Shown here: positions 1 to 64,000 of the stretch, piece by piece
Layout: each line of letters begins with the position of its first letter
Numbering within the stretch: the first letter of the stretch is position 1
Origin: an uncultured Bacteroidales bacterium
GTDB taxonomy: Bacteria; Bacteroidota; Bacteroidia; Bacteroidales; Paludibacteraceae
Assembly: GCA_902800525.1 (NCBI GenBank)
Contig: CADCEV010000012.1
Span: 54,824 to 118,823 of the forward strand
Length of the DNA: 64,000 nt
Direction: 5' to 3'
Program-made: the position numbers and the translations under genes
The notes under the pieces: model-generated
Databases searched by the model: none
What the model was told of the DNA's origin: nothing
Seen by the model: only the letters and a program-made list of their open reading frames with translations

Positions 1-296
1 TCCAAGTAATCAAGGCTCTCGACAACACCGTATATGCCTATGCAGAGCCGGCTACAGAGGTGTCACTCAATGAGTTACCGGAAGATGCCAAGTACTTAGC
101 AATCCGATATACATCCACCAGCCAGTGGTCAAGTTCCCATTTCGACAACATCAGCATTGCGGATCCGTCTCCGACCGGAATGGAGAATATTCACACGACC
201 GGCAAAGCCATCAAACGAATTGAGAACGGAATGCTCATTTTAGAATATAATGGCACAAAATTTGATGCTACAGGAAAAAAGGTTTATACTAAATAA
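1..296 (+). CDS. C-terminal end of a secreted adhesin-like protein (5' partial)
   Basis: The reading frame is open from the left edge of the window to a TAA at 294-296, so the gene starts upstream; a GTG at 60 lies inside the frame and is unlikely to be the start. The visible part reads like the end of a jelly-roll adhesin domain (IRYTST, then HFDNISI), followed by a short spacer and a tail with NGMLILEYNGTKFDATGKK. That tail matches the C-terminus of seven other secreted proteins in this window. The next gene, with its own signal peptide and the same tail, begins 21 bases later, so the two may be co-transcribed. Role inferred: exported surface protein; binding target unknown. Confidence 0.75.
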   Translation, partial: QVIKALDNTVYAYAEPATEVSLNELPEDAKYLAIRYTSTSQWSSSHFDNISIADPSPTGMENIHTTGKAIKRIENGMLILEYNGTKFDATGKKVYTK

Positions 297-317
297 AAAC
301 AAATCAATTATTAACAC

Positions 318-3300
318 ATGAAAAAGATTTTATCTATCATCGCGGCAGCGTTGTTCTGTGTGAACATCTATGCCGATCAGGCGGTCAACGTTAACTATAG
401 CGGAACTGCCACACAAGGTCATTTCCCTGTGTATGGCCTTAACGCCGACACCAAGACCAGCTCTCCGTCGATGGGAGGGCAAGCGATCTACTTGGCTGAC
501 CAACTCAAAGGTATCGCAGCAGGTAGTGAAATCAAGGCGCTGACTTTCTACTCCGCCAATCAGAATCAATCATGGGGTAAAGCTGAGTTCAAAGTGTCTC
601 TTGCCAAGACGGATTTCACTTTCTTCCAGAATGCCAAAGGTGCTTATGCCACTCCCTCGGATGGAAGTGCGCTTACCAAAGTGTACGAAGGAACTCTGTC
701 TGTAGTGGATGGAGAACTGACTATCAATTTCACCACGCCGTACGCTTACGAGGGCGGTAACCTGCTTATTCAGGTGGAAGTCACCAGAGAAGGTACCTCC
801 GCTGCCTCTTCTTTCTATTCCGCAGCGAACACGGATTACCTGATTAAGTACGCCTATAGTGGCTCTTCCCGTGACGGCCTACAGCCGAAAGTCACCTTCG
901 TGATAGCAGGTGGCGGCGATGATCCCGTCAGCGAAACTTGCAAGGCGCCGACTGCGGTTACGGTAGAAAAAGTTACTGAGTCAAGTGCCACTATATCCTG
1001 GCAAGGCGAAGCATCGCAGTATCAGTACTGCCTCGAATTCGAAGGCGATCAGCCCGACTGGACAGCTGCTACTCTGACAGACCAGAAGTCTGTAACCGTT
1101 TCAGGTCTCTATGACGAGCAGAAATACTATCTCTACGTACGTTCCTATTGCTCCGCAACGGAAGTGAGCGAGACCGTAAAAGCTACTTTCAAGACGGCTT
1201 GCGCTCGTCTGAACTTGCCTTGGATTGAGACTTTCACTCGCGATGCAGCCGGTAGTGAAGTAGTGGGTGATGTAGCTCCTGAATGCTGGGTTATTGCCTC
1301 CGCAGCTCCTGCCGTAACTATCGTAGCAGAGAAAGAAGATGACGGTAGCGGCAATCAAGTACCTACGGGTCAACAACACCTCACGGCACGTGGAGGTGGC
1401 TCCACTTCCGCTCAGGTATTTGCGCTTCCTCTCTTCAATGCGAAACTTGACACCTGCGAGTTGGCATTCGACTACTACGGCCAAGTGGTCAGAGAGGACT
1501 ACGGTTCGTTGGAAATCGGTTATATGACGATCCCCACAGACGCTTCTTCTTTCGTTTCCTTAAAGACACTTGAGCAGACCACTGACAGCAAACACGTGGT
1601 ATTCCCATTGAACGTTCTGCCTGCAGGCATAGAGTACATCGCCTTCCGCTTCGCCGGAGGTACCAGCAATTTCGGCAGTGTATCATTGGATAACTTTGTA
1701 CTGGCCGGTATCGGTCATTCGGGCGAGGTTGATCCGTCAAAAGAGGAACTGCCGGATGCAAACATCTATGCCCTGTCCTATTGTCAGGCTCAGTTCACAT
1801 GGTATTCGTACAACGCTTCCGCTTTCGCTATTGGTCTCTTCAATGCAGAAAGCCAGAGCTTGGTAGCAGGTGTTACAGTAACTACTGAAGAGTGCGAGCG
1901 TTTTGCTTACGAGGATCAACAGACCGGTGAGTTCAGCGGATTCTCCTCCAGCGACGATTATGAGAACCACTACTACTGCTCCACGAAGTGGATCCTGAAC
2001 GTAGATGAAACTGGTCAACAGCGCGGCGAGGCATGGTCGAGCAGCGTAATCAACGTAGGTTCGTTATTAGGCTTAGCCCCTGGTAAGTACCAAGTTCAGG
2101 TTTATGAGCTGGTTCAGAACGAAGCGGGTTACTCGAAAGGCGAGTTGTTAGCAACTATTCCGTTTGAACTCGTAGCTAAATACGTTACTAACCTGAAGGC
2201 AACTATAGCTGAGGACAAACAGAGCGCTACTCTCACATGGGATGCTCCTGAGTTTGGTCAGGGCGAGCGTTTGTACGTTCGCGTATGGTCAGGCGAGACA
2301 GTAGCTTACGATAACTTCGATACCAATAAGCGTCCGGAAAGTCCGCTGACGGTAGAGGTAGTAGAAGGTAAAACCTACACTGCAGTTGTACAGGTAGTAG
2401 ATAGAAACAACAACCAACTTGGTCCCGAGACGCAACTCAGCTTCACCGTAGGCGTGAACCCGTATGTGCCGACCAACCTCAACGCCGAGGTATTCTCCGG
2501 GGACAATGTGACCTTCAGTTGGACAGCAACTACTGTGGCTGACCGCTATGTGATCACACTCTATTGCGACGGAGAGTTCTACTCGACACTCAATGTGAAA
2601 GGCACTTCCAAGACCACTACAATGCCTAAGAATGGCACTTGGTCATGGACTGTACAAGCATTCAATCAAGGTACAAATGGCAACTATTTCGAGGCTTCTG
2701 ATGCAGTAGCAGGTGCAGATTTCGTATCCAAAGCAGCAGATATTCCGGAGGACGCAGTTGTTATGGAAGTATGGGGCATGGAGGCTGCTTATCTCGACCA
2801 ATATGTGGATCAGTTCCCGGAGGGCAAGTTCGGCTGGTACATCACCTTCGCTACGGGCGAAGAGGATGGAACGGGTTATCCGATGCCGACCTTCCTGATC
2901 TATACCGACAAAGAGCGTGCTATCTCGGGTGTATATAATGTAGCCCGTCAGGGTATTGATGCCGAGTCCTGCTATATCAACGTCAATGGTCGTCAGTCGG
3001 ATGCAATCATGGCTACCGATGCAGAATTGCGTCTGCAGTTCGAGGGCTACGACGATGATAAAGCAGCAGAAGGTCCGTATCGTTACGGCTACTACACCGG
3101 TTCGTTCCGCATCGTGGGCAGTGACGGTAAGACGTATGTCGGCAAACTGTTCGAGCAATTCTGCAACTCCTTCAATTTCTCGACCTATTCCAGCACATAC
3201 CGCGACCACGTGGGCATGTGGGATGAGGATCCGAACTATGTTGGTCCGCAAGGCATTGAGAATATTGCCGTTCCGACCGAGAAGGCAGCTAAAGTATTGG

Positions 3301-3371
3301 TTGAAGGTCAACTCTATATCGTTCGTCCTGACGGCAGCATCTACAATGCATCAGGTGCGAAAGTGAAGTAA
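318..3371 (+). CDS. Large secreted fibronectin-III / adhesin-domain protein with conserved C-terminal tail
   Basis: A 1017-aa protein with an N-terminal signal peptide (MKKILSIIAAALFCVNIYA). A beta-sandwich region occupies about residues 20-195. An Fn3-like domain begins near 207 (CKAPTAVTVEKV, then SATISW). A MAM or choice-of-anchor-J-like region runs from about 297 (LNLPWIETFTRD) to 455 (SVSLDNFVLAG). Two more Fn3-like units lie near 619 and 716, and a final beta domain spans about 807-970. The last 40 residues carry the shared tail (VEGQLYIVRPDGSIYNASG, ending VK). No catalytic motif was recognised, so it is best read as a surface adhesin or carbohydrate-binding scaffold exported by the Type IX route; that route is inferred from the tail and the porQ gene at 21.2 kb. 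A hairpin terminator follows directly. Confidence 0.82.
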   Translation: MKKILSIIAAALFCVNIYADQAVNVNYSGTATQGHFPVYGLNADTKTSSPSMGGQAIYLADQLKGIAAGSEIKALTFYSANQNQSWGKAEFKVSLAKTDFTFFQNAKGAYATPSDGSALTKVYEGTLSVVDGELTINFTTPYAYEGGNLLIQVEVTREGTSAASSFYSAANTDYLIKYAYSGSSRDGLQPKVTFVIAGGGDDPVSETCKAPTAVTVEKVTESSATISWQGEASQYQYCLEFEGDQPDWTAATLTDQKSVTVSGLYDEQKYYLYVRSYCSATEVSETVKATFKTACARLNLPWIETFTRDAAGSEVVGDVAPECWVIASAAPAVTIVAEKEDDGSGNQVPTGQQHLTARGGGSTSAQVFALPLFNAKLDTCELAFDYYGQVVREDYGSLEIGYMTIPTDASSFVSLKTLEQTTDSKHVVFPLNVLPAGIEYIAFRFAGGTSNFGSVSLDNFVLAGIGHSGEVDPSKEELPDANIYALSYCQAQFTWYSYNASAFAIGLFNAESQSLVAGVTVTTEECERFAYEDQQTGEFSGFSSSDDYENHYYCSTKWILNVDETGQQRGEAWSSSVINVGSLLGLAPGKYQVQVYELVQNEAGYSKGELLATIPFELVAKYVTNLKATIAEDKQSATLTWDAPEFGQGERLYVRVWSGETVAYDNFDTNKRPESPLTVEVVEGKTYTAVVQVVDRNNNQLGPETQLSFTVGVNPYVPTNLNAEVFSGDNVTFSWTATTVADRYVITLYCDGEFYSTLNVKGTSKTTTMPKNGTWSWTVQAFNQGTNGNYFEASDAVAGADFVSKAADIPEDAVVMEVWGMEAAYLDQYVDQFPEGKFGWYITFATGEEDGTGYPMPTFLIYTDKERAISGVYNVARQGIDAESCYINVNGRQSDAIMATDAELRLQFEGYDDDKAAEGPYRYGYYTGSFRIVGSDGKTYVGKLFEQFCNSFNFSTYSSTYRDHVGMWDEDPNYVGPQGIENIAVPTEKAAKVLVEGQLYIVRPDGSIYNASGAKVK

Positions 3372-3389
3372 AAAGGGAAGGACAAAAAG

Positions 3390-3420
3390 AAAAGCGTCAG
3401 AAATCTGGCGCTTTTCTTTT
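3390..3420 (+). terminator. Rho-independent terminator
   Basis: An 11-bp stem (3390-3400 with 3405-3415, one G-T pair) around a 4-base loop is followed by a T-rich run. It sits 19 bases past the stop of the Fn3 protein. The A-rich left arm would also give a U-run on the minus strand for the convergent DUF4301 gene. Confidence 0.8.
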
Positions 3421-3440
3421 GTACTTTCACCACTCAACTA

Positions 3441-4802
3441 TTATTGGTGTTGCTCGCGGAGAAGATCGTTGACCGTCTTAACGGGGTTGAAGGTGGAAAC
3501 AGGTACTTCGACAAAGATCGTGTTCCAACGGCTCATTGCGCCGTTCCAGAGACCCGGAAGTTCGAGAGCCAAGAGCTCTTTGCCGTCTTTCGATTTATTG
3601 GAGATGAAACCTGTTTGCGGATCTACATACTTCGGCAGGTCGAACGGCTTGCCCTCGTAGTCACGAATAGCGCAGACGAGATCCACGGGGTTGAAGTGCG
3701 TAGATTGCTTCATCAATTCCGGATCGCTGATCTGGGTCGATTCGAGGATCTGGCAGGAGATAGAGCCGTCCGCCTCACGAACCAAGAACGGTCCGCCGCC
3801 GGGCTCACCTGTATTCTTTACCACACCGCATACACGGATCGGACGATTCAACATTGCGCGCTCCTCGTCGCTGAGATTCGGGTTCTTGAGCGCCTCGAAG
3901 ACACGTTTCTGCTCCGTTACGAGCACGCCGGCAAGGATCTGTTTATAGCGGATAGTGTCCTTTTTGAGACGATCCGGCACTACATTGTCGATGTTCTTGA
4001 TGAAGACGATGTCTGCATCCTGCTGGTTCAAGTTCTCGATGAGGGCTCCGTGGCCGCCCGGACGGAAAAGGAGTTTGCCGTCTTTTGTGCGGAACGGCGT
4101 GCCGTCAGGATTAGCAGCGAGCGTATCGGTGCTTGGCATTTGCTCCGAGAAAGTGACGTCATACTTGACGTTGTACTTCTCCTCAAATTTCTTGAGGTTA
4201 TCCGCGATGTGCTGACGGAAGAGTGGCAGGTGGTCATGGCTGACGGTGAAATGGAGGAATACCTCGGGTTTCTTTCCATCCTCAGCAGGCTCGGCGCAAT
4301 ACTGCGCTCCTTCTACCAGATGCTCTAACGCGGGCGTACGCGCGCCATCGCGATATTTATGGAAAAGGAGAAGTCCTTTCGGCAGGTCGCCATAGTGCAT
4401 GTCCTGAAGCAGGTAACGCACAGCATCCTGTCCCTCTTTGCCTGCCAACTGCGGACCAAAAGCGAACTCATCCTTGTGCGCCAGAAACTCCTGAATGAAC
4501 GGCGTCTCAATACCATCTTCGAGGTATTGGAAGAGGTTCTTGAACATACGGCTTGCTGCACCGGAAGCAGGTACGAACTTGAGGATCTTGTGTCCCTCTT
4601 TCAAATACTGCTGCCAAGCGGCGATGTACTCCTCCTGCTCCGCACGTTTGGGCGCCAAAATACCCTTCTTGGTGGATGCCGGAGCAACGATGTCTAACTG
4701 CGGAAAACCGTTCTTGAAGCACTCCAATTGTGCCTCTGCTTTCTCTACTGAGATTCCATGAGCGTGGAGCTGCTCAAGGTCTTGCGAAGTGAAATTATTC
4801 AT
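3441..4802 (-). CDS. DUF4301 family protein
   Basis: A 453-aa cytoplasmic protein recognised as the Bacteroidetes DUF4301 family by the conserved block KFVPASGAASRMFKNLF near residue 74, plus GGHGALIENLNQQDAD and FIKNIDNVVPDRLKK further on. The last two resemble the nucleotide-binding and substrate loops of UDP-sugar pyrophosphorylases, so a nucleotidyltransferase-like fold is plausible; this is inference, and no activity is established to my knowledge. The frame extends to 4826, but the ATG at 4802 (MNNFTSQDLE) gives a better start because the predicted promoter places the mRNA start near 4830 and family members begin this way. It is divergent from the kinase gene at 4910 and shares overlapping promoters with it. 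Confidence 0.82.
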   Translation of the reverse strand: MNNFTSQDLEQLHAHGISVEKAEAQLECFKNGFPQLDIVAPASTKKGILAPKRAEQEEYIAAWQQYLKEGHKILKFVPASGAASRMFKNLFQYLEDGIETPFIQEFLAHKDEFAFGPQLAGKEGQDAVRYLLQDMHYGDLPKGLLLFHKYRDGARTPALEHLVEGAQYCAEPAEDGKKPEVFLHFTVSHDHLPLFRQHIADNLKKFEEKYNVKYDVTFSEQMPSTDTLAANPDGTPFRTKDGKLLFRPGGHGALIENLNQQDADIVFIKNIDNVVPDRLKKDTIRYKQILAGVLVTEQKRVFEALKNPNLSDEERAMLNRPIRVCGVVKNTGEPGGGPFLVREADGSISCQILESTQISDPELMKQSTHFNPVDLVCAIRDYEGKPFDLPKYVDPQTGFISNKSKDGKELLALELPGLWNGAMSRWNTIFVEVPVSTFNPVKTVNDLLREQHQ

Positions 4803-4834
4803 GGTTAAAAAGATTAAATTGTACAATTACGGCA

Positions 4835-4882
4835 CAAAGGTACAATTTTTTTTGCACATGTCCAAATTTTTTTGTAATTTTG
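4835..4882. promoter_or_regulatory. Divergent overlapping promoters for DUF4301 (-) and sugar kinase (+)
   Basis: Plus strand: TTTG at 4851-4854, 20-bp spacer, TAATTTTG at 4875-4882. Minus strand: TTTG (CAAA at 4863-4866), 20-bp spacer, TACCTTTG (4842-4835). Both match the Bacteroidetes -33/-7 consensus. The two -33 boxes form one TTTG-N8-CAAA near-palindrome (4851-4866), so two polymerases could not use both at once. Confidence 0.75.
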
Positions 4883-4909
4883 CAGCGGAAAATTAAAAAA
4901 AACTGAATT

Positions 4910-5773
4910 ATGATCCTAATTGCCGACAGCGGGAGTACAAAAGTGCACTGGTGTTTAGTCACCGCCAGTGGTCAGTCTTCGGACGTTTTTACCGATGGAA
5001 TCAACCCGCTTTTCCAGACCACTATCGCGATGCAGAACAGCATCAGTAACCAACTTCTGCCGAAAATAGCACCTTTGCTTTGGGCAGGAACACTGACCCA
5101 TATTTTCTTCTACGGAGCAGGATGTACGCCGGAGAAAAAAGTGTTTGTACAGAAAGCCTTGGAGGCGGTGTTCAAGAAAGCGCAAGTGTTCGTAGCGTCG
5201 GACATGTTAGGCGCCGCGAGGGGTTTGTTGGGACACCAAGCCGGTGTGGCTTGTATCTTGGGAACCGGCAGCGGCAGTTGCTATTACGACGGAGAGAACA
5301 TTGATTGGTGTGTGCCTTCGTTGGGGTATATTTTAGGCGATGAGGGCTCAGCGGCTGTTTTAGGCAAGCGGCTTGTGGGCGATCTGCTCAAAAACCAGTT
5401 AGGAGACGATCTCAAGGAACAGTTCTTCGCCGAGTACGAGACTTCCATGGCGGACATTATTGAGAAAGTGTATCGTCAGCCGTTCCCGAACCGGTTCTTG
5501 GCGAAGCTGTCCAAGTTCTGCGCGGATCATATAGAAGACCAGCGCATTCACGACCTGGTTTATGACCATTTCGTGCAGTTCATCCGCCGCAATTTAGTGC
5601 AGTACAAATCCAAAGCACCGGTGGGTTTTGTGGGATCCATTGCGTATTATTACAAGCCGATTTTGGAGGAAGCGATGCAAGCAGAAGGACTTCCTATGGG
5701 TACGATTCTGCAAGATCCGATAGAAGGTCTGAAAGAGTACCACAAGGACGTTATTGTACCAACGACGGAGTAA
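4910..5773 (+). CDS. BadF/BadG/BcrA/BcrD-type sugar kinase (N-acetylglucosamine kinase-like)
   Basis: A 287-aa ASKHA-fold ATPase. The N-terminal phosphate-1 motif ([15 protein letters not shown]) begins at residue 3, and the second glycine-rich motif [13 protein letters not shown] lies near 116. Length and motifs fit the family containing N-acetylglucosamine kinase and the clostridial MurK kinase, which phosphorylate amino sugars with ATP. There is no signal peptide, so it acts in the cytoplasm. It leads a plus-strand run with a glycosyltransferase and a SpoIID protein; together with the cell-wall genes nearby this suggests, by inference, peptidoglycan amino-sugar salvage. Its stop codon runs straight into a heptad repeat array that ends at the next start codon. 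Confidence 0.82.
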
Positions 5774-5816
5774 TTCACAATTCACAATGCACAATTCACA
5801 ATTCACAATTCACAAT
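5773..5816 (+). repeat. Heptanucleotide repeat array (ATTCACA type)
   Basis: About six tandem units of ATTCACA, one of them ATGCACA, fill the whole gap between the kinase stop (5771-5773) and the glycosyltransferase ATG at 5818. No ribosome-binding site is visible in it. Confidence 0.9.
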
Positions 5817-5817
5817 A

Positions 5818-7239
5818 ATGATCGATATATTTTATCTTCCGGGCAGAGTGTGTCCGACGAAAGCGATCAAAGAAATCGCGGAAAAGAGTGAGAAGAAATA
5901 CACGATGATCTGTCTCAAACCCGAGATCGAATGGATCTACTTGGGTCAGGAGCGCATGGTACAAGTGATGGAAATGACAGGTGCCACGATGGTTTATGCG
6001 GATCACTTCAATAAAGTACATGGGACAAAGGAAGAAGCGTGGATTATCTCCGAAGCACCGGTGATTGATTATCAAACGGGCGCATTGCGGGATGATTTTG
6101 ATTTTGGAGCGGTGATGCTTTGGGACACGGAGAAGTTGAAAGCGCTGGTGGCGCAGATGGATACGGAATACGAGTTTGCAGGTCTGTATGATCTTCGTCT
6201 CCGTGCAAGCCAATGCACAATTCACAATTCACAATTCACAATTCACAATGCACAATGCACAATTGTCCACATTCCGGAGTATTTGTATTACGAAGTGGAG
6301 ACCGATACCCGCAAGAGCGGTGAGAAACTGTTTGATTATGTCGATCCGCGGAACAGACAAGTGCAGGTGGAAATGGAAGCGTGCGTCACGGAGCACTTGA
6401 AGCGCATCGGGGCATACTTGAAGCCGGGCGAGTACAAGGAACTGCCGAAAGCGGACGACTCGTACCCTGTGACCGCGAGCGTGATTATTCCTTGTAAAAA
6501 CCGCGCGCGCACGATAAAGGATGCGATTCTTAGTGCTCTGAGCCAAAAAGTACGAGAGGGCTATTCGTTCAACGTGATCGTAGTGGATGACAACTCGACC
6601 GACGGAACGGCGGAGATTATTGAAGAATTAAAAATTCAAAATTCAAAATTAATTCATATTGCGCAGGACAAGACCTGGCACGCCATCGGTGGCAACTGGA
6701 ACGTGGCGATTCATGACCCGCGTTGCGGCAAGTACGCTATTCAGCTGGACAGCGACGACACGTACTATGACGAGACCACCGTGCAACGTTTCATTGACGC
6801 GTTTGAATCAATTCACAATGCGCAATGCGCAATGCACAATGTGGCAACGCCGCAGTACGGCATGGTGATCGGTACATACCAATTGACGAATATGGCAGGA
6901 GAGATTTTGCCTCCGGGCGTGATCGACCATCGCGAGTGGACGGACGAAAACGGTCGCAATAACGCACTACGAATCAATGGTTTAGGTGCGCCGAGAGGAT
7001 TCTATGTACCGCTTCTCCGCACGATCAATTACCCGACAACCAAGTACGGCGAGGATTATGCCGTGGGTATCCGTATCGCGCGTGACTACCCTATCGGACG
7101 CATCTATGACGTGGTCTATAACTGCCGACGTTGGGAAGACAACTCCGACGCCAACTGCGATATTGTAGCCATGAACCGAAATAACTGGTACAAAGACCGC
7201 TTGCGCACCTTTGAACTGACGGCACGAATTAAGAATTAA
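5818..7239 (+). CDS. Family 2 glycosyltransferase with N-terminal extension and repeat-derived insertions
   Basis: A 473-aa cytoplasmic protein. Residues 1-120 are an N-terminal domain I do not recognise. The GT-A catalytic domain starts near 220 ([19 protein letters not shown]), continues with [16 protein letters not shown] and has the metal-binding DxD as [10 protein letters not shown] near 307. This identifies an inverting nucleotide-sugar glycosyltransferase; donor and acceptor are unknown. Three stretches come from heptad repeats and are probably not original protein: [17 protein letters not shown] near 135, [10 protein letters not shown] near 272 and [12 protein letters not shown] near 334. 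The ATG follows directly on a repeat array, and the last codons and stop (RIKN, TAA) lie in another. It is probably co-transcribed with the kinase upstream and the SpoIID gene downstream. Confidence 0.82.
6211..6264 (+). repeat. In-frame heptad repeat inside the glycosyltransferase gene
   Basis: About seven units of ATTCACA/ATGCACA within coding sequence. Because 7 is not a multiple of 3, every frame on this strand reads the same stop-free cyclic heptapeptide (IHNSQFT type). The opposite orientation would contain TGA in every frame. Confidence 0.9.
6626..6654 (+). repeat. In-frame heptad repeat (ATTCAAA type) inside the glycosyltransferase gene
   Basis: Units of ATTAAAA/ATTCAAA encode LKIQNSKLI between the conserved beta strand of the GT2 domain and the HIAQDKTWH segment. 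The same sequence type occurs as intergenic arrays elsewhere in the window. Confidence 0.7.
6810..6841 (+). repeat. Second in-frame ATTCACA/ATGCGCA repeat inside the glycosyltransferase gene
   Basis: About four degenerate heptads (ATTCACA, ATGCGCA twice, ATGCACA) encode [11 protein letters not shown] between FIDAFE and VATPQYGMV. It is in the same stop-free orientation as the array at 6211. Confidence 0.8.
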
Positions 7240-7259
7240 AAATTAAGAATTCAAAATTG
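7226..7259 (+). repeat. Heptad array carrying the stop of one gene and the start of the next
   Basis: ATTAAGA/ATTAAAA/ATTCAAA units overlap the last codons and TAA (7237-7239) of the glycosyltransferase and the TTG start (7257) of the SpoIID gene. Confidence 0.85.
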
Positions 7260-8333
7260 CAGATCCGTGTCGGGATATTAACGGCGCCGAAAATTGAGTT
7301 TGAGAGGCGGGAGAAGACGTTCGTTTTGAAGAACGTCCGGATCGGTATCGGCTTCCATTGGGACCGATACGAGGATCAGGAGTTTGCCGGAGAACTGGAG
7401 ATAAAGCCTACCCCCGCCATTGTTCTACGACCGTCCACCGGACGCTCGATCGAGCAAAGCTCTTCACCCGTAAAAGGAGGGGAGCCCTGGGAAGTGGCCA
7501 TTAACACGATTGAGTTGGAGGACTACTTGTGTTCGGTCATTTCGTCGGAGATGAATGCCAACAGCCCGATGGAGTTGCTCAAAGCGCACGCTGTGATCAG
7601 CCGCAGCTGGGCAATGCGGGCAATGATGAAACCAAACCACGAGGGGTATGATGTCTGCGCGGACGACCACTGCCAGCGGTATGAGGGCTTGCGGCGCATG
7701 AACGACCGGGCGGTGGAGGCGGTTCGGGCGACACGGGGAATGGTACTCACGTACGAAGGCGAAATCTGCGACTGCCGCTATTACAAGTGTTGCGGAGGAC
7801 GGAGTGAGATCTGGCGAACCTGCTGGGAGGATATTGACGTGCCCTATATTCAGTCGGTGCAATGCGATTGGTGTAAGAGCCCTTCGCCCAAAGTGTTGCG
7901 GTTGGTTTTGAATGATTATGACCAGGAGACCAAGGATTTCCGGGATTGGACGGTCACCTATACCGCCGACGAGTTGAGCGAGATTATTCGTACCAAATCC
8001 GGCATTGATTTCGGAGAGATCGTTGATCTGATCCCTCTTCATCGCGGTGCGTCGGGGCGCATTGACCAATTACAGATCGTGGGTTCCAAGCACACGGAGA
8101 TCATCGGCAAGGAGCTTAAAATACGTCTTTGGCTTTCAAGAACCTGCCTCTATAGCAGTTGGTTTGAGGTGGAAAAAGAGCCTCGTCGCTTTGTGCTTCG
8201 GGGACACGGATGGGGCCACGGAGCGGGACTTTGCCAGATCGGAGCGGCGGTGATGGCGAGCGAAGGAAAAAGCTACGAAGAGATACTCAGTTATTATTAT
8301 GTCGGTTCAAGACTTAGCACTTCAGCGCAATAA
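7257..8333 (+). CDS. SpoIID/LytB-domain protein
   Basis: A 358-aa protein of the SpoIID/LytB family, whose characterised members bind or cleave peptidoglycan glycan strands or stimulate amidases. Family hallmarks: SVISSEMNANSPMELLKAHA near 96, the stretch ending SRSWAMRAMM, CCGGRSEIW near 177 and the C-terminal GHGWGHGAGLCQIGA near 318. No signal peptide is obvious from the chosen start, which is unusual for a wall-acting protein. The start is TTG because no ATG lies in frame before the conserved IRVGILTAPKIEFE; the TTG comes from the heptad array. Residues near 70 (SSSPVKGGEPW) look like an inserted small element. The 3' end overlaps the methyltransferase gene by 35 bases. Confidence 0.82.
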   Translation: MQIRVGILTAPKIEFERREKTFVLKNVRIGIGFHWDRYEDQEFAGELEIKPTPAIVLRPSTGRSIEQSSSPVKGGEPWEVAINTIELEDYLCSVISSEMNANSPMELLKAHAVISRSWAMRAMMKPNHEGYDVCADDHCQRYEGLRRMNDRAVEAVRATRGMVLTYEGEICDCRYYKCCGGRSEIWRTCWEDIDVPYIQSVQCDWCKSPSPKVLRLVLNDYDQETKDFRDWTVTYTADELSEIIRTKSGIDFGEIVDLIPLHRGASGRIDQLQIVGSKHTEIIGKELKIRLWLSRTCLYSSWFEVEKEPRRFVLRGHGWGHGAGLCQIGAAVMASEGKSYEEILSYYYVGSRLSTSAQ

Positions 8334-9465
8334 ATACAAGCACCTCTCCGACGCCGAATGGCGATGGTTCTTACAGCAGGTAGAGGGGCGCGAAAGGACA
8401 GCAGACAAGCTGCCCACTTTTGCGGCGATAGAGGATTGGTGGTACCCCGTGCGCCTCAGCTGCGAGCAGTGTTCGTCCGAACTCACGGCGCGGTACAAAG
8501 CGGAGATCATTCACCCTTCCCTTGAGGGAAGGGACGGGGTTAGGCTTTTAGACCTCACCGGCGGTTATGGCGTAGACACCCTCTTCCTGAGCGAACTTTT
8601 TGAGCACACGCACTATGTGGAGCAGAACGCTGAGTTGTGCAGGATTATGGAACACAATAAGGAAATCAAAAATGAGAAATTAAAAATAAAAAATATCAGC
8701 GTTCATAACTGCACTGCCGAAGAATTCCTTTCTTCCCCCCTTCAGGGGGGAGTTGAGAGGGGCTTCTCTCTGATCTTCGTTGACCCGGCACGAAGAGACA
8801 GCCATGGCGGTAAGGTCTTCCATCTCGAAAACTGCACGCCGAATGTAATCGAACTGTTGCCTGAATTGTTAAAGCTTAGTCAACGATTGTTATTCAAACT
8901 CTCCCCGATGCTGGATATCAGTCAGGCAATAAAAGAGTTGTCAGCCGTCAACTGGGACATTTACGTTGTGGCTATCAAGAATGAAGTCAAAGAAGTGCTG
9001 CTTCTGAGCGGAGGAAACGGAACGATCACCGCCATCGACCTCTCGTGCCCGGAGCAGGCATTCACTTTCACCCGCGAGGAAGAGAGCGCTGCAATCTCCC
9101 TTCCTTTTAGAACAATGTCGGGGTTAGGCTTCTATTTATACGAGCCCAATGCCGCTATTCTCAAAGCCGGGGCATACAAGCTCGTTGCACAACGGTTCAA
9201 TCTCCGCAAACTGGACCCCAACACGCATCTCTATGCCTCAGACACGTACAAAGATAATTTCCCCGGGCGCGTCTGGAAAACCTCTCCCCTTCCCTCTCCA
9301 AAGGAGAGGATGATCCAGCAAGCGAACGTCCTTGTTCGCAATTATCCCCTGACCGCTGAGCAACTGAAAAAGAAAATGCGTCTGAAAGACGGCGGCACGG
9401 AGTATATCATCGGTTGCCGCGTTGCCGGCAAACCCGTGGTCTTGCGGGCTGAAAGGCTCCGCTAA
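8299..9465 (+). CDS. THUMP-like class I SAM-dependent methyltransferase (PG_1098 family)
   Basis: A 388-aa cytoplasmic protein. The SAM-binding motif I is LLDLTGGYGVDTLFLSELF near 76; the motif IV region is LIFVDPARRD near 157. C-terminal to it is the THUMP-like domain with YLYEPNAAILKAGAYKLVAQ near 278 and GTEYIIGCRVAGKPVVLRAE at the end. This arrangement matches the Bacteroidetes family typified by PG_1098; an RNA substrate is presumed but not shown. The ATG overlaps the SpoIID gene by 35 bases, indicating coupled translation. The gene holds at least four short insert-like segments: three or four C/G-rich palindromes (near 8514, 8733, 9103, 9284) and an A-rich heptad-like stretch (8655-8695, EIKNEKLKIKN). 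It converges with the ABC ATPase, whose stop overlaps its own. Confidence 0.85.
   Translation: MSVQDLALQRNKYKHLSDAEWRWFLQQVEGRERTADKLPTFAAIEDWWYPVRLSCEQCSSELTARYKAEIIHPSLEGRDGVRLLDLTGGYGVDTLFLSELFEHTHYVEQNAELCRIMEHNKEIKNEKLKIKNISVHNCTAEEFLSSPLQGGVERGFSLIFVDPARRDSHGGKVFHLENCTPNVIELLPELLKLSQRLLFKLSPMLDISQAIKELSAVNWDIYVVAIKNEVKEVLLLSGGNGTITAIDLSCPEQAFTFTREEESAAISLPFRTMSGLGFYLYEPNAAILKAGAYKLVAQRFNLRKLDPNTHLYASDTYKDNFPGRVWKTSPLPSPKERMIQQANVLVRNYPLTAEQLKKKMRLKDGGTEYIIGCRVAGKPVVLRAERLR
8514..8549 (+). repeat. Small palindromic element in coding sequence (copy 1)
   Basis: Perfect 9-bp arms (CCCTTCCCT at 8514-8522, AGGGAAGGG at 8525-8533) with a 2-base centre, followed by ACGGGGTTAGGCTTTT. It is translated as PSLEGRDGVR just before the SAM-binding strand of the methyltransferase. 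Confidence 0.75.
8733..8768 (+). repeat. Small palindromic element in coding sequence (copy 2)
   Basis: CCCCCC-TTCA-GGGGGG (8735-8750) followed by AGTTGAGAGGGGCTTC. It is translated as SSPLQGGVERG before LIFVDPARRD. The TTCA centre and GGGGCT end match the copy in the ABC ATPase gene. Confidence 0.75.
9103..9140 (+). repeat. Degenerate copy of the palindromic element (copy 3)
   Basis: CCCTTCCTTTTAG followed by GTCGGGGTTAGGCTTCT parallels copy 1 (CCCTTCCCTTGAG, then ACGGGGTTAGGCTTTT), but the central palindrome has decayed. It is translated as LPFRTMSGLG just before the conserved FYLYEPNAAIL. Confidence 0.5.
9284..9312 (+). repeat. Small palindromic element in coding sequence (copy 4)
   Basis: CTCTCCCCTTCCCTCTCC-AAA-GGAGAGG holds a 6-bp inverted repeat (CTCTCC/GGAGAG). 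It is translated as SPLPSPKERM between WKT and IQQANVLV of the methyltransferase. Confidence 0.55.
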
Positions 9466-10229
9466 CCCAGCGGATTAAATATATCCAAACCGAAGGCAGA
9501 TGTGAACGCATCTGCTTTTTTGAGGTTTTCGGCAGTGTCCAACTGCACGCCGCGGGCATGAGGGGACATGAGGAGAATGCGGTCGGAGAGCGCAAGCGCC
9601 AGATCTAACTCGTGCGTGGAGATAAGGATCGTCTTGCCTTGCTCATGCGCCAAGTTCCGCAGCAGACGAAGCACGAGAATGCGATGCGGCAGGTCGAGAT
9701 GCGCCGTGGGCTCGTCCAATAAGATAATCGGTGTCTGCTGAGCCAGCGCTTTGGCGATGAGAATGCGCTGTTTCTCGCCGTCCGAATGCGCGTTGAAGAA
9801 AGTGGTAGCCCCTTTCCAACCTTCCCCTGAAGGGGCAGGAGAAAAGCCCACTTGCCGGAGCGAGTCGGTTATAACCTGTTCGTCCGCAGCGGTCAGACCG
9901 CCGAGAAAAGAGGTGTACGGGTATCGTCCCATCGCCACGACGTCATGTACCGTGGTGTTCTCCAACGAGAGCCTTTCCGTCAAAACGAGCGCTATGCTCT
10001 TGGAGTTGAGCGTTGAAGCTTGAGAGCTCAGAGAAGCAAGGTTATACGCCCCGTTCAAAGCAGGTTGCAGACCTGCCAAGGTGCGCAACAGGGTCGATTT
10101 GCCGCAGCCGTTGGGCCCGAGCATACAGACCATCTCACCCCGGTAGAGCGAGAAAGTGAGGTCGCGTTGCACGACCGCCGCATCATAGCCGATGCTCAGC
10201 TTATTCGTAGAAATAGATACGTTGGACAC
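9462..10229 (-). CDS. ABC transporter ATP-binding protein (FecE/BtuD-like)
   Basis: A 255-aa cytoplasmic ATPase. Walker A is GPNGCGKST (residues 38-46), the signature is SDGEKQRILIAKALAQ (a common variant of LSGGQ in Bacteroidetes FecE-type ATPases), Walker B is IILLDEPTAHLDLP, and the switch His is in ILISTHELDLALAL. The best match is the iron-siderophore/cobalamin import class, but no permease or binding-protein gene lies beside it, so the substrate is open. It is downstream of and overlaps the MurF-Alr gene by 29 bases, indicating co-transcription. A C/G-rich palindromic insert encodes FSPAPSGEGWKG near residue 135, between the helical subdomain and the signature, where extra loop residues could be tolerated. 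Confidence 0.85.
   Translation of the reverse strand: MSNVSISTNKLSIGYDAAVVQRDLTFSLYRGEMVCMLGPNGCGKSTLLRTLAGLQPALNGAYNLASLSSQASTLNSKSIALVLTERLSLENTTVHDVVAMGRYPYTSFLGGLTAADEQVITDSLRQVGFSPAPSGEGWKGATTFFNAHSDGEKQRILIAKALAQQTPIILLDEPTAHLDLPHRILVLRLLRNLAHEQGKTILISTHELDLALALSDRILLMSPHARGVQLDTAENLKKADAFTSAFGLDIFNPLG
9800..9842 (-). repeat. Small palindromic element in the ABC ATPase gene (copy 5)
   Basis: On the coding strand the core GCCCCTTCAGGGG is followed by AAGGTTGGAAAGGGGCT. It aligns with copy 2 in the methyltransferase gene through the TTCA centre and the GGGGCT end. It is translated as PAPSGEGWKG. Confidence 0.7.
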
Positions 10230-12018
10230 GACGGGAAACGGATGTTAATATTTCATAGGTAATCGTTCCGAGTTTGTCTGCCAGTTCTTGCAGCGGCATG
10301 TGTTCGCCGAAGACCTCCACTATGTCTCCGGGGCGTGCATCGGCTCCGGTTACATCCACCATCGCCTGATCCATGCACACATTGCCCACCACCGGACACC
10401 GTTTGCCACGCACATACACCTCGCCGCCGTAGTTCGAGAAACGGCGGTCAAAACCGTCCGCATAGCCGATAGGAATGACGGCGATGACACGGTCTTCCGT
10501 CAGTTTGGTATGCCGTCCGTAACCGATCGTCTCGCCGGCTTTGACGGTCTTGACGGACAGGATAGTGGTCTCTAACGTACACACATTGCGCAGTTGTGCA
10601 CCGGCGAACGAGAACCCGTAGAGACCGATACCCAAACGGCACATATCGAACTGGTATTGCGAGAAACGCTCTATGCCCGCGGAGTTGCAGATATGTTTGA
10701 TGATCGGGTATTGGATGCCGGCTTTCAGCTCCTCCGCACAGGCGTCGAAATAACGGATCTGATCAAGCGTGAAGTCATCAAACTGCGCCTCATCGGAGCC
10801 TGCCAGGTGCGAAAAGACCGAAGCCACACGCACGGCTTTCTGATGCGTCAGACGGTCTATGAGCCATGGCATATCCTCTTTGTAAAAGCCCAGACGGTGC
10901 ATGCCCGAATCGATCTTCACGTGCACCGGCACGTCTTCCAGACCTTTTGCCGAAGCCGCCGCAATAACGGTCTTGAGCGACTGATGGGAATACACATTCG
11001 GCTCCAGGTTATTCTCCAAAATCAGATCCATCGCCGCCACTTCGGGGTCCATGATGATAATCGGCAGAGTGATTCCTGCACGTCTCAGTTCGACACCTTC
11101 GTCCGCTACTGCCACTGCCAGATAATCCACTAATCCGGAAGCCTGCAAGGCTTTGGAGACCTCCACGCTGCCGGCTCCGTAAGCAAAAGCTTTGACCATA
11201 CAGGTCAGTTTGGTCTGCGGTTTGAGCAGCGAACGGAAATAGCGCACATTCTCCACCAAGGCGGAGAGGTTCACTTTGAGCACCGTCTCGTGCGTCTGAT
11301 GCAAGATACGCGAGGTGATCGTCTCTTCGTCATAGCCCAACGCGCGCATGACCGCAGCACAGGTGCGCACGTTCTGGTGTGTCGGGTCTTCCAGCACTTG
11401 TTCGGAATGAACGAACAGTTTCATTTTCTCCGCACGTTTCTGCTCCAAAGAAGCGAAATTCTCGTCATGCTCATGCCCGATATACGTGATCACACCGATT
11501 GTCGGGCGGATGATTTTCTCCAAACGCTCCATCTCTCCGGGCTGTGAGATACCGGCTTCAAAGATCGCCAGAACAGGCTTTTCCGTGGCAGTTTGTATAT
11601 TCGCCAACTGCCAAACAGAGAGCGGTACACCGATCTGCGAGTTATACGATTTGGGCGAACGAACAACGGTGTAGTCCTCTTTGAGCAACTGGTAAAGCCA
11701 CTCTTTGACCACCGTCTTGCCGTTCGAACCGGTGATGCCGATCACCGTGCCCGTAAACTGCGAACGGACGTGCGCCGCCAGCGCTTGCAACGCAGCCAAC
11801 GCATTGCCACGCACAAAAGCCTTCACACCTCGGCTTTGCAACTCCGGGATGTAATTAGCACCGTCGTTCTTGTCTGTTTTGATAGCAAAAAAGAGCGTCG
11901 CTTGCGGCTCTGCGCCCAATTGGCGGCTGTCTGTCAACAAAAAACGGATGTCCTGCGAACCATCACCTTCCACTTCGGCTATCGAGCCGATTACCTGTTT
12001 TATTTCCGATAAAAGCAT
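10201..12018 (-). CDS. MurF-Alr fusion with shortened MurF part; alanine racemase
   Basis: A 605-aa protein. Residues 1-235 are MurF-like, with the N-terminal domain, the P-loop ITGSNGKT near 98 and the start of the central domain (ITYIGHEHDENFASLEQKR). Alanine racemase follows from about 244 (HETVLKVNLSALVENVRYF) with the PLP lysine in MVKAFAYGAGS and the catalytic Tyr region GETIGYGRHTKL. Fused MurF-Alr proteins are usual in Bacteroidetes but run to roughly 820-850 aa. Here the rest of the central domain and the whole C-terminal ligase domain of MurF are missing, so ligase activity is unlikely while the racemase (L-Ala to D-Ala for the cell wall) looks complete. I chose the ATG at 12018 over an upstream TTG at 12024. 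It is transcribed with the ABC ATPase. Confidence 0.85.
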   Translation of the reverse strand: MLLSEIKQVIGSIAEVEGDGSQDIRFLLTDSRQLGAEPQATLFFAIKTDKNDGANYIPELQSRGVKAFVRGNALAALQALAAHVRSQFTGTVIGITGSNGKTVVKEWLYQLLKEDYTVVRSPKSYNSQIGVPLSVWQLANIQTATEKPVLAIFEAGISQPGEMERLEKIIRPTIGVITYIGHEHDENFASLEQKRAEKMKLFVHSEQVLEDPTHQNVRTCAAVMRALGYDEETITSRILHQTHETVLKVNLSALVENVRYFRSLLKPQTKLTCMVKAFAYGAGSVEVSKALQASGLVDYLAVAVADEGVELRRAGITLPIIIMDPEVAAMDLILENNLEPNVYSHQSLKTVIAAASAKGLEDVPVHVKIDSGMHRLGFYKEDMPWLIDRLTHQKAVRVASVFSHLAGSDEAQFDDFTLDQIRYFDACAEELKAGIQYPIIKHICNSAGIERFSQYQFDMCRLGIGLYGFSFAGAQLRNVCTLETTILSVKTVKAGETIGYGRHTKLTEDRVIAVIPIGYADGFDRRFSNYGGEVYVRGKRCPVVGNVCMDQAMVDVTGADARPGDIVEVFGEHMPLQELADKLGTITYEILTSVSRRVQRIYFYE

Positions 12019-12037
12019 ATACAATCAAATTTGACTG

Positions 12038-12069
12038 CAAATTTACTTCTTTTTTTTGACATACACAAA
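12038..12069 (-). promoter_or_regulatory. Promoter of the MurF-Alr gene
   Basis: Minus strand TTTG (CAAA at 12066-12069), 20-bp spacer, TAAATTTG (12045-12038). The start codon follows about 20 bases after the -7 box. Confidence 0.7.
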
Positions 12070-12120
12070 TAAAACCGCAAAAAAATGTATTATTCTGTTT
12101 TTTGGGCATGTCGTTTCGTG

Positions 12121-12210
12121 CAATTCTCCCTCAATGAGTGCTCATTTTTACAAAATCATCCCTCAATGAGTGCTCATTTATACAAAATTCTCCCTCAATG
12201 AGTGATTTTT
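12121..12210. repeat. Three 32-bp direct repeats (iterons) upstream of the AAA ATPase
   Basis: The core CCCTCAATGAGTGCTCATTT begins at 12128 and 12160 and recurs shortened at 12192 (CCCTCAATGAGTGATTT), an exact 32-base period, about three helical turns. Each unit contains CTCA-A-TGAG and, in the first two, ATGAG-TG-CTCAT inverted repeats; ACAAAAT separates units. The last unit ends 12 bases before the -33 box of the ATPase promoter, a typical place for a regulator to bind. Confidence 0.9.
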
Positions 12211-12221
12211 TTGCTAATTTA

Positions 12222-12253
12222 TTTGCATATGTCAAAAAAAAGCAGTAATTTTG
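12222..12253 (+). promoter_or_regulatory. Promoter of the AAA ATPase gene
   Basis: TTTG at 12222-12225, 20-bp spacer, TAATTTTG at 12246-12253. The leader is only about 20 bases. Confidence 0.75.
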
Positions 12254-12275
12254 TCGCCTGAAACAATAAATCGCG

Positions 12276-13463
12276 ATGAATATGATAGATCCTTCTTTGA
12301 TCGCTTATCAAAATGAGCAGTTACGCAAGACACCGAAAACGTTTCATCGGTACATGTATAATCGTCTGCCTTGGGAAAGCCGAATGTTCGGTTTGGTGGG
12401 TCCGCGCGGGGTCGGAAAATCTACACTGTTATTGCAACATTTGGCAGGAAGTCCCGACCGTGAGCAGAGTTTGTACATCTCAGCTGATACGTTGTATCTG
12501 GCATCGCACACGCTGGTAGAGTTGGCGGACAACTTTGTCAAATACGGCGGCGTACGGATGTACATTGACGAGGTACATAAGTACAAAAACTGGTCTCGAG
12601 AGTTGAAACAGATCTACGATACACATGAGTCGCTCAAAGTGATTTTCACGGGTTCATCCATTTTGGACATCATTGAGGGTGAAGCGGATTTGAGCCGACG
12701 AGCGCCTATATACCACATGCAGGGCCTGAGTTTCCGAGAGTACTTGGCTTTGTTTCATCAGATTGATTTGCCTGTTTTCTCCTTGGAACAGATTATCAAA
12801 CACGAAGAAACGGCTGTTTTGGATGCCATTGAGCATCCGTTGATCTATTTCAAACAATACCTTCAAACGGGCTACTATCCTTTCAGCAACGAGCCGGATT
12901 TTGCACTTCGTATAGAGCAGATTGTTCGTCAGACCATTGAGTCGGACATTGCACAATACGCAGATCTGAAAGCCTCTACCGCACGCAAACTGATACAACT
13001 GATGGGTGTCATTTCCGGTATTGCGCCTATGAAACCCAATGCCGACAGTTTGTCTCAGGAAATCGGGGTGAGCAAAAACAATATACCGGACTATTTGGTT
13101 TATCTGGAGAAAGCCGGCATGATCGGTCAACTGAGGGACAATACCGGCGGACTGAGGGGGCTTGGAAAAGTGGAGAAAATTTATATTGACAATCCTAACC
13201 TGATGACCGTTCTGGCTTTCGGCAAACCGGAAACAGGCAATCTGCGCGAGACATTCTTTTATAATCAATCGCGCGTCAATAATAAGGTATTGGCATCGCG
13301 TGTCTCTGATTTCACCATTGGAGACTACACCTTTGAAATTGGAGGCAGAAAAAAAGGAAACAAGCAAATAGAAGACGTACCTGATGGCTTTGTCGTAAAG
13401 GACGACATTGAATTTGGTTCATTCAATACGATTCCTCTATGGGCTTTCGGAATGAATTACTAA
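12276..13463 (+). CDS. AAA-family ATPase with C-terminal DUF4143 domain
   Basis: A 395-aa cytoplasmic protein of the AAA_14/DUF4143 group, frequent in Bacteroidales accessory DNA and of unknown function. Walker A is GLVGPRGVGKSTLLLQ near 40, Walker B is RMYIDEVHKYKNW near 94 and sensor 1 is KVIFTGSSILDI near 119. A winged-helix-like segment lies near 268 (ADSLSQEIGVSKNNIPDYL), followed by the DUF4143 part (KIYIDNPNLMTVLA) and a nuclease-like region (ETFFYNQSRV, FEIGGRKKG). It stands alone behind the iterons and a strong promoter; because it carries a DNA-binding-like segment, autoregulation through the iterons is an inference worth testing. A lipoprotein gene follows 24 bases later and may share the transcript. 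Confidence 0.85.
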   Translation: MNMIDPSLIAYQNEQLRKTPKTFHRYMYNRLPWESRMFGLVGPRGVGKSTLLLQHLAGSPDREQSLYISADTLYLASHTLVELADNFVKYGGVRMYIDEVHKYKNWSRELKQIYDTHESLKVIFTGSSILDIIEGEADLSRRAPIYHMQGLSFREYLALFHQIDLPVFSLEQIIKHEETAVLDAIEHPLIYFKQYLQTGYYPFSNEPDFALRIEQIVRQTIESDIAQYADLKASTARKLIQLMGVISGIAPMKPNADSLSQEIGVSKNNIPDYLVYLEKAGMIGQLRDNTGGLRGLGKVEKIYIDNPNLMTVLAFGKPETGNLRETFFYNQSRVNNKVLASRVSDFTIGDYTFEIGGRKKGNKQIEDVPDGFVVKDDIEFGSFNTIPLWAFGMNY

Positions 13464-13487
13464 TATAAACTTTAAAAACTTACGAAA

Positions 13488-13889
13488 ATGAAAAAGATTC
13501 AGATTCTTTTGCTGGCTTTAGTAGCCGTAATGGTCAGCGCTTGCGGATTCAAAACCGAAGCGACTGTGGATGTGGAAGTGACCCAGAAAGGCAAACCGAT
13601 GGTCGGAACAACCGTGTACAAGTTCCCCGAGGACCGCTCGGCATTGTACAAGGACAATGCTACCGGTTCGGCGGTGACCAACGCCGGAGGTGTAGCGCAT
13701 TTCGACCTCAAATCACCGGAAGACATGGATCCGAGTAATATTGCAGGGCAGAGATTCGAGGGCAAAGCCACATTCGTTTTTGCTGTCTTTGATGCCAACG
13801 GAGACCAGCGTGCCGCTGTCAGCGTGGAGGTCAAAACCGGAGACAAAAAAACGGTCAAGCTTGACGTCCCGGAAGGCAACGTAAACTAA
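13488..13889 (+). CDS. Small lipoprotein with Ig-like/carboxypeptidase-regulatory fold
   Basis: A 133-aa protein with a lipoprotein signal peptide: a hydrophobic run, then VSAC with the lipid-anchored Cys at residue 19. The mature part is a single beta-sandwich-like domain (VDVEVTQKGKPMVGTTVY, then GVAHFDLKS and FAVFDANGDQRAAVSVEVK) resembling carboxypeptidase-regulatory-like or transthyretin-like domains. These usually have structural or binding roles at the outer membrane. It lies 24 bases after the AAA ATPase without its own clear promoter and ends before a terminator hairpin. The exact function is unknown. Confidence 0.75.
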   Translation: MKKIQILLLALVAVMVSACGFKTEATVDVEVTQKGKPMVGTTVYKFPEDRSALYKDNATGSAVTNAGGVAHFDLKSPEDMDPSNIAGQRFEGKATFVFAVFDANGDQRAAVSVEVKTGDKKTVKLDVPEGNVN

Positions 13890-13902
13890 TGGAATCCTAA
13901 TA

Positions 13903-13985
13903 AAACGCGATAGATCGCTTTTTTTCAAAAAAAAATGCCCGAACGCTTGCTTATGTGCGAAATTTGTTGTATCTTTGCAGCGTTT
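13903..13985 (+). promoter_or_regulatory. Terminator-promoter cassette, copy 1 (direct repeat with 18356-18437)
   Basis: Holds the promoter CTTG (13946-13949), 20-bp spacer, TATCTTTG (13970-13977) for the discoidin-domain protein gene. The 49 bases covering the run AAAAATGCCCGAACGCTTGC through TATCTTTGCA differ at only two positions from the copy before the pectinesterase gene. Confidence 0.8.
13907..13926 (+). terminator. Terminator after the lipoprotein
   Basis: The stem GCGAT-AG-ATCGC (13907-13918) is followed directly by a T-run. A near-identical hairpin (GCGAT-AA-ATCGC) occurs at about 18362-18373. Confidence 0.65.
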
Positions 13986-14066
13986 TTGGACAAAGGTGTC
14001 GTTTATATAGCAAAAAAACAAATCAACTAATTAACCATATTTATTAACACTAAAAATCAAAAAATT

Positions 14067-15599
14067 ATGAGGAAAAAGATTTTTACAATTCTTCTTGCCC
14101 TCGCAGCAAGCGTGGGGATGAGTTGGGCTGACACCTATGTAACCATCACCCAAAACGACTTCCCCGAGTCCGGCCATTCTTTCACTAAAGATGGCGTAAC
14201 CGTTTCGGTTGGCTTGGGGGGAGGTTCTTTTAGCACTACACTCGGCAACTTTACCCATATTGAAGTAATGGCAGGAGATGTTTGGGCATTAGGCGAAGGT
14301 TGGTCAGGCGATGATGAAAGCCAGATTTGGTCAGGCAATGCTTCCAGCGTATCGTTCAGTGGCGATATTTTGAGTATGGGTCAGGGAATCACTCTCTTGT
14401 TTACCATTGGAGATCCTGCTCCGACTTACACCGTAGCGCTGAAAGCAGGCACAGCCAATGCCGATAAAGTAACGCTGAGCGCAACTTCTGCTGTAGAAGG
14501 CGCAACCGTTACCGTTACTCCAAATGAGGAATACGAGATCAAGGCGTTCAAGGCTACGTACAATACGACGGAAGAACTTAGCACATCTTTCAATGCAGAA
14601 ACCGGTGCATATAGCTTCACGATGCCTGCCTATGCCGTAACCATCGAGGCTGCGATTGCTTTAAAGCCGGTTCCGGAAGGAGACATTTTCGCAGGCTTCA
14701 CGGCAACGGCAGGTTCAGGCGGATTTGACAATGAAGGTCATGCCAATCTGGTAGATAACAAGTTTATTAGCTCGAATTGGACAAAATGGTGTACCAACAA
14801 TGATCATAAGAGCGTTCCGACGGGCGAGTCCGGTGATGCTTGCTGGTGGATAGATTTCGAGGCAAGTGCAGCCCTTAATTTAACCGGTTACATTCTGACT
14901 ACCGGTAATGACTCTGGCAGTGAGCACGGACGCAACCCGAAAAACTGGCTCCTCAAAGCCAAACTCAATGCCGATGACGCATGGACCACGATCGCTACTG
15001 TGACCAATGATGTCACTATGAAAAATCAAAGTTTCAAAGACTACAAGTTCTTTGTGGATCAGTCGGGTACGTACCAATACTTCCGCTTTGAAGTGTTTGC
15101 AAATCAGGGCGCAAGTGTAATGCAGCTTTGCGAGTTACGCCTTATCGGTACCGAAGCTTCCGAACCGGTTTTGGCAGTTGCCTACACCCTGCAACTGCAT
15201 GTGAACGATGCAGCGATGGGATCGGTAGCCGTTACCAACCTGCTCGGCAGCGACATCTTCGACAACGGTGACGGCACATACGACGTGCCGGAGGGCGCAG
15301 AGGTAACACTCCAAGCAACCCCGAACGAGGGCTATGAGTTCATCGGATGGAAAGCAAGTAGTACTATTTGCGACTTTGCCGATTGTGAATTCATTGCTCT
15401 CCCCACCAACGATAACCCGATGACCATAGGCATGTACCAGGAAGTAGCTATCATGGCTGAGTTTAAGGCTTCTGATCCGACCGCAGTTGAGAATGTACCA
15501 ACCAACCCCGTACAGGCTACCAAGATTCTCCGTGACGGTCAACTCTATATCATGTACAAAGGAACAATGTACAATGTACAAGGAGCGAGAGTGAAATAA
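14067..15599 (+). CDS. Secreted discoidin-domain protein with bacterial-repeat domains and conserved tail
   Basis: A 510-aa protein. The signal peptide ends near residue 21 (ASVGMSWA). A first beta region (22-105) is followed by a divergent InlB/bacterial-repeat unit (about 120-195; VTVTPNEEYEIKAF, SFTMPAYAVTIEA), an F5/8 type C (discoidin-like) domain (about 207-361; CWWIDFEASAALNLTGYIL, then FRFEVFANQG and CELRLIG), a second bacterial-repeat unit (about 372-465; EGYEFIGW) and the shared tail (RDGQLYIMYKGTMYNVQG, ending VK). Discoidin domains bind glycans, so a carbohydrate-binding surface protein exported by the Type IX route is the best reading; no catalytic motif is seen. The upstream cassette is shared with the pectinesterase gene and a strong terminator follows. 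Confidence 0.8.
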   Translation: MRKKIFTILLALAASVGMSWADTYVTITQNDFPESGHSFTKDGVTVSVGLGGGSFSTTLGNFTHIEVMAGDVWALGEGWSGDDESQIWSGNASSVSFSGDILSMGQGITLLFTIGDPAPTYTVALKAGTANADKVTLSATSAVEGATVTVTPNEEYEIKAFKATYNTTEELSTSFNAETGAYSFTMPAYAVTIEAAIALKPVPEGDIFAGFTATAGSGGFDNEGHANLVDNKFISSNWTKWCTNNDHKSVPTGESGDACWWIDFEASAALNLTGYILTTGNDSGSEHGRNPKNWLLKAKLNADDAWTTIATVTNDVTMKNQSFKDYKFFVDQSGTYQYFRFEVFANQGASVMQLCELRLIGTEASEPVLAVAYTLQLHVNDAAMGSVAVTNLLGSDIFDNGDGTYDVPEGAEVTLQATPNEGYEFIGWKASSTICDFADCEFIALPTNDNPMTIGMYQEVAIMAEFKASDPTAVENVPTNPVQATKILRDGQLYIMYKGTMYNVQGARVK

Positions 15600-15622
15600 A
15601 TCGTTAACAAATTCAAACAAAC

Positions 15623-15650
15623 AAAAAAGCGCATTTCGGTGCGCTTTTTT
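15623..15650 (+). terminator. Rho-independent terminator
   Basis: An 11-bp stem (AAAAAAGCGCA 15623-15633 with TGCGCTTTTTT 15640-15650) and a 6-base loop, 24 bases after the discoidin-protein stop. Confidence 0.88.
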
Positions 15651-15700
15651 GTGTCCTTTGTGAAAAAAAAGTGAAATTATTGCAAAAAGTTTCAAAAATA

Positions 15701-15732
15701 CTTGCGTATATCAACAAAAAGTTGTATCTTTG
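15701..15732 (+). promoter_or_regulatory. Promoter of the abiE operon
   Basis: CTTG at 15701-15704, 20-bp spacer, TATCTTTG at 15725-15732. The AbiEi ATG is 21 bases further, so the leader is short. Confidence 0.7.
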
Positions 15733-15753
15733 CAGCAAATTTGAAACAAACAG

Positions 15754-16512
15754 ATGAATTTATTGCCTCTTTTACATCAAAAACTCCTATTCTCCACGGA
15801 GGAAATCGTGAAGGAAACAGGAAATCCGCGCAGCGTAGCTACTATGTTGTGGCGTTACCAGCGTCAGGGCTTTATTTCTCAAGTGCGGCGAGGATTGTAT
15901 TGCGTTAATAATATGGCGACGCAGCAACCCGAGGCTAATAAATTCCAGATTGCATCTGCTATCACTCAGACTTCGTATGTCGCTTACCACGCGGCGATGG
16001 AGTATCATGGCTTAGCTCATCAGGTGTATTACGACGTTGTTGTCGGTAGCAAACAAACGTTTAGGTCATTCGACTTTGACAATTATCATTATATACCTCA
16101 TCTTTCTGCTCTTACCCACGGCATTGAGACGCCTTTGGCGGATACACACGTTCGCGTAACCAGTGTGGAACGTACTATCGTTGACTGCATTGACCGTATT
16201 GACCTTTGTGGCGGAATAGAGGAATTGGTAAATTGTCTGCGAAGTGTACAATATTTGAGGGAAGAGGAGTTGGAAATCATCTTGCAGGAATACCGCAAAA
16301 CAGCTCTCTATAAGAAAGTCGGTTTTCTGTGCGAACAACTACAACTGCCTGTATCGCGCGATTTTATTGCCGATTGTCAGAAATATGCCAAAGATAGTGT
16401 TCTCTTCTTGACACCGGATGGCACAAGTGACACATTCCACGCCTCATGGCGTTTATATGCTCCACAAAATTTGTTAACTATCAATAATCAAAACGCAGAT
16501 GAACTCGTATAA
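15754..16512 (+). CDS. AbiEi-like antitoxin / transcriptional regulator
   Basis: A 252-aa protein of the AbiEi family, the antitoxin of type IV toxin-antitoxin systems. The N-terminal winged helix (residues 1-60) contains LFSTEEIVKETGNPRSVATM and YQRQGFISQVRRGLYCV. The larger C-terminal domain has YVAYHAAMEYHGLAH and VTSVERTIVDCIDRID. In characterised systems AbiEi represses its own operon by binding inverted repeats near the promoter and neutralises AbiEii without stable contact. Here the gene sits first and overlaps the toxin gene by 14 bases, the standard order. Such pairs give phage resistance by abortive infection or stabilise mobile DNA. Confidence 0.85.
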   Translation: MNLLPLLHQKLLFSTEEIVKETGNPRSVATMLWRYQRQGFISQVRRGLYCVNNMATQQPEANKFQIASAITQTSYVAYHAAMEYHGLAHQVYYDVVVGSKQTFRSFDFDNYHYIPHLSALTHGIETPLADTHVRVTSVERTIVDCIDRIDLCGGIEELVNCLRSVQYLREEELEIILQEYRKTALYKKVGFLCEQLQLPVSRDFIADCQKYAKDSVLFLTPDGTSDTFHASWRLYAPQNLLTINNQNADELV

Positions 16513-17440
16513 CAAGAACGACCTTGCGCAGTTGGCGGCACGAACAAGTTTCTTACGCGACAATCTTGAAAAAGTGCTACGATTGACGGATGTATTGCGA
16601 TTTATCGCTGGTAACCCCAAACTTAACCATTGTTTGGTGCTCAAAGGAGGAACGGCTATCAACTTGACCGTTTTTGATATGCCACGCTTATCGGTGAATA
16701 TTGATTTGGATTTTCATAGCGATTGCACACGCGAAGAGATGTTAACAGCCCGATTAGCTATTAACACGGAGATACAATCATACATGGTGTCGCAAGGATA
16801 TTTGCTTAGTCCGAATACCAAGAATCCACACTCTTTGGACTCGTGGGTGTTTATCTATCAAAATGCCGGCGGTAATCGGGACAATATCAAGATAGAGATA
16901 AACTATTCGATGCGGCAACATATCTACGCACCCGAAAGGCGATCTATTAACGTAGATTTTCTTGCAGACACAAGAGTTCTTACTTTAGCACCGATAGAAC
17001 TATTCGGCAGTAAGATTAAAGCACTTATTGAACGGCATACCTGCCGAGATTTATACGATGTCTATAACTTATTGCATAGCGATTTGTATCCAACATTTGA
17101 CCTTCCGATGCTTCGCAAGATAGTAGTCTTCTATCTGGCAGTTGGCGGAAGTGATATGCCATGTAAAGAATATGATTTTGAGCCTATTCGACAAATCACG
17201 TTTGCGCAGATTAGGGCATCATTATTACCAATGCTCAAAAAAGGAGACTCGTTCGATTTTGAGACAGCGAAAGCCGAGGTTTTACTTTTCTTACAATCGT
17301 TGCTGCAACTCACCGAAAGTGAGAAGCGTTTTATTGATGCTTTCAACGCAAAGCGATATCAGCCTGAACTGCTATTTGATGACGAAGCAATCCTCTCTAA
17401 TATACTCCATCATCCTATGGCATACTGGAAAACACGGTAA
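16499..17440 (+). CDS. AbiEii/AbiGii-family nucleotidyltransferase toxin
   Basis: A 313-aa protein. The nucleotidyltransferase signature is present: LKGGTAINL near 49, the metal-binding Asp pair in RLSVNIDLDFHS near 62, and the downstream IELFGSKIKALIERHTCRDLYD near 160, which carries the Lys and Asp conserved in AbiEii toxins. It should transfer nucleotides to RNA, as shown for related MenT/AbiEii toxins on tRNA; this is family knowledge. It is translated together with AbiEi through the 14-base overlap. All key residues look intact, so the toxin is probably active. A non-coding stretch with hairpins follows. Confidence 0.87.
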   Translation: MNSYNKNDLAQLAARTSFLRDNLEKVLRLTDVLRFIAGNPKLNHCLVLKGGTAINLTVFDMPRLSVNIDLDFHSDCTREEMLTARLAINTEIQSYMVSQGYLLSPNTKNPHSLDSWVFIYQNAGGNRDNIKIEINYSMRQHIYAPERRSINVDFLADTRVLTLAPIELFGSKIKALIERHTCRDLYDVYNLLHSDLYPTFDLPMLRKIVVFYLAVGGSDMPCKEYDFEPIRQITFAQIRASLLPMLKKGDSFDFETAKAEVLLFLQSLLQLTESEKRFIDAFNAKRYQPELLFDDEAILSNILHHPMAYWKTR

Positions 17441-17589
17441 TTACTATATCAACGACTTCTTCTTCCTCTACCAAGAAACCAAATATAGTACAATTTAACA
17501 AAGTACAAAGTACAAAGAGAGGCGGCGCATGTATGTGCCGCGAGATGCACTCACAAGAGGTAACAAATCAGGCAGATAAACCGACAAAC

Positions 17590-17620
17590 AAGCGGCAGGA
17601 GCACGAAGCACCTGCCGCTT
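17590..17620 (+). terminator. Strong hairpin downstream of the abiE operon
   Basis: A 10-bp perfect stem (AAGCGGCAGG, 17590-17599, with CCTGCCGCTT, 17611-17620) around an 11-base loop, followed by TGTGTTT. It is the likely terminator for abiE, 150 bases after the toxin stop. Confidence 0.7.
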
Positions 17621-17670
17621 TGTGTTTATAGAAACAAATAAACTTAATTAACACTAAAAATCAAACAACA

Positions 17671-17844
17671 ATGACAAAGTTGGGCTCCATCAAGAAACCG
17701 ATGCCGCTCAACCGTCTCGGTATGCTCCTTTAAAAAGCCGGGTACACTCAGAAATGTTTGAGCGGTAAAGCGAGAGGATGGTTAGTACGCGAGCGCGGAT
17801 TAGAAGAGGTAAACGCCAATAGAAACATTAATGCTCGTCCATGA
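17671..17844 (+). pseudogene. Small gene remnant with an in-frame stop
   Basis: An ATG after an A-rich leader opens a frame reading MTKLGSIKKPMPLNRLGMLL, then TAA (17731-17733). The same frame resumes as KAGYTQKCLSGKARGWLV and RERGLEEVNANRN before a TGA at 17842. One T-to-A change would join the halves into a 57-aa basic protein. The GYTQK..RGWLV part resembles C-terminal winged-helix ends of VirE/VapE-type primase-helicase proteins of Bacteroidales elements; that similarity is from memory and weak. The final stop overlaps the left arm of the 21-bp inverted repeat. It may instead be a genuine 20-residue peptide gene. Confidence 0.4.
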
Positions 17845-17937
17845 CAGTATGACAGATGACAGTTCTTTTTATATATCTCACACACGCGCGTAGGTGTGTA
17901 TATTTTAGGAATTTATCTGTCATCTGTCATACTGTCA
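17842..17937. repeat. Perfect 21-bp inverted repeat with nested hairpin
   Basis: TGACAGTATGACAGATGACA plus G (17842-17862) is exactly complementary to the arm at 17917-17937. The arms themselves repeat TGACAG. Between them lies a second hairpin (CACAC, loop GCGCG, then GTGTG, flanked by ATAT). The whole could extrude as a cruciform or form a very stable RNA. Confidence 0.92.
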
Positions 17938-18355
17938 ACCCGTCCGCCTGAATGACTTTGTCCATTGCGTCCGGATCGTATCCGGACATCCCAAAAGCGT
18001 CGTCCATTAGGTCGGATGCCATCCGACATCCACCTGACATCCATCCGGCAACCCTCCCGACAGCCTCCAATTACCTGTTGAGCCCGCGATATCCCCGCGA
18101 CCTCACCGCGACCTCACTGTAGGGTCTTTGTCAAGTTCATCTTGCCGGACCAACATCCGGCTAAAAAATAATTCGTTTAATTTGTTAAATTCGTGAACAA
18201 AAAGAAAAAATATTTGCATATATGGAAAATTTGTAGTACTTCGGTCCTCCCTACTTTAGAAAGCAGGGTCCCGCCGAAAATACGTTCGCATTTTGCCGGA
18301 CATAAGCAAGGGCGGGCATTTTTTTTGAAAACGGGACTGACGTCCTATATTCTAA
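17938..18355. other. Non-coding stretch with short palindromes and a broken inverted copy of the promoter cassette
   Basis: I see no gene here. It holds CCGGATCGTATCCGG- and GTCGGATGCCATCCGAC-type palindromes (about 17970-18030), two 11-bp CCGCGACCTCA units (about 18095-18117), a hairpin CCCTACTTTAGAAAGCAGGG (about 18249-18268), a TTTGCATATATGG -33-like box without a good -7, and GGGCGGGCATTTTTTTTG (about 18312-18329), which is complementary to part of the cassette at 18380-18400. An 87-codon open frame across it has no family features. Confidence 0.6.
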
Positions 18356-18437
18356 TAATTCGCGATAAATCGCTTTTTTTACAAAAAAAATGCCCGAACG
18401 CTTGCATATGTGCGAAATTTGTAGTATCTTTGCACGA
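18356..18437 (+). promoter_or_regulatory. Terminator-promoter cassette, copy 2, before the pectinesterase
   Basis: Holds the hairpin GCGAT-AA-ATCGC with a T-run, then CTTG (18401-18404), 20-bp spacer, TATCTTTG (18425-18432). Nearly identical to 13903-13985. Confidence 0.8.
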
Positions 18438-18467
18438 ATTTTCGTTTAACACTTAACATAAATCAAA

Positions 18468-21236
18468 ATGAAAAAGATTTTCACATTGATGGCTGCTGCT
18501 CTGATGAGCGTTGCTATGTGGGCAGGAGCAAATGACCTGCTGTGGGACTATTCCGAGAATCAGATCCCGACATCAGGGTCTGACAAAGACGCTGTTTCTC
18601 AGACCGTGCTGACGTATGGCGGTTATGTAAATGATGCGCCAAGTACGAATTTGGGATTGAACGGCGTGAAAATGAATAGCAGCGGTTACGCTTATTTCAC
18701 CAAAGCAGCCGTAGCCGGCAAACTGAAACTGACCTATGGCCCGCGTAAAACAGGCTCCAAGTTATCCTTGTTAGTGAACACATGGGCAGGTGAGACGCCT
18801 AATGCGGATAAACTGATTGTGGAGACCAAGATGGTAGATGAGCTGAGTACTGCGGTAGTTGATTTGACTGCTGAGCAGAACAATATTTATATTACACGTT
18901 CTTCTTCCAGCGGAGAAGGCGTTCTGCAAAAGATTCAGTTCATCGAGTTCGTGCCGCGTACGTTCGTGGATTTTGAGCTGGTGATGTGCAACATGGCATC
19001 GGAATATGACTTTACGACGCTGCCGGAAGGCGTGACTGCAAGCGGTACATTCAATACCGACCAACACGGCTACCGCGATTTCAAAATCACCGTGCCGGTG
19101 GATGGCACCGTCCGTTTCACCATCGGTGACTGCCAATATGGCAACAAACCCATTGAGGTAAAGAACAAAAAAGGAGAGGTCATTGCTACGCTGAACTATC
19201 CGAAAGCAGGTTGCTATGGTCCGAATACGACCGGGAATGTATTTCAATACATCTATTTAGGCGATGCGGACACGCTGACGTTTGAGAAGATCCAATACTG
19301 CAACTATTTCAAGGCAGAGGCGGCTGAGATCACACCTTGCGAGGTGACTTTCAAAGACCAGAACGGCAAGGTGCTCTCCAAAATCGAGACGTACGAAGGA
19401 GCCACATTAGGCATTTTGCCGGAAGTGAGTGTACTGCCGGAGATCGGCGAGGGCTATGCCTTCCGCGGATGGTTCTATACCAACGGCAAGAAAGCACAGA
19501 TAGGCGATGCGATCAACGGCAACACGACGATTCAAGCGAAAGTGACGCCGATCGAAACGGCTATTATCGGAAGCGTACAGACGTATGATTTTGCGAACGG
19601 CGCATTCTACCCGGAGGATCACGAGACCGTAGAGGTAGCCAATGGAGCATTCCACGACGCGACACACGGATGGTATTTTGCAGCGGACGGTTCGATCAAA
19701 GTGCAAGTAGCCGGAAATGCAGTAGTAGTGGTCAGCCTTTGCAAATACTCGGAGACCGGCGAAGTAGCCGTTACAGCCGGAGAGAAAGAGATCGCCCAAA
19801 TGCGTGTAGTAAAGGACACTACCGCCGATGGCACCGAGTTGACCGCACAATATGAAGGCGAGGCCGGATGGCTGACCATCAGCTGGACCGCTAAACAATA
19901 CGTACACAAAGTAGTGGTATATAACGTGCTTGATTTCCTGGAGAAAGATGCGGCCACGGGCTATTATATCGTTCCTGCAGGGGATGTAGCATCGTTCCTG
20001 TTGGCACTCGTACAGGCGCAAAGCGGCGACAAGATCTTCTTGCCGAACGGCACATATGACCTCGGTGAGACTTGTCTGACAACCATCAGCAAGAACAATA
20101 TCGCAATTATCGGTCAGTCGATGGATGGTACTATCATCAAAAACGCGCCGGACGCTGCCAAAGAGAGCATCGACAAGACCGCGACAATCAAAATCAACAA
20201 GAGCGTATCGGGTACATACCTCCAAGATCTGACGATTCAGAACGCGCTGGATTACTACAAGAGCGACAACGGACGCGCGGTATGTCTCTGGGATCAGGGA
20301 ACGAAGACCGTTTGCAAGAACGTGAAACTGCTGAGCTATCAGGATACGTATTATTCGAACCTGCAAGGCGCGTTGAAGTATTTCGAGGATTGCGAGATCC
20401 ACGGAACGGTCGATTTCATCTGCGGAGACGGTAGCGTTTATTTCAAGAACAACCTCCTCTATTGCGAGAAACGCAAAAAAGACGGAGGCGGAAGTGACGC
20501 CTTGACCGCGAACAACGGTATTGCAACGGACAAGGGCTACGTTTTCGAGGGTTGCACCGTGAAGAGCGAGTGCCCGGTCGTTTCGATGGGACGTGCATGG
20601 AACAACACGCCGAAAGTAGCGTTCCTGAACACCTTAGTTGATTACAGCGCAGGTCAGTTTGCTTTCGAGAGCAGCGACATCCAGCGCTGGACGAAGAAAC
20701 TGATGAACGCCAACGCTTGGCCTGAGTTCGGCGAGTTCAATACGCATCTGGAGGACGGAACAGTACTGACGCCGGCAAGCAATGTAGTGAAATTCTTAGA
20801 CGAGAAGAGCGGCAATGCAACGAAGGATATTGAGACCGTTTGGAGCGCAGAGAAAGCTGCTACTTACACGATGGCATATACCCTCGGCGCATGGGCAGAG
20901 ACCGCTGCCAAAGAGGCGGAGCAGGCTGTGGCTGAAGAAGATGCCAAAGATTTTGAGCCGGACGGCATCTATCTGGTGGAAGGTGACGGCGAGTTCAAAG
21001 GTATTATTCTCGGAAGTGAGTTCATGGACAAGTTTGCCCTATATGACGGCGTTAACTACACCGTTCGCAAGGCCAACGCCCGCGGCGGTTTCGGTTTGAA
21101 AGCCGGCGAAGAGCCTTCTCAAGCCATCAGCAACACCGCTGTCAGTAATGAAAAGGTAGCTAAAATCATCCGTGACGGAAAGGTAATCATTATTCGCGGT
21201 GATAAAGAATTTAATGTGCTTGGCGCACAACTCTAA
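18468..21236 (+). CDS. Secreted pectinesterase (CE8) with extra beta domains and conserved tail
   Basis: A 922-aa protein with a signal peptide (about 1-19, ending MSVAMWAG). Two N-terminal beta regions (20-290) precede a repeat-like unit near 290-350 (EGYAFRGWFYTNGKKAQIGD). The right-handed beta-helix pectin methylesterase domain spans about 500-790: SYQDTYYS near 624 (Gln and proton-donor Asp), GTVDFICGDGSVYF near 647 (nucleophile Asp) and MGRAWNNTPKV near 706 (catalytic Arg). All CE8 catalytic positions are kept, so it should demethylate pectin outside the cell. The tail (RDGKVIIIRGDKEFNVLG) is a diverged form lacking the final VK. The porQ gene starts 10 bases after the stop. Confidence 0.87.
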   Translation: MKKIFTLMAAALMSVAMWAGANDLLWDYSENQIPTSGSDKDAVSQTVLTYGGYVNDAPSTNLGLNGVKMNSSGYAYFTKAAVAGKLKLTYGPRKTGSKLSLLVNTWAGETPNADKLIVETKMVDELSTAVVDLTAEQNNIYITRSSSSGEGVLQKIQFIEFVPRTFVDFELVMCNMASEYDFTTLPEGVTASGTFNTDQHGYRDFKITVPVDGTVRFTIGDCQYGNKPIEVKNKKGEVIATLNYPKAGCYGPNTTGNVFQYIYLGDADTLTFEKIQYCNYFKAEAAEITPCEVTFKDQNGKVLSKIETYEGATLGILPEVSVLPEIGEGYAFRGWFYTNGKKAQIGDAINGNTTIQAKVTPIETAIIGSVQTYDFANGAFYPEDHETVEVANGAFHDATHGWYFAADGSIKVQVAGNAVVVVSLCKYSETGEVAVTAGEKEIAQMRVVKDTTADGTELTAQYEGEAGWLTISWTAKQYVHKVVVYNVLDFLEKDAATGYYIVPAGDVASFLLALVQAQSGDKIFLPNGTYDLGETCLTTISKNNIAIIGQSMDGTIIKNAPDAAKESIDKTATIKINKSVSGTYLQDLTIQNALDYYKSDNGRAVCLWDQGTKTVCKNVKLLSYQDTYYSNLQGALKYFEDCEIHGTVDFICGDGSVYFKNNLLYCEKRKKDGGGSDALTANNGIATDKGYVFEGCTVKSECPVVSMGRAWNNTPKVAFLNTLVDYSAGQFAFESSDIQRWTKKLMNANAWPEFGEFNTHLEDGTVLTPASNVVKFLDEKSGNATKDIETVWSAEKAATYTMAYTLGAWAETAAKEAEQAVAEEDAKDFEPDGIYLVEGDGEFKGIILGSEFMDKFALYDGVNYTVRKANARGGFGLKAGEEPSQAISNTAVSNEKVAKIIRDGKVIIIRGDKEFNVLGAQL

Positions 21237-21245
21237 CAGGAAAGA

Positions 21246-22301
21246 ATGCAAAAGTTGAGATTTCTCCTTATAGTATGCGCGTGCGTGGCGGTTAACGCCA
21301 CCGCGCAAGTGTCGAACGCCGGAAGGTCGGTATTCTCTTTTATGAGTTTACCGACATCTTCCCGCATCAATGCGTTAGGAGGAAGCAACGTCAGCCTGAG
21401 CGACGGAGATATTTCCATGGGCATGTGCAACCCCGCCCTGCTCCATGAGAACTCGCATATGACGCTGCAACTCAACTATTCGTATTACCTGCCCGGAACG
21501 ATGTTCGGTTCTGCGCTCTACGGGCATAATTTCGCAGAGAAGAACTATTTTGCAGTGGGTCTTCATTACCTCGATTACGGTTCGATGAAAGAAGCGCTGG
21601 AAAACGGTTCGCAGACAGGGCGGACTTTCGGCGCACGGGATATTTTGGTGGATGTCATGTACGCGCGGCAGTTACATCCGTGCTGGAAAATAGGTGTGAC
21701 CCTCAAACCGGTTTATTCCATTTACGAGAGTTATTCGTCTTTTGCCATCGGAGCTGACGTCGGCGCACACTACCAAAGTCCCGACTCCGCCTTGCAGATG
21801 GGTTTGGTACTCCAGAACATAGGTTGGCAACTGAAAGGCTTCTACTCCGAAGAGGGCGGACGCAACCACGAAATGCTGCCGCTGAACCTCCAATTCGGAC
21901 TGAGTTACCGCCTCAAACATGCACCGCTGCGATTCCATGTGCAGTTACACAACCTGCAAACATGGAACTTGAACTACGAATGGACCAGCCTCGACAAAGA
22001 CCCTGTGAAGGGAGAGATTATTCCGCACAATGTGGCATGGTACGATATGCTCTTCCGGCACACGATATTCACCTTGGAGGTAGTTCCCAAGAGCGATAAA
22101 TTCTATATCGCACTCAGTTATAACCACCGCCGCAGAGCGGAGTTGAACCTGATCGACCAGCGTTCGTTAGCCGGATTTGCTTTGGGTGTGGGCGTGAAGA
22201 TCAAACAAGCCCGCGTCGGGTTTGCTATCAGCCAGCTGACCAAATCGAACTTCTCGTACCAACTCGGTCTGACCTTGGACATCAACTCGCTCATGAAATA
22301 G
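21246..22301 (+). CDS. porQ: Type IX secretion system protein PorQ
   Basis: A 351-aa outer-membrane beta-barrel protein of the PorV/PorQ/FadL-like family. The signal peptide ends at about residue 20 (VNATAQ). It is followed by the typical PorQ start (GRSVFSFMSLPTSSRINALG, then GG) and MGMCNPALLHENSHMTLQLN. Alternating hydrophobic strands fill the rest and the C-terminus is TLDINSLMK. In the Type IX system PorQ works with PorU, PorV and PorZ, which process and attach cargo at the cell surface. The porQ-cmk-ispH order resembles that of Porphyromonas-type genomes (from memory), which supports the call. Its presence makes the tail-bearing secreted proteins of this window likely cargo. Confidence 0.87.
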   Translation: MQKLRFLLIVCACVAVNATAQVSNAGRSVFSFMSLPTSSRINALGGSNVSLSDGDISMGMCNPALLHENSHMTLQLNYSYYLPGTMFGSALYGHNFAEKNYFAVGLHYLDYGSMKEALENGSQTGRTFGARDILVDVMYARQLHPCWKIGVTLKPVYSIYESYSSFAIGADVGAHYQSPDSALQMGLVLQNIGWQLKGFYSEEGGRNHEMLPLNLQFGLSYRLKHAPLRFHVQLHNLQTWNLNYEWTSLDKDPVKGEIIPHNVAWYDMLFRHTIFTLEVVPKSDKFYIALSYNHRRRAELNLIDQRSLAGFALGVGVKIKQARVGFAISQLTKSNFSYQLGLTLDINSLMK

Positions 22302-22308
22302 GGAGATG

Positions 22309-22373
22309 AATTGTAAATTGTAAATTGTAAATTGTGCATTGTAAATTGTGAATTGTAAATTGTAAATTGTGAA
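22309..22373 (+). repeat. Heptad array (ATTGTAA type) between porQ and cmk
   Basis: Eight or so units of ATTGTAA with ATTGTGC and ATTGTGA variants fill the gap and end in the GTG start codon of cmk (22369). Confidence 0.9.
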
Positions 22374-23031
22374 TAAGATTATTGTAGCCATAGACGGATA
22401 TTCATCCTGCGGTAAATCTACTATCGCCAAAGAGTTAGCGAAATACGCAGGTTATATTTACGTGGACACAGGCGCCATGTATCGCGCGATAGGTTTATAC
22501 ACGCTTCGAAACGGTCTGACGGACGAGGCTTCTATCATCCAAGCCCTGCCGCAGATACAGGTGGGTTTCATTCAAGCCGGGGGTGCGCAACACGTCACCC
22601 TGAACGGCGAAGACGTCGAATCGCAGATACGCACCTTGGAGGTCGGCAACAGAGCGAGCCAGGTGTCGCAGATCAAAGAAGTACGGGCTTTCCTCGTGGC
22701 GCAACAACAGGCCATGGGAAAGGACAAAGGTATCGTTATGGACGGGCGCGATATAGGAACCGTGGTTTTCCCGAAAGCGGAACTGAAACTGTTCCTCACC
22801 GCCAGCCCCGAAGTGCGTGCACAGAGACGTTTCGACGAACTGGTAGAGAAAGGCGAAAAGCCGGACTACAATGCCGTGTTAGCCGATGTGAACGACCGAG
22901 ACTACCGTGACACACATCGCGCCGAGAGCCCGCTCAGGCAAGCCGAGGATGCGATTGTGGTGGATAACAGCCACATGACCCGCGAAGAACAGATGCAAGT
23001 CATTTATGATTATTTCAATCGATTCAAATAG
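22369..23031 (+). CDS. cmk: (d)CMP kinase
   Basis: A 220-aa cytoplasmic P-loop kinase that phosphorylates CMP and dCMP for nucleotide synthesis. The N-terminus has IVAIDGYSSCGKSTIAKELA and VDTGAMYRAIGLY (substrate-binding region); DGRDIGTVVFPKAELKLFLT lies near 124 and RRFDELVEKGEKPDY near 151. Full-length for the family. The start is GTG inside the heptad array; no upstream ATG gives the conserved start MNKIIVAIDG. The end overlaps ispH by 26 bases. Confidence 0.93.
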   Translation: MNKIIVAIDGYSSCGKSTIAKELAKYAGYIYVDTGAMYRAIGLYTLRNGLTDEASIIQALPQIQVGFIQAGGAQHVTLNGEDVESQIRTLEVGNRASQVSQIKEVRAFLVAQQQAMGKDKGIVMDGRDIGTVVFPKAELKLFLTASPEVRAQRRFDELVEKGEKPDYNAVLADVNDRDYRDTHRAESPLRQAEDAIVVDNSHMTREEQMQVIYDYFNRFK

Positions 23032-23899
23032 CGGTTTCTGTTTCGGCGTCACGCGCGCCATTAACACCGCCCAGACAGAGCTCCGCAACGGAGCTCTTTA
23101 TTGCTTAGGCGACATCGTCCATAACGGTCAGGAAGTAGCCCGTTTGGAAGAAGCCGGCCTGCAGACAATCGACTACGACGATCTCCGGACGCTGCCTTCT
23201 CACTCGCGCGTGCTGCTCCGGGCACACGGCGAACCGCCTTCAACGTATTGGATTGCCCGGCAACGGGGGATCCAACTCTTTGATGCGACCTGTCCGGTGG
23301 TGAAGAAATTGCAAGACCGTATTCGCGCGTGCTACGAGGCGCACAAGAACGATGAAGCCCTGCCGCCGCAGATTGTCATTTACGGCAAAGCCGGACATGC
23401 GGAAGTAATAGGTCTCCAAGGTCAGACTAATAATACCGCTATCGTCATTGAGAACGAAGCGCAACTGAACCTGCTTGATTTCTCGCGACCGATCTATCTC
23501 TTTTCGCAGACCACCAAGTCCGTAGAAGGCTTTCAGAGCCTCGTGGAAGCGATCAAATCACAATTCACAGATCACAATTCACCATTAGCTTTCGAAGCGC
23601 ACGACACGATTTGCCGCAACGTGGCAAACCGTGTAGCGCAGTTACAGGCTTTTGCCCGGGAGAACGACATCGTACTCTTTGTCGGCGGGACCAAGAGTTC
23701 CAATGCCCGCGTGCTGTTCAATCATTGCTTGGAGGCGAACCCCAACACCTATTTCCTCAGCAGCGCAGAAGAGATGAGCGAATCACTCATCAACGAATGC
23801 CGTGCAGCAGAGCGTGTCGGCATCTGCGGTGCAACCAGTACGCCACAATGGCTCATGGAAAAAGTAAGGGACAAGCTTTCGCTCATCCCTTCCTTCTAA
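23006..23899 (+). CDS. ispH: 4-hydroxy-3-methylbut-2-enyl diphosphate reductase (IspH/LytB)
   Basis: A 297-aa iron-sulfur enzyme making IPP and DMAPP in the last step of the MEP isoprenoid pathway. The three cluster cysteines are visible: GFCFGVTRAI near residue 12, LFDATCPVVKKL near 96 and HDTICRNVANR near 203. VGGTKSSNARVLF near 229 is the substrate-binding block. Translation is coupled to cmk by overlap. Residues KSQFTDHNSP near 188 come from an in-frame ATTCACA-like repeat (23557-23586) just ahead of the third cysteine region, so this essential enzyme apparently tolerates the insertion there. Confidence 0.94.
   Translation: MIISIDSNSGFCFGVTRAINTAQTELRNGALYCLGDIVHNGQEVARLEEAGLQTIDYDDLRTLPSHSRVLLRAHGEPPSTYWIARQRGIQLFDATCPVVKKLQDRIRACYEAHKNDEALPPQIVIYGKAGHAEVIGLQGQTNNTAIVIENEAQLNLLDFSRPIYLFSQTTKSVEGFQSLVEAIKSQFTDHNSPLAFEAHDTICRNVANRVAQLQAFARENDIVLFVGGTKSSNARVLFNHCLEANPNTYFLSSAEEMSESLINECRAAERVGICGATSTPQWLMEKVRDKLSLIPSF
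23557..23586 (+). repeat. In-frame ATTCACA-type repeat inside ispH
   Basis: CACAATTCACAGATCACAATTCACCATT is read as SQFTDHNSPL in three or four degenerate heptad units, in the same stop-free orientation as the glycosyltransferase copies. Confidence 0.6.
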
Positions 23900-23910
23900 A
23901 CTTTTGTTCT

Positions 23911-26514
23911 TTATCTGACGCTTGTCAGTTTCTTGATCTTGTCGTTCAGTTTCTTTTCCCTGAGTAACTGCTCAAGGCTGATGTGCATTCTGTAGTTCCA
24001 GAACTGACGCGGGTTAGACGGTACGTTGATACGATCCGCGAACTGGTCTTTGATGCGCACGTCGCCATCGATGGCGAGCCAGTCCTGCAGCGGAAGAATG
24101 GTCCACATAGCCGGGCTGTACATATGCTGGTTGATAATGAACTCGGCGATCTCCGGGGTCATTTCCTGCGGAGCTTCGCCCCACCAGCCCATTTGCTCGT
24201 TGTAGAAACGCTGGGTTACGGCTCTATCCTCTTCCCACCAAGCACGAAGCGGGTTCATATCGTGCGTACCGGTGGTACAAACGGACTGATATGGAGCATC
24301 TGCCGGGTGCGCAAACTTGACGGTCGGATCTTTCGGCATTCGTTGGATCTCAAGGCTCAAGATCTGTAACTCATGCATCACATCGGGTACGCAAGCAGGT
24401 ACCATTCCCAGGTCCTCACCGCAGCAGAGCATATGCGTTGCACCGATGAGCGTTGGCAGTTTACGCATAGCCGAGTCACGCCAGAACGAGGTATGACGGC
24501 GGTAGAAGTACTCGTTATAAATGCGCATCAGCACTTCCTTCTGATCCGAATAGAGCTCGTTGAAGGAGTGGCTCTGATAGATGGAGATACGCGGATGCAA
24601 CCATCCCGGACGGCGTTGGTCTTCCACCATCAGCACTTCGCAATGCAGGTAAATGAGTCCGTTGCATATATTATGCACCGCCTCTTCGCTCAGGCCGGAA
24701 GCCTTCAACTGCTTCTTGTCGCCCAACAGACGATCTGCCCATTCCTGCACTTTGACTTGGGTATCAAACTCCGGACGGAACCAATAGATATAATTGTCGT
24801 TGGTCTGAAGTGCATTCTTCTTCGCCCATTCGGTGTCAAAGCCGAGCACATCTCCTAAGAAGTTCGAGCGGATATAAGGCTTGGTCATTCGGTCCCAGTC
24901 GAGGCAAACGCCTTGTGCGCAGAGGTCGTCATAGCTATACGGCAATGCAGGAACGAAATGTCCGCAGAGACCCCAAACATCGGTCTTGCGCATCTGCCAG
25001 ATACGGAAGAAACCGAGAATATGATCTACGCGGTAAGCATCGAAATAATCCTGCATCTTCCGGAAACGTGCTTTCCACCAAGCGAAACCGTCCTTTGCCA
25101 TCTCGTCCCAGTTATAAGTCGGGAAGCCCCAGTTCTGACCGGAGATAGAGAAATCATCGGGCGGAGCACCGGCTGATGCATCCAGGTTGAAGAGCTCCGG
25201 ATAAACAGCCGCATCCACTGAATCGGGACTAATACCGATAGGGATGTCACCCTTCATGGCTACGCCGATCGAGTGCGCATAAGCCACCGCGTCCGACAAC
25301 TGCTTGTCCGCATGGAACTGCAGGTACTTATAGAAATCAGCCGGCTGTTTGTCACGTTTGTGCAGGAACTCGGCGTACGGCTCAAGCCATGAGGCATTCT
25401 TGGTCTCAAAGGCTTTGTATTCCTCCGACGAGAAGAGCGCCTCTTTATCCTGTTTGTACAGCGCTTTGAAGAACACCATCTTGGCGTCATAGACGTTCTG
25501 GTAATCCGCAAAAGTGAGCGCGTTCAGTTCGGCTTTCTTCGCCTCGTATTTCTTCTTCTGCGCAGGGGTCAGACGACCCATCTTCTCGATATTGATATAG
25601 ATCGGGTGAAGCGCGAAGACGGAAACAGCGTTGTACGGATAGCTGTCCAAGTTGTTATGACGAAGCGTGGTGTCGTTGATCGGCAGGGTCTGAATCATCT
25701 GCTGACCGGTAGCCGCTGCCCAATCCGCCATTTTCTTCAGGTCTTGGAACTCACCGATACCAAATCCCTCTTGCGAACGGAGCGAGAAGACAGGAACAGC
25801 TACGCCGGCGCCTTTCCAACGAGGCTGTGTGCGACGGAAGCCACGGTCGTTCTGGCAAATAATCAGCCCTTTCTCAACGCCCCAGATCTGACGGTTCTCA
25901 CCCCATTCCATATCTATACAAGCACCTGTTTTGAGGTCATAAACAAGGTATTTGTACTCAATAACATCCTGTCCATTGATCATGATGTCTGCATGCCAAA
26001 CCGGGAAGTCGGAATCGCTCATAACCAGCTTCTTGTCGGGATCCCAGTTGCCTAATTCAGGACAGTTACCCACGATTGCCACACCTTGCGTCGGCAGAAT
26101 CTGCGGCAAGTCGATGGTGAAACGGACGTTGCCTTTCATCGCTTTGGGAGCCGCTTTCTTGTGGCGCATGAAGAGGGATTTGAGGAACGCGGTGGTGTAG
26201 AACGAATCCTCATATGTGCTGGCTTGCCAAGCGTCGCGAACGATAAGTTTCTTGTCTGCCGCCTTGAGGGTTAACGTACGGGGCTCACCTGCCTCGTAAA
26301 TATAGCCGCCGTCCTGCAAACGAATTGCGTACTTGTACTGAATAGAGCCCGCAAAATCGCTAACGGGAGCGTTCACCTGCCAGAAATCTGTTCCCTGACA
26401 AGTCAGCAACAAAGGGTGTTTCTCCGTCCAACCCAAGATCGATTCTTGCGTCTCGATGACGCACAGCGTTTGCCCATACTCGGCACGATAGTGAATCTGA
26501 AAATTAATGTTCAT
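23911..26514 (-). CDS. malQ: 4-alpha-glucanotransferase (GH77) with two N-terminal CBM20 domains
   Basis: An 867-aa cytoplasmic enzyme that moves alpha-1,4-glucan segments between maltodextrins. Two starch-binding CBM20 domains span about 1-110 and 127-235 (VAIVGNCPELGNWDPDK). The catalytic GH77 barrel from about 245 has the nucleophile Asp in DAYRVDHILGFFRIW, the acid/base Glu in CCGEDLGMVPACV and the stabiliser Asp in TGTHDMNPLRAW. This two-CBM20 architecture is the plant DPE2/Bacteroidetes type. It lacks a signal peptide, so it works on imported maltodextrin or glycogen and pairs logically with the cytoplasmic amylase at 33.9 kb. It has its own promoter and converges with ispH. Confidence 0.93.
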   Translation of the reverse strand: MNINFQIHYRAEYGQTLCVIETQESILGWTEKHPLLLTCQGTDFWQVNAPVSDFAGSIQYKYAIRLQDGGYIYEAGEPRTLTLKAADKKLIVRDAWQASTYEDSFYTTAFLKSLFMRHKKAAPKAMKGNVRFTIDLPQILPTQGVAIVGNCPELGNWDPDKKLVMSDSDFPVWHADIMINGQDVIEYKYLVYDLKTGACIDMEWGENRQIWGVEKGLIICQNDRGFRRTQPRWKGAGVAVPVFSLRSQEGFGIGEFQDLKKMADWAAATGQQMIQTLPINDTTLRHNNLDSYPYNAVSVFALHPIYINIEKMGRLTPAQKKKYEAKKAELNALTFADYQNVYDAKMVFFKALYKQDKEALFSSEEYKAFETKNASWLEPYAEFLHKRDKQPADFYKYLQFHADKQLSDAVAYAHSIGVAMKGDIPIGISPDSVDAAVYPELFNLDASAGAPPDDFSISGQNWGFPTYNWDEMAKDGFAWWKARFRKMQDYFDAYRVDHILGFFRIWQMRKTDVWGLCGHFVPALPYSYDDLCAQGVCLDWDRMTKPYIRSNFLGDVLGFDTEWAKKNALQTNDNYIYWFRPEFDTQVKVQEWADRLLGDKKQLKASGLSEEAVHNICNGLIYLHCEVLMVEDQRRPGWLHPRISIYQSHSFNELYSDQKEVLMRIYNEYFYRRHTSFWRDSAMRKLPTLIGATHMLCCGEDLGMVPACVPDVMHELQILSLEIQRMPKDPTVKFAHPADAPYQSVCTTGTHDMNPLRAWWEEDRAVTQRFYNEQMGWWGEAPQEMTPEIAEFIINQHMYSPAMWTILPLQDWLAIDGDVRIKDQFADRINVPSNPRQFWNYRMHISLEQLLREKKLNDKIKKLTSVR

Positions 26515-26560
26515 GGTATAATAATTAATTAGTAGTTTTCTGTTTTTGATATTTCGACTA

Positions 26561-26592
26561 CAAAATTACAACTTTTTTCTGAATTACGCAAA
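26561..26592 (-). promoter_or_regulatory. Promoter of malQ
   Basis: Minus strand TTTG (CAAA at 26589-26592), 20-bp spacer, TAATTTTG (26568-26561), about 50 bases before the ATG. Confidence 0.72.
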
Positions 26593-26598
26593 TTATTT

Positions 26599-27471
26599 TT
26601 AATTTTTTCTGAAAAATAATCCTATTAGGCATGGAAGAAGGGTATTTATCGCCCATAAAAGCACTCCGGCGAGGGCAGCGTTCATTGTTCCGAAGACCCA
26701 GATCGCCCATGCTCCACGGACGCCCGCTTCCACAATCGGCACGTTCGGAGTGATGGTCACCAGCAGATAATAGATGAACAGGTTGGTGATGGATGATTGA
26801 TAATTGGTGATTGCCCCCAAGGCAAAAAGCACGAGCGCCAACTGGACACACCAACAGCCCAAACGAACCAAACTTTGCGCCGTGCTACGGAAAAGTAGCA
26901 TGTAATTGACCTCGGCGTATTTTTTGAGGGCTTGCGGCGCGAGGGCGTAAGCGATTGCCAATACCGCTACTACGCCGACCAGCGCATAGAGGTAACTATC
27001 CCCCAAGACCGCCAACACCGCCGGCGAGAACGCAATCCCTGCCGCGCCGGCTAAGACGATAGCCGCGGTCATGGTAGCACTGCCCACCGCTCCCATGGAA
27101 AGCACTTTCGCCATTACATCCTTTGAGCTTCGTTCATTTTCCCGCTGCATTTCCATCATTCCGCGCGCAGGATACTCGCCAAGCCGCCAGGGTGTGATGA
27201 GGCCGGCTAACTTGCCGGCATACACCTGGCGGTGCGCTTCTGCCCAGGACATAGGCATGAGCGTTTTCCACCGCCATGCTTCGAGCAACATGTTTATGGG
27301 CATCAGTGCAACGCATAGCAGAAGCGCGATCCATTGACGCTCATTCAGGTTCGAGAGGCAGTTCCATAGGGACGCGTAGTCGTCATAAACGGCTATTTTC
27401 CATACTAAAAAACAGCACGCCAAGACCGAAATCGTCCACTGTATGATATGAATCAGTACTTTTCTTTCCAT
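26599..27471 (-). CDS. Lysylphosphatidylglycerol synthase-type (UPF0104) flippase-like membrane protein
   Basis: A 290-aa integral membrane protein with about seven hydrophobic helices and no soluble catalytic domain. The conserved block GKLAGLITPWRLGEYPARGM near 90 and the C-terminal VTITPNVPIVEAGVRGAWAI are typical of the LPG_synthase_TM/UPF0104 family, whose members often accompany lipid or polyprenol-sugar transport. The substrate is unknown. Coding residues NYQSSITNL near 225 lie in a TTGATAATTGGTGATT repeat-like stretch (26786-26818, minus-strand reading). It is divergent from the helix-hairpin-helix gene and shares the overlapping promoter. The malQ promoter overlaps the region just past its 3' end. 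Confidence 0.75.
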   Translation of the reverse strand: MERKVLIHIIQWTISVLACCFLVWKIAVYDDYASLWNCLSNLNERQWIALLLCVALMPINMLLEAWRWKTLMPMSWAEAHRQVYAGKLAGLITPWRLGEYPARGMMEMQRENERSSKDVMAKVLSMGAVGSATMTAAIVLAGAAGIAFSPAVLAVLGDSYLYALVGVVAVLAIAYALAPQALKKYAEVNYMLLFRSTAQSLVRLGCWCVQLALVLFALGAITNYQSSITNLFIYYLLVTITPNVPIVEAGVRGAWAIWVFGTMNAALAGVLLWAINTLLPCLIGLFFRKN

Positions 27472-27480
27472 AAAACGCTA

Positions 27481-27528
27481 CAAAATTACTACTTTTTTTG
27501 CATATATGCAAATAAATGTGTAAATTTG
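27481..27528. promoter_or_regulatory. Divergent overlapping promoters sharing a perfect 16-bp palindrome
   Basis: TTTGCATATATGCAAA (27497-27512) supplies the -33 boxes of both promoters. Plus: TTTG 27497-27500, 20-bp spacer, TAAATTTG 27521-27528. Minus: CAAA 27509-27512, 20-bp spacer, TAATTTTG (27488-27481). The geometry is identical to 42910-42957 and 4835-4882. Confidence 0.8.
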
Positions 27529-27532
27529 CAGC

Positions 27533-29449
27533 GTGAAATCGCTTATTGCCGCCATATTACTGATTGCGAACTTCTCGCTGGAGGATATTGTCCTCGATAT
27601 CTACAACGCCGTTTCAGAGTTTGGAGAGGTGGAATATGAGCAGTTACAGGCGGATTTGTACGCCATCCATGAGTCACCGATTGACCTGAATCATACCAGC
27701 GACGAAGAGTTGAGCCAGCTCTATTTTCTCTCACCGCATCAGATAGACGAAATACTGCTTTACGCCGACAAACATCCGTTTGTGAGTTTGTATGAGTTGC
27801 GGCTCATTTCTTCCTTGACGGAATACGAGATACGCGATTTGTTGCCGTTCGTCAAGGTTGATCCGCCAAGTGCGGACGAATCGGCTTATAATACTATAAA
27901 GTACGCGCACGACGTGTTCGCGCACGCGAGGCATGAACTCACCATGCGCGTTGATGCACGTGACATAGAGAATTTCGGAGGCAGCGACCCGATGTTTGTC
28001 CGGACGAAATACCGGTTCGACTACCAGCGGCGCGTGCTTTTCGGCGCGCAACTGAGTCGTCCGGCAGGTGGTCAAGCCCAAGACCTGCAATACGGTGCAT
28101 TCTTGCAGTTGAGGGATATTCACCCGCATCTGCACAATGTGGTAGCCGGTAATTTTCAAGCGTCCTTTGGTCAAGGGTTGGTCTTCGCGCCTGTGTTCCA
28201 TAACGGCAAATCCGCTTATGTGCAATCCGCTGCGTATAACCGTCAGGGTCTGCGGTATTACTCCTCGGTGGATGGCGCGGGTTTGCACGGAGCGGGAGCT
28301 ACGGCGAGGTGGTATTGGAGTAAAGCCACGCGATTGGATGCAACCGCGCTCTATTCGCTCAAACGCGCCAATGACAGCACGTGGCATCACCTCATCGGCG
28401 CGAACCTGACGTTTCGACACAATCACCTCCAAGTGGAGCTGAATGCTGCGCAGAATATATGGTCCGACAGTATTCATCCCTATAACAATGCCGCTTACAA
28501 CCAGCGTTATTTCCGGGGAAGACACCAAGCCGTGATAGGCGCGTCCGCGCGTTATAACCACGGATGGTTTGACGCCTTTGCAGAAATAGCCACCGCCGAG
28601 AACTACGAACGCTTTCCGGAGAATGCCGGTTCACCAACTAACGCTCCTCATTGGGGCATAGGAGTGATTGCCGGAAGCCGATTCTACCCCACCGATGGTC
28701 TTTCTCTCATTGCGCTCTACCGCTATTACAGCCCCTATTTCGACAACACATTAGGCTATGCTTTTTCCGAAACATCCCGCATCGGCGATGAGAACGGAGC
28801 CTATCTCGGCATAGAGATCACGCGATGGAAAGGCTGGAAGATCAGCAGTTACGGCGATGTTTTCCGCTTCAGCGGTCCGAAGTATGGCATTCCCTATGCG
28901 CCTTCTATCGGCTATGACGTGATACTCGACTTCACCAATACTCATTTAGGTAGCTTATCGGACGCGCGGTATGCCGGATGGTGGGTGAACGGACGGATCA
29001 GAGCAAGGAAGAAGGGTGATTTGAGTACTTATTCCGCGCGGGCGCAGTTCAATTGGCAAAGCGGCGGATGGTCCTTGCGCACAATCGCCGATGCCAATAT
29101 CACGACCGAAAAGGGATTCTCAGGCTATGGAGTAAGTATCGCGCAGGATGCGGGCTATGCGTTTGCAGAGGTACCTCTGTCTCTCCGCGGGCGCGTGCAG
29201 TATTTCGATGCGCGGAATTGGGACAACCGCATTTATATGTACGAGCACGATGTGCTTTATGCTTTTTCCATTCCGGCAGTCTATGGTTTAGGCGGAAGAG
29301 CGTATATCTGTCTGAAATGGCAGATTCTTGCACCCTTAGCGCTCTATCTGCGTGTGAGCGAAACAGTTTATGCACCTAATTGGGCGGCGGAACATCAACG
29401 CGCTATGACAAGAACGGATGTACATTTGTTGCTGAGGGCAAAGTTATGA
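27533..29449 (+). CDS. Helix-hairpin-helix outer-membrane beta-barrel protein
   Basis: A 638-aa exported protein. A hydrophobic N-terminus (KSLIAAILLIANFSLED) precedes two helix-hairpin-helix units of ComEA type (about 43-115: SPIDLNHTSDEELSQLYFLS and FVSLYELRLISSLTEYEIRD). A long region of alternating strands rich in Tyr, Trp and Gly then runs to the C-terminus (RTDVHLLLRAKL), as in outer-membrane barrels. The family is Bacteroidetes-specific and uncharacterised as far as I know; DNA binding is not implied by the HHH units in this setting. The GTG start lies only 4 bases past the -7 box, so the mRNA is probably leaderless. A heptad-like array and bidirectional terminator follow. Confidence 0.72.
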   Translation: MKSLIAAILLIANFSLEDIVLDIYNAVSEFGEVEYEQLQADLYAIHESPIDLNHTSDEELSQLYFLSPHQIDEILLYADKHPFVSLYELRLISSLTEYEIRDLLPFVKVDPPSADESAYNTIKYAHDVFAHARHELTMRVDARDIENFGGSDPMFVRTKYRFDYQRRVLFGAQLSRPAGGQAQDLQYGAFLQLRDIHPHLHNVVAGNFQASFGQGLVFAPVFHNGKSAYVQSAAYNRQGLRYYSSVDGAGLHGAGATARWYWSKATRLDATALYSLKRANDSTWHHLIGANLTFRHNHLQVELNAAQNIWSDSIHPYNNAAYNQRYFRGRHQAVIGASARYNHGWFDAFAEIATAENYERFPENAGSPTNAPHWGIGVIAGSRFYPTDGLSLIALYRYYSPYFDNTLGYAFSETSRIGDENGAYLGIEITRWKGWKISSYGDVFRFSGPKYGIPYAPSIGYDVILDFTNTHLGSLSDARYAGWWVNGRIRARKKGDLSTYSARAQFNWQSGGWSLRTIADANITTEKGFSGYGVSIAQDAGYAFAEVPLSLRGRVQYFDARNWDNRIYMYEHDVLYAFSIPAVYGLGGRAYICLKWQILAPLALYLRVSETVYAPNWAAEHQRAMTRTDVHLLLRAKL

Positions 29450-29498
29450 GGTGGTTTGAAGTTGTTTGAAATTGTTTGAAATAGTTTGAGGTGGTTGG
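29446..29498 (+). repeat. Tandem TTTGAAATTG-type 10-bp repeats
   Basis: Five degenerate 10-base units of the GTTTGAAATT type follow the stop of the helix-hairpin-helix gene. They are the same kind of array as the heptads but with a different period. Confidence 0.75.
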
Positions 29499-29500
29499 AA

Positions 29501-29539
29501 ACAAAAAAGGAGTTTGCATCTCGCAACCTCCTTTTTTGT
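29501..29539. terminator. Bidirectional terminator between the HHH gene and tRNA-Met
   Basis: A 12-bp stem (ACAAAAAAGGAG, 29501-29512, with CTCCTTTTTTGT, 29528-29539) and a 15-base loop; it gives a U-run on both strands. Confidence 0.85.
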
Positions 29540-29613
29540 GGTCCCACTTGGGCTTGAACCAAGGACCCCCTGATTATGAGTCAGGTGCTACTAACCAACT
29601 GAGCTATAGGACC
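29539..29613 (-). tRNA. tRNA-Met (anticodon CAT)
   Basis: The minus strand folds as a tRNA. Acceptor GGTCCTA pairs with TGGGACC, the D-arm has AGCTCAGTTGGTTAGTAGC, the anticodon stem is CCTGA/TCAGG with loop CTCATAA, and the T-arm contains GGTTCAAGCC. Discriminator A; CCA is not encoded. A lysidine-modified tRNA-Ile(CAT) is the alternative and cannot be excluded by eye. Confidence 0.92.
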
Positions 29614-29640
29614 AACTTTCAACATTTATGTAACTACAAT

Positions 29641-31323
29641 TTATTTTCTAATGATGCCGTACATTCTAAGGCATTTCTCTTTGCTAATCTTTTGCTCGTT
29701 CTCGGTGATCTCAGGGATAGTGAGTTTCATACCCGGAGTAACGGAACTTGGGTTAGCGAGTTTCGCCTTGTTCGCAGCGTAAATGTACACCCAGCAATGC
29801 GTATTGTTATAGTGTTTACGTGCGAGTTGCGCGAGCGTGGTAGCATTCTCAACAGTTACCTCTTTACCCATTCGGTCTGCAAAGCGCGCCAAGATTTCCT
29901 CTTTGGTAGAAACGACTTCCTGCTCCTCGTACGGACGGTTGTTTTTCTCATTCAAGAGTTCAGCACATCGTTTGTCGAATGCCTCTTTGTCCATGAGTTC
30001 CACCACAGCGCGTCTGTTGGGCGCATAAGCAGCCTGGCTGCGACGTCCCACTACGAGACCATGACCGAAGGCGAAGATGTGGCTCGGATCGATTGCGTAT
30101 TCCTCACGCAGTTCCTCTGCGATGTTATCTGCACGTTTCTTAGCCAGCGTTTCATTGACTGCACGTGTGCCGGTGTTGTCACAATAACCAATCACTACTG
30201 CATAGATATCCGGGTTCTCCATCATTCGCTCGGAAGCCTGTTGGATGGTGATCAGACCTTTCTCGTTGAGTTCCGACTCATTATTGTCGAAATAGACATT
30301 GAAATGCTGTTTCGCGATATGAGAAGAAGAAGCGTTCTCAACGATGGTCTCACGGATGATAACCGTGTCGCGATAGATGATAAGTGTATCATGAATAGGA
30401 GCGAACGTTTCCGTGGGGTGAGCCATAGCTTGTGCAAGGACCGGGCTGGACTCAATACCGCCCATGTTACGAACGTGCGAGTTCTTGTTGGCAGAAAACT
30501 TAATACGCATGTTGAGGGTTACATCGAAGACACCATCGTTGTTTTTGGAAGCGATAGACTGACGTCCCGAAGTACCACGACCGTCAATAGCGTCGGAGAG
30601 CATATAACTATAAGTACCGCGCACACCTAACGCGATAACACGCGTGATATTGAACTCGAAGTTAACACCTGCCTGAAGATATGCGGCTCCGTTGTAAGAT
30701 GTCATTGCATCCGGTGTACCGGGAGCATCTCCGTTCTCGTTAATATAATTGATCGTGTTACCTTTTTTATGGGTAGCGGTCGGGCCGACTGAGTCATCCC
30801 AAGCGTCATCCTTGAAAAAAGCGGTAGATTTATACCAACCGTATCCACCACCTGCCATGAGGTCCATACAGAAGATTTTGCTTTTTCCGTGAGGATAGAA
30901 GAGCCCGATAAGATCCATGGAGAGATATGCGCCCGCTTTGTGCATGTGCCCGTTCAAGAGCGTAGAAGCATGTCCCGGACGGCCTTTTGCGCCATAACGC
31001 GAATACATGTACTCAACGCCGATACCGAAGACCGGAGTAAAATCATACTCGAAGTCCAAACCGAGCGAAGGGAAATTAATCGGATGCTGCAACTCCGAAG
31101 GGAAGTTAAAATCTCCATCGAAGAGGTTAAAACCGACGTGCGGGATCAGCGACCAGTTCGCATTTTTGAGGGAAGCCTGTTTATTCAGCGTAGTGTCATA
31201 CGGATAGTAACCAATATTATTATTGGTACTTGCTTCCAAGGCGGAGTCTTTCACCAAGGTTTCCTGCGCCATCATGGAGACCGCGCAGAACATGGAAATA
31301 ACTATAAATAGTCCTTTTTTCAT
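29641..31323 (-). CDS. OmpA-family outer-membrane protein with C-terminal LysM-like domain
   Basis: A 560-aa protein from the ATG at 31323, which begins a clean signal peptide (MKKGLFIVISMFCAVSMMAQ). The open frame extends to 31473, but that part lies upstream of the predicted mRNA start. Residues 30-290 form a beta-barrel (PHVGFNLFDGDFNFPSELQH, then GIGVEYMYSRYG). An OmpA peptidoglycan-binding domain follows from about 335 (FNVYFDNNESELNEKG, NETLAKKRADNI, FGHGLVVGRR). A LysM-like unit ends the protein (ATTLAQLARKHYNNTHCWVY, then VTPGMKLTIPEI). It should anchor the outer membrane to peptidoglycan through two separate binding domains. The tRNA-Met gene lies 27 bases downstream on the same strand. 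Confidence 0.85.
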   Translation of the reverse strand: MKKGLFIVISMFCAVSMMAQETLVKDSALEASTNNNIGYYPYDTTLNKQASLKNANWSLIPHVGFNLFDGDFNFPSELQHPINFPSLGLDFEYDFTPVFGIGVEYMYSRYGAKGRPGHASTLLNGHMHKAGAYLSMDLIGLFYPHGKSKIFCMDLMAGGGYGWYKSTAFFKDDAWDDSVGPTATHKKGNTINYINENGDAPGTPDAMTSYNGAAYLQAGVNFEFNITRVIALGVRGTYSYMLSDAIDGRGTSGRQSIASKNNDGVFDVTLNMRIKFSANKNSHVRNMGGIESSPVLAQAMAHPTETFAPIHDTLIIYRDTVIIRETIVENASSSHIAKQHFNVYFDNNESELNEKGLITIQQASERMMENPDIYAVVIGYCDNTGTRAVNETLAKKRADNIAEELREEYAIDPSHIFAFGHGLVVGRRSQAAYAPNRRAVVELMDKEAFDKRCAELLNEKNNRPYEEQEVVSTKEEILARFADRMGKEVTVENATTLAQLARKHYNNTHCWVYIYAANKAKLANPSSVTPGMKLTIPEITENEQKISKEKCLRMYGIIRK

Positions 31324-31368
31324 ACCGAAAAAGTATTGTTTTTTTAACATTGTTCGCAATTCAGGGTG

Positions 31369-31400
31369 CAAAGGTACAACTTTTTTTTGACATGACCAAA
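31369..31400 (-). promoter_or_regulatory. Promoter of the OmpA/LysM gene
   Basis: Minus strand TTTG (CAAA at 31397-31400), 20-bp spacer, TACCTTTG (31376-31369). It places the mRNA start near 31363 and so supports the ATG at 31323. Confidence 0.75.
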
Positions 31401-31435
31401 TTTTTTTGCAAAAAAATCTTTTTTTTATAGTAAGT

Positions 31436-31467
31436 ATTGCATATATGGATTTTTTTTTGTATCTTTG
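31436..31467 (+). promoter_or_regulatory. Promoter of pta-ackA
   Basis: ATTG at 31436-31439 in the context TTGCATATATGG, 20-bp spacer, TATCTTTG at 31460-31467, about 68 bases before the pta ATG. Confidence 0.72.
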
Positions 31468-31534
31468 CAGCAAAATTACAAAAAAGGTTCAAGGCGATAA
31501 AAAAAGAGTTAAATCTAATTAAAAATATAAGAAT

Positions 31535-32533
31535 ATGGACATTTTAAATCAAATGATTGCGCGCGCGAAGGCAAATCCGCAGCGCATTGTGTTGCCGGAA
31601 GGTGACGAACCTCGTACGTTGGAAGCTGCAAACATTTTGTTGAAAGACAAGATTGCGCAGCTTATTTTGATCGGAGACCCTGAGAAAATCAAGGGAATGG
31701 CTGCTGAAAAGGGCTATGAGCATATTTGTGAGGCGAAGATCGTTGATCCGATTCACGATCCGAAAATGCCGGAGTACGCGAAGCTGCTGTTTGAGTTGCG
31801 TAAGGCAAAAGGCATGACGGAAGAAGAGGCTGCGAAGAAAGCACAGGATCCGTTGTATTTGGGTTGTTTGATGATCAAGGCAGGAGACGCGGACGGTGAG
31901 CTCGCAGGTGCTCGTGGTACGACGGCAGATACTATTCGTCCGGCATTCCAGATTCTGAAGACCAAACCGGGTTGCTCTATTGTCAGCGGCGCATTTTTGA
32001 TGTTCACGCCGGCTAAGCATTTAGGCGAGGACGGATTCCTGCTGTTTGCGGACTGCGCGGTTAACCCGAATCCGGATGCAAAACAGTTGGCAGAGATCGC
32101 TATCTCGACGGCAGAGACCGCACGTGCTATCGCAGGCATCGAGCCGCGCGTAGCTATGCTGAGCTTCTCGACCAAGGGTAGTGCTAAACATGAATTGGTT
32201 GATAAAGTACAAGAGGCAACAAAGTTGGCAAAAGAGATGGCTCCTGAGTTGGCACTCGACGGCGAGTTGCAGGCAGATGCAGCGCTGGTAGAGAGCGTAG
32301 CGAAGACCAAAGCACCGGGTAGCAACGTGGCAGGTAAGGCTAATGTGCTCGTGTTCCCGGATCTGCAGGCAGGTAACATCGGTTACAAGCTCGTTGAGCG
32401 TTTCAGCGGCGCGGATGCAGTTGGTCCGATCTTGCAGGGTATTGCTGCTCCGGTAAATGACCTGAGCCGCGGATGCAAAGTACAGGACATTGTGCAAATG
32501 GTGGTTATTACCGCTAATCAGGCGATAAAATAA
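31535..32533 (+). CDS. pta: Phosphate acetyltransferase
   Basis: A 332-aa enzyme that converts acetyl-CoA and phosphate to acetyl phosphate. It is the short single-domain type without the N-terminal DRTGG/P-loop part. Recognisable blocks: RIVLPEGDEPRTLEAANILL near 18, GELAGARGTTADTIRPAFQI near 121, MLSFSTKGSAKHE near 208 and DLQAGNIGYKLVERFSGADA near 278. It forms an operon with ackA, from which it is separated only by a heptad array, and provides ATP by acetate fermentation. Confidence 0.95.
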   Translation: MDILNQMIARAKANPQRIVLPEGDEPRTLEAANILLKDKIAQLILIGDPEKIKGMAAEKGYEHICEAKIVDPIHDPKMPEYAKLLFELRKAKGMTEEEAAKKAQDPLYLGCLMIKAGDADGELAGARGTTADTIRPAFQILKTKPGCSIVSGAFLMFTPAKHLGEDGFLLFADCAVNPNPDAKQLAEIAISTAETARAIAGIEPRVAMLSFSTKGSAKHELVDKVQEATKLAKEMAPELALDGELQADAALVESVAKTKAPGSNVAGKANVLVFPDLQAGNIGYKLVERFSGADAVGPILQGIAAPVNDLSRGCKVQDIVQMVVITANQAIK

Positions 32534-32564
32534 ATTAAAAATTAAAAATTACGAATTGCGAATT
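32533..32564 (+). repeat. Heptad array (ATTAAAA type) between pta and ackA
   Basis: ATTAAAA units followed by ATTACGA/ATTGCGA/ATTATGA variants run from the pta stop to the ackA ATG at 32565; the final ATTATGA contains the ATG. Confidence 0.85.
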
Positions 32565-33755
32565 ATGAAGATATTAGTATTGAACTGCGGAAGTAGCAGT
32601 ATTAAGTATAAGCTCTTTGAGATGGAGAGCAAGGAAGTGATGGCACAAGGCGGGATCGAGAAAATCGGTTTGCCGGATTCGTTCCTGCAGGTTAAACTGC
32701 CGAACGGAGAGAAAGTGAAATTCGAGAAACCGATGCCGGAACATACCGTGGGTATCGAGTTGATTCTGGAGAAGCTTGTTGATCCGGAGATCGGTTGCAT
32801 CAAAGAGTTGAAAGAGATCAACGCTGTGGGTCACCGTGTAGTCCATGGCGGTGAGAAATTCAACAAGTCCGTTCTGATCACGCCGGAAGTAAAAGCGCAG
32901 ATCATCGAGTGTATTGATCTCGCTCCGCTGCACAACCCTGCTAACCTGAAGGGTATTGATGCGATAGAGAAGATTCTGCCGGGCGTTCCGCAGGTAGCTG
33001 TATTCGATACCGCTTTCCACCAGACGATGCCGGACTACGCGTACATGTACGCTATTCCTTATGAGTTGTATGAGAAATACGCGATCCGTCGTTACGGTTT
33101 CCACGGCACAAGCCACCGTTACGTGAGCGCGCGCGTATGCGAATATTTAGGTGTAGATCCGAAAGGCAAGAAGATCGTGACCGCACATATCGGCGGCGGC
33201 GGAAGCTGCACGGCTGTGATGGACGGTAAGAGCGTAGATACGAGTATGGGTCTGACGCCGGTAGAGGGACTCGTTATGGGTACTCGTGCGGGTGATCTGG
33301 ATCTCGGAGCGGCTACGTTCATTATGGACAAAGAGCACCTGAGCACGGCTGAGTTCAACAACTTGGTGAACAAGAAGTCCGGTTTGATGGGTGTGAGCGG
33401 TGTTTCGAGCGACTGCCGTGACATCGAGGCTGCTATCAATCAAGGCAACAAACGTGCTGATCTGGCGCGTAAGATGTTCATCTATCGTCTGAAGAAATAC
33501 ATCGGCGCTTATGCTGCTGCGATGAACGGAATTGACATTCTGGTGTTTACCGCAGGTATCGGCGAGAACGATCCTTATATCCGCGCAGAAGTGATGAAAG
33601 GTTTGTCGTTCCTGGGTATCGAGTTGGACGAAGAAGCCAACAAGGTACGCGGCGAAGAGCGCATCATTTCGAAACCGGGTAGCAAAGTGACAGTTGTTCT
33701 CATTCCGACGGATGAGGAGCTGATGATCGCAAGCGACACAGAGGCGCTCATCTAA
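32565..33755 (+). CDS. ackA: Acetate kinase
   Basis: A 396-aa ASKHA-fold kinase that makes ATP and acetate from acetyl phosphate. Motifs: KILVLNCGSSSIKYKLFEM at the start, AVFDTAFHQTMP near 144, YGFHGTSHRYVS near 173, VTAHIGGGGSCTAVMDGKS near 204 and DILVFTAGIGENDPYIRAEV near 322. The frame opens three codons earlier at a TTG, but the ATG at 32565 gives the conserved start. Its stop lies in the loop of a perfect 8-bp hairpin and two further hairpins follow. Confidence 0.96.
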   Translation: MKILVLNCGSSSIKYKLFEMESKEVMAQGGIEKIGLPDSFLQVKLPNGEKVKFEKPMPEHTVGIELILEKLVDPEIGCIKELKEINAVGHRVVHGGEKFNKSVLITPEVKAQIIECIDLAPLHNPANLKGIDAIEKILPGVPQVAVFDTAFHQTMPDYAYMYAIPYELYEKYAIRRYGFHGTSHRYVSARVCEYLGVDPKGKKIVTAHIGGGGSCTAVMDGKSVDTSMGLTPVEGLVMGTRAGDLDLGAATFIMDKEHLSTAEFNNLVNKKSGLMGVSGVSSDCRDIEAAINQGNKRADLARKMFIYRLKKYIGAYAAAMNGIDILVFTAGIGENDPYIRAEVMKGLSFLGIELDEEANKVRGEERIISKPGSKVTVVLIPTDEELMIASDTEALI

Positions 33756-33823
33756 TGAGCGCGTTAAGATGGTTTGCTTCGCAAACGTTAAAACGTTAAA
33801 ATGGTTTTCTCAGAAGAGAAAAC
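33744..33823 (+). repeat. Three consecutive perfect hairpins at the end of ackA
   Basis: GCGCTCAT-CTA-ATGAGCGC (33744-33762, the stop codon in the centre), GTTTGC-TTC-GCAAAC (33772-33786) and GTTTTCTC-AGAA-GAGAAAAC (33804-33823). The last two are each framed by GTTAAnATG and CGTTAAA. None has a U-run, so they are more likely mRNA-processing or stabilising hairpins, or palindrome-forming mutations, than terminators. Confidence 0.85.
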
Positions 33824-33858
33824 GTTAAACTGTTACCATAGAAAGACACAAACACAAT

Positions 33859-35502
33859 ATGATCAACAAACCGATTATTTACCAACTCTTCCCTCGTCTG
33901 TTTGGCAATTACAACGATACACGTAAGCGCTACGGGACGAAGGAAGAGAATGGTTGCGGACGTTTTGTGGATATCAACGAGCGCGCACTCCAGGCTCTTG
34001 TGGAGTTAGGTGCGACGCACGTTTGGTACACCGGAGTGATTCGTCACGCAACCGCAGAATATAACAATCCGGCTATCACGAAAGGCCTTGCCGGTTCGCC
34101 TTATGCGATCACCGATTACTATGACGTCGATCCTGATTTGGCCAAGAACAAAGCCAAACGAATGCAGGAATTCGAGGAATTAGTGAAACGGACGCATGAG
34201 GCGGGACTGGATGTACTGATTGATTTTGTGCCGAACCACGTGAGCCGCGAGTACCATAGCGTTTGCAAGCCGGCAGGCGTGGAGGATTTAGGCGAGGGCG
34301 ATCATCCGGAATGGGCTTTTTCGCCGCTGAACAACTTCTATTACATGCCGGGCGAGCGTTTTACGATGGACAAAGACTTGCAGGGCTATGAGGAGTTTCC
34401 GGCAAAAGTGACGGGAAACGATTGTTTTACAAGTCATCCGGGCGAGAACGATTGGTACGAGACCGTGAAGCTGAACTACGGCGTCTTTTATCAAGGCGGG
34501 GGAGAGAAACAGTTCTTCCCGATCCCGAACACATGGATCAAAATGCGTGATATACTGCTGTTTTGGGCAGACAAAGGCATAGACGGTGTGCGGGTAGATA
34601 TGGCGGAGATGGTTCCTGTGGAGTTCTTCCAATGGGCGATTGCCGATGTGAAGAAGAAACACAAGAAGTTCCTTTTCATCGGCGAATGTTATGATCCGAA
34701 CAGGTATGATGCTTATTTGGCGGCAGGCTTCGATTATCTGTACGACAAAGTGGGCATGTACGATTATCTGCGCGGCGTGACGAGCAAAGGCTGGCCGGCA
34801 GAGGGGATCACGCATCAATGGATGCAACACGGCGACGAGCGGCTGAAACATATGCTGTATTTCCTGGAAAACCACGACGAGCAGCGCATTGCGAGCGGTT
34901 TCTTCTGCGGAAGCGGTCTGTGTGCCGAGCCGGCGATGATCGTAGCCGCGACGCTGAATCAATGCCCGGTGATGATCTATTCGGGTCAGGAATTAGGCGA
35001 ACGCGGCATGGATATGGAAGGTTTCTCGGGCATAGACGGACGTACCACGATCTTTGATTATTGGGGTGTCAAGAGCCTGCAGGCTTGGGCTAACAAAGGT
35101 AAGTTCGACGGTGCAAAGCTGAACGATGCGCAGCGCGAGTTACGCAATTTCTACCAGCGGCTGTTGACCTTGGCGCGCGAGGACAAGGCTATTCAGAAGG
35201 GTCAGATGTACGACATCACTTATGCGCAAGGCGAGGGATTTAACAAACGGCAACACTATGCTTTTCTGAGGCATACCAAAGGCGAGACGTTGTTGGTGGT
35301 GGTCAATTTTCACGACCGGGAGCAGAAGATCAACATCCGTATTCCGAACGATGCGTTCGTGTATTTAGGTTTGGAAGGCAAGGCGAAAGCCACGGCAACG
35401 GACCTGCTGCGCGGCGAAAAGAGAGAGATCGCTTTTACACCCGACAGCACGACGGAGATTGTTTTGGAAGCATGGAAAGGAGTTATACTGAAAATCCGAT
35501 GA
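33859..35502 (+). CDS. Cytoplasmic alpha-amylase family protein (GH13)
   Basis: A 547-aa protein without signal peptide. GH13 motifs are in order: DVLIDFVPNHVS near 114, GVRVDMAEMVP near 248 (nucleophile Asp), FLFIGECYDPNRYD near 275 (acid/base Glu) and FLENHDEQRIASG near 336 (transition-state Asp). A C-terminal beta domain ends the protein (ETLLVVVNFHDREQKINIRI). It should hydrolyse alpha-1,4-glucans such as imported maltodextrins or stored glycogen in the cytoplasm. It lies downstream of pta-ackA and upstream of the prenyltransferase. Its last codons and TGA lie in a perfect 12-bp inverted repeat. Confidence 0.88.
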   Translation: MINKPIIYQLFPRLFGNYNDTRKRYGTKEENGCGRFVDINERALQALVELGATHVWYTGVIRHATAEYNNPAITKGLAGSPYAITDYYDVDPDLAKNKAKRMQEFEELVKRTHEAGLDVLIDFVPNHVSREYHSVCKPAGVEDLGEGDHPEWAFSPLNNFYYMPGERFTMDKDLQGYEEFPAKVTGNDCFTSHPGENDWYETVKLNYGVFYQGGGEKQFFPIPNTWIKMRDILLFWADKGIDGVRVDMAEMVPVEFFQWAIADVKKKHKKFLFIGECYDPNRYDAYLAAGFDYLYDKVGMYDYLRGVTSKGWPAEGITHQWMQHGDERLKHMLYFLENHDEQRIASGFFCGSGLCAEPAMIVAATLNQCPVMIYSGQELGERGMDMEGFSGIDGRTTIFDYWGVKSLQAWANKGKFDGAKLNDAQRELRNFYQRLLTLAREDKAIQKGQMYDITYAQGEGFNKRQHYAFLRHTKGETLLVVVNFHDREQKINIRIPNDAFVYLGLEGKAKATATDLLRGEKREIAFTPDSTTEIVLEAWKGVILKIR

Positions 35503-35516
35503 ACTCGGATTTTCAG
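35488..35516 (+). repeat. Perfect 12-bp hairpin over the amylase stop codon
   Basis: CTGAAAATCCGA (35488-35499) and TCGGATTTTCAG (35505-35516) pair perfectly around the loop TGAAC, which holds the TGA stop. An ATTAAAA array follows. Confidence 0.9.
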
Positions 35517-35545
35517 AAATTAAAAATTAAAAATTAAAAATTATT
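35517..35545 (+). repeat. Heptad array (ATTAAAA type) ending in a TTG start
   Basis: Three to four ATTAAAA units lead into ATTATTGG, whose TTG (35544) is the first in-frame start of the prenyltransferase. Confidence 0.85.
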
Positions 35546-36491
35546 GGAACAATTTAGAGACATAATGAGGTTAGTGAGGTGGGGCAATGTGCTCTTCCTC
35601 GGGGCGTTGATATGGGTGATGGAGAAATGGGTAGCTACGCCGGTATTGCGTGAAGCGGGATTCGGCGAACAACTCCCATGGTATGTGACGCTGTTGCTGA
35701 TGTGTGCAGCGATGCTGATCGGCGCCGGCGGTTACGTCATCAACGATTATTTCGACGTCAAGATAGACCGGATCAACCGGCCGGACGAGGTGGTAGTGAC
35801 ACGCAGCGTGAGCAAGCCCGCCGCGGTGCGGCTGAGTATCGCGCTGAGCGGAACAGGTATTGCGTGCGGCATTGCTGCAGCAGTGCTGTTACGGAGTTTG
35901 ACATTAGGCATTCTGTTTGTGCTCATCCCCGGGCTGTTGTGGTTCTATTCGTCGAGTTACAAACGGCTGTTCCTCATCGGAAACCTCATTATAGCGCTGT
36001 TAGCCGGTATGACACCGCTGATTGTAGCGATGGCGAATGTAGCGCAGTTGGAAGTGCTATATGCCGGCATTCTGCCTTACATGAGTCTGCCGCATGATTT
36101 GTATTGCTGGCTCGGCGGTTTCGGATTGTTCGCCTTTCTGCTGACATGGATCCGCGAGATCGTCAAAGACCTGCAGGACCAGATGGGTGACCGTGAGTTA
36201 GAATGTCACTCGATGCCGATTGTATGGGGTGAGATATGGACGAAAGTGTTTGTAACGGGGCTGATTGTACTGACCATCGCTATTATCGGACACCTTTGGT
36301 ACCACGTACTCCCCTTCCCTATCAGTTGGAGCAGCCTCAGCACACGGTACATCGTTTTCGGCATTGTTATTCCGCTGCTATGCGCACTTTGCTTACTATG
36401 GGCAGCGAAGATACCGAGCGACTACAAGAGTTGCCAGCAGATACTTAAACTGGCAATGGTATTCGGGACGCTGTATAGTTATGTGATATAA
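35544..36491 (+). CDS. UbiA-family prenyltransferase (geranylgeranylglycerol-phosphate synthase-like)
   Basis: A 315-aa polytopic membrane enzyme with about eight to nine helices. The two Asp-rich motifs that bind prenyl diphosphate via magnesium are present: INDYFDVKIDRINRPDE near 67 and REIVKDLQDQMGDRE near 202. Bacteroidetes members are usually annotated as geranylgeranylglycerol-phosphate geranylgeranyltransferase; menaquinone synthesis is a possible alternative, and the acceptor cannot be told from sequence. The start is TTG at 35544 (supplied by the repeat array) or the ATG at 35565 (MRLVRWGNV). It converges with maf across a bidirectional terminator. Confidence 0.82.
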   Translation: MEQFRDIMRLVRWGNVLFLGALIWVMEKWVATPVLREAGFGEQLPWYVTLLLMCAAMLIGAGGYVINDYFDVKIDRINRPDEVVVTRSVSKPAAVRLSIALSGTGIACGIAAAVLLRSLTLGILFVLIPGLLWFYSSSYKRLFLIGNLIIALLAGMTPLIVAMANVAQLEVLYAGILPYMSLPHDLYCWLGGFGLFAFLLTWIREIVKDLQDQMGDRELECHSMPIVWGEIWTKVFVTGLIVLTIAIIGHLWYHVLPFPISWSSLSTRYIVFGIVIPLLCALCLLWAAKIPSDYKSCQQILKLAMVFGTLYSYVI

Positions 36492-36520
36492 GTTGAGAGT
36501 TGAGAGTTGAGAGTTGAGAG
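36491..36520 (+). repeat. Heptad array (GTTGAGA type)
   Basis: Four exact GTTGAGA units directly after the prenyltransferase stop, followed by two TTTAGTAGAAAG-like units to about 36555. Confidence 0.88.
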
Positions 36521-36558
36521 AAGTCGTTTAGTAGAAAGATTTTTAGTAGAAAGTTATA

Positions 36559-36592
36559 AAAAAACGCGGATTAGAGAAGTCCGCGTTTTTTT
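36559..36592. terminator. Bidirectional terminator, overlapping the end of maf
   Basis: The stem AAAAAACGCGGA / TCCGCGTTTTTT has a 9-base loop that contains the maf stop codon (complement of 36571-36573). The last maf codons (KKRGLL) are encoded within the right arm. Confidence 0.85.
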
Positions 36593-37149
36593 AGTTCGGC
36601 ATAGACGAGATGGACAGGAAAGCCCATGACGTTGAAATAAGAGCCGTTGAGGGCAGTACAGCCGATGTAACCGATCCATTCCTGGATGCCATAGGCTCCT
36701 GCTTTATCGAAGGGTTTGTAATGATCGATGTAATAGTTGATTTCCGCGTCGGATAGTTCCTTGAAGGTCACGTCGGTGCGATCGACGAGATTGACACCTC
36801 CCGTCCCCCTCTCAGAGGGGGTGAGAAACGTAACGGCAGTGAAGACCTGGTGGGTTTTGCCGGAAAGGGAACGGAGCATGGCGAAGGCTTCTGCTTCGTT
36901 ATGCGGTTTGCCAAGCATTTGGTCATCACACCAGACGATGGTGTCAGCGGTGATGAGGAGTTGGTTTTCGGTGAGCTTAGGCGCGTACGCGTGCGCCTTC
37001 GCGCGCGAAATATAATAAGGAATGTCGCCAGCCTGAAGGTTAGCAGGGAAAGATTCATCTGCCTCGATGGAAATAGCAGTAAACGGCAGGTCCAAACCTG
37101 CCATCAGTTCGCGTCGCCGCGGAGATTGTGAACCAAGTATGATTTCCAT
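36571..37149 (-). CDS. maf: Maf/YhdE-family nucleoside triphosphate pyrophosphatase
   Basis: A 192-aa cytoplasmic enzyme that hydrolyses non-canonical or modified NTPs (dTTP/UTP or m7GTP subfamily). Motifs: IILGSQSPRRRELM at the start, LLITADTIVWCDDQMLGKPH near 65 (catalytic Asp) and DKAGAYGIQEWIGYI near 148. The stretch FLTPSERGTGGV near 108 is encoded by a C/G-rich palindrome of the family seen in the 8-10 kb genes. The gene directly follows parC, sharing one base with it, and its stop lies in a terminator loop. Confidence 0.92.
   Translation of the reverse strand: MEIILGSQSPRRRELMAGLDLPFTAISIEADESFPANLQAGDIPYYISRAKAHAYAPKLTENQLLITADTIVWCDDQMLGKPHNEAEAFAMLRSLSGKTHQVFTAVTFLTPSERGTGGVNLVDRTDVTFKELSDAEINYYIDHYKPFDKAGAYGIQEWIGYIGCTALNGSYFNVMGFPVHLVYAELKKRGLL
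36793..36830 (-). repeat. Small palindromic element in maf (copy 6)
   Basis: On the coding strand CCCCCTCT-GAGAGGGGG is followed by ACGGGAGG, paralleling copy 1 (CCCTTCCCTTGAGGGAAGGG, then ACGGGG). It is translated as LTPSERGTGG. Confidence 0.7.
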
Positions 37150-39842
37150 TAGAAAAGATCCAATTGGGTATCTTTGGGTTTCTCGAACGTCATAGGAACG
37201 CCTTCTATGTCTATCGACGTAGTTTGCGTAGAGCCTTTTTCCGGGATATCGGTATTTCGAGATACCGGAGTATCGACAGAGGGCGCGGAATCAGTTGTAT
37301 CGGAAGGTGCACTATTTTCCTCAACGGTTTCCTCCGTTTCTTCAGGAGAGACTTCGGGTTCGGGCTCGGGTTCGGGGGTGATGTCTTCCACGGACGCTAT
37401 TTCGAGCGTAGAGACACGTTTTCCTTTCGCGCGGGCGGACTTATCATCAATGAAATCGGACATAAGGATCTCCAATGCCGGTTTGTTCTCATCGGTGAAG
37501 TTTACGCGGAAAGTAGCCTCCTCCCGATCGGAAAGCACCGCGATGCGTGAGCTCTTATCGTCACCGAGGAAAGATTGTATTTTGGCATTCGCATCATCGA
37601 GTTTGAAGCGTTTGCCATAATAGAACTTGAGTTCGCCGTTCCACTGGATGAGCGACCAGATCTTCTCCGGCTCCCATTTCTCAATGCGGAGGATGTTGTC
37701 CTCAAAATGGGCAGTGAGGTCAAAGGAGGTGGAATAATAGGTACCATCATTATTGATGACGAGGATGCGGTCTTCATCCCAGAACTCGCCGAGGTAGATG
37801 CCGTGTTCGTCATAATTGACGCGCAGTACATCGGGATCGAACCACACTTTGCGTCCGCCGAGCGTGGAGTGACCTTTTTGCTTGAGGGTGATGGATTTGA
37901 CTTCAAACTTGGTGAGGACGTTTCCTCTTGCTGTACGCGATTTGACCGCCAGCTCGGAGAGATCTTTGCAGACCTCGAGTTTCTTGAGATGCAGTTGCGG
38001 TTTGAGTGCCACTTTGATGATCTCCGCTTCTCCGTTGGGGTTCGCTGTGAAATAAATGACTTTCGAGCCGGGCGTACCTTGGGTGAGGTCGTACTCTTTG
38101 TCTTTCGCAACGCCGGTGACGTTAAAGCGCTTCATGAAATAAACGCCTTTCTTTCCGTCACGGTACACAACGTTGTACACGGTGCGATTATCATTGCGTT
38201 GGAAGACAGCAATATGGAGGATGTCTGTGCCCACAAAGAGTTTGTCCGCCACTTTCACGACTTTATATTTACCGTCCTTGTGGAAAACGATGATGTCATC
38301 TATGTCGGAACAATCGAAGAGGTATTCGTCCTTTTTGAGACCTGTTCCGATGAAACCTTCTTCGCGGTTGATATAGAGTTTCTCGTTGTTTTCAACGACC
38401 GCTTGTACGTTGATCGCGCCGAAGTTGCGAACCTCTGTGCGTCGCGGGTATGCTTCGCCGTACTTGGATTTGAGCATCTCAAACCAAGCGATGGTGTATT
38501 CCGTAAGGTGGTTGAGGTTCTTGACACAGGCTTTGATCTTCTTGTCCAGTTCCTTCATCAGCTCGTCCGCTTTCTTGGCATCGAATTTGGTGATACGAAT
38601 CATCCGGATATCAAGCAGTTTCTCAATATCTTCGGTGCGTACTTCACGGATGAGTTGCGGTTTAAACGGCGTGAGTGCCTCGTCGATGAATGCAATCGCT
38701 TTCTCTTTGCTGGTGGCGTTCTCGTAACCTTCCTCCTTATAGATACGGTTTTCGATGAAGATTTTCTCGAGGGAGGTATAGAAATACTTCTCTTCGAGTT
38801 CGGATTTCTCGATTTCCAGTTCCCATTTGAGGAGGGCTTTGGTGTTGTCGCAGGACAGTTTGAGGAGGTTCGAAACGGTCGTGAAGATCGGTTTCTTATT
38901 CTCCACGACGCAGCAGTTAGGGCTGATGTTCACCTCGCAGTCTGTAAAGGCATAGAGAGCATCGATTGCCTTGTCGGACGAAGAGCCCGGCGCCAATTGA
39001 ACCACAATGCGCGCTGTGTCGGCAGTGAAATCATCGATCTTGCGGATCTTGATTTTACCTTTCTGGTTCGCTTTGAGGATCGTCTCAATGATCTTGGAAG
39101 TGGTAGTACCGAAAGGTATCTCGGTGATGACAAGGGTCTTGTTATCGTCCGCTTTTTGTATGCGCGCACGTATCTTGACCGAGCCGCCACGTTCGCCGTC
39201 GTTGTATTTGGTGACATCAATAACACCTCCCGTGGGAAAATCCGGGAAGAGTTGGAACTCTTCGTTCCGGAGGTACGCCAAGGAAGCATCGCAGAGTTCG
39301 TTGAAGTTATGCGGCAGTATTTTCGAGTTCAGACCGACCGCAATACCTTCTACGCCCTGTGCGAGCAGCAACGGGAACTTAACCGGCAGATGAATCGGCT
39401 CGTTCTTACGTCCGTCATAGGATTTCATCCACTCGGTGGTCTTGGGATTGAAGACCGTTTCGAGCGCGAACTTGGAGAGCCGTGCTTCGATATAACGGGG
39501 CGCAGCCGCTCCGTCGCCGGTAAGGATGTTACCCCAGTTACCCTGACAATCAATGAGGAGGTCTTTCTGGCCCAATTGAACCAGAGCATCCCCAATGGAG
39601 GCATCACCGTGCGGGTGATACTGCATGGTCTGACCGACGATGTTAGCCACTTTGTTGTACTTACCATCATCGACGGTCTTCATGGCATGCAGAATACGAC
39701 GCTGCACAGGCTTGAGGCCATCCTCAATCGCCGGCACAGCGCGCTCCAGAATCACATACGAGGCATAATCCAGGAACCAATCCTGGTACATGCCCGTCAA
39801 GTGATACTTCACCGCATCATTGAATCCCCCTTGGGTAGCCAT
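37149..39842 (-). CDS. parC: DNA topoisomerase IV subunit A
   Basis: An 897-aa type IIA topoisomerase subunit that cuts and rejoins DNA with ParE to separate replicated chromosomes. The N-terminal breakage-reunion domain has DGLKPVQRRILHAM near 42, YHPHGDASIGDALVQLGQ near 75 and the active-site Tyr in GAAAPRYIEARLSK near 116. The C-terminal half is a beta-pinwheel-like region, and the last 60 residues are a low-complexity acidic tail (EPEPEPEVSPEETEETVEEN). Gene context and the missing GyrA-box favour ParC over GyrA. A 55-aa membrane protein gene sits 3 bases upstream in the same transcript, and maf follows. Confidence 0.9.
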   Translation of the reverse strand: MATQGGFNDAVKYHLTGMYQDWFLDYASYVILERAVPAIEDGLKPVQRRILHAMKTVDDGKYNKVANIVGQTMQYHPHGDASIGDALVQLGQKDLLIDCQGNWGNILTGDGAAAPRYIEARLSKFALETVFNPKTTEWMKSYDGRKNEPIHLPVKFPLLLAQGVEGIAVGLNSKILPHNFNELCDASLAYLRNEEFQLFPDFPTGGVIDVTKYNDGERGGSVKIRARIQKADDNKTLVITEIPFGTTTSKIIETILKANQKGKIKIRKIDDFTADTARIVVQLAPGSSSDKAIDALYAFTDCEVNISPNCCVVENKKPIFTTVSNLLKLSCDNTKALLKWELEIEKSELEEKYFYTSLEKIFIENRIYKEEGYENATSKEKAIAFIDEALTPFKPQLIREVRTEDIEKLLDIRMIRITKFDAKKADELMKELDKKIKACVKNLNHLTEYTIAWFEMLKSKYGEAYPRRTEVRNFGAINVQAVVENNEKLYINREEGFIGTGLKKDEYLFDCSDIDDIIVFHKDGKYKVVKVADKLFVGTDILHIAVFQRNDNRTVYNVVYRDGKKGVYFMKRFNVTGVAKDKEYDLTQGTPGSKVIYFTANPNGEAEIIKVALKPQLHLKKLEVCKDLSELAVKSRTARGNVLTKFEVKSITLKQKGHSTLGGRKVWFDPDVLRVNYDEHGIYLGEFWDEDRILVINNDGTYYSTSFDLTAHFEDNILRIEKWEPEKIWSLIQWNGELKFYYGKRFKLDDANAKIQSFLGDDKSSRIAVLSDREEATFRVNFTDENKPALEILMSDFIDDKSARAKGKRVSTLEIASVEDITPEPEPEPEVSPEETEETVEENSAPSDTTDSAPSVDTPVSRNTDIPEKGSTQTTSIDIEGVPMTFEKPKDTQLDLF

Positions 39843-39845
39843 TTG

Positions 39846-40013
39846 TTATCCGAGACGTTTGTTGATAAAAATGTATGCCAGAATACCTGCTACCTCCAAT
39901 ACCATACCGGATACGAGCAGCCAGTTCTCAGGCTGTGCATATTTATAAATTACGAGGCAAATAACGCCTAAAATGAGGAGAACAACTCCTAAATACTTCA
40001 TAAAAGCTTCCAT
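39846..40013 (-). CDS. 55-residue hydrophobic membrane protein upstream of parC
   Basis: A short open frame with ATG at 40013 and TAA at 39848-39846. It encodes MEAFMKYLGVVLLILGVICL, followed by VIYKYAQPENWLLVSGM, then a second hydrophobic segment (LEVAGILAYIFINKRLG). Two transmembrane helices are joined by a short polar loop. The ATG is about 52 bases after a good promoter -7 box, and parC starts 3 bases after the stop, so it is the first gene of the parC transcript. An internal ATG (MKYLG) is an alternative start. Function unknown. Confidence 0.75.
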   Translation of the reverse strand: MEAFMKYLGVVLLILGVICLVIYKYAQPENWLLVSGMVLEVAGILAYIFINKRLG

Positions 40014-40064
40014 AAAATGTATATGATTTAACGGTTTTCGCTAATTGATTTTTCTAATCGGGTG

Positions 40065-40096
40065 CAAAGTTACAAAAAATTTCGGACGTGTGCAAG
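40065..40096 (-). promoter_or_regulatory. Promoter of the small membrane protein-parC operon
   Basis: Minus strand CTTG (CAAG at 40093-40096), 20-bp spacer, TAACTTTG (40072-40065). Confidence 0.7.
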
Positions 40097-40111
40097 TAAT
40101 TTTGCGTTTTT

Positions 40112-41185
40112 TTATCTCACAAAGCGATAAATTCCTCCCGGAAGTGCCCGAATGAGACCATTTATCTCCAATAAAAGGAGTTCCGAGGACACTTCGCCGT
40201 ACGGCAACTGAGTTTCCATGACGATGTGATTGATGTGTATTCCGTCCTCGGCTTCCTGTATTTTTTGGAGGATGGTCTGTTGCTTCTCAGTGAGGTCGTC
40301 GCGAAGGCCTATTATCTCCGTTTGGACGGGTCGGGAAGGCGTGTTCCGCGTTTTCCACTGCATGATGTCGATCAGGTCATCGGCGTTATTGATGAGATGC
40401 GCTTTGTCTTTGCGGATGAGTTCATTGCATCCGATAGAGGATATATCCGTGGGTCGTCCGGGAAAAGCGAACAATTCGCGGTTGTAATCACCTGCCATAC
40501 GGGCTGTGACCAGACTGCCGCCTCTGTCACGACTTTCCGCCACCACGACCGCATCCGCCAAACCGGCTATGATGCGGTTTCGTTGCAGGAAATACGGAGC
40601 TAAGGGTTCGACGCCGGAGGGGAACTCGGTGAGCAGACCGCCGTGTGTGAGGGATGCTACCGCTTCGGGTCGATGCTGATAGGGGTAGATGCGGTCAAGT
40701 CCGTGCGCCGGAATGATGATAGTGGGAATACCGCACTCTATAGCGGCCCTGTGCGCCGTTATATCTATGCCATAGGCACCTCCGCTGACGATGGTGACGT
40801 TCTCCAAACGCTCATGCAGGTCACGCACAAGCGCCGTGACCAGTTCTTTTCCCCGCTCCGTGGGCCGGCGTGTTCCAACGATGGAGACGATATAGCCGTC
40901 CGAGGGTTGCAGGTTTCCTTTGCCATAAAGCACCAAGGGTTTGTCAGGACACTGGTTCAAGCGATAAGGGTAGTCCGGGTCGGTGGTGGTCCATACGCGA
41001 ATGCCGTGCGCCTCAATCCACGCCAATTCCTGCTGTGCCCGTTCCAAAGCCGCCTCCTTGCCCGGCTCATGGACAGCATTCCACGCGGTTTCAGCCGAGC
41101 CGTAATGGTCCATCATCGCCAGTGAATACCGCAAACGATTGCGATACAGGAACGAAAGGGCTATGTCATAGAGGGGAGAGGTCAT
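40112..41185 (-). CDS. dprA: DNA-processing protein DprA/Smf
   Basis: A 357-aa protein that loads RecA onto single-stranded DNA during natural transformation. The N-terminal helical part is followed by the Rossmann-like DprA fold: YIVSIVGTRRPTERGKELV near 94, IVSGGAYGIDITAHRAAIE near 126, FLQRNRIIAGLADAVVVAES near 199 and GYNRELFAFPGRPTD-type end near 232. The C-terminal winged helix begins around 290 (LTEKQQTILQKIQEAEDGIH). It is the last gene of the upp-VanZ-dprA run, overlapping the VanZ-like gene by 4 bases. Confidence 0.92.
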   Translation of the reverse strand: MTSPLYDIALSFLYRNRLRYSLAMMDHYGSAETAWNAVHEPGKEAALERAQQELAWIEAHGIRVWTTTDPDYPYRLNQCPDKPLVLYGKGNLQPSDGYIVSIVGTRRPTERGKELVTALVRDLHERLENVTIVSGGAYGIDITAHRAAIECGIPTIIIPAHGLDRIYPYQHRPEAVASLTHGGLLTEFPSGVEPLAPYFLQRNRIIAGLADAVVVAESRDRGGSLVTARMAGDYNRELFAFPGRPTDISSIGCNELIRKDKAHLINNADDLIDIMQWKTRNTPSRPVQTEIIGLRDDLTEKQQTILQKIQEAEDGIHINHIVMETQLPYGEVSSELLLLEINGLIRALPGGIYRFVR

Positions 41186-41538
41186 TTGTTATTTGACATT
41201 TTGGCAAGTATGTACACGACGAGGAGACCTAAGAGCGCTCCGAGAGCATCGGCGTATATATCCGCCATTTCGCCGGAGCGCGTGAGGGTACAAAACCGCT
41301 GAAGAATCTCCATCAGCGCGCCATAGAGCGTGACGGAAAGGAACACATATAAATAGGTAAACGCGCGCGTCCGCACAATGCGCGTGAGAGGCCACATCCA
41401 CGTCATAGCCAGAAAGGTGTACATCAACCCGTGCATGATCTTATCGCTCAGTTGAAGAGAGGGCGGCACTTGGGGATTTTCCCACAGGCTAAGCACAGCA
41501 ATACCGACCGTCAAAACGACGGCCGGTAGAAACGCCAT
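41182..41538 (-). CDS. VanZ-family membrane protein
   Basis: A 118-aa membrane protein with four predicted helices. Motifs typical of VanZ-like proteins: SDKIMHGLMYTFLAMTW near 30 and TLYGALMEILQRFCT, then GEMADIYADALGALLGL near 70-100. The open frame extends to 41607, but that would overlap upp by 59 bases. The ATG at 41538 (MAFLPAVVLTVG) lies 10 bases past the upp stop and starts directly at the first helix. VanZ in enterococci affects teicoplanin resistance; the role of chromosomal homologues is unknown. It is translated between upp and dprA. Confidence 0.78.
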   Translation of the reverse strand: MAFLPAVVLTVGIAVLSLWENPQVPPSLQLSDKIMHGLMYTFLAMTWMWPLTRIVRTRAFTYLYVFLSVTLYGALMEILQRFCTLTRSGEMADIYADALGALLGLLVVYILAKMSNNK

Positions 41539-41548
41539 ATAGGATCTG

Positions 41549-42223
41549 TTAGTTTCGATCTGAGAGGTGGATTTTAACACCATAACAAAGGTCACCGGCG
41601 TCGCCAAGACCCGGAACGATATACTTCTTATCGTTGAGAACCGGATCCACAGCTGCGCACCAGAGGGTCACGTCCGGGCTATCATTGAGTGCCTTTCGCA
41701 TATACTCGATCGATTGCGGCGTTGCAATAGCGCAACAGAGATGCGTATGAACAGGCTGACCATGTTTGAGCAACGCGAGGTATCCCACTTCCATGGACAT
41801 ACCGGTAGCTAACATCGGGTCAGCCACAATAAGCGTCTTGCCATCAATAGACGGCGCCGCCATGTATTCCGCTACGATCTCCAGTTCGCCTTGCTTATTC
41901 ACGCGGCGATACGCACTGAGGAACGCATTCTCCGCGCGATCGAAGATATTCAGAAAACCGTGATGAAGCGGCATACCGGCACGAAGGATAGTAGCTAAAA
42001 CCAGTTGGTCGGAGATAGTGTTTACCGTTGCGACATCAAGGGGTGTTTGCACTTGAACAGGCTCGTAGTTCAGGGTTTTGCTCAGCTCCATCGCCATAAA
42101 CTCACCAATACGCTCAATGTTCCGGCGGAAACGAAGCGGGTCTTTTTGGATATTCACGTCGCGGATCTCGCGTAAGAACTGATTGAGCACACTGTTTTGC
42201 TCGGAAAGATTGATAACCTTCAT
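41549..42223 (-). CDS. upp: Uracil phosphoribosyltransferase
   Basis: A 224-aa cytoplasmic salvage enzyme that makes UMP from uracil and PRPP. Diagnostic segments: VLATILRAGMPLHHGFLNIF near 75, the PRPP loop LIVADPMLATGMSMEVGYLA near 130 and the uracil-binding IVPGLGDAGDLCYG near 202. The gene lies 1 base after the coiled-coil protein gene, so the four minus-strand genes from 42866 to 40112 form one operon. Confidence 0.92.
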   Translation of the reverse strand: MKVINLSEQNSVLNQFLREIRDVNIQKDPLRFRRNIERIGEFMAMELSKTLNYEPVQVQTPLDVATVNTISDQLVLATILRAGMPLHHGFLNIFDRAENAFLSAYRRVNKQGELEIVAEYMAAPSIDGKTLIVADPMLATGMSMEVGYLALLKHGQPVHTHLCCAIATPQSIEYMRKALNDSPDVTLWCAAVDPVLNDKKYIVPGLGDAGDLCYGVKIHLSDRN

Positions 42224-42224
42224 A

Positions 42225-42866
42225 TTATTGCATGGATTTAGCGGATTTCTGCTCCGTTTTCAAGATGGCGGTACGCTCTTTGAGTTGCGCTTCAACAGTG
42301 GCTACTTGAGCTGCTTTTTGCTGCAGCTCCTGCAAGTACGTATTCAAGCTTGATTGTCCGTTTTGCATCGAGGTCTCCAAGTCAGCGATAGAGCGTTGAC
42401 GGTCAGCCACCTCGCGGATCGAATAGCCTAATTCTTTCTGTTGCGTTTCAAGGAAACGGGTGTAATCATCACGTGTAGCATCGCTCAAACTCATTTGTTT
42501 AGACAGGTTGCGTTGTTGACCGGCTACTATCTTCTGCATATTTTTCAGTTCTTTTTCCTCCTGGGCATACAGTTTCTTGAGGGAAGCGGTCATTTTGGAA
42601 GCCTCTTTGAGCGAAGTTTGCATCTGTTTGCCGTGCTCCTGCTCGGCTTTGAGTTGCGCCTTGGCCGTTTTCAGTTCTTCCGCATTTTTCGCCAACTGTT
42701 GGGAAAGTACGTCCAGCGAAGCGCGATACATCGTCGGCTCTGTCTGATAGAGCGCGCGAAGGGAATCGAGTTTGAGGTCAACTACTTGAATGTTCACCGG
42801 CACTACATGCTGCGCCGCAGCGGTCATACAGCAGGCCGCAAAGACAAAAAAGAATACTTTTTTCAT
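42225..42866 (-). CDS. Exported coiled-coil protein
   Basis: A 213-aa protein with a signal peptide (FFFVFAACCMTAAAQ) and a nearly continuous charged coiled coil from about residue 45 to the end (QQLAKNAEELKTAKAQLKAE, LKERTAILKTEQKSAKSMQ). No catalytic or binding motif is seen; it resembles periplasmic OmpH/Skp-like or structural coiled-coil proteins only in composition. It is the first gene of the operon with upp, VanZ-like and dprA, driven by the minus promoter of the divergent pair at 42910-42957. Function unknown. Confidence 0.7.
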   Translation of the reverse strand: MKKVFFFVFAACCMTAAAQHVVPVNIQVVDLKLDSLRALYQTEPTMYRASLDVLSQQLAKNAEELKTAKAQLKAEQEHGKQMQTSLKEASKMTASLKKLYAQEEKELKNMQKIVAGQQRNLSKQMSLSDATRDDYTRFLETQQKELGYSIREVADRQRSIADLETSMQNGQSSLNTYLQELQQKAAQVATVEAQLKERTAILKTEQKSAKSMQ

Positions 42867-42909
42867 AGCAATTTATCTTTAAAAATTAGAATGTTACTAA
42901 ATTTTGGTG

Positions 42910-42957
42910 CAAAGTTACTCATTATTTTGCATATATGCAAATTTTTTCGTACCTTTG
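42910..42957. promoter_or_regulatory. Divergent overlapping promoters sharing a perfect 16-bp palindrome
   Basis: TTTGCATATATGCAAA (42926-42941) gives both -33 boxes. Plus: TTTG 42926-42929, 20-bp spacer, TACCTTTG 42950-42957. Minus: CAAA 42938-42941, 20-bp spacer, TAACTTTG (42917-42910). The palindrome is identical to that at 27497-27512. Confidence 0.82.
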
Positions 42958-42981
42958 CAGCGTTTTTCTTAAAAATAAGGT

Positions 42982-43488
42982 ATGAAATCGTTTATTTATA
43001 GTGAGAGTACCATCGCTTTTGTGACCGCAGCGGCACAGACATGCCTGCTAATTGAGAAAGCCGGCGAGCATGAGCGGGAGGAATGGAGAGAGCAGATGCT
43101 GAGACTTCTGCCGGTATTGTATCTGCGTACGCGTTTGTTGGAACAGGCGGAGTGCGTGATGGAAGAAGAGCCGCAGCGGTTTGTGGCGGAAGAGGATTAT
43201 AACTATGCGCTGGTCGGGATCCGCGAGTTGTTGGGTTCGGACGATGCGTATCTGGATGTTTTTGTAGATCAGGGTATCTACACCGACGAGGTGCAAACAG
43301 CCTATATCTCGGAGGGTCTGGCGGATATCTACCAGGAACTCAAGGACATGGCAGCTGCGTTCCAGACAGGCGAAGAGCCTATTATGAACGACGCGGTGGT
43401 GCTTTGCCGCGAGGCGTTTGAGGCACATTGGGGTCAGAAACTGCTGGCCGTAATGAGAGCGTTGCACGCCATGACAATTGATAATTGA
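42982..43488 (+). CDS. DUF5063 family protein
   Basis: A 168-aa all-helical cytoplasmic protein matching the Bacteroidetes DUF5063 family (FVTAAAQTCLLIEKAGEHE, LLPVLYLRTRLLEQAE, FVAEEDYNYALVGIRELLG, EAFEAHWGQKLLAVMRALH). Function unknown. The family commonly precedes a DEDD exonuclease gene, as here, so the two probably act together or at least are co-expressed. The last codons and TGA (MTIDN, stop) lie inside a heptad repeat array that runs to the next start. Confidence 0.85.
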   Translation: MKSFIYSESTIAFVTAAAQTCLLIEKAGEHEREEWREQMLRLLPVLYLRTRLLEQAECVMEEEPQRFVAEEDYNYALVGIRELLGSDDAYLDVFVDQGIYTDEVQTAYISEGLADIYQELKDMAAAFQTGEEPIMNDAVVLCREAFEAHWGQKLLAVMRALHAMTIDN

Positions 43489-43514
43489 CAATTGAGAATT
43501 GAGAATTGAGAATT
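43476..43514 (+). repeat. Heptad array (ATTGAGA type) carrying a stop and a start codon
   Basis: ATTGATA, ATTGACA and three ATTGAGA units. It holds the DUF5063 TGA (43486-43488) and the TTG start of the exonuclease (43513). Confidence 0.9.
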
Positions 43515-44346
43515 GGAAGTGGAAGAGAATCATTATATACATAGAATCAGCAAGGAACTGCTGCAATGGATGCCGGTGGATGCGTTTGAGGGCAAAGTGA
43601 TTGTAGTGGACAAGGAGGAAATGGTAGCCGAAGCGGTGAATTACCTCAGGCAGCAGTCTGTGCTCGGGGTCGATACAGAGGCGCGGCCGAGTTTCCAAAG
43701 GGGCATACACTACCCCACCGCCTTGGTACAAATCGCTACGCATGAGCGGTGTTACCTGTTCCGTCTGACGCATGTGGGCATGCCGCAGGAGTTAGCGGAC
43801 CTGTTTGCGGATCCCAACATCCTGAAAGTGGGTTTGGCATTCCGGGACGACATCAACGGGCTTCGCCGGAGACGCAATTTCACGCCGGCTAACTGCGTGG
43901 ATATTCAGTCCATGGTTGTCAAATACGGTATTTTGGATTTGGGTTTGCAAAAGATCTATGCCATTTGTTTCGGCAAGAAGATCTCCAAAGCGCAGCAGTT
44001 GACCAATTGGGAGAACAGCCACCTCACGCCGGAGCAGGCGCGTTATGCCTCCACGGACGCATGGGCGACACTGCTGATCTACGAAGACCTGATTGCACAT
44101 GAACCCTTGGCAGCAAAGGAAGTAGAGGCACTCAAACGCGAAGAGAAAGAGCGGATGATCGAGCATCAGCAGGAGATACAGGACCAGCGGTTGCGCGAGC
44201 AAGGCATAGAACCGCCTCCCCATTTGACGTTGGAAGAACGCGAAGAGCGACAGGCCGCCAAACGCCGCGAATCCCGCAAACGCAAGCGGCAACGAGTGAG
44301 CGCGCGCAAGAAAGAACAGAAAGAACAGAAAGAACAAAACAAATAA
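43513..44346 (+). CDS. 3'-5' exonuclease, RNase D-like DEDDy domain with charged C-terminal extension
   Basis: A 277-aa protein. The DEDDy exonuclease residues are visible: VLGVDTEARPSF near 50 (Asp, Glu), KVGLAFRDDINGLRR near 108 (Asp) and ARYASTDAWATLLIYEDL near 176 (Tyr, Asp). The last 75 residues are a highly basic and acidic helical tail (RREEREERQ-type, ending ARKKEQKEQKEQNK), probably nucleic-acid binding. There is no HRDC domain, so it is not classical RNase D. The start is TTG within the repeat array; the first ATG in frame (residue 20, MPVDAFEG) is a possible alternative that keeps all motifs. Alkaline phosphatase starts 5 bases after its stop. Confidence 0.85.
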   Translation: MEVEENHYIHRISKELLQWMPVDAFEGKVIVVDKEEMVAEAVNYLRQQSVLGVDTEARPSFQRGIHYPTALVQIATHERCYLFRLTHVGMPQELADLFADPNILKVGLAFRDDINGLRRRRNFTPANCVDIQSMVVKYGILDLGLQKIYAICFGKKISKAQQLTNWENSHLTPEQARYASTDAWATLLIYEDLIAHEPLAAKEVEALKREEKERMIEHQQEIQDQRLREQGIEPPPHLTLEEREERQAAKRRESRKRKRQRVSARKKEQKEQKEQNK

Positions 44347-44350
44347 TGAT

Positions 44351-45766
44351 ATGAAACGAATCCTTTTTATCGCGCTATGGGCAGCGATAAGTCTTTGTAA
44401 CTTCGCACAGGCGAAGTATGTATTTTATTTCATCGGCGACGGTATGGGTCATAACCAAGTGCTGAGCGCCGAGATGTACCGATCCGCCCTCGCCGGCGAG
44501 CCTCTCGGGCGCGTACAGACGCTGATGACCACGTTCCCCTATTCCGGCAGTGCTTCGACGTATTCGAAGAGCAACGGGATCACCGATTCGGCAGCTGCGG
44601 GTACGTGTCTCGCTACAGGTAGCAAGACGACGAACGGCACCTTGGGTCTGGACGAGAAGGGCAATAAACTGACCACCATCGCGGAGGATCTGAAAGCACA
44701 CGGCTGGGGTGTGGGTATTATGACGACGGTAGCTATTGACCATGCAACTCCTGCGGCTTTCTACGCGCACGTAGAGAAACGCAACGAGTACTACAAGATC
44801 GGCAAACAGCTCTGCAACAGCCATTTCGATTTCTTCGGCGGCGCCGGTTTCCATTACCCGGAAGGCAAGCACGATGACAAGCCGGAGAACCTGTACCGCA
44901 AAGCCGAGCAGGCAGGTTATGTCATTGCGCACGGCTATGACGAGGCACAAGCGCTGATGAGTGACTCGGCAGCGCAGGACAAGAAGATGATTCTTGTGCA
45001 AGCCACCGATGACCAAGGCGCCAAACACGGTGACAACCTGCCTTATGCCATTGACCGCAAGGAGGGCGATTTGACCTTGGCGCAGATCGTGAGCACCGCT
45101 ATCCCGTTCCTGGAGGAGAGATATGAGCGGTGGTTTATGATGGTAGAGGGCGGTATGATCGACTATGCCTGCCACGGAGACGATGCCGCTACTTCTATCG
45201 GCGAAGTGTGGGATATGGACGAAGCAATGCAACAAGCCTATGCTTTCTACAAACAACACCCGGAAGAGACGCTGATCATCGTGACCGCGGACCACGAGAC
45301 AGGCGGTTTGGCACTCGGAAACAGCGACTATACGCTGCACTTGGACCAACTGCAATACCAGAAATGCTCCTCTTGGGCACTGAGCGACCAGATCCAGAAA
45401 CTCTTTGACGACAACAAGAAACCGTCTTGGGCGCAAGTACAGGCTATTTACATGGAGCAATTGGGTCTTTGGACGGAAGTGGAACTGACCGACGAGGAAG
45501 AGGACGAGCTGAAAGCCACCTATAAGAGCGTTATTGAGCATAAGAGCAAGGACGTAAAAACGATGTACAAGACCATCAACAAGTTAGGCGACGCGGGCAT
45601 TGCGATGCTGAACAAGAAAGCCCATGTGGGTTGGACCACACGTGCACACAGCGCGCACGCCGTTCCTATTTTTGCTATCGGCGCCGGCGCACAGTACTTC
45701 ACAGGCTGGCATGACAATACCGAAATCGTTCCACTTATCCGCAAGGCGATAAAAGAGTATAATTAA
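44351..45766 (+). CDS. Alkaline phosphatase
   Basis: A 471-aa exported enzyme that removes phosphate from monoesters. The signal peptide ends near residue 20 (ISLCNFAQA). Metal and active-site motifs of the PhoA type: VFYFIGDGMGHNQ near 24, the nucleophile Ser in GITDSAAAGTCLATGSK near 78, MMVEGGMIDYACHGDD near 264, LIIVTADHETGGLALG near 311 and TRAHSAHAVPIFAIGAGAQY near 434. All metal ligands I can place are kept. It is the last gene of the DUF5063-exonuclease run. No Pho-box was recognised. Confidence 0.93.
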   Translation: MKRILFIALWAAISLCNFAQAKYVFYFIGDGMGHNQVLSAEMYRSALAGEPLGRVQTLMTTFPYSGSASTYSKSNGITDSAAAGTCLATGSKTTNGTLGLDEKGNKLTTIAEDLKAHGWGVGIMTTVAIDHATPAAFYAHVEKRNEYYKIGKQLCNSHFDFFGGAGFHYPEGKHDDKPENLYRKAEQAGYVIAHGYDEAQALMSDSAAQDKKMILVQATDDQGAKHGDNLPYAIDRKEGDLTLAQIVSTAIPFLEERYERWFMMVEGGMIDYACHGDDAATSIGEVWDMDEAMQQAYAFYKQHPEETLIIVTADHETGGLALGNSDYTLHLDQLQYQKCSSWALSDQIQKLFDDNKKPSWAQVQAIYMEQLGLWTEVELTDEEEDELKATYKSVIEHKSKDVKTMYKTINKLGDAGIAMLNKKAHVGWTTRAHSAHAVPIFAIGAGAQYFTGWHDNTEIVPLIRKAIKEYN

Positions 45767-45880
45767 TTGAGAATTGAGAATTGACAATTGACAATTAAAC
45801 TCACGAGATCACGAGGTCACGAGATATCGAGATCACGAAATATCGAAATATCGAAATATCGAAATATCGAAATATCGAAA
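45766..45880 (+). repeat. Mixed tandem repeats after the alkaline phosphatase gene
   Basis: ATTGAGA/ATTGACA heptads (to about 45795), then degenerate CACGAGAT units, then five exact 8-base ATATCGAA units (about 45838-45880). The array fills the space up to the terminator. Confidence 0.88.
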
Positions 45881-45886
45881 CCAATA

Positions 45887-45920
45887 AAGAAGAAGGCGTA
45901 CATTTGCACGCCTTCTTCTT
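45887..45920. terminator. Bidirectional terminator between convergent genes
   Basis: A perfect 13-bp stem (AAGAAGAAGGCGT with ACGCCTTCTTCTT) and an 8-base loop. It shares the GAAGGCG..CGCCTTC core and loop CACATT/TGC bases with the terminator at 53294-53327, suggesting common origin. Confidence 0.85.
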
Positions 45921-45944
45921 TGTATTCGTCGCTTCTTTTGCGGC

Positions 45945-48900
45945 TTACTTCACGGTTTGACCCTGTACATTGTACATTCTCTCGTTGTACAAGATCAGGA
46001 GTTGACCGTTGAGGATCACTTTCTGTGCTTTCTCGGTAGCCCAGATGTTATCCAACGCCGTTCCGCCGCCTTGTGAAGGCATTTCTACGGTCAGGAACAA
46101 GCCATTTGGATTGAAGTAGAAGGAGTATTGACCGGCCTTGGTCGGCTTGATACCGATATTTGCTTCACCGCCGCCGATCTCCCAATTAGAGCAGTCGTCA
46201 GAGGTCATTGCGGAATAGCTCTTCAATCCATACCAAACGGAATCTGTGCCATGTACGTAAACTACCTTGAACAGCGGAGCCTCTGTAATATCAGCTATTT
46301 CGATGTTAGTAGCATAGTTGCCGTCTTTTTCGGTCATCTTAACCATATTATCCTTCCAATTGGTGAAGGTACCGGCGATATAGTACTCCCTCTGAGCGAA
46401 CTTACCGGTAACGGTGAAGGTGGTTGCGTTATAAGTAACGGTCACGTCACCGGGCTCGTTCAGTTTGAAGATAATGTCATTGTCGCTATTGGTGTCGAAA
46501 GAAGGATCTTGTACGGTCAGGTCACTGTAGCCTTTCACTTTGCCTTCCTCCCAAATACCCTCCAAGGTAATTTTCATCCTGTAGGTACCCGCCGGCAAGT
46601 TCGGGAAAGTATAGCTGTCGCTCGCTACTTTAATAGCATCGGGTGCCCAACTACCCATCACTGCGGCATCACCGGAGATATAGTACTTGGCGGTAGCGTC
46701 CAGCACAACGGCCTCTTCGCTTGCATACCAGAATCCGTTGCAATAATACGGAGTTGCTGCACTCCACAACATATCTTTCGTTTGAGTGGTCGTTTCATCC
46801 TTCTTATTGAAGATGATCGTGGTATATTTAGCAGGGAAGGTATAGGAATAGAGGTCTTTTTCTTTCACTTTGCGCTCCTCTTTCGTCATTGCCTCACCCG
46901 GCCAGATCTTATACACAGCGTGCTCGTCCACAAAGACATACGCATTGACACCGTTCCAACCGTCTTTGTCCACGAAATAGATAGTCTGGTAAACGATCTT
47001 CTCTTCGTCAGCGGTGATCGTGATCGGGTAAGCCGGCATGATCAGTTTGCCGTCCGTGATAGCTACTTCAACACCCTCTTCCCCGGTCTTATACGCGCGC
47101 AGATTCTTTATTTCATATACGGCAGGATCATTAGCAACCGCGGTAACGGTCAGTACAGTTCCTTCCTGTACTGGAGCGCTAATAGCGTCTTCGCCGTTCT
47201 TGACCGTGATCGTTCCGTTGGTCGGAGCGGTAACCGTTACATCATAAGATACCAATTCAGGGAATTTCACGGTGAGTGTACTGTCGGCATAAGTCCAAGT
47301 GAAAGTATATTCGCCTTCCTTGTCAGTTGTCAGCGCGAAGTTGCGACCGTCAACGATGTTCACGTGCGCTGCACTCGGCCATGTGCGATGAATGCCGTAC
47401 TCGCTTTCTCCTTCGCCGTTGAGGCTCAACCAGTTTCCATCGGAAACCATCTTGAAGCGGATCGTATCGGTTACACCGAGGTTCACTTTGAGACTTGCGC
47501 TCAGGCTGTCCTTTGCCGGAACGAGGAGGTTCTCTGCCCAATTCCAACTATTGAAGTTAGCAGCGAGACCGACCTTCGGCAGTTTGGCATAGTCGCCCTT
47601 TACTACAAAGACGCCTTCTTTATAAACCACCGTTACGTTGCCTGCTTGCTCCATAGTGAAGCCGATCTGATGATCCTCTGCGTCCAGCAGACCTTTAGAT
47701 TTCTCGGTCAACTGGTCATAGCCGATCCAGTTCGGTTCTGCATCTTTGGTCACTACTTTCATCAGGTAGTAGCCGGCAGCCAAGTTTTCAAAGACGAAGG
47801 TGTCTTTCGTTACCTTGATAGCTTTTGCATTCCATTCAGACTCTTCTGCCAAACCGGCATAAGCTACCAACGCTGCGTTTCCGGTGATGTAATACTTAGC
47901 CGGCTCAATCTCCGGAATAGCTTCCTTATTGGCATACCACGAACCGTCACAGAAGAACGGTTTGTCCTTGGTCCATGCGTAAGTAGCGGTTTTGGCTTCT
48001 CCGTTGTTGAAAATGACACTGCTATAGGTAACCGGCACTTTCGCGGAATAGATGGCTTTCTCCCATACTTTCTCGCCGGTATTGGTCATCTCTACGCCCG
48101 GCCATGTTTGATAACCTTTCTCACCCACAAATGCGTGCGCATAGATCTTATCGGTCCAATCCTTGTTGGTATTGACGAAATAGATCGTAGCGGTATCCGG
48201 TGCAGCAGGGAAGGCAATATGCAGCGAGTCGTTAGCAAAGACCCAAGTGAAGGTATAATCACCGGCATTGTCACGATCCAGAATCATGTTGCGGTTGCCG
48301 CCCTTGATGTCTTTGTCTTCGTTCCAATCGCGATGGAAAGTATAGAAACTTTCTCCCTCGCCGTTTTTGCTGATCCAGTTACCATCCAATACAATCTTGA
48401 AGGAATCCAAACCGAACTCAAGGTTCTTGAGTGTTACGGAAGCACTCAGTTTGTTCTCCGCGAGTTCCATTTCAACAGGGCTCCAACTGGTTACGTTTCC
48501 GGCAATGGCAACAGTCGGCATAGCGAAATTGCCTTCTACGGTAAATACCTTGTCCGTCAGAGTTACGGTTACATCACCGTCGTTTGCCATTTTGAAGATG
48601 ATATTGTCCGCTCCATCCGTCTTGAGACCCAGAGCCTTTGCCGTCAGATCCTTATAGGTTTTTGCGGTTTCCCATTGACCGTCAATAGTAGCTTTGAGCT
48701 GATACTCATGTCCCTTCTTCAAGCCCGCGAATACATAGGTATTCTCTGTTACCTTGATTGCAGACGGGCTCCAAGCTTTGGCCTTATCCAAGCCTGCATC
48801 AACAACCAATGCGCTGTCGCCGGTGAGGTAATACTTAGCCGGGATATACGGATCCCATGTACCTTCATACCAATCGGTGATGGTATAAGTCAGATCGATC

Positions 48901-51569
48901 TTGTCAATTGTGTCTCCGGCAAGGCTGTTCCAACGGAAGTTCTCTTTGTCCTCCCACGAAGGAGCCTCGGCGGTACTGTTGAAGCGGACAAAGACGATAC
49001 TATCGGCATCGGCGTCTAATTTGACACTCAGCGTATCGTTGCCCGCAGATTTCGGCGCGAAGAACGCGGTCCATTGATCTGCCATTGCATGTCCCTCTTT
49101 CCGGGTCCAGATCCATGCGGCAATCTTTGCTTTTTCTTCAGCCCATACGCCCGGCACAAACAGCAAGTCTTTCAGAACAATCGCCTTTTCGTCTGCGGTA
49201 ATGGTGATCGGGTAAGCAGGCATCGTCAGCTGACCATTCTTGATCTCAACCGTAGTAGCCGGCTCTCCGGTCTTATACGCGCGTAAATTATAAATGTGAT
49301 AAGCGGCTGCGTCTTTCGGAGCTGCGGTTACGGTCAGTACGGTACCTTCCTGTACGGTTTTGCCAATAGCGGCTTCACCGTCCTTAACCGTGATCGTTCC
49401 GTGCTCCGGAGCGGTAACGGTTACATCAGAAGATACCTGTTCTGGGAAAGCGATGGAGATTTTGAGAGCAGCGGTCGAATAATCCACCTTGATCTCATAA
49501 TCACCTGCCTTATCAGCACGGAGTTGGATATTCTTAGCATCGGCCAGAGTCTGCTCTTCTGTTGTGCGCAAGAACCAATAACTCTCGCCGTCAGCCGGCA
49601 GACCGTACCATTTATTTTCGTCATCTACAATCTTGAAATAATAAGCCGCATTATCAGTTTCTCCTACAGGCGCAAGGTTGCTGATGGTGATATAAGCGAT
49701 CTTCTCCGTGGAATGACCGGATTTCTTTTTGAGCGGAAGAGCTTGCTTCCATGCCGTTTCTCCGAAAGCGGCGCCACCGTTCAGGACAAACGGAGTACTC
49801 AGATCCTCGTTATAATTAGCTACGGCAGAAACAGCATCACCATCACCATTGGTACGAACAGTGATAGAGAGATCTTTTGCGGCATTGCCGCTTACCACTA
49901 CCAAATTAGAGGAGAGGGTCCATCCGGCAAAAGCAAATCCTTCGGTTGCAGCCGAAGCGGTCAGTTCGGTTGTAGTAGCAATACCGATTGCAGCAACTGA
50001 AGCTTCCGCGGTATAAGCAGCAGTACCTGCATCGAAATGAACAGTAGGTTCGATAGCCACTATGTTCTCGCTAAACGAAGCACTTACACTGGCATTCTGA
50101 TAAGCGACCGCGCTGAATTCACCTGTTGCAGCATTGGTCTTAATTGCACCTTCGCCGGATACCTTTGTCCATTGGTCAAATGAATAGCCGGTATTCGGAC
50201 GGGCATAAATAGCGACATCGCTGTTGGCTTTGATATCCGCGATCATGGCATTAGCACCCCAAACACTCTTATCGGCACTCACTTCACCGCCTTCGCCGGC
50301 AAGCAGTGTAACAGAACCGCCGTCTATCTCTTTCCATTGGGCATAGAACGTCTTTGCACCTGTTGCGTCGGCTGCAATAGCCGTAATCGCTTCGCCGGTA
50401 CAAGTCGCGTTGTCATACCAGCCTAAGAACTGGTGATCCGCCTTGATTCCGTTAACCAACGTTACACCTGCGCCATACTGATAACTGCTCGGTAATGCTT
50501 CGGAGTTAGAACCGGAATACGCAGCATTGTTTTCATCCTTATAGGTAATGGCATAATTCTTACCCTCCCATTTAGCATACAGAGTACTATTGGCACGAGC
50601 AATCCATTTGCCATCTTTGTCGGTATAATTCTCCACACTGCTTTTCCAGGAGCCATCTGCGTTAATGACAGCAGTTCCTGTACCATTATCTTCGGTATAA
50701 TAGCCCTTGAAATCATAGTTCGCTTTTTCTGGAATAGTAATAGCGGTTGCAGCTACGCCGTACTCAGCCTCAACAGAAGCACTTCCCTTGTCGCCGCCTT
50801 CCTTATCAAAAGTAACGACCGGTGTCTGACATACAACACTGATTTTCTTAGTAGTTGCATCAATAGTAACCGTTACCGTACCTTCCATGGCAGGCTGGAA
50901 TTTCACATTTCCATCATCAGCCGAACAAGAAACCACGTTCTTGCTGGAAGCTGCGTCGTAAGCATCAAAGCCATAAGCATTTCCCCAACTATAAGTGGAT
51001 ACTTTAAACTTATGATCTGCTGCGGAAACGCCATTGATTGTTTTTGTGAAGATTCCTTTTTCCTTATTCCAAGTCATCTTGTTTGCCTCATCGGTGGTGT
51101 TCCATTCTGTTCCGCACCATCCGTCTCCGGCTATATACAAGGCTCCTTCCGGCAAAGTTGTAGATGCACATACTACCGGTTTTGAGGTATTATTAATGAT
51201 GGTGTTAGGGTAATAAACCAGAATATAAAAATCTACCGTGCAATAAACACAGATATTATCCCCGTCCCAATTTAAGCCGATGGATTTATCACCTTCCGTG
51301 TTTTGGATATCGGTACCATTGAAACCACGAGTAACGTAACCGTTATTGTAGTCCCAAGAATCAGCAGTTTTAGATACTTTAAAATTGTTGTTCGAGTTTC
51401 CGTTGTTGGAATAACCTTTGGCAGCAAAATAAGCGTAGAAGCCATCGGTACTTTCAGTCATTTCTGAGGCAGTCCAACCGTTTTGGTTGCCGCGATAGTA
51501 GTATGTGTCTGCTGCCCACATGCCTACGCTGAACAAAGCCATCAGAAGAAAAGAAAGAATTTTTCTCAT
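45945..51569 (-). CDS. Giant secreted modular protein with CBM26-like starch-binding and repeat domains, conserved tail
   Basis: An 1874-aa protein. The signal peptide ends near 19 (SVGMWA). N-terminal beta modules are followed by two Listeria-Bacteroides repeat units near 253 and 335 (YDFKGYYTEDNG, HQFLGWYDNATCTG) and bacterial-repeat units. CBM26-like starch-binding modules lie near 1126 (YAHAFVGEKGYQTWPGVEMT) and 1528 (NAYVFVDEHAVYKIWPGEAM). About 95-residue modules beginning KYYLTGDSALV, KYYITGNAALV and KYYISGDAAV lie near 913, 1221 and 1630, each with a DGDVTVT- or GDVTVTY-type strand and an FTVTGNF- or FTVEGNF-type end. The tail is NGQLLILYNERMYNVQGQ, ending VK. No glycosidase domain was seen. 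It should be a cell-surface starch- or glucan-binding scaffold. It lies downstream of a smaller protein built from the same modules. Confidence 0.85.
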   Translation of the reverse strand: MRKILSFLLMALFSVGMWAADTYYYRGNQNGWTASEMTESTDGFYAYFAAKGYSNNGNSNNNFKVSKTADSWDYNNGYVTRGFNGTDIQNTEGDKSIGLNWDGDNICVYCTVDFYILVYYPNTIINNTSKPVVCASTTLPEGALYIAGDGWCGTEWNTTDEANKMTWNKEKGIFTKTINGVSAADHKFKVSTYSWGNAYGFDAYDAASSKNVVSCSADDGNVKFQPAMEGTVTVTIDATTKKISVVCQTPVVTFDKEGGDKGSASVEAEYGVAATAITIPEKANYDFKGYYTEDNGTGTAVINADGSWKSSVENYTDKDGKWIARANSTLYAKWEGKNYAITYKDENNAAYSGSNSEALPSSYQYGAGVTLVNGIKADHQFLGWYDNATCTGEAITAIAADATGAKTFYAQWKEIDGGSVTLLAGEGGEVSADKSVWGANAMIADIKANSDVAIYARPNTGYSFDQWTKVSGEGAIKTNAATGEFSAVAYQNASVSASFSENIVAIEPTVHFDAGTAAYTAEASVAAIGIATTTELTASAATEGFAFAGWTLSSNLVVVSGNAAKDLSITVRTNGDGDAVSAVANYNEDLSTPFVLNGGAAFGETAWKQALPLKKKSGHSTEKIAYITISNLAPVGETDNAAYYFKIVDDENKWYGLPADGESYWFLRTTEEQTLADAKNIQLRADKAGDYEIKVDYSTAALKISIAFPEQVSSDVTVTAPEHGTITVKDGEAAIGKTVQEGTVLTVTAAPKDAAAYHIYNLRAYKTGEPATTVEIKNGQLTMPAYPITITADEKAIVLKDLLFVPGVWAEEKAKIAAWIWTRKEGHAMADQWTAFFAPKSAGNDTLSVKLDADADSIVFVRFNSTAEAPSWEDKENFRWNSLAGDTIDKIDLTYTITDWYEGTWDPYIPAKYYLTGDSALVVDAGLDKAKAWSPSAIKVTENTYVFAGLKKGHEYQLKATIDGQWETAKTYKDLTAKALGLKTDGADNIIFKMANDGDVTVTLTDKVFTVEGNFAMPTVAIAGNVTSWSPVEMELAENKLSASVTLKNLEFGLDSFKIVLDGNWISKNGEGESFYTFHRDWNEDKDIKGGNRNMILDRDNAGDYTFTWVFANDSLHIAFPAAPDTATIYFVNTNKDWTDKIYAHAFVGEKGYQTWPGVEMTNTGEKVWEKAIYSAKVPVTYSSVIFNNGEAKTATYAWTKDKPFFCDGSWYANKEAIPEIEPAKYYITGNAALVAYAGLAEESEWNAKAIKVTKDTFVFENLAAGYYLMKVVTKDAEPNWIGYDQLTEKSKGLLDAEDHQIGFTMEQAGNVTVVYKEGVFVVKGDYAKLPKVGLAANFNSWNWAENLLVPAKDSLSASLKVNLGVTDTIRFKMVSDGNWLSLNGEGESEYGIHRTWPSAAHVNIVDGRNFALTTDKEGEYTFTWTYADSTLTVKFPELVSYDVTVTAPTNGTITVKNGEDAISAPVQEGTVLTVTAVANDPAVYEIKNLRAYKTGEEGVEVAITDGKLIMPAYPITITADEEKIVYQTIYFVDKDGWNGVNAYVFVDEHAVYKIWPGEAMTKEERKVKEKDLYSYTFPAKYTTIIFNKKDETTTQTKDMLWSAATPYYCNGFWYASEEAVVLDATAKYYISGDAAVMGSWAPDAIKVASDSYTFPNLPAGTYRMKITLEGIWEEGKVKGYSDLTVQDPSFDTNSDNDIIFKLNEPGDVTVTYNATTFTVTGKFAQREYYIAGTFTNWKDNMVKMTEKDGNYATNIEIADITEAPLFKVVYVHGTDSVWYGLKSYSAMTSDDCSNWEIGGGEANIGIKPTKAGQYSFYFNPNGLFLTVEMPSQGGGTALDNIWATEKAQKVILNGQLLILYNERMYNVQGQTVK

Positions 51570-51608
51570 GATAATTAAATAATTAGATTAGGTTAGTAAT
51601 ATTTTGCA

Positions 51609-51632
51609 AGAGGAGTGCCGGAGCACCCCTCT
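51609..51632 (-). other. Intercistronic hairpin
   Basis: AGAGGAGTGCC-GG-(A)GCACCCCTCT forms a stem between the 463-aa and 1874-aa protein genes. It has no U-run on the minus strand, so it may be a partial terminator or mRNA stabiliser setting the ratio of the two proteins. No separate promoter was seen for the larger gene. Confidence 0.5.
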
Positions 51633-51654
51633 TTATTGCGTGCGAAAAGTATAA

Positions 51655-53046
51655 TTACTTAACGATTTGTCCCATTACGTTGTAACGAACGCCTGCTTTC
51701 TCAATAACGAGCATGCCGTTTACAACAGTCTTTACTGCCTTACCCTCTACAGCGGTATTGGTGATAGCAGTTGCTTCCTTTGCCTCGATATACATGTTGC
51801 CACCGAAAGCAGCCCAAGTCTCTTCTGCGTTGCCAGCAGGGCGGAAATAGATAGTCATCAAACCCGCATGGGCAGCATCTACGGTATAATTATAGTCGTT
51901 ATTCGGATACCATGATACGATAGCATCTGCTTCTACCTTTGCCACTTTGATCTTCTCACCTTCTGTGAGTGTGATTTCGAGTTTGTATTCACCCTCTTGC
52001 TCCGTTTGAGCGAACAATTGAGCTGCAGTTAATTTCGAAGCACTCCAATCATATTTATCACCAATCAGGTAGTATCCGTCTGTCAATGTCGGCTCGATCG
52101 AGGCGATGTCACCTGTTACGGTGAACTCGGTTCCTGTATATTTGACAGTTACATTTCCAATTGTGGTCATAGTGAATACTACGTTACCGTCCTTGTCGGT
52201 GGTCAAATTGGTTTTATTGGTCAAATCAGAGAAACCTTTCTTAGTTGCCCAAGTTCCATCCACGGTGATAGCGAAAGCATATGTGCCGGGAGCGAGATCC
52301 TCAAAGGTGTAACTCTCTGACGTTACCGGCAACTTGTCAGGATTCCAGTTACCCACTAATGTTTCGCCGGTGATATAGAATTTCACATTCGGGTCAACGG
52401 TTTTCTCTACGAAGTTACCGGTTACTGTAAATTCGGAAGCTGTATATTTGATAGTTACAGCACCTGCCTCTTTGAGAGCAAAGACAACGTTATTGTCGTT
52501 ACCGCTTTTCAGATTTGTTTTGTCCGTCAATTCACTATAACCTTTTGCGGTTGCCCAAGTACCGTCCACGGTTACTTTGAAAGCATATTCCTTGTTTGCC
52601 TCGAGGTTTGGAATTGTGACTGACTCTTCGTAAACCGGCAATTTGTCAGGGTTCCAGTTCCCTACTAAACTTTCACCGGTAACATAGAATTTCGGTTTTG
52701 CACCGGCTGCCTCTACATCTGCCAAAGTTGCATACCATACATTAGCATAGAAATACGGTTTTGCTTCATTATAAACGAGGTCGGCTGTTTGAGTTTTGTC
52801 TCCATTGTTGAAAATCAAGTTAGAGAAACCTTCTGGTACCTCATATGAATAAACATCAAAACCTTTTGCTTTGTCGATGGTCTTGGTCATAGCAACTCCG
52901 GGCCATTCTGCATTTTTCTTGTCTCCGTCTGCCCACATATAGGCATTGACAGCAGTCCATGCATCCGCATTAACAAAATAAACATTTCCCGCGAACATGC
53001 TTGTGCAGAACAGCACAGCTGCAAATAAAGAGAAAATCTTCTTCAT
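51655..53046 (-). CDS. Secreted CBM26-like protein with two 100-residue modules and conserved tail
   Basis: A 463-aa protein. The signal peptide ends near 19 (LFCTSMFAG). A CBM26-like module (NAYMWADGDKKNAEWPGVAM, then NLIFNNGDKTQTADLVY) spans about 20-112. Two closely similar modules follow near 117 and 225: FYVTGESLVGNWNPDKLPV and FYITGETLVGNWNPDKLPV, each with AFKVTVDGTWATAKGYSELT-type and EFTVTGNF/EFTVTGDI ends. A further beta domain (YYLIGDKYDWSASKLTAAQ) precedes the tail (NGMLVIEKAGVRYNVMGQ, ending VK). It is likely a surface starch-binding protein and partner of the 1874-aa protein downstream. Its promoter lies at 53106-53137. Confidence 0.85.
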   Translation of the reverse strand: MKKIFSLFAAVLFCTSMFAGNVYFVNADAWTAVNAYMWADGDKKNAEWPGVAMTKTIDKAKGFDVYSYEVPEGFSNLIFNNGDKTQTADLVYNEAKPYFYANVWYATLADVEAAGAKPKFYVTGESLVGNWNPDKLPVYEESVTIPNLEANKEYAFKVTVDGTWATAKGYSELTDKTNLKSGNDNNVVFALKEAGAVTIKYTASEFTVTGNFVEKTVDPNVKFYITGETLVGNWNPDKLPVTSESYTFEDLAPGTYAFAITVDGTWATKKGFSDLTNKTNLTTDKDGNVVFTMTTIGNVTVKYTGTEFTVTGDIASIEPTLTDGYYLIGDKYDWSASKLTAAQLFAQTEQEGEYKLEITLTEGEKIKVAKVEADAIVSWYPNNDYNYTVDAAHAGLMTIYFRPAGNAEETWAAFGGNMYIEAKEATAITNTAVEGKAVKTVVNGMLVIEKAGVRYNVMGQIVK

Positions 53047-53105
53047 GATAATTAGATTTTAGTTAATAAATATGGTTAATTTGTTGTGATTTCACAATTC
53101 GGGCA

Positions 53106-53137
53106 CAAAATTACTATATTTTTTTGATATATGCAAG
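53106..53137 (-). promoter_or_regulatory. Promoter of the secreted CBM26 protein operon
   Basis: Minus strand CTTG (CAAG at 53134-53137, context TTGCATATATC), 20-bp spacer, TAATTTTG (53113-53106). The rest of 53138-53290 holds nothing I recognise. Confidence 0.7.
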
Positions 53138-53293
53138 AGAAAAATGTATTTTTTTACTTTTTTCGTTAATTATTTGTATTTAGGAGCACAAAACGAAACG
53201 AAATCTTTCGAAACCTTTCTAAATAGTCATGTTCTTGGAATAGTACTGTTGCAATAATTTACGAACATAAACGAACGGCGATAAGGCGTTTCA

Positions 53294-53327
53294 GAAAGAA
53301 GGCGCACATTACTGCACGCCTTCTTTC
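53294..53327 (-). terminator. Terminator of the frameshifted secreted protein gene
   Basis: A perfect 11-bp stem (GAAAGAAGGCG 53294-53304 with CGCCTTCTTTC 53317-53327), 25 bases past the stop at 53352. Confidence 0.75.
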
Positions 53328-53351
53328 GAAATGGGTCTTTCGACCTTTGAC

Positions 53352-55010
53352 TTACTTGATTATTTGTCCTTGCGCATTGTAAGTCTTACCGTTCTTCATA
53401 ATCATCAGTTGACCGTTCAACATTACCTTGACTGCTTTCTCGCCTGCCTCGGTGTTATCCAGCGCTGTACCCGGCACTGTCGGCATATCGATAGACAGTT
53501 TCATTTCTTCAGGAACGAAGTAGAAGGTGTATTTGCCTGCACAGCTCAGTTGGAGACCGATGTCTGTATTACCACCGCCAATGATCCAGTTCGCACAATT
53601 ATCCGGTGTCATCGTAGCTTCACTGGCAAGACCATACCAGGTCTTGTACGGACCTTGTACACGAACTACTTTGAATTTCTGTGCTTCTGTCGCATTGATA
53701 GTAACTGTAGCTTTATACATACCTGCGTCTTCCGTCATCTCAGCCATGTTGGTCTCCCAAGAGGTAAAGTCACCGGCGATGTAATACTTAGACTCTGGCA
53801 TATCCGGGAAGCCAATCTCGATGGCATTGGTAGCGTAAGTCCATGTGAAGGTATATTCACCCTCAAAGTCAGCGTGGAAATACATATTAGCGCCGTTCTC
53901 AGTAATTTCGCTTGCACCGGTAAAGTCACGCTTGTACTCATAACCATTACCGCGCCAGCCACCATCAACGATTATCTTGAAGTTCGGCCAACTGTCTGCT
54001 GCGAAGTTCACCTTAATCGAAGCCTTGGTATAGTCCTCGTTCGGAGTGAGCTGAATTTGTGACCAATCCTCGCCGATACCATAAGCCAGTTTCACTTCCG
54101 GCACAATTACTTCCACATTCAGGTCGTAAGATACCTGAGCTGCCTTGTAGTCGTTGTTGCCGTAGAAGGTAGCGTAGATCTTGGTGGTTCCGAATGCTTT
54201 CGGAGTGATCTCGCCAGTAGCAGAGTTAACCTCAGCCACGTCGGTATTCTCAGCGCTAAATTCAATAGCCAGCTCGTTCGGGTTGCTGAATTCAGGCAGG
54301 TCGCTGTTGATAGCTACACCGTCTTTAACCTCGATGCTGCCATTAGCCTTACTCCAAGCAATACCTGCTTCTTCTTTCTCGATGATCTTAGCGCTAAATA
54401 CATAATCCATTTTTCCTATAGTACCTACCATTTCATCAATAGGCTTATTATTGACAACCACCTTGCCTGCTTTGTAGTTCGTCTCCGGAATGATCTCGAA
54501 GATCAGTTGAGTACCCAGTACTAACTCATCGCCGGAGGTAACCTTAGTACCGTCTTTACTGTACTTGACAACTAATGTTCCGTGATCCGGTTGCACAATA
54601 GTTACTTTGTGCTTTATCACCGTCACGGCTACGAGTTCCGCTGCACTTTCAATGCCTTCCCATGTAGCCTTAACAGATACATTGTTATCCATTGCAACAG
54701 TAGCTGGAGTAGCTGCCCAAGTGATTTCAGCGGCAGGAATCTCATACTCTTCCTCGTTGGTATAAACAGCCTTTGCGCCTAAGCCTTCGAAGGAGAACTT
54801 ATATCCGTACTCATAAGCGGTATTGCTTGCCTCGCCGGTGATGACTACGGAAGCCGGAGCAACCACCGTCAGGGTGTAGCTAACCTCTTTAGCCGCGTAC
54901 TCATCATTGCCTGCAAAAGCAGCTTTGATGACGGTAGAACCCGCTGCTACAATAGAGATCTCGCCTTCGTGGTCTTCCTCATTGGAGATAGTAGCCCAAA
55001 CCAAGTTCAT
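53352..55010 (-). CDS. 3' part of a frameshifted giant secreted protein (with conserved tail)
   Basis: A 552-aa open frame beginning inside a repeated Ig-like module (LVWATISNEEDHEG) without signal peptide or promoter, so it is not a separate gene. It continues the module series of the upstream frame (54979-59295), then has further Ig-like units, a CBM-like beta domain (YGIGEDWSQIQLTPNEDYT), a starch-module-like unit near 425 (KYYIAGDFTSWETNMAEM, also found at the end of the 1874-aa protein) and the tail (NGQLMIMKNGKTYNAQGQ, ending IK). Restoring one frame by one base near 55000 gives a protein of about 1980 aa. Either the gene is truly broken, or the break is an assembly or sequencing artefact in a repeat. 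Confidence 0.75.
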   Translation of the reverse strand: MNLVWATISNEEDHEGEISIVAAGSTVIKAAFAGNDEYAAKEVSYTLTVVAPASVVITGEASNTAYEYGYKFSFEGLGAKAVYTNEEEYEIPAAEITWAATPATVAMDNNVSVKATWEGIESAAELVAVTVIKHKVTIVQPDHGTLVVKYSKDGTKVTSGDELVLGTQLIFEIIPETNYKAGKVVVNNKPIDEMVGTIGKMDYVFSAKIIEKEEAGIAWSKANGSIEVKDGVAINSDLPEFSNPNELAIEFSAENTDVAEVNSATGEITPKAFGTTKIYATFYGNNDYKAAQVSYDLNVEVIVPEVKLAYGIGEDWSQIQLTPNEDYTKASIKVNFAADSWPNFKIIVDGGWRGNGYEYKRDFTGASEITENGANMYFHADFEGEYTFTWTYATNAIEIGFPDMPESKYYIAGDFTSWETNMAEMTEDAGMYKATVTINATEAQKFKVVRVQGPYKTWYGLASEATMTPDNCANWIIGGGNTDIGLQLSCAGKYTFYFVPEEMKLSIDMPTVPGTALDNTEAGEKAVKVMLNGQLMIMKNGKTYNAQGQIIK

Positions 55011-58000
55011 TGGTCAATGTCGGCAGCGTGTAAGTCTTACCTACGGTGTAAGCCTTCGCCTCTGCTGCGCTCCAAGCCAACTGCTCGTCGGTAATCGTAC
55101 GGAGTTGTTTGGTGACAGCTACATTCTTCACATCCGAAGTGATACCCTGCCATGTAGCAGTTACCTCGATGTTGGTGTTGGCGGTAATAGCCGGAGCCTC
55201 AGCAGGAGCCCATGTGATTTCCTCTGCCGGAATCTCGTACTCAGTTTCGTCAGCATAAGTAGCTTTAGCGCCCAAACCTGCAAGACTGAAGGTCTCGCTG
55301 TAGAAGTACTCGGTCTTGGTTGCCTCGCCGGTAACGACTACGGTAGCCGGAGCATAGACGGTGAGGGTGTAGCTAACCTCCTTGGCTGCATACTCATCAT
55401 TGCCTGCAAAAGCAGCTTTGATGACGGTAGAACCCGCTGCTACAATAGAGATCTCGCCTTCGTGGTCTTCCTCATTGGAGATAGTAGCCTTGGTCAATGT
55501 CGGCAGCGTGTAAGTCTTACCTACGGTGTAAGCCGTAGCGGCATCTGCACTCCAAGCCAACTGCTCGTCCGTGAGCTCACGGAGTTGCTTGGTGACAGCC
55601 ACTACTTTAGCATCGCTGGTCTTGCCGCCATAAGTAGCAGTTACGTTTACATCGCCGGTAGCGGTAACCTTATCCGGATCAGCAGCCCAAACGAGACCTT
55701 CTTCAGAGGTGACATCTTTCTCGTAGCCGGTGTTGTAAATAGCTTTAGCGGTCAGACCTTTAAACGAGAAGTCATCGTTATAGTAGTACTCGGTATTGGT
55801 TGCCGTACCGGAGATAACTACAGATTTTACCACAGCAGCAACACGGTTAGAAATAACGTTGCCTTGTTTCAACTCATGAGTTGTGCCATAGAGAGTATAT
55901 TCTCCGGTGATAGTTACTTTGTCACCCACAGCTACAACTTCAGCAATTCCTTCTCCAACACCGCGGTAGCTTTGGAACTGAGCTTCGCTTTCTGCTCCTG
56001 TATCCGAGATATTGAAAGTAATGTTGCTATGTTCTGTACTATATTCGGTTACAATCTCACTTACAACACCAGTTACGGAAATGTCACCCAGGAATGCTTT
56101 CTTAGTAGCAATATAAGCGAACAGGTCACTTACGGTCTCGAACGGAATATTGATTCCATAAGTAGCAGAAACGACCTCCGATTTGTTGTCACCGTCAATA
56201 GCAATCGCCTTGATGGTGTATGAGCCATAAGAATCCAGAGCGATAGCAGCTGTGTAAGGAGTACTTTCCGTTGTCGGATCTGTTCCATCAAGTGTGTAAT
56301 AGATTGTACCATCAGCCGCATTCAATTCGATGGACTTGGTTTCTGTATAGGTTCCAGCCTCGACGCTGAATGTCGGATTCGCCAACTTCTTCGGACCGGA
56401 GGTGGTATAACCATTCCAAGTAGCGTCCCCTACTACATGTTTATAGAGAGAAACTTCATCCATAGAGCCTTTGCTTGCATATACATTGAAACGATCACTA
56501 CCTTTATTATAATTATAGAACATAGTGTAGTCAGTTTCACTTAATGTTCCTGTTACAGTAGCCACTTTCGTTTCATTGTTAAAGGAAATGCTCCATTTGA
56601 ATTCTTCGTTTTGCAGGCCAATCTGTTTTGCTGCTTTAATGTATAAGTATTGTCCTTCATTAGTAAGAGTCCATCCGTCATCTGCGTTTCCTCCTACTGT
56701 GTATTGAAGTGCTCCAGAAGCAAGCGATGTGATTTTACTCTTATCAGCATTATAAGTAGAAGCAGTAGCATTCATATATGTGTAAGTACCGAAACTACCA
56801 TTGGTCTTCATATCATTGGTTGTATATGAAGGGATTGTACTGAAAACAACTACATCACCAGCTTTAACTTCTGTAGTAACTTGCCACTCATCGAGTGCTC
56901 CGTGACCGGAAGCATAAACTGCATAGAGTTTATTAGAAGTTGCATTGAATGTAAATTCTGCGCCCGGTTCGAGATAAGCCGGTTTAACATCAGTTTTAGC
57001 TATCTCAACGGTGCTCCAACCCACGAACGTCTTCTCGGGAATGGTTGTCTCCACTTCTGTCGGCAGAGCCACTACATCATTCAATTTGTGCGAACCCGGC
57101 AAAGCACGCTCCACACCATTCTCGCTCAGCGTCAGCGTAGCAGCAGGATAATCTGCAGTAGTAAAATAGCCTTCCAATACAGGGTTACCTTCTTCACAAT
57201 AGTCTGTACCATCACCTACTGCCATGATTGTATAATCATAACGAGTATTAACTTTCGTATTAAGAATAGATGTAGTGAGGCTTGAAGTCTTTAAGTTAGT
57301 AATCTTTGGATCACCTTCATGCTCAGTTACGTTAACGAGATATTGGCTTGCATTAGCAACAGCTGTCCATGCTAATTGAGCATTGTCATAAGAAGCCCAG
57401 GTATTCTCGTTATCCAATGTCGGCTTTTCCAGTAAGGAACAAGAAGGTGCATCAATGATAGTAACAGACATCTCGCCTACTTCGTAATCTGAGAATTCAC
57501 GATTACCGGTGCACCTTACATCAATAATTTTCTCAGAAAGCGTACCCTTTTCATCTGTGGAGGTAGGATATACATAGACATCAGTATCTACAACGCCGTT
57601 CTCATCTGCCGTCGGGCTATAAGGATCTGCTGTAAAACCCACAGCACAATTAACACGTAACTCTTTGTTAGCGGTCAAATTCTCCACATGCAAATGGAAT
57701 GACTTCTTGTAGTCAGTAGGATCGGCACCTTGATAAATCTCTCCAAAATCAAAACTCGGGACATTAGTTACCGTAACAATACCTCCTACGTGCATGGTTA
57801 CAGGAACAACTATGCCTTCTGTCAAACCTCCACCACTGATGGTTATATTCTCACTGAAATCGCCATAAGCAGCAGTAATCGGAGTAACAACAAGGCTTGC
57901 AATAACAGCTCCTGCATCGGGCTCCAAGCTGTCACCTTCTTTGACTGCGACAGTGAATACATCCGTGTTGCTCGAAGTTGCAGTCAAATCCGACGTCAAG

Positions 58001-59295
58001 TTCTCGCCCTCTACTACAATTTCTTTAGCAGCAACTTCGGCATTCAGTTTTACATTCCCAAATGCTAATCCCTCTTCTGGATCAACAGAAACGCCCGGTT
58101 GAGGTGCACTATAGGTAACCTCGATCCCTGCCATGCGGTTTGTAGCGCCAAAAGAAATCTTCACAGTTTGTGCCTCTCCTGTCCATGTTTTTGTTTCTGA
58201 ATCATAGTTCCCTTTATCAGCCGATACACTTCCTCCCCAAGAAGCTCCAGAAGATGGCTCTAAAAGCACTATTTTCGTTATATTATAGCCGGAAGGGACT
58301 GAAATAGCCGCATATGAACCATTGTAATATCGAACGTAATCGGCATCAATACGAGGTTTTGTTCCGCTTGTACACCACGTTTCCACTGTGACATCGTGTT
58401 GAGTTAGTGTTACGGCTTCCGAAATTGTCGTTTGAGCATCAACACCATATTCGGTACTATTCAAGTCCACCGTATATGTACCGGGAACTATAGTATGAGG
58501 AGATACTGTGATGTTTACATCTTTATTTCCAACGATTGTGCCTTTAGTTGCTGTAACGTTAACAGATGTTAAACCTAATGTTAGTGCGCCTGCCGGGGTA
58601 TAGGCCCAATCTACAATGGAAGTAAGATCTTCTTCGCTATCATCATCATAACTTCCAGTTGCAACAAGTCCTGTTGGATCAAATGTTTCTCCAACTTCAT
58701 AATCTGTTTTGTCAGGAGTTCCAGAGATTGCGATTGAAGTTAAAGTTGCACTACTCGTCTCTTCATATGTTACGCTAATGGACTTAATATACAAAGCGCG
58801 AGAACCATCAGTAAAAGAGATTATAATTTCGCCAGAAGAGGTTCCCGTTCCTGATTTGGCATTCACAGTAGTCCACTTTGCCGTAGCAGTAGAAGCAAGA
58901 TAAGTCTTTCCTCCTACAGTAATAGATACCTTATGTGCGTTGTTATAACTACTACATTCAACAGATACAGACTTAATTGTACCTGGAATTTTCGAAGTTG
59001 AGAAGGTTATATTCTCGACTCCTCCATTCTTTCCAAGTTGAATACAGTTAGAAGTAAATCCAACATTGTCTGCGCCACTCTTGAGAGTACGACTGTAACT
59101 CCACTGATAACTAACAGTTTTACCCTCATCTTGGGTAATAATATTACCATTCGCAGTTCCATTAACCGCTGAAATGGTAGAACCAAGAGCTCCAGAACTT
59201 GCTGTCCAAGAGACAGTAACATCTTTCGCCCACACATTTCCCAGACTGAATGCCATCAGCATTAGCAGGGAGAGAAATAGTTTAAATTTTCTCAT
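54979..59295 (-). CDS. 5' part of a frameshifted giant secreted protein
   Basis: A 1438-aa frame with a signal peptide (MRKFKLFLSLLMLMAFSLGN, then VWA). Its modules include an N-terminal beta domain (23-180), Big_3-like Ig units (ISGTPDKTDYEVGETFDPTG near 188), a discoidin- or pectate-like beta region, an Fn3-like unit near 640 and a Listeria-Bacteroides repeat near 750. A chitobiase C-terminal-like unit is near 995 (GTIYYTLDGTDPTTESTPYT), an OB-like DUF5689 unit near 1060 (FLGDISVTGVVSEIV), and tandem Ig-like modules with TVGKTYTLPTLT run to the frame end. The frame then reads NELGLGYYLQ and stops, while the other frame continues the module. It lacks the tail until joined with 53352-55010. 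Confidence 0.78.
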   Translation of the reverse strand: MRKFKLFLSLLMLMAFSLGNVWAKDVTVSWTASSGALGSTISAVNGTANGNIITQDEGKTVSYQWSYSRTLKSGADNVGFTSNCIQLGKNGGVENITFSTSKIPGTIKSVSVECSSYNNAHKVSITVGGKTYLASTATAKWTTVNAKSGTGTSSGEIIISFTDGSRALYIKSISVTYEETSSATLTSIAISGTPDKTDYEVGETFDPTGLVATGSYDDDSEEDLTSIVDWAYTPAGALTLGLTSVNVTATKGTIVGNKDVNITVSPHTIVPGTYTVDLNSTEYGVDAQTTISEAVTLTQHDVTVETWCTSGTKPRIDADYVRYYNGSYAAISVPSGYNITKIVLLEPSSGASWGGSVSADKGNYDSETKTWTGEAQTVKISFGATNRMAGIEVTYSAPQPGVSVDPEEGLAFGNVKLNAEVAAKEIVVEGENLTSDLTATSSNTDVFTVAVKEGDSLEPDAGAVIASLVVTPITAAYGDFSENITISGGGLTEGIVVPVTMHVGGIVTVTNVPSFDFGEIYQGADPTDYKKSFHLHVENLTANKELRVNCAVGFTADPYSPTADENGVVDTDVYVYPTSTDEKGTLSEKIIDVRCTGNREFSDYEVGEMSVTIIDAPSCSLLEKPTLDNENTWASYDNAQLAWTAVANASQYLVNVTEHEGDPKITNLKTSSLTTSILNTKVNTRYDYTIMAVGDGTDYCEEGNPVLEGYFTTADYPAATLTLSENGVERALPGSHKLNDVVALPTEVETTIPEKTFVGWSTVEIAKTDVKPAYLEPGAEFTFNATSNKLYAVYASGHGALDEWQVTTEVKAGDVVVFSTIPSYTTNDMKTNGSFGTYTYMNATASTYNADKSKITSLASGALQYTVGGNADDGWTLTNEGQYLYIKAAKQIGLQNEEFKWSISFNNETKVATVTGTLSETDYTMFYNYNKGSDRFNVYASKGSMDEVSLYKHVVGDATWNGYTTSGPKKLANPTFSVEAGTYTETKSIELNAADGTIYYTLDGTDPTTESTPYTAAIALDSYGSYTIKAIAIDGDNKSEVVSATYGINIPFETVSDLFAYIATKKAFLGDISVTGVVSEIVTEYSTEHSNITFNISDTGAESEAQFQSYRGVGEGIAEVVAVGDKVTITGEYTLYGTTHELKQGNVISNRVAAVVKSVVISGTATNTEYYYNDDFSFKGLTAKAIYNTGYEKDVTSEEGLVWAADPDKVTATGDVNVTATYGGKTSDAKVVAVTKQLRELTDEQLAWSADAATAYTVGKTYTLPTLTKATISNEEDHEGEISIVAAGSTVIKAAFAGNDEYAAKEVSYTLTVYAPATVVVTGEATKTEYFYSETFSLAGLGAKATYADETEYEIPAEEITWAPAEAPAITANTNIEVTATWQGITSDVKNVAVTKQLRTITDEQLAWSAAEAKAYTVGKTYTLPTLTNELGLGYYLQ

Positions 59296-59353
59296 AATGT
59301 TAAATTTTTAAGTTAATAAAAAGTTAATTTGTATATTTGGTTTGATTTTACCT

Positions 59354-59745
59354 TTATAACACTTTTTTCAACTCCTTGATTCGTTCGGGATTCATCTCCG
59401 TAAATGCAAATAGTCTTTTTCCGGCATATTAGCACTATTTACTCTGTACCCCACAGATAATATGGCGTCCAGATTATAAAACATCGTACGATACTTTTTT
59501 CCATCTGAGGCAGTATTTTCCAAAATGGAAATAACTGAATTTTTATCAAGTTCTCCCTCTCGGAATATATTTGATAGATGCTTGGATATGGCAGGTATCT
59601 GTACTCCGAACAGAGTTGCTATTTGTTGCTGCGTCAGCCAAACCGTCTCGTCAGCGAGCTGTACATCCAGATGCACAGCATTATCTGCGCTGCTGTACAC
59701 TACCACATTTCCCGTGCTATTATATGTCACTATTTCGTTTGGCAT
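59354..59745 (-). pseudogene. Decayed RhuM-family protein gene
   Basis: The first 104 residues match the N-terminus of RhuM virulence-family proteins (LADETVWLTQQQIATLFGVQ, AISKHLSNIFREGELDKN, YNLDAILSVGYRVNS), which normally exceed 300 residues. After RVNSAN the frame runs out within 12 codons (stop at 59392). In another frame just downstream a C-terminal remnant is readable: GKRLFAFTEMNPERIKELKK, then VL and TAA (59356-59354). So the middle, probably about 200 codons, is deleted with a frameshift. RhuM proteins have a KilA-N-like/ORF6N-related DNA-interacting N-terminus, often on mobile DNA. Its promoter (60124-60155) and leader remain. Confidence 0.75.
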
Positions 59746-59850
59746 TATTGTTCAAAAAAATATATTAATTCGTGTTCGCGAGCTACAAATTGTTTTTAAT
59801 TGTTGATAATTTTTGACCTTCTAAAAAATGTTTTTTCATCGGATTTGGAC

Positions 59851-59865
59851 ATCACAATTTGTGAT
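59851..59865. promoter_or_regulatory. Palindromic operator-like site, copy 1 (RhuM leader)
   Basis: ATCACA-ATT-TGTGAT is followed by GACCCCATGTAAATCAGCG. The same arrangement recurs at 61023-61037. It lies in the long leader of the RhuM remnant. Confidence 0.6.
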
Positions 59866-60123
59866 GACCCCATGTAAATCAGCGAATTAGACTCTTCTTT
59901 CGTCAGTCGAAACATAAAATCTTGCTATTTCCGCTTTCTTTGTCATTTAAGTAGTATTTTTAACAAAAAGAAACAAAACCTTACAATGGTTCTGTTTCAT
60001 AATGCGCGTTACATATCCCCTACGGTGGTGAGACCGGAGGCAAAATGCTGATATACTGTAGTTTTGTTCATACAAAAGTAGTGTCTTAACTGTTGGTACT
60101 TTTCTACATTTTCAAATTTAGTG

Positions 60124-60155
60124 CAAAGTTACAAAATATCTTTGATATTTGCAAA
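60124..60155 (-). promoter_or_regulatory. Promoter upstream of the RhuM remnant
   Basis: Minus strand TTTG (CAAA at 60152-60155), 20-bp spacer, TAACTTTG (60131-60124). The leader to the RhuM ATG would be about 370 bases; that stretch (59866-60123) holds no gene I can support. Confidence 0.68.
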
Positions 60156-60171
60156 TATTTTTGCAGAAATT

Positions 60172-60212
60172 TTTATTTTGTATGCGAAATCGCTGTTTTA
60201 TGAGTTTCTTAA
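60172..60212. repeat. 41-bp direct repeat, copy 1 (with about 60950-60990)
   Basis: TTTGTATGCGAAATCGCTGT followed by TTTATGAGTT occurs here and again as TTTCGTATGCGAAATCGCTG with TTTTATGAGTT 778 bases on. Together with the paired operator sites it shows that the RhuM leader region and the 47-aa gene region derive from a duplicated or recombined segment. Confidence 0.8.
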
Positions 60213-60237
60213 ACTTTCGCGCCCTCATCCTTCATAA

Positions 60238-60275
60238 TCATCAGCAGGGAGAGAAATAGTTTTAGTTTTCTCTGA
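60238..60275 (-). repeat. Fragment of a secreted-protein gene start
   Basis: The minus strand reads AAACTATTTCTCTCCCTGCT, then GATGATTATG. This nearly copies the signal-peptide coding bases (LFLSLLM) of the giant protein starting at 59295. It is out of any gene here, so it is a broken duplicate of that 5' end. Confidence 0.75.
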
Positions 60276-60289
60276 ACTGCGGAGACAAT

Positions 60290-60781
60290 TTATCCCTCAT
60301 CATGTTCTACGATATAATCATGAAATACAGCAATTACATGATTGTGCTTCGGATGATCTTTTCGCAAAATGATACTTGAGAAATATTGCACATTATCTAA
60401 GGTCATCTGCTCATTATACATCGTATATGACTTATTGTGCATATACGTGTTAAACCAAATTCGGAACAATCTATCGCGTGAAGCCTGACGTTTATCTGCC
60501 GTATCGCATATATATAACATCACCGGCTCTTTCTGCGCAAAGAATTCCTCTATAATCACACGCACCGTCTCAAACACATTATTGTCTTGCCCAACACTTT
60601 TGCCGGCAGAAGCAATTAGAAAGAACTGAAAAACGCCATCTTCCAAAAACGAAGTATCTGGCACAAAGCCCACAGAATAGGTAATCCCGTATTTTGTAAC
60701 AAAGGTAAAGATACTACTATCCACCTGTTTTACAGGATACGGAGCACGGATATTAATCGCCTCTGCAGAAAGAACAATCAT
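60290..60781 (-). CDS. Uncharacterised 163-aa protein (DUF6169-like), second gene of a coupled pair
   Basis: A 163-aa cytoplasmic protein (TFVTKYGITYSVGFVPDTSF near 27, FFLIASAGKSVGQDNN near 53, MLYICDTADKRQASRDRLFR near 88, HNHVIAVFHDYIVEHDEG at the end). It resembles the Bacteroidales DUF6169 group from memory; this is tentative and no function is known. Its ATG overlaps the stop of a 47-aa gene in an ATGA junction, and both follow one promoter with a palindromic operator in the leader. That layout is like a two-gene toxin-antitoxin or regulatory module, but nothing in the protein itself proves toxicity. Confidence 0.65.
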   Translation of the reverse strand: MIVLSAEAINIRAPYPVKQVDSSIFTFVTKYGITYSVGFVPDTSFLEDGVFQFFLIASAGKSVGQDNNVFETVRVIIEEFFAQKEPVMLYICDTADKRQASRDRLFRIWFNTYMHNKSYTMYNEQMTLDNVQYFSSIILRKDHPKHNHVIAVFHDYIVEHDEG

Positions 60782-60921
60782 AACACAACTTGCATTTCAG
60801 GATGCTTAGCCATAATCTCTCTTACGCGAGCCTCAAACTCTTTTCTCATACCGACCATGCGGCGCTTTGCTGCTAACCGCTCCTCTTCTGAATTAAATTT
60901 AACCGGTTCAAAAGTATACAT
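60778..60921 (-). CDS. 47-residue charged protein, first gene of the pair
   Basis: ATG at 60921, TGA overlapping the next ATG (60781-60778). The product is MYTFEPVKFNSEEERLAAKR, then RMVGMRKEFEARVREIMAKH, ending PEMQVVL. It is largely helical and rich in Arg, Lys and Glu. A clear purine-rich ribosome-binding site (AAAGGAGA) lies 7 bases upstream, rare in this window and strong support for translation. Small size, charge and coupling to the 163-aa gene fit an antitoxin or a small regulator; this is inference. Confidence 0.75.
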   Translation of the reverse strand: MYTFEPVKFNSEEERLAAKRRMVGMRKEFEARVREIMAKHPEMQVVL

Positions 60922-61022
60922 ATTATTTTCTCCTTTCTCTTTAATTTTTATTTCGTATGCGAAATCGCTGTTTTATGAGTTCCTTATTTAAGTTTCCCGG
61001 TAGTTGATCTTTAATTTGAGGG

Positions 61023-61037
61023 TATCACAGATTGTGA
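61023..61037. promoter_or_regulatory. Palindromic operator-like site, copy 2
   Basis: ATCACA-GAT-TGTGAT is followed by CCCCCATTGTAAATCAGCG. It lies about 40 bases downstream of the predicted start of transcription of the 47-aa/163-aa operon, where a bound protein would block elongation. Confidence 0.62.
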
Positions 61038-61073
61038 TCCCCCATTGTAAATCAGCGTTTTTGAAATCCGCTG

Positions 61074-61105
61074 CAAAGTTAGTAAAAAAAAATGACATGT
61101 GCAAA
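61074..61105 (-). promoter_or_regulatory. Promoter of the 47-aa/163-aa operon
   Basis: Minus strand TTTG (CAAA at 61102-61105, context GACATGTGCAAA), 20-bp spacer, TAACTTTG (61081-61074). Confidence 0.7.
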
Positions 61106-61256
61106 TATTTTAATTAAAAATTAAATTTATTTTGTTTTTAGTTCAAAACGGATCCAAGATGCACACAACATAAAATTCTGATAAGCATATGATAAGCACT
61201 CAATTAGTACTTAATTAGCATCAAATTAAGAAAAAAACAATTCGGGATCCCTAAAG

Positions 61257-61300
61257 ACCCGCGAAATACCCGCGAAATACCCACGAAATACCCACGAAAG
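61257..61300. repeat. 11-bp tandem repeat
   Basis: Four units of ACCCGCGAAAT, the last two with ACCCACGAAA. Nearby lie two CACCATAGGA units (about 61360-61379) and two AAAACGAT units. The rest of 61106-61390 has no gene I can support. Confidence 0.85.
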
Positions 61301-61392
61301 CCCCGAGTACGGGGAAAAACGATATAAAAACGATGTCAAACCAAAAGACAGCCATACAATCACCATAGGATCACCATAGGACAAGAGCAAAA

Positions 61393-61425
61393 AAAAGGGC
61401 GAAAAGTACTATTTTTCGCCCTTTT
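61393..61425 (-). terminator. Terminator of the 633-aa secreted protein gene
   Basis: A perfect 13-bp stem (AAAAGGGCGAAAA 61393-61405 with TTTTCGCCCTTTT 61413-61425) with a T-run on the minus strand. An AT-only inverted repeat (TATATATAC/GTATATATA, about 61430-61453) lies between it and the stop. Confidence 0.85.
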
Positions 61426-61471
61426 ACTATATATATACTATGTATATATATACTTTTTGCTCAATTTTCGC

Positions 61472-63373
61472 TTAACGAATAACTGCGCCGGTAACGTCAT
61501 ACTTAACGCCGTTCTTGATAATAACGAGTTGTCCGTTCTCGAAAGTCTTGAAGGTCTTGGTCTCGAAAGCGGTGTTGTCAATAGCGGTAGGATCTTTTGC
61601 CTTTTCCAAAGAGATATTACCCAGAGCTACGTTACCGGAAGATTTCTCGGTATAGATCCACTTGATGTAACGAACACCGGATTTGATATCAATTTTTTCA
61701 GTAGCAACATCACCCAACTCGGTATAAGCTTTCAAATCGGTATAGTTCTCACCATCAGCCGATGCTTGCACCTTGAAGGTACCGCCGGAGAAGCTATTAC
61801 CTTTGATATCGAAAGATAATTGACCAGCATCTTCATTAAATTGAAGGATCAGGTAATCACCTGTACCATTAAATTTCAGTTTCGGAGAAGAACCATAATC
61901 TGAATCTAAGCCGGACTGAGTAAGTCCCTGAGTCTCATCAATATCCGCCTTTCCGCCATCGAACTCGAAAGGCAGCGTAGCATAAGCGGGAACGAATTTA
62001 GCTTGTTGGATTGTTACCAACTCAGAGTACACTTCGCCCACGTACACTTTGAGGTAAGCTACACGTGCCTCGGATTCTTCCGTTGCAGCAACTGTAAATT
62101 TAACATTCTTTTCTTCATCAAAAGAAGTAGTCAACCAAGCATAGGTAGCCGGAGTAGTGCCGTCTTCCTCATAGAAAGCAACAGCGGCAGAAGAAAGGTC
62201 AGCGATATTGTTATAAGTTACGTCAATAGTGCCGGAAATACCCGCGGCAGGTGCGTTATAAGAGGTGGTAGGGATGATGATAGCTATTACAGCAGGAACA
62301 TTGTATGTCAATTCCGTCCATTTCCAAGTCGAGGAAACTGGAATGATCTCCCATTGTTCGTTATACAAAGTCCATGTTCCTTGGATAGTACCGGATACAA
62401 CGCCTCCTATATTCCACGCTGCCGGAACCTCATCCGAGTTATAATAAATTTCAACATCTTTTCCAGCGGCTTTCACATTCAAGAATAAACCTTGACGTTT
62501 GTCACTTTTATTTACAAAAATATTTGTGATTTCTACTTCGCTAAAGGAAACAGTCACCTTGGTATCCGTAGCCAAACCAGCAGCAACGAGTTCTTCAATA
62601 GAAGCGTATACAGGAGCCTTGGTAAATTTCTGTGTAGCAATATTACTCTTTTCCTCTCCTTTGATAGCAATAGCTTTCACTGTAGCCGCTTCCGACAATT
62701 TGATAGCGAGACCTAAATATTCGGTAGAAGCAGCAGTCGGATCAGTGCCATCGAGGGTGTAGTAAATTTTAGCACCTTCCGTCTTGCAAGAAAGCGTAAC
62801 AGACGTTGACTCAAAGAACTCAGCCTCACCGTCAATTACAGGAGTAGCAACAGCGGAAGCCGCAGTAGTAGTTACAACTACATCCCAGATACGAACAGCT
62901 CCTCCAGCAGTAATATAACCGGTAGTCAAGCCTAATGAGGAAGCATCAATGGTTACTGAAGAAGCGCCTGTTCCGGAAACGACTCCTGAACCTGCCGCGG
63001 AGGTATTTTCCTTTGCGCTGAAGAACAAAGTTGCTGTGTTTGAGCCACCGTCCATAGGTTGTGAGGTGTTGGAAACAGTCATTGTGATAGACTGAATTGG
63101 CTCTTCCAGATCAGGGATTTGAATATAATATGCTGTATTACTTGCATATTTTTTGATTTGGAGGAAATGCTGACTCGATGTCGCTTTACTGTGCTGGTTC
63201 TTGATTGCGTAGGCTTTCCAAGATCTGTTAGCACCGTCCTTAATTGTCCATTCTTGATAACCGCTAGCGCCGGAACCGGCGGCAACAATGTTTGCATTGG
63301 TCAGAGAATACTCGCCGGCCATCATGCTTCCTGCAAAGAGGAGAGCGGTGAAAAGAGAAAAGATTTTCTTCAT
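61472..63373 (-). CDS. Secreted multi-domain protein with chitobiase-like unit and conserved tail
   Basis: A 633-aa protein. The signal peptide ends near 19 (LFAGSMMAG). An N-terminal beta domain spans 20-170 (YYIQIPDLEEPIQSITMTVS). A chitobiase C-terminal-like unit lies near 190-250 (GAKIYYTLDGTDPTAASTEY, TVKAIAIKGEEKSNIATQ), an OB-like DUF5689 unit near 265 (KVTVSFSEVEITNIFVNKSD), then a BACON-like Ig unit near 365-460 (VKFTVAATEESEARVAYLKV). A carbohydrate-binding-like beta domain near 500-595 precedes the tail (NGQLVIIKNGVKYDVTGA, ending IR). The domain set is the same as in the frameshifted giant protein. Likely exported by the Type IX route; ligand unknown. Region 63374-63496 upstream shows no clear promoter. 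Confidence 0.82.
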   Translation of the reverse strand: MKKIFSLFTALLFAGSMMAGEYSLTNANIVAAGSGASGYQEWTIKDGANRSWKAYAIKNQHSKATSSQHFLQIKKYASNTAYYIQIPDLEEPIQSITMTVSNTSQPMDGGSNTATLFFSAKENTSAAGSGVVSGTGASSVTIDASSLGLTTGYITAGGAVRIWDVVVTTTAASAVATPVIDGEAEFFESTSVTLSCKTEGAKIYYTLDGTDPTAASTEYLGLAIKLSEAATVKAIAIKGEEKSNIATQKFTKAPVYASIEELVAAGLATDTKVTVSFSEVEITNIFVNKSDKRQGLFLNVKAAGKDVEIYYNSDEVPAAWNIGGVVSGTIQGTWTLYNEQWEIIPVSSTWKWTELTYNVPAVIAIIIPTTSYNAPAAGISGTIDVTYNNIADLSSAAVAFYEEDGTTPATYAWLTTSFDEEKNVKFTVAATEESEARVAYLKVYVGEVYSELVTIQQAKFVPAYATLPFEFDGGKADIDETQGLTQSGLDSDYGSSPKLKFNGTGDYLILQFNEDAGQLSFDIKGNSFSGGTFKVQASADGENYTDLKAYTELGDVATEKIDIKSGVRYIKWIYTEKSSGNVALGNISLEKAKDPTAIDNTAFETKTFKTFENGQLVIIKNGVKYDVTGAVIR

Positions 63374-63496
63374 AATTACATGAAATTTAAAGAGTTAATG
63401 AAAGAATTTGTTTTTGTTTATATTTTGAATCTCAAAATAAATCCGAATGAGTTCCTATTCTGGTAAATAGGTTGCTGTACTGGATAGAATACATCT

Positions 63497-63760
63497 TTAG
63501 CTCAAAATTTGCTTGAACATTTCCTCCGCACTATCGGCATGATATACGCGCCCATTTCGCGCATCCTCACGCGCCTCTACAAGCGCATTGACTGTTTCTT
63601 CATTGAAATACTCTCCCGTTTCAGGATCCATCAAGAACGGCTTCTCCTCTTGTGAAGAAACAAGCCAATCCATAGCTTTAGCTATGGCCTTGAAACGCTT
63701 TACATCTGCTTTAGGGACGCTAATCGTGAATGGACGGTATTCTACAACAGCAGTATTCAT
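63497..63760 (-). CDS. Small antitoxin-like protein
   Basis: An 87-aa protein from the ATG at 63760 (MNTAVVEYRPFTISVPKADV). An open frame from 63811 exists but would begin upstream of the predicted mRNA start. The N-terminal strand plus helices (KRFKAIAKAMDWLVSS) and the C-terminal NEETVNALVEAREDARNGRV followed by FKQIL look like a RelB/DinJ- or Phd-type antitoxin with a toxin-binding C-terminal helix. No toxin gene lies downstream (only 123 bases to the next gene), so it may be an orphan. The call is from shape and composition. Confidence 0.6.
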   Translation of the reverse strand: MNTAVVEYRPFTISVPKADVKRFKAIAKAMDWLVSSQEEKPFLMDPETGEYFNEETVNALVEAREDARNGRVYHADSAEEMFKQILS

Positions 63761-63780
63761 ACAGTTTTCAAAATTTGCTG

Positions 63781-63812
63781 CAAAGGTACAACAAATTTTT
63801 GACATATACAAA
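63781..63812 (-). promoter_or_regulatory. Promoter of the antitoxin-like gene
   Basis: Minus strand TTTG (CAAA at 63809-63812, context GACATATACAAA), 20-bp spacer, TACCTTTG (63788-63781). The remaining 63813-64000 shows no gene I can support. Confidence 0.72.
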
Positions 63813-64000
63813 TTTATTTGACATTTTTTTCAAAATTGATTACGAATTATAGGACGGCGAATTGAGCGAATTAAGCGAATTTTTCTTTAAGTCAACAATT
63901 AATTTGAAATGAAATATTTTTAATATTTTCTCTTTTGAGTGCTTTAACTCGTCAGAGTTGTGGAGTTTGTGGATAAAAACTATCCGAAAGCTCGCTTGCG

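Follow-up and report, generated by a model that had tools for sequence, protein, structure and literature searches.

Tandem heptanucleotide arrays built from a small set of recurring words in a rumen Bacteroidales genome

Tandem arrays of 7-base units are abundant in the rumen Bacteroidales genome studied here. They are probably dispersed tandem repeats of high turnover, which draw on a small shared vocabulary of heptads and are tolerated where they are harmless, and their takeover of neighbouring stop and start codons is more likely a by-product than a control device. We analyzed a window of 64,000 nt (the whole stretch of DNA presented) together with 40 sampled stretches, in total 864 kb of the 2.39 Mb genome. 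If this reading is right, a fast mutational process that has its own vocabulary rewrites the ends of genes, some protein loops and, now and then, a start codon in the genus, and start-site annotation and intergenic comparison in the genus must allow for array turnover.

With a threshold of period-7 score of at least 14, the 864 kb contain 112 period-7 arrays (113 before one run of N was dropped), against 0 in Markov-1 control sequence, and extrapolation gives some 300 for the whole genome. Each other period from 4 to 15 yielded 0 to 28 arrays, except period 14 with 74, because 14 is twice 7. Period 7 is dominant in the relatives too. A sequence-only reading of the window had proposed that one process generates the heptads; the count supports a dominant 7-base process. 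The arrays that it had located in the window were recovered by TRF as period-7 arrays within a few bases (Table 1). Moreover, 78 of the 112 arrays lie outside called genes, where about 14 would be expected from the coding fraction, and 34 lie inside. The arrays inside genes (in the glycosyltransferase gene, with weaker runs in the PG_1098/THUMP-like gene and ispH) had been overlooked by that reading.

Table 1. Period-7 arrays of the window, their gene context and their state in relatives (G021, related contig; L numbers, other relatives)
Feature	Position	Strand	Context	Relatives
AATTCAC array, six units	5772..5816	+	By TRF; fills gap from stop TAA 5771-5773 to ATG 5818	AATTGAG, 10 bp in G021; no gap in L129, L134
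AATTCAC/AATGCAC array	6211..6263	+	In GT2 gene 5818-7239; translated in frame	In G021 reduced by 21 bp (7 aa); loop shorter in more distant orthologues
AATTCAA array	6626..6650	+	In GT2 gene	Equal length in G021
AATGCGC array	6816..6841	+	In GT2 gene	In G021 reduced by 18 bp
AATTAAG/AATTAAA array	7226..7258	+	Contains GT2 stop 7237-7239; touches SpoIID/LytB TTG start 7257	7 bp shorter in G021
Weak period-7 run	8663-8695		In PG_1098/THUMP-like gene; by repeat search	
AATTGTA/AATTGTG array	22309..22374	+	Ends in cmk start GTG 22369	Fewer units in G021, same GTG
Degenerate AATTCAC run	23554..23582	+	Variable IspH loop (KSQFTDHNSPLAF)	Equal length in G021; L162, L163 encode KSQISNLKSQI there
AATTAAA/AATTACG/AATTGCG array	32532..32569	+	From pta stop (32531-32533) to ackA ATG (32565); by TRF 32532-32551, second row extending to 32569	G021 has 296 bp of different sequence in place of array
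AATTAAA array	35517..35543	+	Ahead of UbiA TTG start	Unit and length equal in G021
AGTTGAG array (36491-36520 by TRF) and AGAAGTCGTTTAGT module	36491..36532	+	3' of UbiA gene	Array and module absent after UbiA stop in G021
AATTGAC/AATTGAG array	43472..43515	+	Contains DUF5063 stop 43486-43488; upstream of exonuclease gene	AGTTGAG units and AGAAGTCGTCTAGT in G021
AATTGAG/AATTGAC array	45765..45796	+	3' of alkaline phosphatase (stop 45764-45766); 8-bp array next, at 45801-45880	

The same words recur at many sites of the genome, on either strand, and in its relatives, chiefly AATTCAC, AATTGA[T/C/G], AATTAAA, AATTGTA and AGTTGA[G/T]. In fact, six of the 32 triplets account for 256 of the 283 AATT-NNN-AATT units, and the chance that two arrays share their unit is 0.110, about 55 times the 0.002 found for random intergenic 7-mers. 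A composite module, (AGTTGA)n-AGAAGTC[GT]T[CT]TAGT, was matched 9 times in the 864 kb, at 8 places. Both the sharing of units and the non-heptad tail of this module argue against local slippage only, in which arrays grow in place from resident 7-mers with a preference for the AATT type and nothing spreads between sites. We consider that explanation unlikely. It is nevertheless favoured by the prevalence of the same words across species: unit sharing between species (0.138) is about as high as within this genome, and word-biased slippage throughout the genus would match this too, so the odds of the copying and turnover reading were lowered and those of local slippage raised. Heptads are also the commonest long-repeat class in most genomes studied by Mrazek 2007, as summarised in PMC4679880. 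As to an agent of copying, a search for the REP-associated transposase PF01797 gave one weak match below the cut-off in this genome and none in the array-rich G021 and G034; arrays as RAYT-driven (REP/RAYT) repeats were rejected on this basis, and the search thereby yielded no copying agent for the preferred reading.

The turnover was followed in G021, whose contig is 92-95% identical to the window; G021 is a metagenome assembly, as this genome probably is too. We compared 18 repeats and mapped 17 of them (the repeat at 17498 was unmapped, and the one at 45765 has no reliable length, its flank having mapped inside the array). From the window to G021, array lengths went from 45 to 10 bp with a change of unit, from 53 to 32, from 33 to 26 and from 62 to 33 bp, while the arrays at 32532, 36491 and 43472 were replaced. 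The lengths of several arrays differ by 7 or 21 bp, and those of others differ otherwise or not at all; whole-unit changes of copy number, as in long simple sequence repeats, are seen at two sites (33 to 26 and 53 to 32 bp). Such changes at several sites favour local slippage, but the swapping of units at one site between close relatives speaks against it. Six of the 17 mapped repeats keep their length (6626, 8663, 23554, 26783, 35517 and 44309), so the change is not fast in all of them, which weighs against high turnover. The gap between amylase and UbiA genes holds different heptads among 34 genomes, 19 of which reach a period-7 score of 8, a low bar with no control of its own. Variation in repeat number between relatives, suspected by the earlier reading, was thus found, and the unit varies as well. 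An assembly artefact is unlikely: the amylase-UbiA array has identical unit and length in G021, and the arrays inside genes change in frame.

In the preferred reading, that of dispersed repeats with high turnover, changes in unit number would reflect slippage as DNA is synthesised, and mismatch repair is expected to miss a loop of 7 bases. New sites and swapped units would come from copying of an existing array elsewhere, for example by template switching, and insertions would persist at low-harm sites, that is, gene junctions, variable protein loops and the 16S leader. Where the word carries TAA or TGA on the strand, at least three copies would leave no frame open, so that the upstream gene would end there and the site would read as a junction; the opposite strand is often open, and the array would then be read through as an in-frame insert. 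The stop content of an array would decide between gap and in-frame insert, which would make stop and start takeover a by-product. Stops in all three frames occur in 39 of 60 arrays of co-directional gaps and in 1 of 34 arrays in genes, and no stop in any frame in 10 of 60 and 23 of 34, respectively, a contrast which is partly circular in that a called gene end is the stop in the array. The ratio of sense to antisense among ATTGA-type words is 22:5 in gaps, 3:12 in genes and 25:17 overall. The spread of heptad words between sites becomes testable with related genomes.

The arrays could instead be a translational device of operon gaps, which supplies stop and start codons, sets coupling and possibly varies it. 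We measured distances on gene predictions from a home-made program, which called 625 genes (88% coding) and misplaces some starts, e.g. UbiA at 35619, and on 73 of the 78 non-genic arrays, those with both neighbours within the stretch. Stops do hug the arrays: 45 of 78 stop-facing sides lie within 10 bp of the upstream stop (null 29.6±2.6). The window has stops that share bases with the first array unit (5771-5773, 32531-32533, 36489-36491 and 45764-45766), and the two proposed inside arrays were confirmed, the reading frames ending at 7239 and 43488. Such closeness favours the device and, as it could mean selection for stop supply, weighs against the preferred reading. Starts behave otherwise: of 68 start-facing sides, 22 come within 10 bp, where the null is 27.2±2.6, so the arrays are not enriched near starts. 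Nor are the arrays placed exactly at gene junctions, as had been claimed, since 34 of 112 are in called genes, and a preference for operon gaps fails, because flanking genes are co-directional for 60 of 73 gap arrays but likewise for 468 of 584 gaps overall. Bacteroidetes initiate without Shine-Dalgarno sequences, and A at -3 is a positive determinant, as far as the account in PMC6847099 goes, so AT-rich filler could matter. However, A at -3 is not enriched at array-adjacent starts (11 of 22, compared with 250 of 598) and was rejected as a benefit of arrays. Orthologous junctions often have no array or another unit. No support was found for translational coupling by the arrays, and we regard the device as very unlikely.

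Four starts in the window had been assigned to non-ATG codons borne by arrays (TTG 7257, GTG 22369, TTG 35544 and TTG 43513). Non-ATG starts are no rule, for 17 of the 22 starts adjoining arrays are ATG and the surplus of other codons is insignificant (p 0.17, 22 starts). Relatives support the positions of three of the four, and takeover of the codon by the array is clear only for cmk, where ATG stands in 17 of 20 relatives shown (two are unreadable) and GTG in G021; therefore the array took over that codon, a point in favour of the translational device. The SpoIID position 7257 is supported by orthologues, with ATG in L134, L135 and L137, GTG in L129 and L130 and TTG in G021, L131 and L133, and so is that of UbiA, with TTG in 26 of 34 genomes and varied filler. 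As SpoIID relatives that lack such an array (L130, L133) also use GTG or TTG, and UbiA relatives use TTG behind varied filler, the array need not have supplied the codon at the SpoIID and UbiA starts. For the exonuclease, the ATG of orthologues aligns to GTG 43519 in G021, L225, L226 and L228 and to other residues in L217-L219, L223, L224 and L227. TTG 43513 is therefore doubtful, and the alignments make GTG 43519 the more likely start.

A further explanation takes the arrays as traces of a mobile system linked to genes of the 23S-intervening-sequence protein (PF05635), with solitary arrays as emptied or half sites. Intervening sequences of 23S rRNA with their protein have a PF05635 reading frame between complementary arms. 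Across the phylum, PF05635 genes tend to be flanked by complementary arms that are specific to the locus; in contrast to 23S intervening sequences, the loci here lie between protein-coding genes, judging from reading frames and sequence, and their arms vary by locus. We tested 46 loci of the genus and 20 of the order, 66 in total (43 of 94 genus matches, the three of this genome apart, and 20 of 67 order matches, mostly stronger ones; the locus in L126 has a short reading frame of 96 aa). Matched arms scored 16.4 for complementarity and mismatched ones 8.5 (permutation p 1e-4), some loci being orthologous in related species and not fully independent; in 31 of 66 no other partner scored better than the own one, and RNA duplexes were at -41.1 vs -25.7 kcal/mol. 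Thirty loci from other orders, taken from the best matches among 99 genomes drawn, gave 13.4 vs 8.6 (p 1e-4), with the 38-aa reading frame in L267 doubtful. Arms at L084 and L086 are built from the array words of their own genome, and a PF05635 gene occupies the pta-ackA gap in 3 of 37 genomes where the window has an array. These observations favour a mobile system. Against it, direct similarity between arms is elevated too (11.4 vs 8.4 over the 66 loci) and exceeds the inverted score in 11 of 46 genus loci, and the pta-ackA copies (L052, L068 and L075, outside the 66) have direct arms. Moreover, this genome has only three PF05635 genes against some 300 extrapolated arrays, and copy number correlates weakly with arrays (Spearman 0.38 within the genus and 0.37 across 61 genomes); PF05635 genes were rejected as the source of all arrays, and the mobile system is highly improbable. 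It is a doubtful proposal, too, that these four-helix-bundle genes are mRNA intervening sequences throughout Bacteroidota, whose arms would be re-made from the word set of the genome with complementarity kept, solitary arrays being donors or relics. The complementary arms offer a test of 23S-type intervening sequences in mRNAs. By title or abstract opening, and with subscription journals largely outside coverage, we found no literature that deals with inverted arms or repeats around PF05635 genes.

Cyanobacterial STRR are tandem heptads, mainly non-coding, and the arrays here are mainly non-coding as well. They also resemble long simple sequence repeats, which are tandem units of 5-11 nt in runs beyond chance in the genome concerned, as the period-7 arrays are; an excess of 7-nt units was reported for these repeats and slippage proposed (Mrazek et al. 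2007, as outlined in PMC4679880). The sharing of words across sites and the composite dispersed module set the present arrays apart from both, and suggest copying between sites as well as slippage. The TAACTGA repeats of marine Beggiatoaceae, Cyanobacteria and some Bacteroidetes are likewise tandem heptads, mostly intergenic, sometimes in ORFs and lineage-specific, and between close Cyanothece strains their indels are mostly 7-nt steps (MacGregor 2015, PMC4679880, in its main outline). Rotated, TAACTGA reads AACTGAT, one base off AATTGAT; no array unit in the 864 kb belongs to its class, and AATTGAT (class AATTATC) comes nearest. That system, as outlined there, has one word, in Maribeggiatoa mostly just 5' of start codons, whereas here a dictionary of words hugs stops rather than starts and enters genes, and words are swapped at one site between relatives. 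Finally, Borg tandem repeats are fast-evolving and found both in gaps and within ORFs, as here, but are described, in the account of PMC9879509, as independently arising, while in this genome a few words of one length recur.

The genome carrying the window (2.39 Mb, 33 contigs) encodes PorQ, a type IX secretion protein, and the named genomes closest to it are Bacteroidales/Paludibacteraceae metagenome assemblies, a large share of them of rumen origin. The tandem runs of seven-base units named in the sequence-only reading were found in place, as were the ORF boundaries. Array statistics were based on 864 kb, namely the window and 40 sampled 20-kb stretches. At a fixed score we obtained 113 period-7 arrays versus 0 in a first-order Markov control; one was a run of N and was dropped, giving 112 for analysis. 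Period 14, which equals 2 × 7, gave 74 arrays, and the remaining periods within 4–15 gave 0 to 28 each. Moreover, period 7 was dominant in named relatives (38 loci, 50 arrays versus 3 in the control) and in 40 stretches around PF05635 genes (45 versus 2). By extrapolation, some 300 solitary arrays are present in the whole genome.

These arrays share a vocabulary. Two arrays of the source genome have a unit in common with probability 0.110, versus 0.002 for random intergenic 7-mers, and 256 of 283 AATT-NNN-AATT units come from six of 32 strand-collapsed triplets. In the 864 kb, a composite module in which AGTTGA units precede AGAAGTC[GT]T[CT]TAGT was matched nine times, at eight places; one match lies on the contig of G021, a close relative. 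The vocabulary is not private to the source genome: for arrays taken from different relatives the probability of a common unit is 0.138, chiefly owing to AATTCTC. The pattern AATTNNNAATTNNNAATTNNNAATT has 304 overlapping matches there and 4 in a backward control; its distribution is patchy, with 0 to 177 matches in other genus members and at least one in 40 of 61 genomes. We read the shared vocabulary as a probable trace of array copying between sites on top of slippage. Genus-wide slippage strongly biased to certain words is a possible explanation instead of such copying. By eye, an AATTCAC array at loci L011 and L014 (bases 1-260) adjoins a putative 16S rRNA gene start on the leader side, and the array region is similar in both contig ends.

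Turnover was followed on contig C56 of G021, whose main aligned blocks are 92-95% identical to the window in nucleotide sequence; 17 of 18 window repeats were mapped onto it. The suggestion that repeat number varies between relatives held for several repeats, which were changed or replaced, and failed for six that keep their length.

Window repeats compared with G021
Position	Feature	State in G021
5772	array	unit and length changed, 45 to 10 bp
6211	array within GT2 gene	21 bp lost
6626	repeat	length unchanged
6816	array within GT2 gene	18 bp lost
7226	array	7 bp lost
8663	repeat	length unchanged
22309	array	33, versus 62 in window
23554	repeat	length unchanged
26783	repeat	length unchanged
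29442-29501	10-bp period (GTTTGAAATT), between genes	20 bp longer
32532	array	296 bp of other sequence in its place
35517	repeat	length unchanged
36491	array	missing
43472	array	AGTTGAG units and module in its place
44309	repeat	length unchanged
45765	array	found; length measurement unreliable
45801-45880	8-bp period (TCACGAGA/CGAAATAT), after alkaline phosphatase and its heptad array	shorter

The gap before ATG 5818 of the glycosyltransferase gene GT2 (5818-7239) holds six AATTCAC units in the window, one AATTGAG in G021 and AATTCGT in L131; in L129 and L134 there is no gap and the upstream coding sequence runs straight to this ATG. Within the GT2 protein, array 6211 encodes 19 residues of a loop that has seven residues fewer in G021 and is short in distant orthologues. 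An IspH loop contains AATTCAC-derived residues in the window and KSQISNLKSQI in L162 and L163. A 32-bp direct repeat (2.4 copies, 12127-12204) lies upstream of the ORF at 12276.

In 3 of 37 genomes the orthologous pta-ackA gap contains a gene of PF05635, the 23S rRNA-intervening sequence protein family, and we therefore surveyed such genes, covering 43 of 94 genus matches (15 genomes), 3 own copies, and 20 of 67 matches (8 genomes) in the rest of the order. Complementarity between the flanks immediately upstream and downstream of these 66 loci scored 16.4 when arms were matched and 8.5 when they were mismatched (permutation p 1e-4), and for 31 loci the own partner ranked first or joint first of 66; direct similarity rose less (11.4 versus 8.4). 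A comparison set of 165 own genes gapped on both sides averaged 8.8 inverted and 10.1 direct. Predicted RNA duplexes of the arms averaged -41.1 versus -25.7 kcal/mol, and 30 loci, one from each of 30 genomes in other orders, gave 13.4 versus 8.6 inverted (p 1e-4). The arms are locus-specific and frequently heptads or other short repeats. Direct similarity exceeds inverted at 11 of 46 genus loci and 3 of 20 order loci, and the three copies in the pta-ackA gap have direct arms. Across Bacteroidota, these four-helix-bundle genes tend to lie between locus-specific complementary arms (L084-L086, L087-L126, L187-L206, L238-L267), which looks like a putative intervening-sequence arrangement between protein genes. 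As an explanation of solitary arrays they were rejected, with 3 copies in the genome against some 300 arrays. In L074, L044, L045, L056 and L070 the pta-ackA gap is taken up by other filler, which carries a short hairpin (GCCGGATGGCATCCGGC); such filler in several relatives makes it seem that whole modules are exchanged between gaps.

The sequence-only reading had the arrays placed exactly at gene junctions, where they may set translational coupling. A simple gene caller predicted 625 genes in the 864 kb (88% coding); 78 of 112 arrays lie outside called genes and 34 inside, where coding density predicts about 98. Both neighbours are known for 73 gap arrays and are co-directional for 60 of these, versus 468 of 584 gaps overall. 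Compared with random placement in the same gaps, arrays are close to stops (45 of 78 stop-facing sides within 10 bp versus 29.6±2.6) but not to starts (22 of 68 versus 27.2±2.6), so that only the stop half of the expected placement held. Stops in all three frames occur in 39 of 60 arrays of co-directional gaps versus 1 of 34 in-gene arrays, and no stop in any frame in 10 of 60 versus 23 of 34, a contrast that is partly circular because the stop itself sets the end of a called gene. ATTGA-type words run sense:antisense 22:5 in gaps and 3:12 in genes (p 1.8e-4); overall they run 25:17 and thus have no clear orientation preference before sorting by reading frame. The contrast does show stop supply to be a consequence of word and strand, and for this reason we favour a by-product over a device.

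Non-ATG starts are not the rule beside arrays: ATG accounts for 17 of 22 adjoining start codons, other codons are not significantly in excess (p 0.17), and neither is A at -3 (11 of 22 versus 250 of 598). Beside ackA, the array is prolonged through the AATT-ATG context of ATG 32565. The array-borne start was borne out for cmk, whose start codon has been captured by the array: the position of GTG 22369 is ATG in 17 of 20 relatives shown (a few gapless), GTG in G021 with fewer units, and unreadable in two. The UbiA start TTG 35544 looks ancestral rather than array-made, being TTG in 26, ATG in 4, CTG in 3 and GTG in 1 of 34 genomes with both genes aligned, with filler that varies from species to species. 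For the SpoIID/LytB gene, TTG 7257 corresponds to ATG in L134, L135 and L137, GTG in L129 and L130, and TTG in G021, L131 and L133; the heptad run is absent from L130 and L133, and the array is therefore not required for a non-ATG start. The proposed exonuclease start TTG 43513 aligns with the ATG of L223, whereas those of G021, L225, L226 and L228 align with GTG 43519, and others (L217-L219, L224, L227) elsewhere; from these alignments GTG 43519 is the better guess, short of proof.

Overall, the sequence-only observation was confirmed and its interpretation partly supported. Heptad simple-sequence repeats are already known, and the window arrays belong among them as a variant; what is uncommon for such repeats is the shared vocabulary together with the swapping of units.
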